Assembly (NCBI GenBank): GCA_902799185.1
Contig: CADBZO010000013.1
Span: 1-41,693 of the forward strand
Source of the DNA: an uncultured Bacteroidales bacterium
GTDB taxonomy: Bacteria > Bacteroidota > Bacteroidia > Bacteroidales > Paludibacteraceae
Direction: 5' to 3'
Length of the DNA stretch: 41,693 nt
Numbering within the stretch: position 1 is the first letter of the stretch; each line of letters starts with the position of its first letter. Both the position numbers and the translations under genes were made by a program. The notes beneath the pieces were generated by a model, which saw nothing but the letters and a program-made list of their open reading frames with translations, was not told the DNA's origin and ran no database searches. Positions 1 to 41,693 of the stretch are shown here, piece after piece.

Positions 1-26
1 CAACTCTCCACCCTCCACGCTGCCTG

Positions 27-43
27 CCTTCTATCTGTCCGTC
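27..43 (+). repeat. 17-bp inverted repeat, left copy
   Basis: CCTTCTATCTGTCCGTC at 27-43 is the exact reverse complement of the final 17 bases of the window (41677-41693). The flanking bases differ (A-run here, TTTTTAATT on the other side), so this is a short repeat or the visible edge of a longer one cut by the window end. Confidence 0.6.
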
Positions 44-222
44 AAAAAAAAGAAAATTTTGCGGAGCAAAGACACAGACGTGAGGTTTACCGAACTCCTT
101 ATTGGGGGGGGGAAAAGAAAAAAATACCGATATAGACCGTGAACGTAGTGAAATAATCGACAGAGCGTAGCGGCGGAGATCACCATATTAAAACAATACG
201 TCAAAGATCGCTTGTGAAGATT

Positions 223-254
223 CCCCACGGACGCGGGATTTTACGTCCGTGGGG
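223..254 (-). terminator. Hairpin after the lysis-like gene set
   Basis: CCCCACGGACG (223-233) pairs perfectly with CGTCCGTGGGG (244-254) across a 10-base loop. It lies 15 bases beyond the stop of the gene ending at 269. On the minus strand the hairpin is followed by AATCTTCAC rather than a clean U-run, so it is a probable but not classical terminator. Confidence 0.5.
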
Positions 255-268
255 TTTCGGCTGTTGCT

Positions 269-655
269 TTAGCTACGCGGGTGTTGTGCATCGTACTCCT
301 GACCGCAGATGTGCCAATAATATGCACGCATCGTCTTGATACCACGTGGATTGTTGCGTTGAGCAATGAAATCCATCTGGTCTTGTGTCAATTTGGAGAG
401 ATCCATACTACGCTGGCGAACCATCCCTGCAACCGTCTTGAACCGTTGACGTGCCCAAACAGAGTCCGCGCTGTTTGATATTTGGATGTTCGTCTCGTCA
501 CGCAGATAGATGCGGTTGCATGAGTCACTTGTGGTCGCAGCGCGACGGTGCGTAGCCAGCAACATTCGACCGTGTTTGTGCGGTTCTTTCTTCCCGCACT
601 TGCATAATGCGCCGGATACATATTCGATACCGGATTGCCATACTACCTTAGCCAT
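269..655 (-). CDS. Conserved hypothetical protein (128 aa), phage-like neighbourhood
   Basis: A soluble 128-residue protein with no signal peptide or membrane segment. The N-terminal third has a Cys-Lys-Cys-Gly-Lys-Lys segment and a His-Lys-His (residues 18-29). The C-terminal half is probably helical (ARQRFKTVAGMVRQR) and ends in a Tyr/Trp-rich segment (YYWHICGQEYD). It resembles unnamed Bacteroidales proteins that I remember beside DUF5675 genes; that is memory, not a search. Its C-terminal half also resembles the 103-aa protein at 1790-2101 (AQR-KF-T pattern, spaced Gln/Phe, final EY), so the two may be paralogues flanking the lysis-like set. It is the last gene of the set and is followed by a hairpin. 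Function unknown. The ATG at 655 is the only sensible start. Confidence 0.7.
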   Translation of the reverse strand: MAKVVWQSGIEYVSGALCKCGKKEPHKHGRMLLATHRRAATTSDSCNRIYLRDETNIQISNSADSVWARQRFKTVAGMVRQRSMDLSKLTQDQMDFIAQRNNPRGIKTMRAYYWHICGQEYDAQHPRS

Positions 656-706
656 TTGATTCAGACCATGCTTTACCTCCGGTCTGCGTAGAGGGGTTAA
701 AAGTTG

Positions 707-1159
707 TTATATATAAAATCGTTTCTTAATGTATAGTGCCAGTTTGACAAGCCAGTACAGCGCAAACAGAATGGCGAGGGATGCACAATACTTGTAAAAC
801 GAAGGCACATAAGGTTTCTCAACCGTTTCTGTCTTGGTTTCCGTCAGGGTGATAGTGTCCGTCTTGACGGTCTCGCGGTCACGCCAACGGGTGTGCCATT
901 TCTCCAGATAGACCGTGTCGGGCGGAGAGCATACCCCCGCCCCCTCCCTGTTGTAGGGAAGGGAGATTCTTGCAGGGCGATAGGTATATGACACGCTATC
1001 ATGCAGATAGATGCTGTCGCGTTGGATGTGAGTGGAGAGTTGGGCGTGGTTATTCTCCGTCGAACTGCGCACCGCGGAGCAGGCCGGCAAGAGCATCCAC
1101 AGAACTGCAATGCTCAGTAAAAAAGCGTTCGGGTGTGGTGATTTCGATATAGTTCTCAT
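707..1159 (-). CDS. Lipoprotein with C-terminal membrane helix, unimolecular-spanin-like
   Basis: A 150-residue protein. Residues 1-27 form a lipoprotein signal ending in a lipobox (LLPAC, lipidated Cys27). Residues 28-118 are hydrophilic and rich in Thr/Asp/Glu, with a 'TETKTETVEK' stretch. Residues 121-144 are a hydrophobic helix (YCASLAILFALYWLVKLALY) followed by a basic end (KKRFYI). An outer-membrane lipid anchor plus an inner-membrane helix in one small protein is the known architecture of phage unimolecular spanins (T1 gp11 type), which join the two membranes at the end of lysis. That role is inferred from topology and from the holin-like and DUF5675 neighbours. The gene starts 110 bp inside the DUF5675 gene in another frame. 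A C-rich palindromic repeat (934-965) lies in the coding sequence. It could instead be an ordinary lipoprotein with a membrane tail. Confidence 0.72.
   Translation of the reverse strand: MRTISKSPHPNAFLLSIAVLWMLLPACSAVRSSTENNHAQLSTHIQRDSIYLHDSVSYTYRPARISLPYNREGAGVCSPPDTVYLEKWHTRWRDRETVKTDTITLTETKTETVEKPYVPSFYKYCASLAILFALYWLVKLALYIKKRFYI
934..965. repeat. C/G-rich palindromic repeat inside the spanin-like gene
   Basis: A run of CCCCCGCCCC followed by CTCCCT, a 5-base loop and AGGGAAGGGAG. It is the same kind of element as those at 2953-2991 and 15057-15090, and is read in frame as part of the lipoprotein (SLPYNREGAGV). Confidence 0.6.
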
Positions 1160-1520
1160 GATCGGGGTGTTTTTGAAGTTTGGTCACCAAGTCGCGTTCG
1201 ATCTGTCGGGAATGGAGCAGCGTGTTACCGCTAAGCCGTCCGACGAGGATGCAGCCTGCGGTGTGGTCTTTGGTATTGCCTGCATGAATACGGATACCCT
1301 CGAAGCCGGGCACATAGTTGACCAGCGGTAGCACGCGACCGAACTTGGAAGACCGGGTGAGCGTCAGTTTGTACCAGCCGAGGGGGATAGCCCCTTTGGG
1401 ATGGGTGGCGTTAGGGACGGTGGGCGGTTCAAGAGTACCGCAGAAAGGTTTGCCTCCGATGAGGAGGATGCCTGTGGTCTCGTTGGGAGACTCGTTGGTT
1501 CGGATTAAAGAAAGTAACAT
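1050..1520 (-). CDS. DUF5675 family protein, possible endolysin-associated
   Basis: A 156-residue protein recognised by the central segment 'IRIHAGNTKDHTAGCILVG' (about residues 76-94), which holds the His and Cys conserved in DUF5675, and by the N-terminal 'LLSLIRTNESPNETTGILLI' strand pair. The family is small, occurs in phages and Bacteroidetes, and has no proven activity. The conserved His/Asp/Cys set would suit a hydrolase or transpeptidase acting on peptidoglycan, but that is inference. There is no signal peptide. Its position between a holin-like gene (1555-1752) and a spanin-like gene (707-1159) fits a lysis-type set. The last 110 bp are read in a second frame as the signal peptide and start of the spanin-like lipoprotein. 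The ATG at 1520 is preceded by an A/T-rich leader. Confidence 0.8.
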   Translation of the reverse strand: MLLSLIRTNESPNETTGILLIGGKPFCGTLEPPTVPNATHPKGAIPLGWYKLTLTRSSKFGRVLPLVNYVPGFEGIRIHAGNTKDHTAGCILVGRLSGNTLLHSRQIERDLVTKLQKHPDHENYIEITTPERFFTEHCSSVDALAGLLRGAQFDGE

Positions 1521-1554
1521 AGTATTGAATAATTAGAAAAAAACACAAAAAACT

Positions 1555-1752
1555 TTATTTCTTTGGACGATAGCGATAGTGATAATCCACTCCGATGAGG
1601 GCACCGGCGAAGGTGAGGGTTTCGCCGTAGGCTACGAGGAGCGAGGAATCAATGATGCCGGCAGGGGGAAGTGCCAGCCCTGCTACAAGCAAGGCGCACC
1701 CGAAGATGCACATTGCTGTAGCGAGGATCAGTTGCAAAAGAGACTTTTTCAT
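1555..1752 (-). CDS. Small two-helix membrane protein, holin-like
   Basis: 65 residues: a basic start (MKKS), a first hydrophobic helix (about residues 5-29), a short turn with Pro-Pro-Ala-Gly, a second hydrophobic helix (about 36-55), and a charged end (YRYRPKK). Size, two helices and a basic tail match many phage holins, which time membrane permeabilisation before endolysin release. The next genes, 34 bp downstream and beyond, are the DUF5675 and spanin-like genes, which supports the idea. Holins cannot be identified by sequence alone, so this remains a topology-and-context call. Confidence 0.6.
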   Translation of the reverse strand: MKKSLLQLILATAMCIFGCALLVAGLALPPAGIIDSSLLVAYGETLTFAGALIGVDYHYRYRPKK

Positions 1753-1789
1753 TGTACTGGACTTTTAATCCGCCATATATTGCTGGTGC

Positions 1790-2101
1790 TTAATCTCCGA
1801 GTTTGGCATACTCCATTGCGAAGACGTATCCGCTGAAATCGCTGTACTTCTTCTGGCTCTTGAAGGCAGTGAGATACGCTGCTTTCTGGTCCGGGTCAGC
1901 GAGGGCGGTCTTGGCGTTGGCTCTGGCGGTGGCGAACTTGGTGCGCTGTGCCTGTTGGGCGGCAGTTGGTTCTTTGGTGGAGGGGTTACAGATCTTGCCG
2001 GAGAAGACTTTGCCGTTCTTGCGGAAGAAATACATGTCAGAGTGTTCGCATACTTTGCCGGACATGGACTCGATAAGTCCCATAGGTTTGATTTGACTCA
2101 T
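1790..2101 (-). CDS. Conserved hypothetical protein (103 aa), first gene of the lysis-like set
   Basis: A soluble protein with an N-terminal Cys/His segment (GKVCEHSDMYFFRKNGKVFSG followed by KICNP) and a helical C-terminal half rich in Ala, Lys and Gln. The C-terminal half resembles that of the 128-aa protein at 269-655, so the two are probably distant paralogues. No signal peptide, membrane helix or catalytic motif was recognised. It heads the gene set and has its own promoter-like -7 element at 2215-2222 with direct repeats upstream. The 5' leader (2102-2145) contains GTTA-rich octamer-like repetitions. Confidence 0.65.
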   Translation of the reverse strand: MSQIKPMGLIESMSGKVCEHSDMYFFRKNGKVFSGKICNPSTKEPTAAQQAQRTKFATARANAKTALADPDQKAAYLTAFKSQKKYSDFSGYVFAMEYAKLGD

Positions 2102-2214
2102 AGTTGTTAGAATGTTAAAGAGTTAAATAGTTAAAATGGTCGCTTACGTGACGTTAAACAGTTAGTTGATTTCGGAAATAATCGTTTGAGCTCAGCGAAA
2201 TTAGAAATCGAGTG

Positions 2215-2286
2215 CAAAGATACGACAAGGGGGATGGTGATTTCCCAGTGCTTCCCAATTATGCACAATAAATCCCACTCCTTCCC
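2215..2286 (-). promoter_or_regulatory. Promoter with -7 box and two 14-bp direct repeats
   Basis: On the minus strand 2222-2215 reads TATCTTTG, a good Bacteroidetes -7 box. The expected -33 TTTG is absent. At that place are two near-identical direct repeats, TCCCAGTGCTTCCC (2243-2256) and TCCCACTCCTTCCC (2273-2286), exactly 30 bp apart (three helical turns). This looks like an activator or repressor site controlling the lysis-like genes. The small HTH protein encoded just upstream (2354-2545) is an obvious but untested candidate binder. Confidence 0.5.
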
Positions 2287-2353
2287 GTTAGCGTTCGTTG
2301 GGGACCCCGATAGAGAGGTGGAGCACGAGGGTGATATGATAGTAGAAAGGGCA

Positions 2354-2545
2354 TTAGTCTATATCAATCGTGAAGGTTTCACAGATAAAACGTACAGCCT
2401 TTGGTGGAATCACTTTGGCGTTTGGTTGGACGCCTAATTTACGTAATTTATCCTCATACGGATGTAACCATTTATATAACGTGCGACGCGACACACCCGC
2501 GCAATCCGCCAATTGGGTATGGGTCATTGCTTTGTATTTTGCCAT
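2354..2545 (-). CDS. Small helix-turn-helix protein, DUF4248-like
   Basis: 63 residues. 'THTQLADCAGVSRRTLYKWLHPY' (about residues 8-30) is a clear helix-turn-helix; the second half (LRKLGVQPNAKVIPPKAVRFICETF) resembles the second half of the small Bacteroidales DUF4248 proteins, which pair an HTH with a short helical tail. It is probably a DNA-binding regulator. It lies upstream of the lysis-like set and its 3' side carries the direct-repeat promoter region. Family assignment is from memory of the pattern and is moderate; the HTH itself is clear. Confidence 0.7.
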   Translation of the reverse strand: MAKYKAMTHTQLADCAGVSRRTLYKWLHPYEDKLRKLGVQPNAKVIPPKAVRFICETFTIDID

Positions 2546-2784
2546 AAATATTTACGATTTTCTCATTTACTATTTTTTTATTTATACAGAACGGCATGAT
2601 GGACCATATAATGAACATTTTTTTTAGAAAATGATGGCGGAGCCCTAGCAGAAGCAAGAATACACGCAAAAAGAAGCGGGGCACTATTGAGGTGCTCCGC
2701 TTCTTCGGAAAATAGGCGAATACTAAAATTTATTTCTTAGCCCTGACATGCACGATTATTTCTTAGCCAAAGGCACGATTACTT
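2546..2784. other. Intergenic region between cassette and lysis-like set
   Basis: No coding frame is convincing. The stretch contains the rho-independent terminator of the long cassette operon (2671-2705), an A/T-rich leader upstream of the small HTH gene, and, at 2711-2784, low-complexity sequence with TTTCTTAGCC repeated at 2732 and 2760. Confidence 0.55.
2671..2705 (-). terminator. Rho-independent terminator of the giant-protein operon
   Basis: AAGAAGCGGGGCAC (2671-2684) and GTGCTCCGCTTCTT (2692-2705) form a 14-bp stem with a single G-U pair and a 7-base loop. On the minus strand the stem runs into TTCTTTTTGCG, a U-rich tail. It stands 80 bp after the stop of the lipoprotein gene at 2785 and is the first clear terminator after the 24-kb run of genes starting at 26650. 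Confidence 0.8.
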
Positions 2785-3288
2785 CTATATAGTAAACTGC
2801 GGCATATACGGGTTGGCAATAGAACCGAGTTGGGTATCATTGGCAAAAGCGAACGGTTCGGCGATAAAGATATTCTTCAATACCGATGAGTAGTATTTGA
2901 GCGTTATGTCCTCCCCTTTAGTCGGTGCACAAATATAGAGGAAGAACAATAACCCCTCTTCCTGCCCCCCGTCCCCCTGAAGGGGGAGGGGTTCTGCAAC
3001 TCCTACCAATTCGTCGCCGGAGAAGGCAGCAAGCATGTCGTCAGTTGATAGTTGATAGTTGACAGTTGATAGTTGCTCCGCCGTATAGCAGGAAGAAAGA
3101 TCTACCTTAATGACCGCAGTCATGGATGAGGCTAAGTCGTAGTTGGCAGGAGCAGTCCATGCCGGTTTTTCGGTAGAGCCTTGCAGGGTTTCGGGGGTGT
3201 TACCTTTCTTACAGCCAAAGAAGGTACAGAGGAACAGAAAAATGTACAAAGGTACGAAGTACGATGTACGAAGGAGATTCGTTTTCAT
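2785..3288 (-). CDS. Small lipoprotein related to the giant protein's C-terminal domain (cassette copy 1)
   Basis: 167 residues with a lipoprotein signal (lipobox FFGC, Cys about 26, followed by KK). The mature part begins 'SSMTAVIKVDL', continues to 'AAFSGDELVGVAE' and ends 'LGSIANPYMPQF'. The same order of motifs (MTxIxKV, AFSGDELVGIA, YFLTV, SLKAPIIL) is found near the C-terminus of the giant protein encoded upstream, so this is a lipid-anchored stand-alone copy of that domain. It is the fourth and last gene of cassette copy 1; its counterpart in copy 2 is at 14388-14828. A 7-base repeat tract (3043-3075) and a G/C palindrome (2953-2991) are inserted in frame, and the other copy lacks both. 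A third repeat tract lies in the signal peptide. Function unknown; it may bind or anchor the giant protein at the surface. Confidence 0.82.
   Translation of the reverse strand: MKTNLLRTSYFVPLYIFLFLCTFFGCKKGNTPETLQGSTEKPAWTAPANYDLASSMTAVIKVDLSSCYTAEQLSTVNYQLSTDDMLAAFSGDELVGVAEPLPLQGDGGQEEGLLFFLYICAPTKGEDITLKYYSSVLKNIFIAEPFAFANDTQLGSIANPYMPQFTI
2953..2991. repeat. G/C-rich palindromic repeat inside the lipoprotein gene
   Basis: CCCCTCTTCCTG, then CCCCCCGTCCCCC, TGA, and GGGGGAGGGG. It is read in frame as 'PLQGDGGQEEG', whereas the copy-2 lipoprotein has only 'PKEG' at the same place between 'GVA(E/S)P' and 'LFFLYI', which shows an insertion of about 24 bases or more. Confidence 0.7.
3043..3075. 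repeat. 7-base tandem tract AGTTGAT
   Basis: AGTTGAT, AGTTGAT, AGTTGAC, AGTTGAT, AGTTG in succession. The tract is translated as 'QLSTVNYQLST' just before 'AAFSGDELVG'. The giant proteins carry different repeat tracts at the same loop. Confidence 0.85.
3242..3274. repeat. 7-base-periodic tract in the signal peptide
   Basis: Imperfect units ATGTACA, AAGGTACG, AAGTACG, ATGTACG. The tract encodes part of the hydrophobic core of the lipoprotein signal (TSYFVPLY). Confidence 0.6.
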
Positions 3289-3309
3289 TGTTTTACTAAT
3301 TTTTTGTTT

Positions 3310-3429
3310 TTACCAAGCTTTTATTTGACTTTCTGCGCCTTTAACAGGCATATTATTGCTGCCAACGAGGACGGATGATTGCATTTGTACAGAAATTATT
3401 TCCGTACAGGGTTGTACATATTGTCTCAT
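3310..3429 (-). CDS. Tiny conserved cassette protein, MRxY type (39 aa, copy 1)
   Basis: A 39-residue reading frame beginning MRQYVQPCTEIISV and ending SQIKAW. Its ATG overlaps the stop of the LRR gene as ATGA (3426-3429). The counterpart in copy 2 (14849-14977) sits in the same place with the same ATGA junction and shares MR-Y--P--E---V, a central Ser and Asn-Asn-Met, and the final Ala-Trp. Conservation between diverged copies, the junction and the lack of any other explanation for the gap support a real gene. Bacteroidales have many unnamed proteins of 40-60 residues beginning M(K/R)xYxxPxxEV; their role is unknown to me. There is no signal peptide. A 23-bp palindrome (3386-3408) falls inside this copy. 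It could be a small structural or regulatory partner, or a precursor peptide. Confidence 0.75.
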   Translation of the reverse strand: MRQYVQPCTEIISVQMQSSVLVGSNNMPVKGAESQIKAW

Positions 3430-4661
3430 AATTTCTGTCCGTTTATGGAATATTTCTCTCCGTTTCTAATAATGATTATTTGTCCGTCATGAAGGATCTT
3501 GGCGCAATGCACATTATCCACATGCTCTGTCTCAATGCCGGTCGGTGTCGATTTGATACGCAGTGCGGCAGGCATGCCACGATAGAGGGGTGATTGGTGA
3601 TTGGTGATTGGTGATTGGTCACTGGAGATTTGGAAGTATGCGCGGAAGCCCAACATTTTGGCGTCCTCATCATCTCCGTCGGAGGGCCAGTAGAGTTCGT
3701 TTCCGCCGGCTAAGAAAAGGTTGCTATGGCTCTCGTTGTCATTGATGTGCGTTTTGCCGTAGAACCCGGCGTAACTCACGTCGCCTGTACCGGCGTGGGA
3801 GGCATTATTGTCTTCGTCCCAAGTGATGTCGGTGAAATGCATGAGCGTCAGCACTTCGCCTGTATTGTCCCACTGGATGAGGTATGGTGTTCCGGCAGAG
3901 ATGGTGTTTCCGACAAGCGGCGTGATATCGAGTTGCAACGCTCCATCCACGACCGCTGCGCCGGCAAACTCATAGACCTCCACGTTATCCCCGTCCAAAG
4001 GCGAACCGCTGAGGGACACGCTGAAAGGCAGCGTGAGGGTATTGAAGCAACCTGCCTTCCGCAGCGTACGGAAGATGTCGATGTCGGTTCGGGAGGCTGT
4101 CCGGAAGGCAGATATTTTGCCTTCGGTAGTAGTCTGTTCATCGTATTCGTCAAGAAAACAGAGATTTAGTTTTCCTCCATAACTGGTGTCCCAATCTGAA
4201 TAGTTGTACGCACTGAGCGCGGGTACGCAAATCTGCAAACTTGCGTTGCAACCCGTAAACGCATCTGTGCCCAATGTAGGCGGTGTCTGCGGACGGCAGA
4301 GCACGTTATGAAGGGCGGTACAACCATAGAATGCGTGCTCTCCGACTAAAGTAACCGAAGGCGGGATGACTACAGTTAGGAGGCCGGTACAATTCTCAAA
4401 TGCCTTCGTGTTGATCTCCGTCACATTATCCGGGATAATGACCTCTTGGAAACTCATCTCGGAGTTATAAAACGCCTGCGAATAAATCGTAGCCGCTTGC
4501 GTGGGGTCGGGTGAAGTGAGGACAAGCGTAGTGCCGTCCAGTTCGTACTCCAGGTTCGTACCGCAAGGAGTGCCTGCGATAGCACTGCCTACTGCCCCGA
4601 TGAGCAAGGCAGTAAGCAGCAGTTTATTGAAGTTTCTTACCTGTAATATCATATTTCTCAT
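3426..4661 (-). CDS. Secreted BspA-type leucine-rich-repeat protein (cassette copy 1)
   Basis: 411 residues. A signal peptide (hydrophobic core about 12-29, ending AIAG) is followed by BspA-like (LRR_5) repeats at about 65-135 (EVIIPDNVTEINTKAFENC, VVIPPSVTLVGEHAFYGC, and a degenerate third). Then comes a domain I know from many Bacteroidales LRR proteins (DIFRTLRKAGCFNTLTLPF, then AGTPYLIQWDNTG), and finally the tail 'KILHDGQIIIIRNGEKYSINGQKL'. It is presumably exported and displayed or released, perhaps as an adhesin. The start overlaps the end of the giant gene by 38 bp, which suggests coupled translation; a second Met four codons in would also overlap. A 7-base tract (3591-3625, 'DQSPITNHQSP') is inserted before 'LYRGMPAALRI' and is missing in copy 2. 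Confidence 0.88.
   Translation of the reverse strand: MRNMILQVRNFNKLLLTALLIGAVGSAIAGTPCGTNLEYELDGTTLVLTSPDPTQAATIYSQAFYNSEMSFQEVIIPDNVTEINTKAFENCTGLLTVVIPPSVTLVGEHAFYGCTALHNVLCRPQTPPTLGTDAFTGCNASLQICVPALSAYNYSDWDTSYGGKLNLCFLDEYDEQTTTEGKISAFRTASRTDIDIFRTLRKAGCFNTLTLPFSVSLSGSPLDGDNVEVYEFAGAAVVDGALQLDITPLVGNTISAGTPYLIQWDNTGEVLTLMHFTDITWDEDNNASHAGTGDVSYAGFYGKTHINDNESHSNLFLAGGNELYWPSDGDDEDAKMLGFRAYFQISSDQSPITNHQSPLYRGMPAALRIKSTPTGIETEHVDNVHCAKILHDGQIIIIRNGEKYSINGQKL
3591..3625. repeat. 7-base tandem tract TGATTGG
   Basis: Four units of TGATTGG followed by TCACTGG. It is in frame within the copy-1 LRR gene and absent from the copy-2 gene, which reads VNTSSPSSAP there. Confidence 0.85.
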
Positions 4662-7600
4662 TATTACGAATGATTACTACATGTTGATCTTCGATGATCT
4701 TATACGGACGGCTGGTCTCGCCGGGTTTCAGGATAATAGGAGCCTTTAACGAACCGTGATGGGCATCAGAGGTGTATCGTATAGGCTGCTCGGCACGAAG
4801 CGGGGTCCCATCTTCTGTTTCGAAGCGAAGTTCGTCAGCAAAGTCAGACGAAACCGTTAAGAAGTAGAGCGTTTCGTTGTTCAGTTCAATCGGCGTTGCG
4901 ATACCTACGAGTTCATCACCGCTGAACGCCTTAACTCCCTCATTCATTAATTCATTCCCTCCTTCAACCTTACAGATCATCGTCATGTTAGTTGCCGCGT
5001 TTCCATGGAAAGCCGGTGCTTGCTTCGGAGCGTTAGCAGCTTTATTGTAGAAGTTGATAGTGACAGAGTCGGCACCCATGCGGCGGAAGAGATATCCTTC
5101 TCCCGGACGGAAGGCGGTGAGGTCACCTACCCATTTCTTATCGGCAGAGAAGTACGCGAAGCGGTCGTGTGCCTTGATCAGGTCACCCACAGACGCATGA
5201 TCGTAATAGTCTGCTAAAGCCTCTGTGACAGGTGTCGATTGGTTGAGCAGACATGGGAGCGGACTCCATTGTCCGTTTCCGCGGAGCGTGACATGCATGT
5301 CTTTCTGCTCCAAAGGATCACCGCCGATGCGCAGGATATTACCGTTCTTGGCATATACCATGTACATCTGCTGATAGTCGAAGGCGGTGAGCGTACCCAT
5401 AAACGCATCTTTCACTTCCGAATAGGTGCAGAACTGCTGTGAAGCGGGGTTCTTGATGAGGTCCCCTTCCGCCCAAGGTCCTTCAGCAGACATGTGGTCA
5501 TTGATGAGCGTCGAATCCGGCAGGAGATTCAGGTTGAACGATATCCAGTTCCATCCGGTATTGAGCGCGATGTTCTGCGTCTGAGAACCGGAGGTTGTGA
5601 AGACGAGCGGTGTCGGATCACCACAACCATAGACGGCACCATGTGCGAAGGTAATCTTGCGACTCGGAGCGAGTTCAAGTATCTTGCCGGTTGATGCTTG
5701 CCAGAGTTGGAAGCGTATCTCCTTTTGATTCATGGCTTCGTTGCCGTGAACAGTCAGGAAGACTTCGGTCTTGCTGGTCAGTGCATCGAAGGCGATGTTC
5801 GCCATGCCAACGCACTCGTTACGATAGAGGGCAATGACCTTGTCGTTGGCATCCGTATCGTAAATATTGCCAATCTTCACTTCACCGCATACGGACATAT
5901 TAAGCGGATAGTTGTTCTTGTCCACCTCGTCGTACGGGCAGATAGCGGTTACGGTATATTCCACCAGCAGCGGTTCGCTCAGTCCGTTCTCGTCGGTGAG
6001 GTAGATATAGTCGGAATAAACACCCACCGGCATCTGTGCGTTGAATGTGAAGCGAACATTCTTGCTACTGATGGCATTGATAGCACCGTACGCTTCGCTG
6101 ACCGTGAGCCAATCCGGCAGGGACTCGATGACGAACTGATGCCGGAGTCCGGTCTGGTTGAAGAAGGCGAAGTCAACGTTATAATTCGGTTCGGATGCTG
6201 CGTTACCGGTGATGGGGTACAGAGCCTCGAACGCCAGTTCGTTGTCGTACCACTTGAGGGCATTGCGATCGACCGTAGCCATCCACATGACGGGTGACGG
6301 CATGGGGTTGCCGTTGAGGTCCTCTACATCGCGCACAGTCACGAGAACAGGTTGATGGTTGATTTCGTAGTCCGCCATGTTGAGGTTGACAAGCAGTTCC
6401 TCGTTGTTATACGTCCAGTTGAACTTCAGCTTGCTGAGCAGACCGATGCCGCTGACCGGAGCGTAGCTTGCCTTATCGGCCATGCTTTCGACTTTCGACT
6501 TTTGACTTTCGACTACCAAAGGCACCACTTTGTCCACTATGTTACCGTTTGCATCTTTGAAGATACGCTGGTCATTGACGGAGAAGACGAGTTCGAGTAC
6601 ACCGTTGGGGTTCTGGATCTGCTCTTCGAACGGCAGGTATGCCATCAGACCCATCTCATCACCAAGCGGTTTGCGTGAGCCGAACTCGGAGATGAAGGTC
6701 TTGGGCAGTGCTTGCTCGAAGACGATGAACTCGTCGATGTTTCCTTCAAAGCCGTCGCCACCGAAGTACATATCGCCGGCTATACCTGTCAGACGGTCCG
6801 CAGCAAAAGTGACTGTCAGTTGGTTGTCCAGATAGACGGCGATGTTGTTATACGTGCGGTTAACAACAAGCACGAGGTGATGCCAAGTTCCATTTATGAT
6901 TTGACGATTTACGATTGACGACTGATCTCCGTAGTAGAAGATGAGTTTGCCTTCTTCGAGGGCGAAGCGTTTGTCGCCGGCACGGAAGATCGTACCATTG
7001 CTGCTCGTCGGGCGGAACCATAACAAGTAGGTGGCGTCGTATGCGGCAGAGCGGGACAGTTTGTTGCGTTCAAGCGTTACGGTGTCGTTCTTGGTGAGGG
7101 CGAGCGAGATACCCTTCGGCAGGTTCCACGAAGCATTGTGCATCGTTAGCGTAGCACCGGAAGCACGGTCACGCAGTGTTGAGCCGGTGCCTTCGTTCAT
7201 GCGGTAGTAAGCCATCAGTTCGCGTTCGTAACCGGTGAGGTAACGCTGGTTGGTAACGGTGATCTCTTCCTGCGTCAGCGCCTTGGTCCAGATACGGGCT
7301 TCCAGGATGTTCCCTTCCAAACCGCGACCAAAGAAGAGTTGGGCGTTGCTGATAGCTGATAACTGATAACTGATTACTGACTGCGCTGCTGTCACGTCGA
7401 GTGTGCCGGCGTAGAAGCGGACGGCGCTGGAGTCGTTGTTGTAAGTGACAGCCACGCGTGTGAACTCAAGCATCCTGTCAGGTAACTGTTTAGAATAGAC
7501 GGTGCCGGAGTCACTCTGGAGGTAGAGACGGTTGTCGGCAGTCATACCGAAACGCAAGCCGTTCTCTCCATACGTAAAGAAGACGGCGGCCGCATTCGGG

Positions 7601-10600
7601 TTAGTCGGCTTAACCATCAGGTCGATGGTGAAGGAGCGGTTGGCGAGACTGCGGTTGACCATCGAAGCGGCGTATGAGTCGGCTGTGCCGTCGAAATGCG
7701 GCGAAGCGTCGGTAGTCGGACTGGTCTCATTGGTGATACCGATGAGTTGGAAGTTATTATCCTCGTCCAGCCAGTTACCGGCTATCGGTTCGCTGAAGCG
7801 CAGCTTGAGATGATCGCCAATACCTAAGATACTGTTGGCAGGTTCAGGACTGCCGAACACTACCGGCGGACGGGTATCCTTGACACCACTCATCACAGGC
7901 GAAGCTTTCGTGACAAAGCCCGAGCCGAAGCGGCAGAAAGTGACGGCACGCAGGTCATAGTTGAGTTCCTTCGGGTCGCGCTCGCCATAGAAACGGAACG
8001 GTACGATACGTCCGTTCTCGATCATGGCTTTGTTGCCCGAAGCGAGGTTGTACAGGCTGTCGTCGGCATAGAACGAACACTGATTCACCCATGCGTCATC
8101 GCTCTCCGTGGAGAGTTTGTACTGGAACTCGATATGGTCGAAGTTCTTATGGTGAATATCAAATCCGTCAATCTCAACAGGCAGGTAATAGCCGATAGAG
8201 TCATGCGGCGAGAGGGTGTTCATCACCCAGTTCTGACGCGGCGAAGTGATTTCTACAGGACTGGAAACCGGCAGGAAATGGACGGAGAAATTGAGGTTGG
8301 CGAACGTGATGGGACAATCGGCAAGGCCGAGGTTAAGCGTCAGGTTCTCATAGTCATCCACTGTTCCCCGCTCCACCTCCAGGGTCTTGGTGACAGGCAC
8401 GCCCGGCGTGAGGAAGAAGCCTATCGACTGCGTGAGCGGCTGACCGTCCATGGTGATACGTGCGCCGTTGGGGTTGGAGTTCGGATTGATGGACAGGTCG
8501 AACTGGTTACCCATAGCGGCACGGCCGGTCTGGAGCGAGGAGTTGTTCATCAGCGTCACATGGAAGACGGCGCGTTTATCCGGCATGACGGCACTCTGCT
8601 CGTAGGTATCGATCGTCATTTCGGGCTTGCATACCCACTGGGTCTCATTGCTGATGACCGTTCCGGGGTTGTAGAATGTCGTTTTCTGTTCGTCCTCATG
8701 CGGGCAGTAGGTCGAACCGGCTACGGTATAGAACACATACGAGCCGTAGAGCAGGTCCGGATCATTGCTCGGTACACCCACCTTGTCACGTGTCACTGCC
8801 GTGGTGTCGCGCCAAACGCTGTCGGTGCGAGCACGATAGACAGCTACGGTCAGGTCACCCATGTTATCCGAATTGAGCGAGAAACCGCAGTTCTTCGTGA
8901 CGGTCTTGGCATGGTTCTTGTCGTAATTAGGCATATAATACGTAGTGGGTTCGATATTGAACATGAACTTCGACGCGTTGGTCTGCGAACCCATCTCCTG
9001 TATCTGGTTCTCTCTGGTGCGAGTTTGATCGCCCGGATCGTCCTGGATCTGCGATATATCCCCTATCTTATCCAATGCCGACTCCACCGTCTCGCCTATC
9101 TTATCCTTACCCATCGTACCGAAGAAATTGGCGATGCTCTGCCAGCTGGACGCTAATTGCGAAGCAGCTAACGTAGCGCTGGAGGCTTGCTGCTGACCCC
9201 ACAGTTTGGCGGACTGCGGCAGTTCGTTGTAGGCTGCGGTGGAAGCATATACATCGGAATGTGTGAAGCTGGCTCCGGCACTGATAGAATAGGTGCCTAC
9301 CTCCGTACTCGAACCCGCCATACGGGCGTGTACTTTCTCCTTCTCGTTGCCGTAGAGTATAGCTATCCACTGGTATATCATGTTATCCAGCGCAGCAATA
9401 CGGTTGGTATAGACTTGGTCGTTATCCGGACAGATCATCTTGTACGAACCTTTCTTGATGGAATCGGTAGCAGCCGTCCGGTCGACGTTGCCGATATTCC
9501 AATAGACGGGTTCTTCCGTAGCGTTCGCATAAGCCTGTGCCTCCGCCGAGTCAGCGAAGTTCATCAGCAGGTTGCTGCGCTCGATAGCCAGTTTCGGAAT
9601 GATACTGTTGATCACGTAGTCCTGCGTGTAGGCGAAAGTATTGTTGACCTTCGATCCTAAGGCAGTCTTTTGTCCGGTGACAAGGTAATACTGCTTGCCG
9701 TCAGCGGCCGCACCCGAACCGAGCACCTTCATGATGCTGGCGTTGATAGCCGGTTGACGCACCTGGAAGAGGCTGTCGGAGATGACGGCTACGGCGTTGA
9801 ACCGACCGGCCAACTGACTGATAGTCGTTCCGTAGAACACATCGGCGGGGGCACCTACATCCTGCGGCATCATACCCGGAGAAGTGGAGATACGGTTGTC
9901 GGTAGTGACGGTGTAGTTGTACATATATCCCCAACTCCAGTCATGACTGATAGGAATAGGAATAGAGAGCAGACGCGAGGTCTCGAAATTCGAACCCAGG
10001 TACGTACCGGCTCCTTGAGGAGCGGACACTGTACCTATATTCTGCGTCACCTTGACTCCTCTCATCAGTGTGATGTCTACACCCATATTCCAGTAGAAAC
10101 TTTCACTATAGCCGAAGGTGTATGTCGAACCGGCATCTACCCAGGCTGTCGAACCCATACCGGCAGGGTCACGGATGATATCGAGCAGTACGATGGAACT
10201 CTCTGTATCGGTGAGGTTACCGCTCTCGAAGTCCACACCGCTGACGAAGGCGCTGAAGACGGTGGTCTCTACGGCCGTTCCTTCTGTTTTGAGCAGTGTG
10301 CTGACGTTGCGTAGGGCATTCGTGCCGCTGTTGTTGACGTCTATCTGATCTACCGTAAGCCATACAGCGCGGTTCTCACCTTTCTCGTCGAGCGCGAACT
10401 GCAGCGTGTCCATCTGGCTATGCAGACCATTATGGATAGTCACTTCGCCGCCGCGTTGTGCCACGCGATCGACGACGCCGCCGTTGCGGTTGTTGTTATA
10501 GAAATACTCTTCATACGCCCGTGCCACGAACTGGTACTTACGTCCGCTGAGGAAGACAGGATAGCCCATCAGATAGTTAACCGTTCCGTTCTCTTGCACC

Positions 10601-13600
10601 GTGTACATTGCCACTTTGTCGCTCTGCGAACGGATCGAACTGAACTCCATCTCTGCCTCACCATAGCCCTTACGCTCGATGCCGTAGAGGATCTGCGACA
10701 GGCCTACCACTACGGGGTTGTGATAGATGCGGTCATATACGGCGTTGTAGGAGGTGGCGAATTGCTTATTGCTGTTCGTATGGGTCGCCAGCGTATCATG
10801 GATAATAGTCAGCGGTGCGTTCGTCAGGTCGAAAGTCTCAGCGCCTTGACCGGCGGCAAAGAGCGTCGCGTAACCCGTAGCTGTGGCTTGTACCACTTTG
10901 TATTTCGTCGGGAACAGATCCACGGCGTATTCACCCGTCCTGGGGTCGGGCTGGAGAATGATACGTTTCTTCTCGAAGAGGGTGTTGGTCACTACCTGTT
11001 TAGCGTTGATATCCGTATAGGAAACCTGCTGCTGCATCGTATCACGCGACAGATCATCGGGGTCGTGCACGAGTTGGGCGGTGTTGTCGCCTTCCAATTG
11101 GAGCACCAGTTGCAGGTTGTCACCGAGGTTGTTCTTGCCCAAACCGAAGCCGTGCTGCAGGTCACGCTGGTCGTTACCTCCGGCTACGCGGCCGACGAGA
11201 CGTACCTTGGTCTGGTCGTAGAACCGTACACCGTCTAAGGGCTTGGTCAATGCAAAAGTATCTTTTCCTTGCTCCACATGCAGGATACCGTCACCTTCGA
11301 AGCTGTGCCCGGGCTTGAATACCTGCAGTTTGCAAGGCTGGCTGAGCGGCAGCACGAGTTCGAAATTACCGTCCGTACCGGTGGTGACAGGTGTGTTGTC
11401 GCGACGAACAGTATCGCCGTTCAAGAGGAACATCGCACCCGGCACAGGTATCGTACTCAGTTTATAGAGCACGCGACCGGAGAGGCGTGTGGAGGACGTG
11501 TTTACGAAGTCTATCACACTGCCAACAGCCTCAGCTACTGTCAGCGAGACGGTAGCCGAGACGGCAGAGGTGTTGTTATACGAGAATTTTCCGTATTGCG
11601 AAGTCGGAATGATTGCGAAGTCCGTTCCGGTCGCACCATCGTAGGTCAGGCTGTCGAAGCGATAGAAACCGCTGGCATTGGTGATCATGCTATCCAGCAC
11701 GTTGCCTGCTGCGTCCTGCAACACCACTTTGACGCCTGCCATACCACTATTGTCCGTCACGCGGATAGTACCCGAGATCTCGCCGTAAGGCGTACGCCAA
11801 CCTTCCGTAGTAGCAGCGTTGGACGTGCTCTTGCCGTTGCAGGAGTAACTGGTCGCCACCGTGTAGTCGTAGTGCACATTGGGAAGAGCTGTGCGGTCGA
11901 AATAATCGGTGTTATCACCACGATAGAGCGTATCCGGACTGGCGTCACTGCCTTTCTTGACACGCGTCAGTACGTAACTGTCCACCGCTTCGCTATTCAC
12001 CTGCCAGCGCAGCAGCACGCCGTTCTTCATCGCCGTCGAGGCATCGCCCTTCGTAGCCGTGAAGCGGGTGATGGTAGCCGACTCGTCAAAATAGAGATCC
12101 GGACCACTGATGGTCTTCGGCTGCAGTTGCAATGAGTCGAACACATGCAGATCGGCTTCGCTCTGGTCAATGCGTACGTTGTACGAATAGTGCGAGCAAG
12201 CACGGTCGGCTACATCGCTGAACGTAGCTATCCACGAGCCATCCTCCTGACGACGGATACTGTCGGGCGGAACGATGAACTCCATCTCTTGCCCCGTCTC
12301 CTGTATCGTACGCGTCACAACCAGCTTCGCCGAGTTGTCCCACATTGCCTTGGCGCCTTGGTACTCCTGCTGGTACTTAGCAGTAAGCAACGGTTTAAGG
12401 CTGTCAATCAAGTATTGTTGAAGTGCCGGAGTATAGGGATAAGAGGCCATTTTTGAACTCTCTTCTACGAATCCGTACCAACCTCTACTATCTTTTTCTA
12501 TCCTATATTGGGTGTCATGATTAAGATAAATAGTCAAATGTTGGTTCCAGCCATCATCGAAGTACAATTCGGTACCTTTGGGCACTTTAAATTCTTGGTC
12601 TCCACTAAAGTATCCATACCTTTTTATGAACTTCATATCGGGTGCGCGCAAACTATAGCGGGGAGCAAACCAGCTCTCAGAGGGACGACCGGGATAGTCA
12701 ATGATTCGAAAAATCACGGAGTCCTCAAACGTTTCCCATTTTTTCAGCTGCAGCGTATAGGCATCATCGTCGAAAGAGGCGGGAGGCGTACTACTGTTCT
12801 CTATCTTAAAGCGGAAATTAACCTTATGATTGTTCTCAAAGTCCGCATCCTTGGCATAGTTATCCTGCGTAGCAGCAAGCGGAGCCAGATAGTTGGCGTT
12901 TTGCAGCATTGTTGTTTTCACCAACTCGTTATTCCATCCCCAAACAGATGCAGACGCACGGCGGATACGGTAATACACCGGTACAGAAGATACTTGTACT
13001 TTTTCGTTGGTAAGCTCAACATCGATGCTGTACTTGGCGTTTCCATTCTGGTCATAGATGACATGGCTCTCATTCGGTGTATAGGTCGCATGATAATCGA
13101 ACGTTTCCGTTTGTCCATGGGCATTTCCCGTCCAAGTGCTGCGGTTGTTGTCCACAAACTTGTAAGTACCCTTGTTGCGGGTCATGTTGGTAACTGTTAC
13201 TTGCTGTGCGTCCGAGAAATCGGATTTCAGCGCCCGCTGGATCTCGAACATATCACCGTCCAGCAAATCGGCTAGTTGCGGGTTCTTGATATTCCAGGTC
13301 AGCACATGGTTGCCGGTATAGGTATCCGTATTATCCGTCTCAGCCGTTGCCGTAAAATCATAGATACGATGGTAAGGCAGAATATTGACCGTATTGGAAT
13401 TGAGTTGCACGCGCTCATGGGTCGTCGCATTGCGCTCCAAATCAAACTTAGCCGAGAAAGCCGGCTGCACGGTGTCGGTTGTCTCCACATAGATCATACC
13501 CGAACGCTCCTTTACCGGGATCAGTTTGCTTGAATTCAACGAACTATAGTAGCCATACACGTTCTGGAACGTCATATACGGCACTGCCGCTGCACCAAAG

Positions 13601-14346
13601 CCTGCTGCTGCACCCGACTCGCTCACCGTATAGAGGAACGGAGTCATCAGCTGCGGAGCTACCATGTTATCGTTGCTGGTGAAGTTCTGACCGCTGTTGT
13701 CGAAATGCCAGTCGAAGGTGTAGGACTGGTTGTTGTCCTTCGGGTCGGCTTGGTTGCGGTAGAGATAGACCTTCAGGTTGATACGGAACTTCTTTTGGTT
13801 CAACTCCGTAGGAGGATACCAGTCGAACTCGAGCTTCGTCACATGGTCGCAACCGTCGTCCTCTACGGTACGAATGAGCATCTTACCCGAACTTTCACCT
13901 TCGTTAACCACCTCGTTGATACCGCTGTAGGTAGAGGTGACGATGGCTTTACCTTTCTTCATCTCCACATAAGCCGAGCCTTTGCCACCGGAGTAATCTT
14001 TGTTCTCCGAATCATCGGCACTGCGCTTGGAATACGCCTTGGCTATCGTTACTGTTCCACTCTCGGAGACACCATTCTTTGTGATGTTGTCGATGTAGAT
14101 GTAACTCGTCTTGTGCACATAGTAGTCATTACCCTTGCCATAGGCATAGACGGGCACTACAAAGTGAATCACATCCTGCCCGGTGGCCATCACCGAGTAG
14201 TGGTTCTGCTTCTCCAGGTAGTCATTCGCCTTCAGAGGTGATGATTGCAAAATGAAGAGTGCCAGGACCATCATCCCCGCCACTCTCAAGCCACTCTCGC
14301 GCCACTGTGCGAGTTGCTTGATAAAAAGATTAAGTTTGTTTTCCAT
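4624..14346 (-). CDS. Giant secreted LamG-domain protein, 3240 aa (cassette copy 1)
   Basis: The signal peptide lies at about residues 20-41 (MMVLALFILQSSPLKA), after a long basic start. A large unassigned N-terminal part follows, with 'YYRIRRASASVWGW', then a fibronectin-like segment (757-800) and two carboxypeptidase-regulatory-like beta domains (about 854-905, GEISGTIRV; and 953-1025, SGRVLYKLSTIPVPGAMFLL). After a long unknown middle come an SbsA-like Ig segment (about 2165-2195), two LamG/concanavalin-like domains (about 2210-2360 and 2415-2550, ending GNIDEFIVFEQAL), Ig-like segments, a 'GWNWIS' region, the AFSGDELVG domain (about 3115-3200) shared with the cassette lipoprotein, and the tail 'KIIEDQHVVIIRNNEKYDITGKKL'. 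It is probably a surface or extracellular adhesin or matrix protein; LamG domains often bind carbohydrate or protein. The start is 41 bp after the upstream lipoprotein gene. Four repeat tracts are inserted in frame. The substrate is unknown. Confidence 0.88.
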   Translation of the reverse strand: MENKLNLFIKQLAQWRESGLRVAGMMVLALFILQSSPLKANDYLEKQNHYSVMATGQDVIHFVVPVYAYGKGNDYYVHKTSYIYIDNITKNGVSESGTVTIAKAYSKRSADDSENKDYSGGKGSAYVEMKKGKAIVTSTYSGINEVVNEGESSGKMLIRTVEDDGCDHVTKLEFDWYPPTELNQKKFRINLKVYLYRNQADPKDNNQSYTFDWHFDNSGQNFTSNDNMVAPQLMTPFLYTVSESGAAAGFGAAAVPYMTFQNVYGYYSSLNSSKLIPVKERSGMIYVETTDTVQPAFSAKFDLERNATTHERVQLNSNTVNILPYHRIYDFTATAETDNTDTYTGNHVLTWNIKNPQLADLLDGDMFEIQRALKSDFSDAQQVTVTNMTRNKGTYKFVDNNRSTWTGNAHGQTETFDYHATYTPNESHVIYDQNGNAKYSIDVELTNEKVQVSSVPVYYRIRRASASVWGWNNELVKTTMLQNANYLAPLAATQDNYAKDADFENNHKVNFRFKIENSSTPPASFDDDAYTLQLKKWETFEDSVIFRIIDYPGRPSESWFAPRYSLRAPDMKFIKRYGYFSGDQEFKVPKGTELYFDDGWNQHLTIYLNHDTQYRIEKDSRGWYGFVEESSKMASYPYTPALQQYLIDSLKPLLTAKYQQEYQGAKAMWDNSAKLVVTRTIQETGQEMEFIVPPDSIRRQEDGSWIATFSDVADRACSHYSYNVRIDQSEADLHVFDSLQLQPKTISGPDLYFDESATITRFTATKGDASTAMKNGVLLRWQVNSEAVDSYVLTRVKKGSDASPDTLYRGDNTDYFDRTALPNVHYDYTVATSYSCNGKSTSNAATTEGWRTPYGEISGTIRVTDNSGMAGVKVVLQDAAGNVLDSMITNASGFYRFDSLTYDGATGTDFAIIPTSQYGKFSYNNTSAVSATVSLTVAEAVGSVIDFVNTSSTRLSGRVLYKLSTIPVPGAMFLLNGDTVRRDNTPVTTGTDGNFELVLPLSQPCKLQVFKPGHSFEGDGILHVEQGKDTFALTKPLDGVRFYDQTKVRLVGRVAGGNDQRDLQHGFGLGKNNLGDNLQLVLQLEGDNTAQLVHDPDDLSRDTMQQQVSYTDINAKQVVTNTLFEKKRIILQPDPRTGEYAVDLFPTKYKVVQATATGYATLFAAGQGAETFDLTNAPLTIIHDTLATHTNSNKQFATSYNAVYDRIYHNPVVVGLSQILYGIERKGYGEAEMEFSSIRSQSDKVAMYTVQENGTVNYLMGYPVFLSGRKYQFVARAYEEYFYNNNRNGGVVDRVAQRGGEVTIHNGLHSQMDTLQFALDEKGENRAVWLTVDQIDVNNSGTNALRNVSTLLKTEGTAVETTVFSAFVSGVDFESGNLTDTESSIVLLDIIRDPAGMGSTAWVDAGSTYTFGYSESFYWNMGVDITLMRGVKVTQNIGTVSAPQGAGTYLGSNFETSRLLSIPIPISHDWSWGYMYNYTVTTDNRISTSPGMMPQDVGAPADVFYGTTISQLAGRFNAVAVISDSLFQVRQPAINASIMKVLGSGAAADGKQYYLVTGQKTALGSKVNNTFAYTQDYVINSIIPKLAIERSNLLMNFADSAEAQAYANATEEPVYWNIGNVDRTAATDSIKKGSYKMICPDNDQVYTNRIAALDNMIYQWIAILYGNEKEKVHARMAGSSTEVGTYSISAGASFTHSDVYASTAAYNELPQSAKLWGQQQASSATLAASQLASSWQSIANFFGTMGKDKIGETVESALDKIGDISQIQDDPGDQTRTRENQIQEMGSQTNASKFMFNIEPTTYYMPNYDKNHAKTVTKNCGFSLNSDNMGDLTVAVYRARTDSVWRDTTAVTRDKVGVPSNDPDLLYGSYVFYTVAGSTYCPHEDEQKTTFYNPGTVISNETQWVCKPEMTIDTYEQSAVMPDKRAVFHVTLMNNSSLQTGRAAMGNQFDLSINPNSNPNGARITMDGQPLTQSIGFFLTPGVPVTKTLEVERGTVDDYENLTLNLGLADCPITFANLNFSVHFLPVSSPVEITSPRQNWVMNTLSPHDSIGYYLPVEIDGFDIHHKNFDHIEFQYKLSTESDDAWVNQCSFYADDSLYNLASGNKAMIENGRIVPFRFYGERDPKELNYDLRAVTFCRFGSGFVTKASPVMSGVKDTRPPVVFGSPEPANSILGIGDHLKLRFSEPIAGNWLDEDNNFQLIGITNETSPTTDASPHFDGTADSYAASMVNRSLANRSFTIDLMVKPTNPNAAAVFFTYGENGLRFGMTADNRLYLQSDSGTVYSKQLPDRMLEFTRVAVTYNNDSSAVRFYAGTLDVTAAQSVISYQLSAISNAQLFFGRGLEGNILEARIWTKALTQEEITVTNQRYLTGYERELMAYYRMNEGTGSTLRDRASGATLTMHNASWNLPKGISLALTKNDTVTLERNKLSRSAAYDATYLLWFRPTSSNGTIFRAGDKRFALEEGKLIFYYGDQSSIVNRQIINGTWHHLVLVVNRTYNNIAVYLDNQLTVTFAADRLTGIAGDMYFGGDGFEGNIDEFIVFEQALPKTFISEFGSRKPLGDEMGLMAYLPFEEQIQNPNGVLELVFSVNDQRIFKDANGNIVDKVVPLVVESQKSKVESMADKASYAPVSGIGLLSKLKFNWTYNNEELLVNLNMADYEINHQPVLVTVRDVEDLNGNPMPSPVMWMATVDRNALKWYDNELAFEALYPITGNAASEPNYNVDFAFFNQTGLRHQFVIESLPDWLTVSEAYGAINAISSKNVRFTFNAQMPVGVYSDYIYLTDENGLSEPLLVEYTVTAICPYDEVDKNNYPLNMSVCGEVKIGNIYDTDANDKVIALYRNECVGMANIAFDALTSKTEVFLTVHGNEAMNQKEIRFQLWQASTGKILELAPSRKITFAHGAVYGCGDPTPLVFTTSGSQTQNIALNTGWNWISFNLNLLPDSTLINDHMSAEGPWAEGDLIKNPASQQFCTYSEVKDAFMGTLTAFDYQQMYMVYAKNGNILRIGGDPLEQKDMHVTLRGNGQWSPLPCLLNQSTPVTEALADYYDHASVGDLIKAHDRFAYFSADKKWVGDLTAFRPGEGYLFRRMGADSVTINFYNKAANAPKQAPAFHGNAATNMTMICKVEGGNELMNEGVKAFSGDELVGIATPIELNNETLYFLTVSSDFADELRFETEDGTPLRAEQPIRYTSDAHHGSLKAPIILKPGETSRPYKIIEDQHVVIIRNNEKYDITGKKLQ
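4935..4963. repeat. 7-base-periodic tract ATTCATT
   Basis: Units CTCCCTC, ATTCATT, AATTCATT, CCCTCCT. The tract encodes 'GGNELMNEGV' in the loop before 'AFSGDELVG' of giant protein 1. The homologous loops of giant 2 and of lipoprotein 1 hold unrelated tracts. Confidence 0.6.
6485..6514. repeat. 7-base tandem tract CTTTCGA
   Basis: CTTTCGA, CTTTCGA, CTTTTGA, CTTTCGA. It is translated as 'SQKSKVES' before 'MADKASYAPV' in giant 1. Giant 2 has a GATTGGT tract at exactly this position. Confidence 0.85.
6893..6927. repeat. 7-base-periodic tract, GATTTAC type
   Basis: Imperfect units TTTATGA, TTTGACG, ATTTACG, ATTGACG, ACTGATC. The tract encodes 'QSSIVNRQIING' in the second LamG domain of giant 1. 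Confidence 0.65.
7348..7382. repeat. 7-base tandem tract GCTGATA / ACTGATA
   Basis: GCTGATA, GCTGATA, ACTGATA, ACTGATT, ACTGACT. It is translated as 'QSVISYQLSAIS' in the first LamG domain of giant 1, where giant 2 has the unrelated 'KLPAGTTYDVS'. Confidence 0.85.
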
Positions 14347-14387
14347 ATATGTGTTGTTTTTTATTTCCTGTCAATCTTATAGGGTTG

Positions 14388-14828
14388 CTATTCCCATACA
14401 GGAACGAAAGGTTCGGCGACGGTGCCCAGGTGGGCATCGTTGGCGAAGGTGAAGGCATCCTTCGCCTCGAAGAAGTTCTTGTAGTGCGCGGAGTAGTAGC
14501 GGAGTGTGACGGCGCCTTCCGTTCCTGCTATATACAGGAAGAACAATCCTTCCTTAGGTGAAGCAACACCGAGGCAGGTTTCGCCGTTGAAGGCGGCAAG
14601 CAAATCATTGTCGTTCAGTTGCCAATCGGAAGCCTTTTCAGGGTACTGTGCCTTCAGATCCACCTTGACCACAGCGGTCATTGACGAGGTCATATCGCCC
14701 GCTTCAGGCGCCGTCCAAACAGGACGCGCTTGGTCTGAAATAAATGTTTCCGGTTCGTCTTTCTTGCAGCCAACTAAAGTACAAAGGGACAAAGTACAAA
14801 GTAAAAAGATATACAAATGTTTTTTCAT
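14388..14828 (-). CDS. Small lipoprotein related to the giant protein's C-terminal domain (cassette copy 2)
   Basis: 146 residues from the ATG at 14828; a GTG at 14852 would add eight residues, but the ATG gives a normal lipoprotein signal (MKKHLYIFLLCTLSLCTLVGC). The mature part runs 'SSMTAVVKVDLKAQY', 'DLLAAFNGETCLGVA', 'LFFLYIAG', 'LGTVAEPFVPVWE' and matches the copy-1 lipoprotein (2785-3288) along its length without that gene's repeat insertions, so it is close to the uninterrupted form. It is the fourth gene of cassette copy 2 and lies only 41 bp before the giant gene of copy 1, so the two cassettes are probably cotranscribed. It is presumably an outer-membrane or surface lipoprotein; function unknown. 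Confidence 0.82.
   Translation of the reverse strand: MKKHLYIFLLCTLSLCTLVGCKKDEPETFISDQARPVWTAPEAGDMTSSMTAVVKVDLKAQYPEKASDWQLNDNDLLAAFNGETCLGVASPKEGLFFLYIAGTEGAVTLRYYSAHYKNFFEAKDAFTFANDAHLGTVAEPFVPVWE
14776..14804. repeat. 7-base-periodic tract AAAGTAC in the signal peptide
   Basis: AAAGTAC, AAAGGGAC, AAAGTAC, AAAGTAA. It encodes the signal-peptide core 'LLCTLSLCTL'. The copy-1 lipoprotein signal carries a different tract at the same place. Confidence 0.7.
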
Positions 14829-14848
14829 ATTCTTGTTGTTTTTATGGG

Positions 14849-14977
14849 TCACCAGGCATCTACTTGATTTGCGCCCTTATTGTCAATGTGCATGTTATTG
14901 TTTCCACTGGTGCTGAGAATGGAAACAGACGGAAGTACAGGCAGCACTTCTACACGGGGTGAAATATACTTTCTCAT
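14849..14977 (-). CDS. Tiny conserved cassette protein, MRxY type (42 aa, copy 2)
   Basis: A 42-residue frame beginning MRKYISPRVEVLPVLPSVS, with a central SGNNNMH and ending NQVDAW. Its ATG overlaps the LRR stop as ATGA (14974-14977), exactly as in copy 1 (3310-3429). Shared features are MR-Y--P--E---V at the start, Ser and Asn-Asn-Met in the middle, and Ala-Trp at the end. No signal peptide, no cysteine, one Trp as last residue. The spacing to the next gene (lipoprotein ATG at 14828) is 20 bp. It is probably translationally coupled to the LRR gene. Function unknown; candidates are a small partner of the secreted proteins, a regulator or a peptide precursor. Confidence 0.78.
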   Translation of the reverse strand: MRKYISPRVEVLPVLPSVSILSTSGNNNMHIDNKGANQVDAW

Positions 14978-16209
14978 AACTTCTGACCATTTATGGAGTA
15001 TTTCTCTCCGTTGCGAATAATGATTAACTGACCGTCGCGCAGCACTTTTTCGGCAGCCTCACCCCGTCCCTCTCCTAAAAGCGAGGGGGATTCTATTCCT
15101 GTTGGTGTGGAGTTGATGCGCAGCGCAGCCGGCATACCGCGATAAAGCGGTGCCGATGACGGACTGCTTGTATTCACATGGAAATACGCACGGAAGCCCA
15201 GCATGCTGGAATCATCGTCCTCAGCCGGCCAATAAAGTGTATTATTGCCTTTCAGAAAGAGATTGCTATGGTTGGCATCATCGTCGATATGCGTTCTGCC
15301 ATAGAAACCGATGTATCTCACATCGTCCGTTCCTGCCTCATCCGCTGATTGGTCTGCATCCCATGTGATGTCGGTGAATGTCATTCGGTTAAGTACCGCA
15401 CCAGTGTTATCCCATTGGATGAGGTACGGCGTACCGGCAGTCATGGTGTTGGATGTCACCTTCTCGATGTCAAGCACCAGCGTACCGTCTTCGACCGTAG
15501 CGGAAGAGAACGAATAGACCTCCACGTTGTCTCCTCCGAGAGGCGATGCAGCGATGTCCAGCACGTTGAACGGCAGTGTCAGGGTGTTGAAACAACCTGC
15601 TTTGCGCAGCGTACGGAAGATGTCGATGGTGGTTTTGGGAGTACCACTGCTGAATTCTGTTATCTTACCTGTTGTAACCAACTGCTCATCGTACTCGTCG
15701 AGATGGCAGAACTGGAACTTTTCTTCATAAAAACTCCAACCTGTTGTGGATTTGTAATTAAGTTTCGACACGCAGAAGACCAGATCATCCGCGCAGCCGA
15801 CGAATATATTTCCCGACGGATCGAGTGTCGGCGGCGTTTGCGGACGACAATACACCCGATGAAGACTACTACACCCATTGAAAGCATAGTTTCCGATACT
15901 TGTTATCGAAGGAGGAAGAATCACCTCCGTAAGTGCCGTACAGCCACAGAAGGCGTAGGAACTGATTTCCGTCACATTGTCCGGGATGAGCACATCCGTA
16001 AAGTCCGTACGGTCCTTGAATGCCTGCGAATAAATCTTAGCACTTACTGTCGGATCAGGCGAGGTGAGCACGAGCGTAGTACCGCTCCGTTCATACTCCA
16101 GATTCATGCCGCAGGGCGTTCCTGCAAGGGCTATGCCTGCCGCCCCGATGAGCAGGGCGGCAAGCAGCAGTTTATTGAAGTTTTTTACCTGTAACATCAT
16201 ATTTCTCAT
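14974..16209 (-). CDS. Secreted BspA-type leucine-rich-repeat protein (cassette copy 2)
   Basis: 411 residues, the same length as the copy-1 protein although insertions differ. Signal peptide (about 12-29), BspA-type LRR at about 66-135 (DVLIPDNVTEISSYAFCGC, EVILPPSITSIGNYAFNGC), the 'DIFRTLRKAGCFNTLTLPF' domain, 'AGTPYLIQWDNTG', and the tail 'KVLRDGQLIIIRNGEKYSINGQKL'. The first codons overlap the giant gene by 38 bp, as in copy 1. A G/C-rich palindromic repeat is inserted just before the tail ('SPSLLGEGRGEA', 15057-15090) where copy 1 has the unrelated 'TEHVDNVHC'. It is probably surface-located, and its pairing with the giant protein suggests they act together. Confidence 0.88.
   Translation of the reverse strand: MRNMMLQVKNFNKLLLAALLIGAAGIALAGTPCGMNLEYERSGTTLVLTSPDPTVSAKIYSQAFKDRTDFTDVLIPDNVTEISSYAFCGCTALTEVILPPSITSIGNYAFNGCSSLHRVYCRPQTPPTLDPSGNIFVGCADDLVFCVSKLNYKSTTGWSFYEEKFQFCHLDEYDEQLVTTGKITEFSSGTPKTTIDIFRTLRKAGCFNTLTLPFNVLDIAASPLGGDNVEVYSFSSATVEDGTLVLDIEKVTSNTMTAGTPYLIQWDNTGAVLNRMTFTDITWDADQSADEAGTDDVRYIGFYGRTHIDDDANHSNLFLKGNNTLYWPAEDDDSSMLGFRAYFHVNTSSPSSAPLYRGMPAALRINSTPTGIESPSLLGEGRGEAAEKVLRDGQLIIIRNGEKYSINGQKL
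15057..15090. repeat. G/C-rich palindromic repeat inside the LRR gene
   Basis: CCTCACCCCGTCCCTCTCC, a short A-rich loop, then GCGAGGGGGA. It is translated as 'SPSLLGEGRGEA', a residue string I recall from unrelated bacterial proteins, which is typical of a dispersed repeat that is tolerated in coding sequence. Confidence 0.7.
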
Positions 16210-19200
16210 TGTTTCTGATAATTACTACATGGTTATCCTCGATAATCTTGTACGGACGGTTATCGCCGGGACGCAGGATGACCGGAGCCTTGAGCAAGCC
16301 GTGGTGCGCGTCGGAAACATAGGAGATTGGCATCTCACTCGTTAACGGTGTACCTTCTTCGGTCTCAAAACGGAGCGTACCGGCTGCATCGGACGAAACC
16401 GTCAGGAAATACAGGCTGTCTATCTTCGTGGCTACGCCAACGAGTTCGTCGTCGATGTAAGCATTCACCTTTGTACATTGTACATCGTCACTCGCAACTT
16501 GACAGATCATCGTCATGTTGGTAGCAGCATTGCCGCTGAACTTCGGTGCGTGTTGCGGAACTGCATTAGTGACCTTGTTGAAGAACTTGATCTCCACATC
16601 GCCCTGTCCCATGCGGCGGAAGAGGTATCCTTCACCCGGGTAGAGTGCGGTGAGGTCGCCGACCCATTTCTTGTCAGACGAGAAGACGGCGAACCGGTCA
16701 TGACTCTTCAGCAGGTCGCCTACTGTAGCATGGTCGTAGTAGTCTGCCATAGCTTCTGTAATCGGTGTGCTCTGGTTGAGCAGACATGGCATCGGGCTCC
16801 ATTGACCATTGCCGCGCAGCGTCACGTGCATCGAGTCTTCCGGCAGTCGGTTGCCACCGAGCCGCAAGGTGTTGCTTGAGGCGGCATAAACCATATATAC
16901 CTGCGTATAATCCCACGCGGAGAGTGTACCCATGTACATATCCATCGTTTCGGAATAGGTGCTGAACTGCATCGTCGCGGGGTTTTTGATGATGTCGCCT
17001 TCTTTCCACGGTTCAGCCGCCGTCATGACGCTGTTGAGTGCAGCCGTTGCGGGTTGCAGGTTGAGATTCGTGGATATCCAGTTCCATCCGGCATTAAGGG
17101 TGATGTTTTGCGTCTCTGACCCCGATGAGGTAAAGACTACAGGTTGTTCTTCACCGCATCCATAGACATATCCGTGTGCAAAGAGTATCTGACGGTTCGG
17201 CGCAAGCATCAGCACCTTGCCGGTAGAAGCCTGCCATAGTTGGAAGGTAATTGCCTTGTTGTTCATAGCTTCGTTACCATAGACAGTCATATAAACCTCC
17301 GACTTGTTGGTTAGATTGCTAAATGCCACATTCGCCATACCGACGCACTCGTTGCGGTAGAGGGCAATAACTTTGTCATCGCTGTCTGTGTCGTAAAAGC
17401 CGTCAATGATAACTTGTCCGCAAATGGACATGTTGAGCGGATACTTGGATTTCTCGGGTTCTTCATACGGACAATGTGCTTCCACGTACATGATGACTTT
17501 CAGCGGTTCGGAAAGACCGTTCTCGTCAGTTACATAGACTAAATCGGTGTATGTGCCGACAGGCAGCGTAGTATCATAGGTAAATCGGACGGTATAGTCG
17601 TCAATCGGTTGGATTGTTCCATAAGACTGATTGACGGTCATCCATTCGGGCAAGGACTCGATGGTGAACTGGTGGCGTTTGCCGCTGTTGTTGACGATGC
17701 GCATATCGCGATAGTTGTAGTTGTCAAACTCCGAACCATAGGTTTGCCATAATTCCATTGTCCGGCTATCCCAAGTCAGACTGTTGCGGTCCACGTATGC
17801 CACCCACGTTACCGGCGAAGGCATCGGGTTACCGTTGAGATCCTCCACGTCACGTACGGTGACATAGATAGTCTGCTTGTTGATCTCGCGGTCTTGCATA
17901 AGTAGGTTGATGAGCAGTTCGTCTTGGTTGAATGCCCAGTCGAAATTGAGGTTCGATAGCAGCGCGTTGCCTGCCACAGGAGCATAGTTTGTCTTGTCAG
18001 CCAGATTGGTGATTGGTGATTGGTCATTGGTAAGGATGAGCGGCACTATTTTTTTGACCACATTACCATTGATGTCCTTGTAGATATGTTGGTCGTTGGG
18101 ACTGAATACCAATTCAATGACATTGTTGGCATTGAGTTTCTGTTCCTCGAACGGCAGGTATGCAATCAGTCCCATCTCGTCTCCAACGGGCGAGTGGTTG
18201 CCGAACTCCTCGATGAGCGTTTTAGGCAGTGCCTGCTCGAAGATGGCGAACTCATCAATGTTTCCTTCAAAGCCGTTTCCGCCGAAGTACATTGCTCCGG
18301 TGATACCAGCCAGTTCGATGGCAGCAAAGGTGGCAGTCATTTTGCCGTCAAGGAATACTGACACGTTATTATAAGTACGGTTAACAGAGAGCGCAAAGTG
18401 GTGCCATTCGTTATCCTTTATTTGCCCGACAGAGGTTATCAATTGGTCGGAGTGCAGCACGAGGTTTCCGTCCACTAATGTCAGCAGTGTACCTATTGAG
18501 TCATTGGCTCTTCCGGCGGAGAAGATGTCTCCTGTATTGCTTGTTGGGCGGAACCAAAGCATCAGCGTCTCGTCATAAACCTTAGAGCGTCCGAGCAGGT
18601 TACCGTTGAGTTGAACGCGCTCTCCGCTATTGATGGCAAGTGAAATGCCTTTGGGCAGATTCCACGTGGCGCCATGTAATGTGAGCGTAGCACCTCCGGC
18701 TTTGTCGGTAAGTTGCGTCCCATGCCCTTCAGCCATCTGATAGTACGCCACGAGTTCGAGCTCGTAGCCGGTGAGATAGTGCATGTTGGTGGCGGCTACT
18801 TCTTCCTGTGTGAGGGCTTTCGACCACAGACGCAGTTCGAGCATGTTTCCGTCAAGTCCACGTCCGAACACGAGCGGTGCGCTTACATCATACGTCGTAC
18901 CTGCCGGCAACTTAGCGGCATTAGGGTCAGTCATATCCATCGTACCGGCGAAGAAGCGTATCTCGTTGGTCTCGTTGTTATAAGTGACGCACACGCGGGT
19001 GAAGTCGAGCATCGTATCGAGCGGCTTGGAGTAGATTTGCAACGTACCAAAGCCGACCATTAGGCGGTTGTCGGCGGTCAGTCCGAAGCGCACGCCTGTG
19101 CCGTCAGTACCATGTTCAAAGAAAGTATGTTCTCTGTTGGCGGCTGTTGGTTTAACGAGCATATCGAGCGTGAACGAGCGTCCGCTGAGCGAGCGGCTCA

Positions 19201-22200
19201 CTTGCGAGATAGCATAGGACTCTGCAGTGCCGTCGAAGTGGACAGACGCAGCGGTGGTGATACCCGTGGCGTTCGTCACACCTTTGATTTGGAAGTTATT
19301 GTCGGGATCAAGGTAGTTGCCGGCAATTGGTTCGTTGAAGCGTAACTTGAGGTTGTCGCCCACGCCAAGGATGGCATTCACCGGTTCTGGTTCGCCAAAG
19401 ACGCGCGGCGGACGTGTGTCTTTCGTTCCGCTGATGACAGGTGAGGACTTTGTTACGAAGCCCGACCCGTAGCGGCAAAAGGAAACGGCGCGCAGGTCGT
19501 ATTGTTGCTCCATCGGGTCACGCTCGCCATAGAAACGGAAAGGCTCAATGCGTCCGTTGCGTATCATTGCCTTGTTACCTGTTGCAAATTGATAGAGACT
19601 ATCGCTTGCGTAGAATGAACATTGGTTAACCCAATCGTCTTCAGATTGTGTTGAGAGTTTGTATTGGAACTCTATATGGTCGAAGTTCTTATGGTGAATA
19701 TCAAACTCGTCGATTTCCACAGGCAGGTAGTAACCAACAGAGTCGTGTGCGGAGAGGGTGTTCATAATCCAGTTCTGGCGCGGCATAGAGATAGACACAT
19801 CGCTGGATACCGGCAAGAAATGCACGGAGAACTTCAGCGTAGTATTGGTCTTTGGACAGTCTGCTAACGAGAGTGCGAGTGTGAGATTGTTGTAGTCATC
19901 GACTGTACCACGTTCTACTTCAACTGTTTTTACCACTGCCTGTCCGGGAACCAAGAACACCGGTATAGCATTGATAAGCGGTGCACCGTCCACGTACACT
20001 TTTGCGCCATCGGGGTTGGAGTCCGCCCACAGTGCAAAGTTAAACAAAGTGCCGCTTGCGCCTAATCCCGTCTGCACTTGTCCGTTGTCCATCAGCGTAA
20101 CACGGAAAGTGGCTCGCTTGTCAGGTTGAACGCCCGTCTGCTCGTAGGTGTCGATTGATATTTCGGGTTTGTCAACCCACTGTGTTTCGTTGTTCAGTAT
20201 CGTACCCTCGTTGTAGAACTGCGTTTTCTCTTCTGCTTCGTGTGGACAATAAGTACTTCCTGCTACGGTATAGAATACGTACGAGCCATAGTGGAGGTCA
20301 TCGTTATCGGCTTCGCCTACATTCTCACGAATAAACTCTGTACGCGTGTCCCATACACTGTCGTATGGCGCGCGATAAACGGAAACGGTGATGTCGCCGT
20401 GACTATCTGCTCCAAGAGTGAAACCACTCGTCTTCTTGACCGTCTGCTCTTGTGCCAAATTCATATTGTTATCATAGGAGAAGATAGGATTGTAGTCAAG
20501 TGAGAACTTTGACGTGTTGGTTTTTGTGCCGAGCGACTGTTGTTCTTCTCTGTCGGTCGGGTCTGCTCCAACACCTTGTCCTTCCGGACGTGCTAAACCG
20601 TTGATGGCTTGTGCAACCGTGGTACCAATCTGGTCTTTGCCCATGTCTTTGAAGAATTTGACTATGTTCTTCATATCTTTGAGCAGTTTCTGTCCGACTT
20701 TGGCGCTGTTGCTTGACCAATAAGACCCCACAAGGTCACCGCCTTGTGGCATCTCATTGTATTGCGCAGAAGCGTTATAAGTATCAGTGTGAGTGATGGT
20801 TGCACCACTGCTTACTGACCATGTACCAACCTCTGAACCAGCCATACGTGCCATCACTTTCTCTTTCTCGTTCTGATAGAGAATAGTAACCCACTGCGTA
20901 ATCATATTATCCAATGCTGCAACGCGATTGATATAGGCATGGTCGGAATTGGTTGGTGTCAACATCTTGTAGGTGTTGTATGGCAGAGAGTCAATAAGAC
21001 TTACCTTGTCGTCAGACGAGTAATACCAATACACAGGCTCGCCTGTTTGGTCGGCATAGGCTTGAGCTGCCTCTTCACTGTCAAAATTCATAAGTAGGTT
21101 TTGACGCTCTAATGCAAGTTGAGGTATGAGAGTATTAAGGATATAATATTGTGTATAGACGAATGTGCCTGCCACAAGTGAACCGAGCACAACCTTCTGA
21201 CCTGTAACCAAATAGTAGTGTTTGCCGTTGGAGTCTGTACCCTGTGAGAGTATTTTCATCAGTCCGGCATTGAAGGCAGGCTGACGTGCGATGAACATAC
21301 TATCGCTGATGATGCTGACTGTCTTGGCTTTACCGGCTAACTGTCTTATGGTAGTGCCGAGGAAGACATCGCCATTACTGCTCACATTATCTTTGGCTTT
21401 GCTACTGCTGGTTGAGATACGGTCGGTGGTGGTAAAGGTATAGTTGTATTTATACCCCCATTTCCATTCATGCGTGATAGGAAGTGTGAAGCTTAGTTGG
21501 CGGCTGCTCTCGTATGTTGAACCAATATATGAACCTGCGCCTTCGGGTGCTGCCACAGCACCAATGTCCTGCGAGACGTTCACACCCCATTTGGGGGTCA
21601 GTTCGACACCTATTTTCCAATCGTAAGTTTCGGTGTATGTGTAGTTGTAGGTTGTACCGCTTTCGACCCATGCTGACGAGCCGTTGCCTCCCGGGTCGCG
21701 AACTATATCGAGCAACACTACTTCACTATCTGCTGAGGTCAGGTCGCCGTTCTGTATGTCAGTGCCACTGACAAAGGCTTGGAACACTTCTGTTTCCACA
21801 TAGTTGCCTTCCACTTGCAGGGCGGTACTGACAGTTCTGAGAGCGCTCTCGCCACTATTCTCCGTGTCGATATCCTCTACTTCGAGTAAAACCGACTTGT
21901 TCTGTCCTTTGCTGTCGAGGGTATAGTCTTGATAGGTGGTTGCAGATTTGAGTCCGTTATGCACTCTGACACTTCCGCCACGCTGCGGCACTTCGTCTAA
22001 AACACCCGACTGCGGGTCGTTGTTGTAGTAATAACGCTCAAACGCCTCTGCTATAAACTGATATTTACGATTAGCAATGAAAACAGGGTGTCCAAGCAGG
22101 TAAGTAACCGAGCCATCCGACTGTTTTTCATATAGACTTACTTTCTGTTTGTCCTGCAGGTTCAGACTGCTCACTTCCATCTCTTCCTCACCGTAGCCGG

Positions 22201-25200
22201 CTTTGTCCAAACCATACAGCACCTGTTTGAGAGTTACTACTACGGGCGAGTGATAGATGCGGTCATAGACAGCGTTGTAGTGGATTGAATCACCATCTAA
22301 CAAGCCACCTTGAGAGGCAATACCGCCGGTATAAGGATAGTTAGAAACAAATTGCTCGTCGTTTGATTTTTGTACCACTGTTATTGTTTCGGCTGTCTTA
22401 TTGCATTTGCCTATATATTCGGTCAGAGGCGCATTAGTGAGGTCGAAGGTCTCGGAGCCTTGTCCGGTACCAAACAACGTAGCATAGCCGGTGGCTGTTG
22501 CCTGAATGACTTTGTATTTTACAGGGAAAAGGTCGACCTCAAACTCACCCGTTTCCGAGTCAGGGTGAATAGTGATGCGCTTTTTCTCAAAGAGCGTGTG
22601 GGTCGTACCGACTATGCGTTCTTTGTTAACTGCGAGCGAGTCGGTCAGATAGACGATGTGGGAAATGGTCTGTTGTATAGTGTCTCGTGAGAGGTCATCA
22701 GGGTCGTGGACGAGTTGCGCTGTATTGTCGCCCTCGAGTTGCAGCACGAGTTGCAGGTCGTCTCCGAGGTTGTTGGTTCCTAAACCGAAGCCGCGAGGCA
22801 AGTCGCGCTGGTCGTTACCGCCGGCTACGCGTCCTACAAGTCTAACTTTGGTCTGGTCGTAGAAACGCACACCGTCAAGTGCTTTAGCAAGCGCAAACTC
22901 TTCTTCTCCATCTTCCACTTGCAGGATACCATCGCCCTCGAACACGTGTCCGGGTTTGAACACTTGCAGTCGGCAAGGTTGGTGCAATGGCAGTATCAAC
23001 TCAAAATTGCCGTCAATACCACTTGTAAGCGGCGTGTTGCCACGACGCACCGTGTCGCCGTTTAGCAGGAACATTGCTCCGGCAACAGGGATAGTGCTGT
23101 TTTTGTATAACACTCTACCTGTGAGCCTCGTGGAAGAGGTGTTCATAAAGTCTATTCCCGAGGCGACAGCATTGTTTGTAGATAGCGAAATGCTTGCCGT
23201 TCCGGCAGAGGAGCTGTTGAAAGAGAATGTACCATACTGGTGTGTCGGTACGACGACATAACTTGATTGCTCTGTGTTTGTACATTGACATGATGTCGGT
23301 TCAGTAGCCGTTACTTTGAAACTATAGTTATAGTTCGAGCCGCTTTTAGTCCTTTGATAGTTGCAATCCACGGAGAAATGTCCGCTAACGTCAAAAGTGC
23401 TAATACCACCTGAAATATCAGGGAAGATGGATTGCACTTGCAAAACCGTGCCTACCGCATATTCGTAAGTACCTTCATCCTTGCTGTTCCAATCTTCCAA
23501 CACATTTCCGTTTGCGTCTAACACACGGAACTGAGTCTGTTTTTCCGGGGCATAGATACTGAAATTATAGGAGTAAGTGATTTTGACCTTCGCCTTTTCG
23601 CACTCCAAGGCGGCGTACTCCAAACTATCGAACTTATATGCTCCGCTTGCGTTGGTAGTCATGGTGCGTATTGTATTGCCGCTGCCGTCTTGCAGTGCGA
23701 CCGTTACGCCTGCCATGCCGGTGTTGTCGGGCATAAGTATAGTACCGCTTATTTCTCCGTATGGAGTGCGCCAACCCTCTGCAGTAGCGTAGTTGCCTGT
23801 GCTCTTGCCGTTGCACACATACTGCGTCTGTATGGTATATTCGTAGTGAGTATTAGGTATTGCGCTACGGTCAATATAACTATTGTCGGTACCGTGATAG
23901 ATCGTGTCAGCAGCCTCGTCGCTACCCACTGCCTTGCGCAGTAGTATATATTCGTCCACTGCATTACTGCTTGCCTGCCAACGCAGAAGCACACCTGATT
24001 TCATTTCTGTTGTTGCATCGCCCTGTGAGGCTACAAAACTTGTTATTGTGGCAGCCTCGTCGAAATAGAGCGACGGACCGCTTATCTCTATCGGACGTAA
24101 AGAAGCAGAGTCTTGCACGTGCAGGTCAGAACGCGATTGGTCAATTCGAATACTATATTTATAATGTGAGCACCCTTGGTTGGCAATGTCGCTATAGGTG
24201 GCAATCCATGAGCCATCAGCCTGACGGCGAATGCTGTCCTGAGGAATGATGAACTCCATCGTCTGCCCTGTTTCCTCGATTGTGCGCAGAAGGATGAGTT
24301 GAGCCGTCTTGTCCCACATACAACGACCATAATCTTCCGGTTTAACCTCACGAGGCATCAGTTTAATCAAGCTGTCTTTAACAGTGTATAAGAGGTTGCG
24401 TATCTCTGTTGCCACATTTTCGTCAACTTGCGATTGCGATGCTTTTACCATTTGGGCATCTAATTTGCGCTTGCCGCTTTGCGGATAGGCGTAGATGGTT
24501 ATCTCGCACGATTCAGTGAGAATAAACGGCATGTAGAAAGTCCACTCAAAGTTTCCGTCTTCGTTGTTGTAGATATCCATACGACTATTTTTCGGGAACT
24601 GGTACCAACCCGACAATAAGTACCTGCCTTGTGTATAATTCTTACCGTCTTTGGTGACAGAATAAGTAGTTCCGTTTTCCGGACTTGCCACATCGCCTTG
24701 CACTACATACTTAACATATACCTCCACATATTCGGAATCGTCAGTAGTAATAGAGGCTACGGTGTTTGATGATTGCACCGTGAATGTTGCTTCGAACATC
24801 GATGCGCCATGTGCAAAAGGTTCTGTCGAACAATCAATTACAGTATTACCGGTCAAGGTGTGTCTGCTTTCTTCGCCATTGTTGTAGCAATAGCCGTGAG
24901 TGTTTTTTACCTGTACGGTACTGTTCATCGGGAATTGATAAGTACCGGCATTAAGATATGTCCAATCTTGATACACACTACCATTTGCCGTTACCACTCG
25001 AAAACAAGTACTTCCTTCGGGATTAACCTTGTTGTAATCAGCTTCCAACATTGAGTATTTGATGGTTACGTTAACCATAGATTCTCTGAGCACTTTGTTG
25101 ATATAGCACGACAATGTACAGTCATCTTTGTCGATAACGGCTCCGGTCGGTTCTTTATTCTCTATCTTGAAACGGAAATTAACCCTGCGATTATTTTCAT

Positions 25201-26650
25201 AGTCAGCATCGAGGGTATATGGCTCTTGATTGTCAGCAAGCGGTGCAAGGAAATTCATATTCTGAAGCGTAGCCGTATGCACAAATTCGCTATCCCACCC
25301 CCATACAGATGCCGAAGCCCGGCGCACACGATAGAAAACGGGAACGGACGGCATCAGGATATGGTTAGACATCAGCTTGACGCTCAATTCAGCCAGTGGC
25401 TCATTGTTGGTATCATATAGCGTATAATGTGGGTCTGATACATTGTAATACCTTTCATCATACACCACATCCTGCGACTGAGCGTTGCCCGTCCAAGAAC
25501 TTCGGTCGCTGTCGGTGTAGGTATAAACGCCCGATGAGTCGCGCTTCATCTGCACAATACTGATACGCTGTGCATCGCTAAAGTCGCTCTGCATAGCACG
25601 TTGCAACTCAAAATAGTCACCATCTAAGATGTCTTTCAAGAAAGGATTTTTGATTGACCACCGAAGGATATTATTGCCGGTGAAGGTTCCGGTGCTGTCT
25701 TTTTCTGTCCTTGCAGCAAAGTTATAAATGCGGTGATAAGGCAGAATATCAACATCGGTGGTAGTTACCTCCATCGTTGATTCAGTGTCAGCATTGCGCA
25801 CCACGGTGAAAGTGGCAGTGAGGTTTTTCTGCACCGTGTCGTTGGTCGGTATATAGATAGTACCAGAACGCTCAACATCCCTTGACACCACTTCTGACGG
25901 ATTGAACGAAGTGTAGTAACTGACGGGGTCTTGAAACACCATGTACGGCACTGCTGCATAGCCATAACCTGCCACACCCTTCTCGTTAAAAGTATATAGA
26001 TATGGGGTGTATAATTGCGGTGATATAGTGTTTGTCTTACATGTCAGGTTACTTGCAAGCGTCCAAGAATAGTTATACCATTCATTCTTAGACTTCGACC
26101 AGCGAATAGACACTGTTATACCTACGCTGAAAGTATCTTTTTCTAAAGATATAGGCGGATACCAATCCAACTCAAGGAAGGTAACATGGTCGTTGCCGTC
26201 TGCCTCTTTCTGAACTACTATCAGCTTGTCAGACATAGTGCCATTGTCGTGAATATGATGGTTGACACCATTTGCCATCGAGGTAACGATGATGTCGCCC
26301 ATGCCGTTTAATAGTTTGACGTGGGCTGTACCTTTGTCAGAGTCTTTCTCGTTTTCGTCATACGGATCGGAGCAGAAATTGGCAAAGGTAGTTTTGGTAT
26401 CACTACCTTTTTTTTGATACCAGATGGTACTTGACTCGTGGATATAGAAGTCGTAACTCTTTCCATACGCCCATACCGGCAGGACGAAATGTACACGATC
26501 TACTCCGGTCGGGTAGGCTTTGTAATGATCCTCTTTCTCCAAATAGTCATTAGCATACGCACCCTGCGGAGTGAACCACAAGGCACATAACATCAGCAGT
26601 GCGCCACATCCCTGTAGCCACCGACTTTTGGTGTTCGATAATAGTTTCAT
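16172..26650 (-). CDS. Giant secreted LamG-domain protein, 3492 aa (cassette copy 2)
   Basis: Paralogue of the 3240-aa protein at 4624-14346, alignable over nearly its whole length. Signal peptide at about residues 13-33 (GALLMLCALWFTPQGAYA). Then the same N-terminal region with 'FYRVRRASASVWGW', a fibronectin-like segment (868-907), carboxypeptidase-regulatory-like domains (about 965 and 1173), SbsA-like Ig, two LamG domains (about 2465-2607 and 2673-2800), 'GWNWIS', the 'DDELVGVAT' domain and the tail 'KIIEDNHVVIIRNNEKYDVTGKKL'. The extra length is mainly a beta-rich module seen three times (about 525-628, 638-723, 1020-1120), the last one splitting the first carboxypeptidase-like domain. 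It is first in the cassette run, 104 bp after preA. No clear promoter was found upstream, so transcription may come from preA. Likely a surface adhesin or matrix protein. Confidence 0.88.
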   Translation of the reverse strand: MKLLSNTKSRWLQGCGALLMLCALWFTPQGAYANDYLEKEDHYKAYPTGVDRVHFVLPVWAYGKSYDFYIHESSTIWYQKKGSDTKTTFANFCSDPYDENEKDSDKGTAHVKLLNGMGDIIVTSMANGVNHHIHDNGTMSDKLIVVQKEADGNDHVTFLELDWYPPISLEKDTFSVGITVSIRWSKSKNEWYNYSWTLASNLTCKTNTISPQLYTPYLYTFNEKGVAGYGYAAVPYMVFQDPVSYYTSFNPSEVVSRDVERSGTIYIPTNDTVQKNLTATFTVVRNADTESTMEVTTTDVDILPYHRIYNFAARTEKDSTGTFTGNNILRWSIKNPFLKDILDGDYFELQRAMQSDFSDAQRISIVQMKRDSSGVYTYTDSDRSSWTGNAQSQDVVYDERYYNVSDPHYTLYDTNNEPLAELSVKLMSNHILMPSVPVFYRVRRASASVWGWDSEFVHTATLQNMNFLAPLADNQEPYTLDADYENNRRVNFRFKIENKEPTGAVIDKDDCTLSCYINKVLRESMVNVTIKYSMLEADYNKVNPEGSTCFRVVTANGSVYQDWTYLNAGTYQFPMNSTVQVKNTHGYCYNNGEESRHTLTGNTVIDCSTEPFAHGASMFEATFTVQSSNTVASITTDDSEYVEVYVKYVVQGDVASPENGTTYSVTKDGKNYTQGRYLLSGWYQFPKNSRMDIYNNEDGNFEWTFYMPFILTESCEITIYAYPQSGKRKLDAQMVKASQSQVDENVATEIRNLLYTVKDSLIKLMPREVKPEDYGRCMWDKTAQLILLRTIEETGQTMEFIIPQDSIRRQADGSWIATYSDIANQGCSHYKYSIRIDQSRSDLHVQDSASLRPIEISGPSLYFDEAATITSFVASQGDATTEMKSGVLLRWQASSNAVDEYILLRKAVGSDEAADTIYHGTDNSYIDRSAIPNTHYEYTIQTQYVCNGKSTGNYATAEGWRTPYGEISGTILMPDNTGMAGVTVALQDGSGNTIRTMTTNASGAYKFDSLEYAALECEKAKVKITYSYNFSIYAPEKQTQFRVLDANGNVLEDWNSKDEGTYEYAVGTVLQVQSIFPDISGGISTFDVSGHFSVDCNYQRTKSGSNYNYSFKVTATEPTSCQCTNTEQSSYVVVPTHQYGTFSFNSSSAGTASISLSTNNAVASGIDFMNTSSTRLTGRVLYKNSTIPVAGAMFLLNGDTVRRGNTPLTSGIDGNFELILPLHQPCRLQVFKPGHVFEGDGILQVEDGEEEFALAKALDGVRFYDQTKVRLVGRVAGGNDQRDLPRGFGLGTNNLGDDLQLVLQLEGDNTAQLVHDPDDLSRDTIQQTISHIVYLTDSLAVNKERIVGTTHTLFEKKRITIHPDSETGEFEVDLFPVKYKVIQATATGYATLFGTGQGSETFDLTNAPLTEYIGKCNKTAETITVVQKSNDEQFVSNYPYTGGIASQGGLLDGDSIHYNAVYDRIYHSPVVVTLKQVLYGLDKAGYGEEEMEVSSLNLQDKQKVSLYEKQSDGSVTYLLGHPVFIANRKYQFIAEAFERYYYNNDPQSGVLDEVPQRGGSVRVHNGLKSATTYQDYTLDSKGQNKSVLLEVEDIDTENSGESALRTVSTALQVEGNYVETEVFQAFVSGTDIQNGDLTSADSEVVLLDIVRDPGGNGSSAWVESGTTYNYTYTETYDWKIGVELTPKWGVNVSQDIGAVAAPEGAGSYIGSTYESSRQLSFTLPITHEWKWGYKYNYTFTTTDRISTSSSKAKDNVSSNGDVFLGTTIRQLAGKAKTVSIISDSMFIARQPAFNAGLMKILSQGTDSNGKHYYLVTGQKVVLGSLVAGTFVYTQYYILNTLIPQLALERQNLLMNFDSEEAAQAYADQTGEPVYWYYSSDDKVSLIDSLPYNTYKMLTPTNSDHAYINRVAALDNMITQWVTILYQNEKEKVMARMAGSEVGTWSVSSGATITHTDTYNASAQYNEMPQGGDLVGSYWSSNSAKVGQKLLKDMKNIVKFFKDMGKDQIGTTVAQAINGLARPEGQGVGADPTDREEQQSLGTKTNTSKFSLDYNPIFSYDNNMNLAQEQTVKKTSGFTLGADSHGDITVSVYRAPYDSVWDTRTEFIRENVGEADNDDLHYGSYVFYTVAGSTYCPHEAEEKTQFYNEGTILNNETQWVDKPEISIDTYEQTGVQPDKRATFRVTLMDNGQVQTGLGASGTLFNFALWADSNPDGAKVYVDGAPLINAIPVFLVPGQAVVKTVEVERGTVDDYNNLTLALSLADCPKTNTTLKFSVHFLPVSSDVSISMPRQNWIMNTLSAHDSVGYYLPVEIDEFDIHHKNFDHIEFQYKLSTQSEDDWVNQCSFYASDSLYQFATGNKAMIRNGRIEPFRFYGERDPMEQQYDLRAVSFCRYGSGFVTKSSPVISGTKDTRPPRVFGEPEPVNAILGVGDNLKLRFNEPIAGNYLDPDNNFQIKGVTNATGITTAASVHFDGTAESYAISQVSRSLSGRSFTLDMLVKPTAANREHTFFEHGTDGTGVRFGLTADNRLMVGFGTLQIYSKPLDTMLDFTRVCVTYNNETNEIRFFAGTMDMTDPNAAKLPAGTTYDVSAPLVFGRGLDGNMLELRLWSKALTQEEVAATNMHYLTGYELELVAYYQMAEGHGTQLTDKAGGATLTLHGATWNLPKGISLAINSGERVQLNGNLLGRSKVYDETLMLWFRPTSNTGDIFSAGRANDSIGTLLTLVDGNLVLHSDQLITSVGQIKDNEWHHFALSVNRTYNNVSVFLDGKMTATFAAIELAGITGAMYFGGNGFEGNIDEFAIFEQALPKTLIEEFGNHSPVGDEMGLIAYLPFEEQKLNANNVIELVFSPNDQHIYKDINGNVVKKIVPLILTNDQSPITNLADKTNYAPVAGNALLSNLNFDWAFNQDELLINLLMQDREINKQTIYVTVRDVEDLNGNPMPSPVTWVAYVDRNSLTWDSRTMELWQTYGSEFDNYNYRDMRIVNNSGKRHQFTIESLPEWMTVNQSYGTIQPIDDYTVRFTYDTTLPVGTYTDLVYVTDENGLSEPLKVIMYVEAHCPYEEPEKSKYPLNMSICGQVIIDGFYDTDSDDKVIALYRNECVGMANVAFSNLTNKSEVYMTVYGNEAMNNKAITFQLWQASTGKVLMLAPNRQILFAHGYVYGCGEEQPVVFTSSGSETQNITLNAGWNWISTNLNLQPATAALNSVMTAAEPWKEGDIIKNPATMQFSTYSETMDMYMGTLSAWDYTQVYMVYAASSNTLRLGGNRLPEDSMHVTLRGNGQWSPMPCLLNQSTPITEAMADYYDHATVGDLLKSHDRFAVFSSDKKWVGDLTALYPGEGYLFRRMGQGDVEIKFFNKVTNAVPQHAPKFSGNAATNMTMICQVASDDVQCTKVNAYIDDELVGVATKIDSLYFLTVSSDAAGTLRFETEEGTPLTSEMPISYVSDAHHGLLKAPVILRPGDNRPYKIIEDNHVVIIRNNEKYDVTGKKLQ
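16466..16494. repeat. 7-base-periodic tract TTGTACA
   Basis: Units TTCACCT, TTGTACA, TTGTACA, TCGTCAC. The tract is translated as 'SDDVQCTKVN' in the loop before 'DDELVGVAT' of giant 2, homologous to the tracts at 3043-3075 and 4935-4963 but with an unrelated unit. Confidence 0.65.
18004..18031. repeat. 7-base tandem tract GATTGGT
   Basis: GATTGGT three times, then CATTGGT. It is translated as 'NDQSPITN' before 'LADKTNYAPV' in giant 2; giant 1 carries CTTTCGA repeats there. The unit is related to the TGATTGG tract of the copy-1 LRR gene. Confidence 0.85.
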
Positions 26651-26754
26651 ATGTTTATTTCTTTTTTGTTTCGCACATAAATCCGCACTTCACTGCACGC
26701 TTTTGTTCCGCTGTCGTGCCGAAGTCGTGCCGGTAATCCTGTGTTAATGCTGTG

Positions 26755-28215
26755 TTATCTTGTTTTCTTTATACGTTTGGCAAGGCCGATAGCGCCGGTG
26801 GGGCAGACGAGGCGGCAAAGATGGCATCCGACACATTTGGAGCCGAGGATGCGCGGCTGGCGGTCCGCATCAAAACTGATTGCTTGGTGGCCGCCGTCCA
26901 TACAAGAGACATAGCATCGCCCGCAACCGATACATTGCTTGCGGTTAACCATCGGATAAACCATCGTCTCGCGGTCGAGGTCAGAGGGCAGAACGATATT
27001 CGGCAGTTCCTCGCCTACAAGTTTTTTCAACTCCGTAATGCCGCGGGAAGCCATGTAATGCTGCAGCCCCAGGGTCAGATCATCAATGATCCGGTAGCCG
27101 TACTGCATCACGGCGGTGCAGACCTGCACGTTTCGGCAACCGAGCTGGATGAACTCTAGTGCGTCGCGCCAAGTCTCAATGCCTCCGATACCGCTGATAT
27201 CCATGTGCTTTTCAATGCCGGCTTTGTGCAGAATCGGATTGCCTGTCATCTCATGGATCATCCGAAGGGCGATAGGTTTGACCGCCTTGCCCGAATAGCC
27301 GCTCACGGTAATCTTGCCACTCACCTCGGCATCATGGCTCATGGTGATGGATTTGATGGTGTTGATGGCGGAGATACCCGACGCGCCAGCATAGAAGCAG
27401 GCGAGAGCGGGAGAAGTCATGGACATCACATTCGGTGTCATTTTCGGAATAACCGGTATCTTCACCGCATCGCGCACATAGGAGGTATAGAAAAGAATCA
27501 GCTCCGGGTTCTGGCCTATGTCGCTACCGAGCCCCGTCAAGCGCATCTGCGGGCAGGAGAAATTGAGCTCCACGGCATCGCATCCTGCCGCCTCCACCAT
27601 CTTCGCCAGCTCAATCCATTCTTCCTCGGTCTGTCCCATGATCGAAGCGATGATGCGTTTGGAGGGGTAGTTCTGCTTGAGGCGGTGCAAAATCTCAAAA
27701 TCCATCGTATAGGGGTTCTCGCTCAGTTGCTCCATGTTGCGGAAGCCGACAAAAGGCGTTCCCTCTTTGCGGACTGCATCAAAGCGCGGCGAGACTTCAC
27801 GGATATCCGCCTTGGTGATGGTCTTGTAGAACACACCTGCCCATCCTGCTTCCAGTGCGCGCGCCACCATGTCATAGTTGGTGCAGATAGCCGATGAAGC
27901 CAGGAAGAACGGGTTCTCGCAGACCATGTCGCAGAAATTGAGTTCCAGCGAAGGCAACTCCGACGGCTGATGGCTGAATTCTGACGGCTGACAGCTGACG
28001 GCTTTCGCCAACTCCGCAATTCTTATCGGTTTGTCATAATGGATACAGGAAGCCTCGGCATGAGCCAATTCTTCGTCGCTCATGGCGTTGAATAGCTTAG
28101 CCGCCGTCCAGAGATTATCAAACCGTGCCGCACGGATTGCGCGTGCTACTTTAGCGCCGCAGGGTGCATCGTGGCACAGGAGGCAGCGAGCCGCTTCTTC
28201 ATTGATGTGTAACAT
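26755..28215 (-). CDS. preA: PreA-type dihydropyrimidine/dihydroorotate dehydrogenase with N-terminal Fe-S extension
   Basis: 486 residues. Residues 1-60 (EEAARCLLCHDAPCGAKV, then RFDNLWTAAKLF) match the start of the PreT / dihydropyrimidine-dehydrogenase N-terminal iron-sulphur domain, but the FAD/NAD(P)H domains that normally follow are absent. From about residue 88 a dihydroorotate-dehydrogenase-like flavin barrel begins (LELNFCDMVCENPFFLASS), with 'NFSCPQM' holding the active-site Cys and 'GIGGIETW' near the phosphate-binding end. Two 4Fe-4S motifs close the protein (CIGCGRCYVSC and CVGCHLCRLVCP). PreA with PreT reduces uracil and thymine with NADH; no preT is seen here, so the electron donor is unclear. 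A 42-bp 7-base tract lies between the Fe-S part and the barrel. The gene has its own -7 box (28264-28271). Confidence 0.85.
   Translation of the reverse strand: MLHINEEAARCLLCHDAPCGAKVARAIRAARFDNLWTAAKLFNAMSDEELAHAEASCIHYDKPIRIAELAKAVSCQPSEFSHQPSELPSLELNFCDMVCENPFFLASSAICTNYDMVARALEAGWAGVFYKTITKADIREVSPRFDAVRKEGTPFVGFRNMEQLSENPYTMDFEILHRLKQNYPSKRIIASIMGQTEEEWIELAKMVEAAGCDAVELNFSCPQMRLTGLGSDIGQNPELILFYTSYVRDAVKIPVIPKMTPNVMSMTSPALACFYAGASGISAINTIKSITMSHDAEVSGKITVSGYSGKAVKPIALRMIHEMTGNPILHKAGIEKHMDISGIGGIETWRDALEFIQLGCRNVQVCTAVMQYGYRIIDDLTLGLQHYMASRGITELKKLVGEELPNIVLPSDLDRETMVYPMVNRKQCIGCGRCYVSCMDGGHQAISFDADRQPRILGSKCVGCHLCRLVCPTGAIGLAKRIKKTR
27961..28002. repeat. 7-base tandem tract TGACGGC
   Basis: Six units: CGACGGC, TGATGGC, TGAATTC, TGACGGC, TGACAGC, TGACGGC. 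The 42 bp encode 'AVSCQPSEFSHQPS', a linker between the iron-sulphur and barrel domains of PreA. Confidence 0.85.
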
Positions 28216-28220
28216 AAAGA

Positions 28221-28250
28221 CATTTACTATTTAGTCATTTACCATTTACA
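28221..28250. repeat. 7-base-periodic tract CATTTAC in the preA leader
   Basis: CATTTAC, TATTTAG, (T)CATTTAC, CATTTAC directly upstream of the preA ATG (28215), within the presumed 5' untranslated region. Confidence 0.65.
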
Positions 28251-28263
28251 AATAATCTGCGCA

Positions 28264-28271
28264 CAAAGGTA
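28264..28271 (-). promoter_or_regulatory. -7 promoter element for preA
   Basis: The minus strand reads TACCTTTG, an exact Bacteroidetes -7 box, 49 bp upstream of the preA start. No convincing -33 TTTG lies about 20 bp further upstream, so the promoter may need help or use a weak -33. Confidence 0.5.
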
Positions 28272-28305
28272 CTGCTTTTGTATGATTCTTCGCAGTCACG
28301 CAATC

Positions 28306-31300
28306 TTACAAAATCTTATTCATATTGACATGGCTGTAGGTTTTTTCGACTATCAGGGGGAAGACAAACAGTGTAAACGCAGTGGCACTGATCAGCCCGC
28401 CGATGATGACGATAGCCAAAGGTCGCTGGCTCTCACTTCCTATGCCGTGGCTGATAGCCGCAGGAAGCAATCCCAGAGTGGCCATCAGTGCCGTCATCAG
28501 CACCGAGCGGATGCGTGAGTGCATGCCTTTCTCAACAGCCACCGGCAGCGGATAACGCAGTCGGATAAAATGTCTGATGTCCATAATCATGATGACACCG
28601 TTTTGTATGCAGATGCCAAAAAGGCAGATAAAGCCGATGCCGGCAGAGATGGAGAAGTTGAAGCCCGTTGCGAGCAAAATCAGGATGCCCCCCACGGCGG
28701 CAAACGGCACATTAGTCATCACGAGAGTAGCATCACGCGCATTTCCGAAGAGCACATACAGAATGCAGAAAATAAGCAAGATGCTGACGGGTACGACGTG
28801 TGCCAGGCGGTCGGTGGCGCGCTTCTGGTTCTCGAAGTCTCCGCTCCATTCTATTTTGTATCCCTCCGGCAGCGGCACCGCCTTCGCCACTTTTTCACGG
28901 CTTTCGTCCACAGCAGAGCCTATGTCCCTGTCTCTTACAGAGAACTTGACAGCGCAGTATCGAACGTGGTTCTCGCGATAGATAATCAGCGGTCCGGTGA
29001 TGGTCTTGATGGCAGCCAGTTCGCTAATAGGAATCATTTGCCCGTCGTCTGTTGGCACTTTGATTTTGCCAATAGCCTCGGCATTTTCCCGGAACGGCTT
29101 GTCATATCGAACCACGAGAATGAACTTGCGTTCTTCCTCGTACACCTGCGAAGCCGCCTTACCGCCAATAGCCATCTCGATAATGCTCTGCACATCGTCC
29201 TTGGCAACGCCATAGCGTGCAAGCCGTGCCTCGTCGATGTCGATCTGCAATTCCGGCTGTCCTATATTCTTTAAGACCCCGAGGTCGGCGATACCGCGAA
29301 CAGGTTTCATGGTCTTGTATATTTCGGTTGCCAGCCGCTCCGTTTCTGCCAAGTCTTTGCCGTACACCTTTGCCACAATAGCCCCTTTCACACCGCTTAC
29401 AGCCTCCTCCACATTGTCCGAGATGGGCTGTGAGAAATTGAAGTCAATACCCGGAAACGCACTCAGGTGGCGGTTCATATCCTCCACCAACTGCTCCTTG
29501 GTCCGCCCTGTCTGCCATTCCTTTTCGGGATGCAACTTCACAAACAGTTCGATGTTATAGAACCCCGTTGCATCCGTGCCATCGTTAGGCCGCCCTGTCT
29601 GCGTCATCACCTGACTGACTTCGGGGTAGGCGCGTAGCATGTTGCGAAACCGGTTGGCGAAAACCACACTCTCGCTAAGCGAAACACTTTGAGGCAATGT
29701 GGCGCGCACATAGATAGAGCCCTCGTTCATCTGCGGCAGAAACTCCGAGCCTAAAAACGCGAAGGACGACAATCCAGCCACCATCGCTGCCACGGCGATG
29801 AGAATGGTCTTTTTGCTATTCCGATGGCAAATCAGGAAGAAGCCGTCACACCATTTATAGACACAATCCAGAAACCTGTTCTTCTTTTCCGCGATGTTTT
29901 TTCTGAGCATCATGGAAGAAAGAACAGGCACAAAGGTAAGCGTGAAGATTAAGGCACCCAGCAGGGCAAACCCCAAGGTGAATGCCAAGGGTGTGAACAT
30001 CTTTCCCTCGACCTTTTGGAAAGAGAAAATCGGCAGAAGTGCCGTGATGATGATCAGTTTAGAGAAGAAGACCGACTTGGCTTTTCCGCGAGCCGTGGTG
30101 CGAATCATTCCAGCCTTGCTGCGTTTGTTGAATGCCTCCATGCCGATTTCGCGCGCCTGTGATGAAAGTGCCACAAACAATGCCTCGACCATCACGACAG
30201 CCCCGTCGATGATGATGCCGAAGTCGATAGCTCCCATCGACAGCAGGTTGGCACTCATGCCAGCCATGTGCAGACAGATGAATGCAAAGAGCAGCGCTAA
30301 CGGAATGACACTTGCCACAATGACCGTACATCGCCAGTTGCGCATAAAGAGGAATACGACCAATGTGACCAGCAGAATGCCTTCAAACACATTATGCAGT
30401 ACGGTGTTCACGCTTAGGTGGACCAAGTCTTCGCGGTCGTAGAAAGTCTTGATAACCACGTCATCAGGAAGGTCTTCACGCTGTATCTCATCGATTTTTG
30501 CCTTCAATGCCGCAATCACCTTCTCGGGGTTCTCGCCCTTTCGCATCACCACAATACCCTCAACGACATCGTTTTCATCATCACGCCCGACCTGCCCCAA
30601 CCGTGGCTGACAAGACTCATGCACCTTTGCCAGATTGCGGACGAGGATAGGCGTTCCATTCACGTTCTTTACCACAATATCACCAATCTCCTGAATGTTG
30701 TTGATCAATCCGATGCCTCGCACGACGAATGTTTGGCTGTTACGTTCGATGATGTCGCCCCCGACATTCACATTACTGTTGGCGATGGCTTGAAAGAGTT
30801 CAAGACTGCTGATGCCGTATTGGGTAAGTTGGTTGGGATTGACGCTCACTTCAAAAGTCTTTACCTCACCGCCGAAACTTACGATATCGGCAATGCCGGG
30901 AACGCTGCGGAGTTTGCGTTCAATCACCCAGTCTTGCAGCGTCTTCAACTCCCTTATATCCCTTTGGTTGCTTGACAGGGTGTAACGGAAAATCTCACCG
31001 GTGGGCCCGCTAAGCGGCTGTACCTCCGGCCTCACCCCGTCCGGCAAATCCGCATCGTTGATCATATTATAGACCTGCTGACGTGCATACTCGTCATCCA
31101 CATGGTCGTCGAAGACCACCGTGACGACCGACAAGCCGAAAAGCGTCGTGCTGCGGATGTCGGTCTTCTTCTGGACAGAGTTCATGGCAATCTCAATAGG
31201 TATCGTCACGAACTTCTCAATCTCCTCGGCAGAGCGTCCGCTCCATTGGGTAATGATTGTGACCTTCGTATTGGTGACATCAGGAAACGCGTCCACCGGT

Positions 31301-31410
31301 GTATCCTTGAAACACAGCACACCTATCACTACCGCAGTCAGTGTGAGGCTGATAATGAGATATTTGCGCTTGAGAGAGAACGATATGATGAAATCAATAA
31401 ACTTATTCAT
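28306..31410 (-). CDS. CusA/CzcA-type heavy-metal efflux RND pump
   Basis: An inner-membrane RND transporter driven by the proton gradient, of the heavy-metal (HME) branch. I start it at the ATG at 31410 (MNKFIDFIISFSLKRKYLII), which gives 1034 residues, the normal family length, and an 8-bp overlap with the adaptor gene; a frame starting at 31440 adds ten residues that do not look native. The HME signature 'GAIDFGIIIDGAVVMVEALF' in the fourth membrane helix, with the Asp pair used for proton relay, is intact. Twelve hydrophobic segments and two large periplasmic loops are apparent. The substrate (Cu/Ag or Zn/Co/Cd/Ni) cannot be settled by eye. It is third in an operon with TolC-like and adaptor genes, controlled by the promoter at 33768-33832. 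Confidence 0.92.
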   Translation of the reverse strand: MNKFIDFIISFSLKRKYLIISLTLTAVVIGVLCFKDTPVDAFPDVTNTKVTIITQWSGRSAEEIEKFVTIPIEIAMNSVQKKTDIRSTTLFGLSVVTVVFDDHVDDEYARQQVYNMINDADLPDGVRPEVQPLSGPTGEIFRYTLSSNQRDIRELKTLQDWVIERKLRSVPGIADIVSFGGEVKTFEVSVNPNQLTQYGISSLELFQAIANSNVNVGGDIIERNSQTFVVRGIGLINNIQEIGDIVVKNVNGTPILVRNLAKVHESCQPRLGQVGRDDENDVVEGIVVMRKGENPEKVIAALKAKIDEIQREDLPDDVVIKTFYDREDLVHLSVNTVLHNVFEGILLVTLVVFLFMRNWRCTVIVASVIPLALLFAFICLHMAGMSANLLSMGAIDFGIIIDGAVVMVEALFVALSSQAREIGMEAFNKRSKAGMIRTTARGKAKSVFFSKLIIITALLPIFSFQKVEGKMFTPLAFTLGFALLGALIFTLTFVPVLSSMMLRKNIAEKKNRFLDCVYKWCDGFFLICHRNSKKTILIAVAAMVAGLSSFAFLGSEFLPQMNEGSIYVRATLPQSVSLSESVVFANRFRNMLRAYPEVSQVMTQTGRPNDGTDATGFYNIELFVKLHPEKEWQTGRTKEQLVEDMNRHLSAFPGIDFNFSQPISDNVEEAVSGVKGAIVAKVYGKDLAETERLATEIYKTMKPVRGIADLGVLKNIGQPELQIDIDEARLARYGVAKDDVQSIIEMAIGGKAASQVYEEERKFILVVRYDKPFRENAEAIGKIKVPTDDGQMIPISELAAIKTITGPLIIYRENHVRYCAVKFSVRDRDIGSAVDESREKVAKAVPLPEGYKIEWSGDFENQKRATDRLAHVVPVSILLIFCILYVLFGNARDATLVMTNVPFAAVGGILILLATGFNFSISAGIGFICLFGICIQNGVIMIMDIRHFIRLRYPLPVAVEKGMHSRIRSVLMTALMATLGLLPAAISHGIGSESQRPLAIVIIGGLISATAFTLFVFPLIVEKTYSHVNMNKIL

Positions 31411-32473
31411 TGACAGAGGCGTTAAAGAACAACAATGCATTCCGGGTGACCACCTTCTCGCCAGCCGTCAGCCCTGAAGAAATGAAACTACGGTCGGAGG
31501 ATGTATGTGCCACGCTGACTTCCCTGCGCTCATACCGGTTCTCGTCGGTCTGCACCATCACATAATCCTTTCCAGACCAGAAAATCACAGCCTTTGCAGA
31601 TACTGCCGTCATCCGTACGCCTTCCTGCGACAGATTCACATGAACACTGGCAAAAATGCCCGGTTTGAGTTTCCCGTCGGGATTATCCAAGCCCACTCGC
31701 ACCTTCATGGTCTTGCTCTCGCGGTCGAGCACGCTGTACACCTTATCAATCTTTCCGTATGAAGTCTCGTTGGGATAAGCCATCGTTGTTACCGAAACGG
31801 GAGCACCCGCCCGTATCTTGGCAATGTCGCTTTCATATACGTCTGCTATCACCCATACCTTTCGCAGGTCGGCGATCTCGATGGCGGCCTCGTCGTTATT
31901 GTCATCACTCACATACGAGTTATTGTAGATACGCTTACAGATGACATATCCCGATATGGGTGCCATGAGCGAAGCATTTGCCCCATCACCAAACCCATTG
32001 ATGCTTGCCACATCATTCAGGCGCAGACGCTCAGCGTGGGCCGTCATCACGCGCTCACGGGCTTCCTCTACATCCTTGTCGCTGGCCATACCGCTCCCCC
32101 GCAAGTCCTGTTGCATGGCGAACCAGCGCTCAGCCATACGAATCTCCGCATCGGCATCGCTGATGCTCTTGCGATAGTCGGCCGCCCCTTCGCTCTTTAT
32201 CACTGCCAACAGTTGTCCACGGCTGACCTTGTCGCCAACCTCCACCTTCAGATCTGTCACCCGTCCAGTACATGGGACAAACACTTTACAGAGACACGTC
32301 TCGTCGCAGACGACATTGCCGTTCAGCACCAACTCATCGTCCATTTCATAAAGTTCAACCATCTCTGTATCCACGTCACATTGCGAGGTTTCTACATTGT
32401 CTGTCTGCTTATTCCCGCCGTTGCAAGATGCCAATGTCAACATTCCTGCAAAAATCATTGTATATGTTTTCAT
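31403..32473 (-). CDS. RND efflux periplasmic adaptor lipoprotein (CusB/CzcB-type)
   Basis: 356 residues with a lipoprotein signal (MLTLASC, lipidated Cys about 18). It has the biotinyl-lipoyl half motif 'VFVPCTGRVTDLKVEVGDKVSRGQLLAVIKS', an alpha-hairpin (about 98-145), the second lipoyl half (LMAPISGYVICKRIY), and beta-barrel and membrane-proximal parts (VWVIADVYESDIAKI, LKPGIFASVHV). It bridges the CusA-type pump and the TolC channel. An unusual cluster of cysteines (VVCDETCLCKVFVPC, about residues 57-71) sits at the start of the lipoyl domain and might bind metal ions or form disulphides. It begins 5 bp after the TolC stop and overlaps the pump gene by 8 bp. Confidence 0.9.
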   Translation of the reverse strand: MKTYTMIFAGMLTLASCNGGNKQTDNVETSQCDVDTEMVELYEMDDELVLNGNVVCDETCLCKVFVPCTGRVTDLKVEVGDKVSRGQLLAVIKSEGAADYRKSISDADAEIRMAERWFAMQQDLRGSGMASDKDVEEARERVMTAHAERLRLNDVASINGFGDGANASLMAPISGYVICKRIYNNSYVSDDNNDEAAIEIADLRKVWVIADVYESDIAKIRAGAPVSVTTMAYPNETSYGKIDKVYSVLDRESKTMKVRVGLDNPDGKLKPGIFASVHVNLSQEGVRMTAVSAKAVIFWSGKDYVMVQTDENRYERREVSVAHTSSDRSFISSGLTAGEKVVTRNALLFFNASVNE

Positions 32474-32478
32474 ACTGA

Positions 32479-33762
32479 CTATAAATTAACACCTGTCAAC
32501 TTGCTTATTTCTTCATTCGTTTTTGCGAGTTTCGCTTTTGAATCCAGCATTTGGAATCGTGTATCACGATAACTGCTGTACAAGTCAACAAACTCAACGA
32601 CTGAGATGTTGCGTATCAGAAACTGGCGTTCTGCAGCCATAAGAAGCTCGTCAAGGTCGGCTGACAGGTTCTGTTCTTGCTCCTCTACGAGTTTGAGATA
32701 ATTGATGGTAGAACGGTAAAGTGCCAATAAAGAAGCATGGAGTTCCCTTTCCTTTTGCTCTTTCGATAACGCGGCCTGTTCATATTGTGCCTTGACTGAA
32801 CGGATGTTTCCTTGATTACGGTTCCACAGCGGCAAACTTACCGTAGCGCCAATGGCAAAGAAATTATGGCCGATGTTGCCATTCTTGTCCCATTCGCCAA
32901 AAATAGTAATATGTGGCAACGCGTCAGCCTTTTCCGCGTTTATTGCATTGAAAGCACTCTCTTGCTCATACATCTTTTGCAAAATCTCGGGGTGGTTTCT
33001 TACAATCGGCTGAAACAGTTCCGGGTTCGATTGCGTTGCCAGTGGCTGAAGTTTTGCGAGATTGTTGATAGCCTGCGAAACGATGTCGTCTTCGTTTAGC
33101 AGAGCCTCTATCGCATTCTCATCTTCCAACCAAAGCAAAATGCGCAATTGCTTCTGAAATTCGTCCTCTTCAACGAGCATTTCAGACCATTCCGCACGTA
33201 ATTGACTCAGCAAGGCCGCAATACGGAAGGAATGCATCAGGGGGATGTTCCCCTTTTCAGTCTGTTCCCGACAGGCTTCCAATATCTTCTCTACCGAAGA
33301 GATTTCCTTGTCGTAAACCTTCAATTTCTGCTGTACATAGTAAAGATTAACGAATGCAGTCCTTGCGTCATATCTCACATCATTCCGCATGGAATCGTAT
33401 GCCGACTTCGTGGCGTTGAGAGTAGCCTTCGCCTGCCTCACTTTGTATTTGTGCTGACCGCCAATGGCTATCGGTTGTGAGATTTGTACATCGGTCTCGC
33501 CGTCATATCCAAAGTCGAACCACTTCCGATTCACAGGATTCAGCACATTGTGCAGCACCTGTATCTCCGGGTTTTCATACTTTTTCGCCTGTGCCAGTTG
33601 TCCTTCGGCAGCCTCTATGTCCAAGCGCGAATGCTGCAGTTGATAGTTGCTGCTACACAACATGCTGTCCACCTCGGCGATAGTCATGGGGCGGTTCTGT
33701 GCAAAAGCATGAACCGCCAGCACCGTCATAAGTGCCCATAAGAAATGTCTATTCATTTTCAT
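32479..33762 (-). CDS. TolC-family outer-membrane efflux protein
   Basis: About 427 residues from the ATG at 33762 (MKMNRHFLWALMTVLAVHAFAQ, signal peptide cleaved after AFAQ). A longer frame reaches 33909, but it crosses the promoter and has no signal peptide. The next Met (33756) is the other possible start. The protein shows the two long helical halves of outer-membrane efflux proteins, with 'SQPIAIGGQHKYKVRQAK' in the first and 'VSLPLWNRNQGNIRSVKAQY' in the second, the usual strand-to-helix transitions. It forms the outer-membrane channel of the tripartite pump. The -7 box lies only 6 bp upstream of the ATG at 33762, so the transcript has almost no leader. Confidence 0.9.
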   Translation of the reverse strand: MKMNRHFLWALMTVLAVHAFAQNRPMTIAEVDSMLCSSNYQLQHSRLDIEAAEGQLAQAKKYENPEIQVLHNVLNPVNRKWFDFGYDGETDVQISQPIAIGGQHKYKVRQAKATLNATKSAYDSMRNDVRYDARTAFVNLYYVQQKLKVYDKEISSVEKILEACREQTEKGNIPLMHSFRIAALLSQLRAEWSEMLVEEDEFQKQLRILLWLEDENAIEALLNEDDIVSQAINNLAKLQPLATQSNPELFQPIVRNHPEILQKMYEQESAFNAINAEKADALPHITIFGEWDKNGNIGHNFFAIGATVSLPLWNRNQGNIRSVKAQYEQAALSKEQKERELHASLLALYRSTINYLKLVEEQEQNLSADLDELLMAAERQFLIRNISVVEFVDLYSSYRDTRFQMLDSKAKLAKTNEEISKLTGVNL

Positions 33763-33767
33763 GGGCA

Positions 33768-33799
33768 CAAAATTACTGCTTTTTTCCGAATTGAGCAAA
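33768..33799 (-). promoter_or_regulatory. Promoter of the efflux operon
   Basis: On the minus strand TTTG (33799-33796), 20 bases, then TAATTTTG (33775-33768): a textbook Bacteroidetes -33/-7 pair. Transcription would begin at or within a few bases of the ATG at 33762. The same layout, with the same 20-base spacer and a T-run overlapping the -33, stands in front of the TPR/AraC regulator gene (40925-40956). Confidence 0.75.
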
Positions 33800-33807
33800 A
33801 AAACGAC

Positions 33808-33838
33808 CCGCTCATTTGGGATGAGCCCAAATGAGCGG
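33808..33838. promoter_or_regulatory. Palindromic operator-like site (may also terminate the ompA-like gene)
   Basis: A perfect 13-bp inverted repeat, CCGCTCATTTGGG (33808-33820) and CCCAAATGAGCGG (33826-33838), with a 5-base loop, centred just upstream of the -33 box of the efflux operon. The core ATTTGGG...CCCAAAT (33814-33832) recurs at 40972-40991 at the same distance from the regulator's -33 box. On the minus strand the hairpin is followed by GTCG and seven T, so it could also terminate transcription of the gene ending at 33872. Confidence 0.65.
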
Positions 33839-33871
33839 TTGATAAAGGGTAAAAAGAGATGTCGGTTGCTC

Positions 33872-34423
33872 TTATTCGAAGCGGATGTTAGCGCGGCGGT
33901 TGAGGGCACGGCCTTCGGCGGTAGCGTTATCGGCTACGGACTCCAGTTGACCCTTGCTCTCGCAGCGGATCTGTACGCCGGGCACACCCTTGGCAACCAT
34001 GTAGTTTTTGAGTGCCTCGGCGCGTTTCATTCCGAAGTAACGGAGGTTCTGGTCGGCGTTACCGGTGTTGTCGGTATGGCCGGTGATGACAATCTTCATG
34101 GACGGGTCGTTCGCCATCACCTCGGCTATCTCATCCACGATCGCCTGCTCGCCATCGCTGAACTTGAGGGCATCGCCGCCGGTATCGAAGTGTACGGTGA
34201 CGGTCTCACCTTTGGCTTTGAGAGCAGCGATATGTGCTGCGCGTTCAGCCGCCAGACGGGCTTTCTCAGCCTCAGCGGCAGCGATGGAATCCTGACGTGC
34301 TTTCTCTGCAGCGGCGATAGAGTCCATGCGTGCCTTTTGTGCTGCGGCTTCTGCATCCAGTTCTGCGCGCTGTGCATCCAATGCAGCCTGCTCGGCAGCA
34401 GCGGAAAGGTCAGCAAAATCCAT
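33872..34423 (-). CDS. OmpA-family C-terminal domain protein without signal peptide
   Basis: 183 residues. Residues 1-70 form an Ala/Glu/Lys-rich heptad coiled coil with near-repeats (KARMDSIAAAEKARQDSIAA). Residues 73-183 are an OmpA-like peptidoglycan-binding domain: 'VHFDTGGDALKFSDGEQAIVDEIAEV', 'IVITGHTDNTGNADQNLRYFGMKRAEALKNYM', and 'NRRANIRFE', with the conserved Asp and Arg. Such proteins need export, yet no signal peptide is present in this frame. A different frame starting at 34443 reads MKKTKKLWILLTFPLLP, signal-like, and the two frames meet near a run of seven A (34426-34432 on the plus strand as T). Either a frameshift has removed the signal or the gene is a remnant. The hairpin at 33808-33838 follows. 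Confidence 0.75.
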   Translation of the reverse strand: MDFADLSAAAEQAALDAQRAELDAEAAAQKARMDSIAAAEKARQDSIAAAEAEKARLAAERAAHIAALKAKGETVTVHFDTGGDALKFSDGEQAIVDEIAEVMANDPSMKIVITGHTDNTGNADQNLRYFGMKRAEALKNYMVAKGVPGVQIRCESKGQLESVADNATAEGRALNRRANIRFE

Positions 34424-34480
34424 AGTTTTTTTGTCTTTTTCATATTTTGTTGCTATTTAACAAACACTTTTGTTGTCAAT

Positions 34481-34917
34481 TTATGGTTCTTCCGGCTCAA
34501 TCAGTTCAAAATGTTGAAAGTCCTTGCAGGAAGTCCAGTCGCCTCCCCACTCGAAGCCTGCTTCGGTGAAGAGTATGAAGCAGAGATCGTCATGGTCAAT
34601 CTTGTAGGGGAAATCCCATGTGCGGTCGCAATAGTCAGCCGCCGTGGCGGGCTAGATGAAGCGTGTTCCATCTTCACGGTCTTTGTAATAGGGGTTGTAG
34701 AGCGTGTTGATATCTATAGCCAGTCCGCGTGCATGCTTCGATAGTTTTAGATCATTTCGCCCACGTGCATCTTGTTGTCATAGTCCCAGTGCAGAACACG
34801 CACATGGCGCAGGTCATCGCGCCCGATATAAGGGTTCTCAATATAGGTCTTTCCTTGCATCCGCTGCCATACTCTGTCCGGTATCGGGTCGGCGGAGTTT
34901 GTCTGGTGTTCAACCGG
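34481..34917 (-). pseudogene. Broken M15-family peptidase (D-Ala-D-Ala carboxypeptidase-like)
   Basis: No intact frame exists, but the minus-strand translation gives ordered pieces of an M15 peptidase. Just after the stop of the FISUMP-like gene comes 'IPDRVWQRMQGKTYIEN', then 'LRHVRVLHWDYDNKMHVGEMI' ending in TAA. In another frame follow 'KLSKHARGLAIDINTLYNPYY' (with the zinc-ligand His and Asp), a TAG where the family usually has Gln (before PATAADYCDR), and the typical end 'GFEWGGDWTSCKDFQHFE'. The sequence between GEMI and KLSKH that family members carry (some 50 residues) is missing, and no signal peptide is left. The gene is therefore dead by an internal deletion, a frameshift and a nonsense mutation. 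Intact relatives cut or trim peptidoglycan peptides. Confidence 0.82.
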
Positions 34918-35403
34918 TTATTGGACAAGGCGTACGGAAAGGCGGTTGCAAAAAGCGCAGTCGTGCCCGACAAAGATGTCATCGTCCGTGAAACTGAAGC
35001 CCCAGGATGTGTCTTCGCCATCGAGCGTAGAAGCCCAGTAGTTGCCTTCGGTGTCCACGTTTTGTACTAATCCTTCGCAATCGCAGTAGCCTTCTGCCGG
35101 CAAGTCGATGGTCTTTTTGTTCGGGCCTGTTGCACGGTAGCCTTTGCCTGTCCAAGTCCAGGTACATTGGTCTAATAGCTCCTGCCACTGCTCTTTGGTA
35201 GGAACGTTTTGTCCGAACTGCGCCATCGTCTCCTCGTAGTTGTAGAACCCGTTCGGGTCCTTCGGGTTCGATTCGTTGAGGCTCTTCCATTTGGTGCCGG
35301 AAGTCAAGCCCAGATCCACAAACTCGCTCTCAGCCGGCGCATTCTTTTTCTCGCAGGCTGCAAAGCATAAGACTGCCAGCAACAGATACAATCCTTTTTT
35401 CAT
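34918..35403 (-). CDS. FISUMP-like lipoprotein
   Basis: 161 residues from the ATG at 35403 (MKKGLYLLLAVLCFAAC, lipobox FAAC); a longer frame from 35451 would run through the -7 box and is less likely. The mature protein has the pattern of Fibrobacter-succinogenes-major-type (FISUMP) domains of Bacteroidetes: 'EFVDLGLTSGTKW', 'FYNYEETMAQFGQNVPTKEQWQEL', 'CTWTWTGKGYRATGPNKK', 'LPAEGY', 'YWAST', and the closing 'NRLSVRLV'. The fold is C-type-lectin-like; the natural ligand is unknown. It is probably a surface lipoprotein. Its stop codon directly abuts the remains of the M15 peptidase. A -7 box lies at 35438-35445. Confidence 0.8.
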   Translation of the reverse strand: MKKGLYLLLAVLCFAACEKKNAPAESEFVDLGLTSGTKWKSLNESNPKDPNGFYNYEETMAQFGQNVPTKEQWQELLDQCTWTWTGKGYRATGPNKKTIDLPAEGYCDCEGLVQNVDTEGNYWASTLDGEDTSWGFSFTDDDIFVGHDCAFCNRLSVRLVQ

Positions 35404-35437
35404 ATGCTTTGATATTTTAATTTTAGTTATTTGCGTG

Positions 35438-35445
35438 CAAAGGTA
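35438..35445 (-). promoter_or_regulatory. -7 promoter element for the FISUMP-like gene
   Basis: The minus strand reads TACCTTTG 34 bp upstream of the ATG at 35403. No TTTG lies at the standard -33 distance. A small stem (GGGCA...TGCCC, 35476-35491) stands further upstream, between this promoter and the end of the M4 protease gene. Confidence 0.5.
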
Positions 35446-35504
35446 CTGCATTTTGAGCAGAGTATGCGGGCACGATTATGCCCAAAGTATTTTTTTAGAG
35501 AAAA

Positions 35505-37592
35505 CTACTGCAATTTTTGTCCTTGAATAGTATAAATATTCTCTCCGCGTTGGATGAGTATTTGTCCGTTACGGATATACTTATTGGCATAAGAAGCATC
35601 TGACACTCTATCCAGAGCCGTAGGCAAAAGATTATCTCCCACACCTACTGCATACCAAGCATTTACCACTGCTTGTACTTCATGAGAATTTCTGCCATAT
35701 AAATCAGTAGCAGCCATAATAGAACCATTTCTTGCAACTTCAAAAGTTGCCTCTGGCGTAAGATAATAAATGAGATTGCGGTATGCTATTTGTGCAGCTT
35801 TGTCTATGCCTATTCCTATTACGTTATATTGGTTATTCAGGTCATTTGTTCCTGTGCCACCTTCCGAAAGGAGATAGAACCAGTAGTTTTGCACACCGCT
35901 ATTGGTATGTACCCCACCATTATCATTTGATATATCAGCAGGATCAGACCAGTATTGTCCCCCATAAGTATCCGGTTGCGGTCCAGACAAAGCCCCATTT
36001 ATTCCATCATTACTATTCTTCGGATTCTTCATAGATCGCATATTAGAGAGATATATCATAACATTATTGCCAATGAGCCAATCGTTACTCCCCATTGCAT
36101 ACTGCTTAACGGAAATGCCCATAATATCAGAAAAGCTTTCATTCAACGCTCCTGATTCTCCCTGATATTCCAATCCTCCATTTCCATTATTATTCGTAAC
36201 CAGATGTGAGAATTCATGTGCCAATATGTCTATTGAGACAAAAGGTTTTGTACATACTGTCGTTGTCTCCGAAGAATTCATGCCCATACCATAAACCATA
36301 GGATATGGCGCTACCGGTATTGCGCAAGCATTTATCGGGAATGAAGATAATCCCTCTGTGTCCCTATGCGGATTTACAATATTGTAAACAATAGATCCTT
36401 GATTGTCGAAACTGTTCCTGCTAAATTTCTGTTTATAGAAATCTAATGTTTTCCCCATGCCCCAATGAGCATCCAACAATGGTTGTTTCCCATCAGACTT
36501 TATATTGATTTCTCCGAAAGCTACATTACTAAACGAGGTAGCCCTATTCTCACCTGATATAGTCGCAATCGGTATAGTTTTTATTAGATCATCTTCTCCA
36601 ACAGCATCATAGTCGTAAATTTCCACATAATACGGAGGAGCTGTTAAATTGACAGGAGTAGTTAGAACTATCTCGACAGGGAAAGTAGGATCATTATAAT
36701 ACTCAGATGTATACAAAACGGCTCCAGAAGCATTTTTTACCTTAATATATACATCTGCAGTACCTTCCCCCACCGTGTACCAATTTGCATTCTGGATAAT
36801 GCTATCAATTTTCACAGATGTAAGTTGCATGTTCCATGATGAGTTCCAATTTGTAGAGGTATTATGAATATAAGCACATCCATTTATCAGATTAACAATT
36901 TCTTCTGATAAAACAGAGTCTGCTTCTGCCTTCGTGGCGTACTGATTAACTTTTGTATAATCAATCTGATATACATTGTCCGTTGCATCCAAAGTAATAA
37001 TGCCTCGCTCGTCATCCATCAGGAAATACAATCCCTCATGCTCATAGCAAGTAATAGGTTGCGTTCCTGCATACATGGTAGTGGCGGTTCCTGCAACATC
37101 TGCATTATATACAAGCGGTACTGTTTTAATAATTTCTCCTGTTTGAGCATCAATGTAAATTTTTTTCGTATGATCGTCTGTAGTTTTTTCAAAGGCATAG
37201 CGAGTAGAAACCGTATTCCCATCTTTGACTCTGACAATTAGTGATTTTGGATGTTTAGTGGACATCATTTGTACTTTTTCAGACAATATATCCCCATTCA
37301 CTGAAATCACTTTATTATCTTTAGCATGAACTAACACAACGGCATTCAACACCTTTATACCATCAATATATTGTTGATATGATTGATGTCTTATACCCAA
37401 ATCATCCGTTTCGTCACGAAACATAACGAAATTAGTGTTTTCAGGCAAATCCAGCCATGCACTGAATTTGCTTTCTACTTCTAACAAATTAACATTTTCT
37501 TCCTCAACAATATGGGAAAAATGTCCTTGTGCACAGAGTTGCCCTGCCAGCCCGATAAGGGAACAGATAAAAAAGAGAAAAAATCGTTTCAT
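35505..37592 (-). CDS. Secreted M4 (thermolysin-like) zinc metalloprotease
   Basis: 695 residues. Signal peptide (MKRFFLFFICSLIGLAGQLCAQ), an FTP/PepSY-like propeptide (about 45-165, e.g. IDGIKVLNAVVLVHAKDNKVISVNGDI), and a middle region. The M4 catalytic core has 'DILAHEFSHLVT' (HExxH zinc motif, about 455), 'GALNESFSDIMG' (third zinc ligand Glu, about 482) and 'GGVHTNSGVQNYWFYLL' (catalytic His region, about 560). The end is the tail 'YIRNGQILIQRGENIYTIQGQKLQ', the same kind as on the subtilisin-like and cassette proteins. It is a secreted endopeptidase for nutrition or protein processing. The gene is visibly richer in A/T than its neighbours, which may mean later acquisition. It lies 55 bp after the subtilisin-like gene, probably in the same transcript. 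Confidence 0.9.
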   Translation of the reverse strand: MKRFFLFFICSLIGLAGQLCAQGHFSHIVEEENVNLLEVESKFSAWLDLPENTNFVMFRDETDDLGIRHQSYQQYIDGIKVLNAVVLVHAKDNKVISVNGDILSEKVQMMSTKHPKSLIVRVKDGNTVSTRYAFEKTTDDHTKKIYIDAQTGEIIKTVPLVYNADVAGTATTMYAGTQPITCYEHEGLYFLMDDERGIITLDATDNVYQIDYTKVNQYATKAEADSVLSEEIVNLINGCAYIHNTSTNWNSSWNMQLTSVKIDSIIQNANWYTVGEGTADVYIKVKNASGAVLYTSEYYNDPTFPVEIVLTTPVNLTAPPYYVEIYDYDAVGEDDLIKTIPIATISGENRATSFSNVAFGEINIKSDGKQPLLDAHWGMGKTLDFYKQKFSRNSFDNQGSIVYNIVNPHRDTEGLSSFPINACAIPVAPYPMVYGMGMNSSETTTVCTKPFVSIDILAHEFSHLVTNNNGNGGLEYQGESGALNESFSDIMGISVKQYAMGSNDWLIGNNVMIYLSNMRSMKNPKNSNDGINGALSGPQPDTYGGQYWSDPADISNDNGGVHTNSGVQNYWFYLLSEGGTGTNDLNNQYNVIGIGIDKAAQIAYRNLIYYLTPEATFEVARNGSIMAATDLYGRNSHEVQAVVNAWYAVGVGDNLLPTALDRVSDASYANKYIRNGQILIQRGENIYTIQGQKLQ

Positions 37593-37647
37593 TGTATATA
37601 AATTTAAATTTTTTACAAAATCACAATAATGAAATTATCCTATGACC

Positions 37648-39075
37648 CTAGTGCCCTAGTTCTTTTCCCAATAGATCATACCTCTTTCTGCCGCGGAGGA
37701 TGTAGATCTGTCCGTCTATGAGCATTTTTACTCCCTCTTCCGGTGCAATGGCAGGGGTGAGGTTGTCTGTATCCTCTCCCAAGCCCATCGTGTATGCTTG
37801 CCATGCGTCGGGAATACCGTAACCCATCTGGTTATTCGGGTCATAACTCGGGTATAAATGTGCCGATTGGATAATCAGGTCGCGTATCTGCATCGCGTTT
37901 TTGTCCGGCAGTGCGGACCATAGGCTGGCAGCCATTCCGGCTAACAGAGGCGTAGCAAAACTGGTTCCGTTGCTTCGCTCAATCGCGTTGCTGAACGGAT
38001 TGATCAGAACGGACTGCACACCTACTGCGCACACTTCCGGTTTGATACGTCCGTCCGACGAAGGACCGTAACTGGAGAAATCGGCAGCGACGCTGTCGGT
38101 TCGTACCGCTCCGACCGTCAGAATACTATCCGCGTCGCAGGGAGCGCTGATGGTACGCCATGTGGCATCGCCTTCATTGCCGGCGGCGGCGCAGACCAGC
38201 ATACCTTTGCGTGCTGCAATAGTGGCTGCGCGGCTCACGCGCGTCGTTTTGCCGTCTAAATCATTCCATTTGTTCAAATCCCATATCGGGTTGTCGAATT
38301 GTGCGTAACCGCCCGAGAAGGAGAACACATTGACGCCTAATGAATCGGCTTTCTCCAGTGCCGCCACCAAATTGTCCATTTCTTTGGGGCTCTCGGTGGC
38401 GTATTCTTCGGAGCGCATCAAGTAATAATCGGCTTTTGTCGCTGCGCCGTAATAGCCGTCTTGTATGCCGCTGATGGCACTCAGGCACTCGCTGCCGTGA
38501 TCTCCGGTATTACCATAGAAATCATCGATATCGTCCGTGAAATCGAAATGCCCCAATTCCTGTGTCTGCCGGAAACATTCCATCGTGTTGGCATTGGTAA
38601 ACCCGCCGTCGCAAACGGTCATCAGAATCCCTTGCCCTTCGTATCCTAAATCGTGCAGCGGCGTGAGGTTATAGAGTGCTAATTGTTGATCCGTGTAGCG
38701 GACATTGATGGATGATTGGTGATGGGCGATGGCTGAATGCTGATAGCTCCTTTTGCGCTGGCTATAGAGGGAGCCGCTGTCGTCCCTTGTCATTTCGACC
38801 GAGGTGACGAAACTTAAACTCTCCACCTCGGCAACTTTGGCGACATCCATCTCTACCGTGGCGCCGTTGAACCAGCGGCTCGTGTGGTGGATCTTAATGT
38901 CTCTTGCGCGCAGACTGTCCAAATAAGCGGCACATACGGGATAATCCATCTCGTCCGTCGGAATATGCCATTTGGCGCGTTGCTCTACGGCGCGTGGCGA
39001 TAAAGCCGGTGCACTCTTCTCCGGCTTGTCCAAGAAGGACACAAAATAGATATATAAAATTACTAACAAATACAT
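37648..39075 (-). CDS. Secreted subtilisin-like (S8) serine protease
   Basis: 475 residues from the ATG at 39075. The beginning, 'YIYFVSFLDKPEKSAPALSPRAVEQRAKWHIPTD', corresponds to the start of the mature prodomain in related Bacteroidetes proteases, so the usual signal peptide is missing from this frame; the short hydrophobic start may substitute. The catalytic triad is complete: Asp in 'MTVCDGGF' (about 154), His in 'GDHGSECLSA' (about 193), Ser in 'NGTSFATPLLAGM' (about 372). The C-terminal tail is 'MLIDGQIYILRGRKRYDLLGKEL'. A 7-base tract (38713-38747, 'SYQHSAIAHHQSS') lies between prodomain and catalytic domain, and another (39078-39105) directly abuts the start codon. A signal-like frame lies upstream (39110-39169) in a different phase. 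The gene follows the TPR/AraC regulator. Confidence 0.87.
   Translation of the reverse strand: MYLLVILYIYFVSFLDKPEKSAPALSPRAVEQRAKWHIPTDEMDYPVCAAYLDSLRARDIKIHHTSRWFNGATVEMDVAKVAEVESLSFVTSVEMTRDDSGSLYSQRKRSYQHSAIAHHQSSINVRYTDQQLALYNLTPLHDLGYEGQGILMTVCDGGFTNANTMECFRQTQELGHFDFTDDIDDFYGNTGDHGSECLSAISGIQDGYYGAATKADYYLMRSEEYATESPKEMDNLVAALEKADSLGVNVFSFSGGYAQFDNPIWDLNKWNDLDGKTTRVSRAATIAARKGMLVCAAAGNEGDATWRTISAPCDADSILTVGAVRTDSVAADFSSYGPSSDGRIKPEVCAVGVQSVLINPFSNAIERSNGTSFATPLLAGMAASLWSALPDKNAMQIRDLIIQSAHLYPSYDPNNQMGYGIPDAWQAYTMGLGEDTDNLTPAIAPEEGVKMLIDGQIYILRGRKRYDLLGKELGH
38713..38747. repeat. 7-base tandem tract TGATTGG / TGATAGC
   Basis: TGATTGG, TGATGGG, CGATGGC, TGAATGC, TGATAGC. It is in frame and encodes 'YQHSAIAHHQSS', a linker in the subtilisin-like protease. 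Confidence 0.75.
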
Positions 39076-39077
39076 GA

Positions 39078-39105
39078 TGATTTACGATTTGACGATTTAC
39101 GATTT
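39078..39105. repeat. 7-base tandem tract GATTTAC at the protease start
   Basis: GATTTAC, GATTTGAC, GATTTAC, GATTTTTT immediately upstream of the ATG at 39075. It separates the start from a signal-peptide-like frame, and a gain or loss of one unit would change the phase between them. Confidence 0.75.
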
Positions 39106-39109
39106 TTTC

Positions 39110-39183
39110 GATGCATAAGTTGCGGCGCATAGAAGCGCAGCAACAAAAAGTGAGAAAATCTTTTTCAATTTTTTTTGTACATT
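39110..39183 (-). other. Detached signal-peptide-like frame upstream of the subtilisin gene
   Basis: In the phase starting at 39169 the minus strand reads LKKIFSLFVAALLCAA, a good signal peptide, and stays open through the repeat tract into a non-protease frame. An ATG at 39183 (ATG TAC) precedes a run of eight A (39170-39177) and then meets TGA; a ninth A would join it to the signal. The protease frame is one base out of phase with the signal. Confidence 0.5.
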
Positions 39184-39209
39184 AAATTAATTAAGTTAAA
39201 CAATTGTAT

Positions 39210-40880
39210 CTAGTTTTTATTCTGGCGGTACTCGGTAGGAGTGATGCCGTATTGCTGGCGGAAGAGACGGAGAAAGTTATTCGGCGTGAGACCAACTTCC
39301 TCCGCAATGTCCTTGATGGGCTTGTCCGGCTCGTTTTGCAACAGCGTACAAGCCCGCTCCAGACGGATATTATTGAGCCACTGCGGGAATGAAAGTCCGT
39401 CCGTATTGGCGGAAAGGAGGTCGTTCAACTCATGGCGCGAGATGTTCATTTGTGCGGCAAAATTCTCCCGATTCATTTGTAGGTCGGCATATAGTCGTTC
39501 GGCGAACGTCCTTTCCAATATCTGCCGATATATCTCTTTGGAGTCCTTGTTCTCCGCAGGAATAAGCGTTTTTCGTTTGCGTGCGTTCAGTTCATTAATC
39601 ATCTTTACCATCGTACGGTTTTTCTCCTTTATCCGTCGTTTGGTGATGATGGAGTAGGCCGCGATAATACTGATGATAATAGTGACGAAAATGACCAATA
39701 TCAAAATCACAATAATGAAATGTGTGCGTACATGCTCGCGCTCGCGCGACAACTTTTCGTTATGGAGCTCATAGAGTGCCATCTGCTCGGCTATCTGCTG
39801 CTGTATCTGTTGATCAGCCAAATCGTGTTGCATCGAAAGAGCTCTGCGGCAGCAACCCAATGCCTCGTCATACCGTCCTTGTTGACGGGTCGCCTGCATG
39901 CGTAGGAGTAGAAAACGGATGAAATTGTAATTGAGCGTGTCGGTCAGTTGCATCGCGTCCGCTTTTTCGAACACACGCTCCGCCTCTTCCCATTCATGCA
40001 ACTCAATATACATCGGCAGGATGGTAAAATCAAATGAGGGCTTCTGCGCCCAGATGGAATGTTTCGCCTGCGCCAGATACCGGTGCGCCTCTGCCGATTT
40101 ATGCAGCCCGCCGTACGCGAGCGCCATATGCGTGTACAACTGTCCGCGGCTGTAGTCCACAAACTCGGTGGTGTTGAAATTCTCTGGCAGGTCGGTACAT
40201 TGTTCCGGATGCACTTCGAAACGTGCCAACTCTGCCAGCGCCTCTTCTGCCAAAGACAGAATCTCGTCATATCGTCCTGAATCATACAGAATATGCATCA
40301 GCGATTTAACGACCGATATGTACGTCATTTCCCCTCCAAGGGTGTGAAGCACAAGTGCTTGTCTGCGGAATTCTTCCATTCGGACGATAGCACTATCTAT
40401 ATCTCCTTTATGTGCCATGGAGAGGGTGATGTAACTTGCCATTTGGACGGCATCGTCCTCAAAACCCAGTTTGAGAGCCAGTTCATAAGCCTGAGTCGCG
40501 TATTGCAAGACATTCAGATCATTGCTCTCCGCATGGGCTATGATGGCAAGCAGTGTGTAAATCTGCTCATGCAGCAAGTCCTCGTTCTCCACGTCATCCC
40601 GCATCAACAGCTTGTAGCACGCCGTCTTCGCCTTCACGGGTTCGTGCAGACCTCCGTAATAAACTACCGCACGCAGGTAGTCGGCTTTGTCCGGGTCAAT
40701 GTTCCCGGCAATGACCGCTGAATCAATGATCGTGAGGGCGCGTTCCGGCTCCTGCATATACACGCTCATTGCAGCGGACTCGGTGTACTGCTCTAATGTC
40801 TTGGAACTCTCTTGGAGATTGTTTTTGCAGGATGTTATACACGTCGCTGCAAGGATTATAATTAACAATTCTTTTCTCAT
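39210..40880 (-). CDS. Membrane-anchored TPR / AraC-type transcriptional regulator
   Basis: 556 residues. The N-terminus is a lipoprotein-like signal (IIILAATCITSC, Cys about 18). Residues about 30-370 are helical TPR-like repeats (e.g. EPERALTIIDSAVIAG, GRYDEILSLAEEALAEL, GRYDEALGCCRRALSM). A strong membrane helix follows (about 388-412, FIIVILILVIFVTIIISIIAAY), then a cytoplasmic linker and an AraC-type HTH domain (about 450-556) with 'FAAQMNISRHELNDLL' and 'IKDIAEEVGLTPNNFLRLFRQQYGITPTEYRQ'. It is a one-component sensor: periplasmic TPR domain, single membrane pass, cytoplasmic DNA-binding domain. Its promoter carries the same palindrome as the efflux operon's, which suggests autoregulation and control of that operon. 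The protease genes downstream may be cotranscribed. Confidence 0.9.
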   Translation of the reverse strand: MRKELLIIILAATCITSCKNNLQESSKTLEQYTESAAMSVYMQEPERALTIIDSAVIAGNIDPDKADYLRAVVYYGGLHEPVKAKTACYKLLMRDDVENEDLLHEQIYTLLAIIAHAESNDLNVLQYATQAYELALKLGFEDDAVQMASYITLSMAHKGDIDSAIVRMEEFRRQALVLHTLGGEMTYISVVKSLMHILYDSGRYDEILSLAEEALAELARFEVHPEQCTDLPENFNTTEFVDYSRGQLYTHMALAYGGLHKSAEAHRYLAQAKHSIWAQKPSFDFTILPMYIELHEWEEAERVFEKADAMQLTDTLNYNFIRFLLLRMQATRQQGRYDEALGCCRRALSMQHDLADQQIQQQIAEQMALYELHNEKLSREREHVRTHFIIVILILVIFVTIIISIIAAYSIITKRRIKEKNRTMVKMINELNARKRKTLIPAENKDSKEIYRQILERTFAERLYADLQMNRENFAAQMNISRHELNDLLSANTDGLSFPQWLNNIRLERACTLLQNEPDKPIKDIAEEVGLTPNNFLRLFRQQYGITPTEYRQNKN

Positions 40881-40924
40881 TGTTTTTAGCCATGCTACTT
40901 CCTAATATCGCACAAAAAACCGTG

Positions 40925-40956
40925 CAAAGGTACGAATTTTTCTTCAAATGAGCAAA
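40925..40956 (-). promoter_or_regulatory. Promoter of the TPR/AraC regulator gene
   Basis: On the minus strand TTTG (40956-40953), a 20-base spacer, then TACCTTTG (40932-40925). Transcription would start about 40 bp before the ATG at 40880. The TTTTTTTTGCTCA stretch over the -33 box is shared with the efflux promoter. Confidence 0.75.
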
Positions 40957-40971
40957 AAAAACTGACCTCTG

Positions 40972-40991
40972 ATTTGGGATTTAGCCCAAAT
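40972..40991. promoter_or_regulatory. Palindromic operator-like site upstream of the regulator
   Basis: ATTTGGG, six bases, CCCAAAT. It begins 15 bases beyond the -33 box; the equivalent core at 33814-33832 begins 14 bases beyond the efflux operon's -33 box. There is no minus-strand gene upstream within reach that would need a terminator here, which favours an operator. Confidence 0.6.
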
Positions 40992-41135
40992 GGACGAGTG
41001 CAAGAGGGCAATATACACCATCTGACAGACAGTGCAACCGCTAACGCGATGATATGAAACTAAGCACCACGCAGAGAGTCATTGTTCAACCAAAGCACAG
41101 TTCGTATTTGCAGCAAAGCCGCTGATTACGTATAG

Positions 41136-41168
41136 CAAGGGTATAGCAAGGGTATACGATTAGCACGA
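41136..41168. repeat. 11-bp repeat array, first copy
   Basis: CAAGGGTATAG, CAAGGGTATA, then CGATTAGCACGA. It is the same unit and the same closing word as the array at 41358-41402. Confidence 0.7.
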
Positions 41169-41357
41169 GGTTGACCGGCTTTGGATACACCCGCATTTAG
41201 CGTGTGTCGGGCAGACCTTCGGCGTTTGTGACCTTGTGCAGAACATACCACAAAGACGAAGGGCGATGCGCAATAACAAACGTCCTATCGCAAAGAGAGG
41301 ACAGCGCAGCGGTAATCTGCCTACACCGCAAGCCCCACCCTATAGGCAAAAGAAGCC

Positions 41358-41402
41358 CAAGGGTAGCGCAAGGGTAACGCAAGGGTAGCCGATTAGGACG
41401 AT
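41358..41402. repeat. 11-bp repeat array, second copy
   Basis: CAAGGGTAGCG, CAAGGGTAACG, CAAGGGTAGC, then CGATTAGGACGAT. Three units here against two in the array at 41136-41168. Confidence 0.7.
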
Positions 41403-41676
41403 GCAAAAATGAGGCAAAGAGGCAATAGAAAAGACATATTTTTTCGACATTGGCATTAATATTGCCAACGTTGCCAATCTCAACTTCGGCGAGTTGCGCA
41501 AGCAAGCTTGCACTCGCACTTGTGAGAGATTTCTTTCCCCCCATTTTTCGCGAAGCGAGATAAAAGCGAGGGTTATGGCGTGGATGCGCTGGATGGTGGG
41601 ATGAGGGGTGGTGGGTTCGGGTACAAAAAGGCGGCTAACAGACGCGGCCTTATGAAGCGAAGCGACCAATTAAAAA

Positions 41677-41693
41677 GACGGACAGATAGAAGG
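41677..41693 (-). repeat. 17-bp inverted repeat, right copy
   Basis: GACGGACAGATAGAAGG forms the last 17 bases and is the exact reverse complement of 27-43. The window stops at the repeat, so its full length cannot be seen. Confidence 0.6.

Follow-up and report, generated by a model that had tools for sequence, protein, structure and literature searches.

Layout of the locus

The window, by which we mean the whole stretch of 41,693 nucleotides that was analysed (contig C13 of the host genome, G000), comes from an uncultured Bacteroidales bacterium of the Paludibacteraceae, the genome of which is a 2.43-Mb draft in 55 contigs that is 86.7% complete. Its minus strand carries two head-to-tail copies of a four-gene cassette, at 26650-14388 and 14346-2785, in which all the ORFs are found at the positions claimed by the initial annotation and, as the ORF listing confirms, follow each other in the same order in both copies, that is, a giant protein, an LRR protein, a tiny MRxY protein and a lipoprotein (LIPO). 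Copy 1 consists of giant 1 (16172..26650, minus strand, 3492 aa), LRR1 (14974..16209, minus strand, 411 aa, a BspA-type LRR protein of the LRR_5 kind with a giant-like short tail), MRxY peptide 1 (14849..14977, minus strand, 42 aa) and LIPO1 (14388..14828, minus strand), in which a lipobox Cys followed by KKDE precedes a single domain of the D1/D2 type described below. The LIPO1 ORF could possibly start at a GTG at 14852, the ATG at 14828 being likelier. Copy 2 consists of giant 2 (4624..14346, minus strand, 3240 aa), which has the layout of giant 1 minus its variable inserts, LRR2 (3426..4661, minus strand, 411 aa, also a BspA-type LRR protein), MRxY peptide 2 (3310..3429, minus strand, 39 aa) and the lipoprotein LIPO2 (2785..3288, minus strand).

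The junctions match as well, since a 38-base overlap between the giant and LRR frames and an overlap of the LRR stop with the MRxY start each occur twice. The copies have diverged, with identities of 59% for the giants across the full alignment (43-61% in the BLASTP pieces), 62% for the LRR proteins and 49% for LIPO, and since they are homologous, the repetition of the cassette is not due to chance. An intrinsic-terminator-like hairpin followed by a T-run (2671..2705, minus strand) is visible by eye where a terminator had been described, although it escaped a strict scan, in which the 41 bases separating the copies were free of terminator-like sites on the minus strand. A near-identical MAG contig (RUG456, locus L011) has the same tandem order as far as its cut end, with giants sharing 97 and 99.6% protein identity with those of the window; its LIPO1 (L011:18424-18813) is in two pieces, with ORFs of 76 and 52 aa. 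Elsewhere in the window are an M4 thermolysin-type metallopeptidase (35505-37592), the short tail of which, read in a near-identical copy of the gene in L011 (700-2787), is of the giant/LRR kind, a DUF5675 gene (1050-1520) and a small gene (269-655) with relatives near giants in L023 and L024.

A domain shared by giant and lipoprotein

Giant 1 starts with a leader (recognised by eye) and has, over the Pfam cut-offs, a CarboxypepD_reg match at aa 967-1011 and two Laminin_G_3 stretches, the best at aa 2679-2810. These are followed by two LIPO-like domains, D1 (about aa 3060-3185) and D2 (aa 3371-3457, 16280..16543, minus strand), and by a short C-terminal tail; in giant 2, D2 is at 4732..5007 (minus strand). 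Giants in the family, which are mostly 3,000-3,500 aa, are conserved over most of their length. In an alignment of 66 giants, variable inserts fall, in giant 1 numbering, near aa 526-750 and 1051-1125, and conservation is higher in the C-terminal part than in the N-terminal third. The host genome encodes further giants on contigs C1, C46 and C51.

Profile comparison indicates that LIPO is homologous to the two domains near the C-terminal end of the giants. A profile of 44 LIPO sequences compared with the alignment of 66 giants gave probabilities of 99.2% for D1 and 99.1% for D2, while 20 of the 22 giant chunks that served as controls remained below 4% and the other two, which overlap D1, gave 97.4% and 19%. 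In a pairwise BLASTP comparison, both LIPO match the end of giant 2 at aa 3115-3205 (E 3e-5 and 1.5e-6). LIPO has no Pfam match at E 0.1, and its predicted structure is a β-sandwich for which no significant structural match was found, the weak matches including some to carbohydrate-binding modules. In ten chosen genomes, nine of which contain LIPO-profile matches (E up to 0.001), this type of domain hardly occurs outside giants and their partners. Thirty-five of the 36 matches lie within giant-size ORFs or partner ORFs (counting two in a 2151-aa ORF of G501, a putative giant judging by its size), the remaining one being a signal-peptide-only match in a 361-aa ORF. Two loci encode lipoproteins with repeated LIPO domains, four in tandem in one case (L070:2770-4245) and several in tandem in a 493-aa ORF in the other (L135:3309-4787).

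The recurring unit is a gene pair

A search of the family for the giant returned matches in 65 of 200 genomes and 16 of 33 genera. The loci compared comprise 20 named ones, three stretches of the host genome and 60 stretches around giants chosen from that search (a subset of the matches). Giant ORFs cut at the 3' end and those shorter than 500 aa were left out, as were one ORF of L039 and the two of L026, which is broken; the 81 giant ORFs that remained form 67 groups at 95% identity over the last 400 aa. Of the 67 groups, 41 have LIPO downstream of the giant, on the same strand and no more than 1.5 kb away, 23 lack it there (among them the host-genome giants on C1, C46 and C51), and three have a flank shorter than 1 kb. 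The gap between giant and LIPO is -95 to 247 bases in 37 groups and 1319-1356 in the four that have LRR in between. In L113, which is outside the 67, LIPO sits directly on the giant end with the same overlapping start.

The converse test used 20 further LIPO-type matches, chosen from a family search with the LIPO profile. A giant end is upstream of LIPO in ten of them (L118, L121, L125, L126, L128-L132 and L135), there is no intact giant upstream in six (L116, L119, L120, L122, L123 and L124), one of which (L120) has a short tail-like ORF upstream of LIPO, and in four the contig end or a run of N leaves the matter undecidable (L117, L127, L133 and L134). Across the 200 family genomes, the LIPO profile matches 73 at E 1e-6, many of these matches being inside giants, and the giant part matches 65 at E 1e-20. 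The recurring unit is a pair, a giant and a small LIPO downstream, which is carried by gut and rumen bacteria.

LRR and MRxY genes are found between giant and LIPO in only four of the 67 groups, corresponding to the two copies in the window, L014 and L048/L049/L050 (MRxY was read in the window, L014, L048 and L049). Of the proposal in the initial annotation that four products work together, what stands is that giant and lipoprotein belong together (41/67), and what lacks support is a four-gene unit kept whole (4/67): giants regularly lack the LRR and MRxY genes, and about a third of the groups lack the lipoprotein, which is the outcome that the annotation itself had named as refuting its proposal. 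LRR and MRxY look like local additions in a slot that elsewhere holds another gene or none. In L125, this slot is occupied by a gene for a protein of 217 aa that has an InlB-type repeat and ends in the same short tail. In L012, the LRR-MRxY-LIPO genes are placed ahead of a giant. L114 (G169) has a giant-LRR-MRxY-LIPO cassette and then another giant, which differs from the first and is preceded by a gene of its own for a 370-aa protein.

Both LRR proteins of the window match LRR_5 (PF13306) with 59.1 and 60.7 bits (cut-off 27.7), and consist of one LRR stretch, a Pfam-blank region and the short tail common to the giant. The MRxY profile is strong on the cassette copies; its other matches in the host genome, five in number, are weak (E 0.002 to 0.4). 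The starts of other short ORFs of this genome weakly resemble MRxY...AW peptides. MRxY-like starts are seen as well in the 370-aa proteins preceding other giants (L038 2810-3922 and L114 5903-7015).

Similar pairs extend to other families of the phylum. A giant-core profile matched 11 of 395 phylum genomes (host genome included) at E 1e-15, and in 12 distant loci taken from nine of the other ten, a LIPO-domain protein is encoded directly downstream in six (L101 and L103-L107) and there is no LIPO-domain partner in six (L102 and L108-L112). The partner in L104 is a window-like 137-aa lipoprotein, that in L107 has two domains, and those in L105 and L106 have four. A Por_Secre_tail is over the Pfam cut-off in the partner of L105 and below it in that of L107.

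Age of the copies and mosaic loci

The initial annotation described the locus as a tandem duplication, and a recent event of this kind is rejected by a tree of 66 giants in which giant 2 falls outside a clade that unites giant 1 with giants from other genera (support 0.94). Giant 1 shares 74.0% identity with the giant of L012, 73.6% with L015, 73.1% with L025, 67.8% with L013, 65.6% with L045 and 61.4% with L022 (which is in its clade), compared to 62.9% with giant 2. This branching suggests that the two copies are either old paralogues or were assembled side by side through transfer.

Mosaics are found in neighbouring genomes. In L014, where the surroundings are those seen in the window, there is only one cassette, with DNA that is 91-100% identical to copy 1 over about 8.5 kb, 84-87% over the next 1 kb, 62-68% to both copies over about 2 kb and then 90-100% to copy 2. 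This may be an assembly chimera, the genomes being drafts. L049 shows 52-73% DNA identity to both copies outside two exceptional 500-base steps, at the giant end and LRR start, where identity to copy 2 reaches 95 and 87%. The DNA of the short giant tail is near-identical in the window, L113 and L125, and could be a crossing point for recombination.

Export and location

The host genome has the translocon of type IX secretion. An SprA profile is over the cut-off in two adjoining ORFs on C8 (G000:C8:90734-98015, of 1762 and 884 aa, which a frameshift in the draft may have separated), and nine of 11 Por_Secre_tail matches are over the cut-off. The type A C-terminal domain (PF18962/TIGR04183) was undetected in giants 1 and 2, including when the last 300 aa of giant 1 were scanned alone. 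The ends of two relatives were scanned, with a Por_Secre_tail found in the giant of L045 (29.7 bits, cut-off 27) and no match to this domain in that of L022. Giant 1 ends in 'RNNEKYDVTGKKLQ', which we read as the first half of the Por_Secre_tail-type tail of its relatives. The window giants are probably exported to the surface, where they may act as adhesins.

As for the lipoprotein, a script heuristic (as opposed to a dedicated signal-peptide predictor) picked a lipobox-fitting Cys in all 44 LIPO sequences, in 27 of which two or more of the residues at +2 to +7 are acidic. In the passages of PMC5080379 devoted to such signals, K-(D/E)2 is a defined surface-export signal in Capnocytophaga canimorsus, while SDDDD is a proposed one in Bacteroides fragilis. 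Several LIPO signals (e.g. CSDDDDD and CKDDDD) resemble the signals given there, and LIPO of a distant clade within the family (L081, L085 and L090, for example) match this type. In the window, LIPO1 (CKKDE) fits the consensus and LIPO2 (CKKGN) does not, and at the genus level many LIPO signals are Lys-rich, not acidic. LIPO of the distant clade have, by eye, a coiled-coil-like stretch after the anchor, and one of them (L093) has sub-threshold Pfam matches only. LIPO may be exposed at the surface, and the role there that was initially proposed, with the lipoprotein as an anchor, fits.

How the pair might work

The interpretation that we favour, to which we give a probability of roughly 0.45, is that the giant is a type IX secretion (T9SS) cargo and LIPO its cognate surface dock. 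The core would be a two-gene surface system, in which LIPO would present, at the outer membrane, a further version of the domain found twice near the C-terminus of the giant, and would serve as the giant's dock or cap through domain-to-domain contact at the cell-proximal end of the giant. The LRR and MRxY products would be optional extras, encoded in the slot between the two genes, and the loci would diversify through recombination, which would account for the mosaics in neighbouring genomes. With the end domain of the giant repeated on a lipid anchor, the two look like a self-matched pair for anchoring.

The two partners vary together. Distances between LIPO track those between giants (r 0.89 for 46 pairs, a value reached by none of 2000 permutations), although correlations of this kind are confounded, since phylogeny and physical linkage can also yield them. 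In 41 pairs, the simple correlation with LIPO is 0.84-0.86 for the C-terminal third of the giant and 0.66-0.82 for other parts, the LamG part (0.862) being the highest and above D2 (0.842), while in partial correlation D2 is the highest (0.58, others 0.42-0.49). Several observations speak against a dock, that is, (i) about a third of the groups are without LIPO in cis, (ii) there are orphan LIPO, (iii) half of the distant loci are partnerless and (iv) the tail of the window giants is no recognised T9SS signal. A more ambitious version, which we regard as a tentative and somewhat doubtful extension, is a self-paired surface system, found across several families of Bacteroidota, in which a T9SS giant and its separately exported twin would dock homotypically, thereby holding, capping or chaining giants, with swappable genes in the slot and reshuffling through the short-tail DNA.

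Two other explanations, which we consider unlikely and about equally so, deserve to be weighed. The coupling of the giant and LIPO genes and the homology of their domains would also fit if LIPO were a chaperone or gate facing the periplasm, which would use its D1/D2-like domain to hold the giant while it is exported, with no anchoring outside. The Lys-rich signals of many genus-level LIPO would suit such a location, but those that resemble surface-export signals in the passages of PMC5080379 just mentioned (CSDDDDD, CKDDDD) do not, nor does the partner in L105, which would act outside, given its T9SS tail. Alternatively, LIPO might be an independent surface binder (e.g. of glycans), working in parallel with the giant on the same ligand without contact, in line with the β-sandwich model and its weak matches (some to carbohydrate-binding modules), the LamG within the giant and the orphan LIPO loci. 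This is difficult to square with adjacency to a giant in 41 of 67 groups and with a domain that is nearly confined to the pair in ten genomes.

It is far less probable that giant and LIPO are an antagonistic toxin and the matching immunity protein, which a huge gene followed by a small one and orphan LIPO genes elsewhere could bring to mind. Polymorphic toxins have a hypervariable C-terminal region and a conserved N-terminal part, and they are disfavoured here by the opposite trend in the giants, the C-terminal end of which is conserved rather than swapped, with variability peaking near aa 526-750 and 1051-1125. Pfam revealed no toxin domain in the giants, and LIPO is homologous to the giant, which is unusual for an immunity protein and its toxin. 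Slightly less probable still is that the four products form one structure and that the cassette was duplicated whole. Order and junctions are kept in the two copies, L011, L014 and L048-L050, and LRR-MRxY-LIPO remain joined in L012, against which stand the presence in four groups of 67, giant 2 branching outside the clade of giant 1 and other-genera giants, and the mosaics.

Relation to known systems

A dock returns us to cargo of the T9SS, which is held at the surface by A-LPS linkage or by pairing with PorP/SprF, at least in the parts of three accounts that deal with this (PMC9143113, PMC12618676, PMC10202324). According to the same parts, type B cargo has a co-encoded PorP/SprF partner (SprB-SprF, PG1035-PorP), which is proposed to anchor or shuttle the surface cargo encoded next to it. 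The giant gene is likewise next to that of a proposed cognate partner, and our docking proposal follows the logic of a PorP/SprF partner beside T9SS cargo, with a different part. That part is a small Pfam-blank lipoprotein homologous to the end domains of the cargo, not a PorP/SprF-family protein: when LRR and LIPO were scanned against Pfam (E 0.1), LRR matched LRR_5 only and LIPO nothing. Moreover, the tail recognised in a relative is of the type A family (PF18962), unlike that of type B cargo. The giants resemble type A cargo (PF18962/TIGR04183) in that the orthologous giant of L045 has such a tail and the host has SprA, but the tail in the window giants is shortened and Pfam-undetected, and what PMC10202324 says of type A cargo includes, in the parts that concern it, no mention of a co-encoded lipoprotein twin.

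The accessory and anchoring components have their own known counterparts. Both LRR proteins resemble BspA-type LRR surface proteins in being over the LRR_5 cut-off, but they differ from them by their single LRR stretch, Pfam-blank region and giant-type short tail. LIPO resembles surface lipoproteins with an export signal, as described in the relevant part of PMC5080379, by its lipobox and by the acidic residues after the Cys in many relatives, but only LIPO1 of the two in the window fits and the domain is Pfam-blank.

The giant-LIPO pair was not found in print by a literature search, the coverage of which excludes most subscription journals. Its Pfam-blank domain is a marker for finding such systems across Bacteroidota, and if our favoured interpretation is true, T9SS cargo could also be held at the surface in a further manner, by a lipid-anchored copy of the end domain of the giant.
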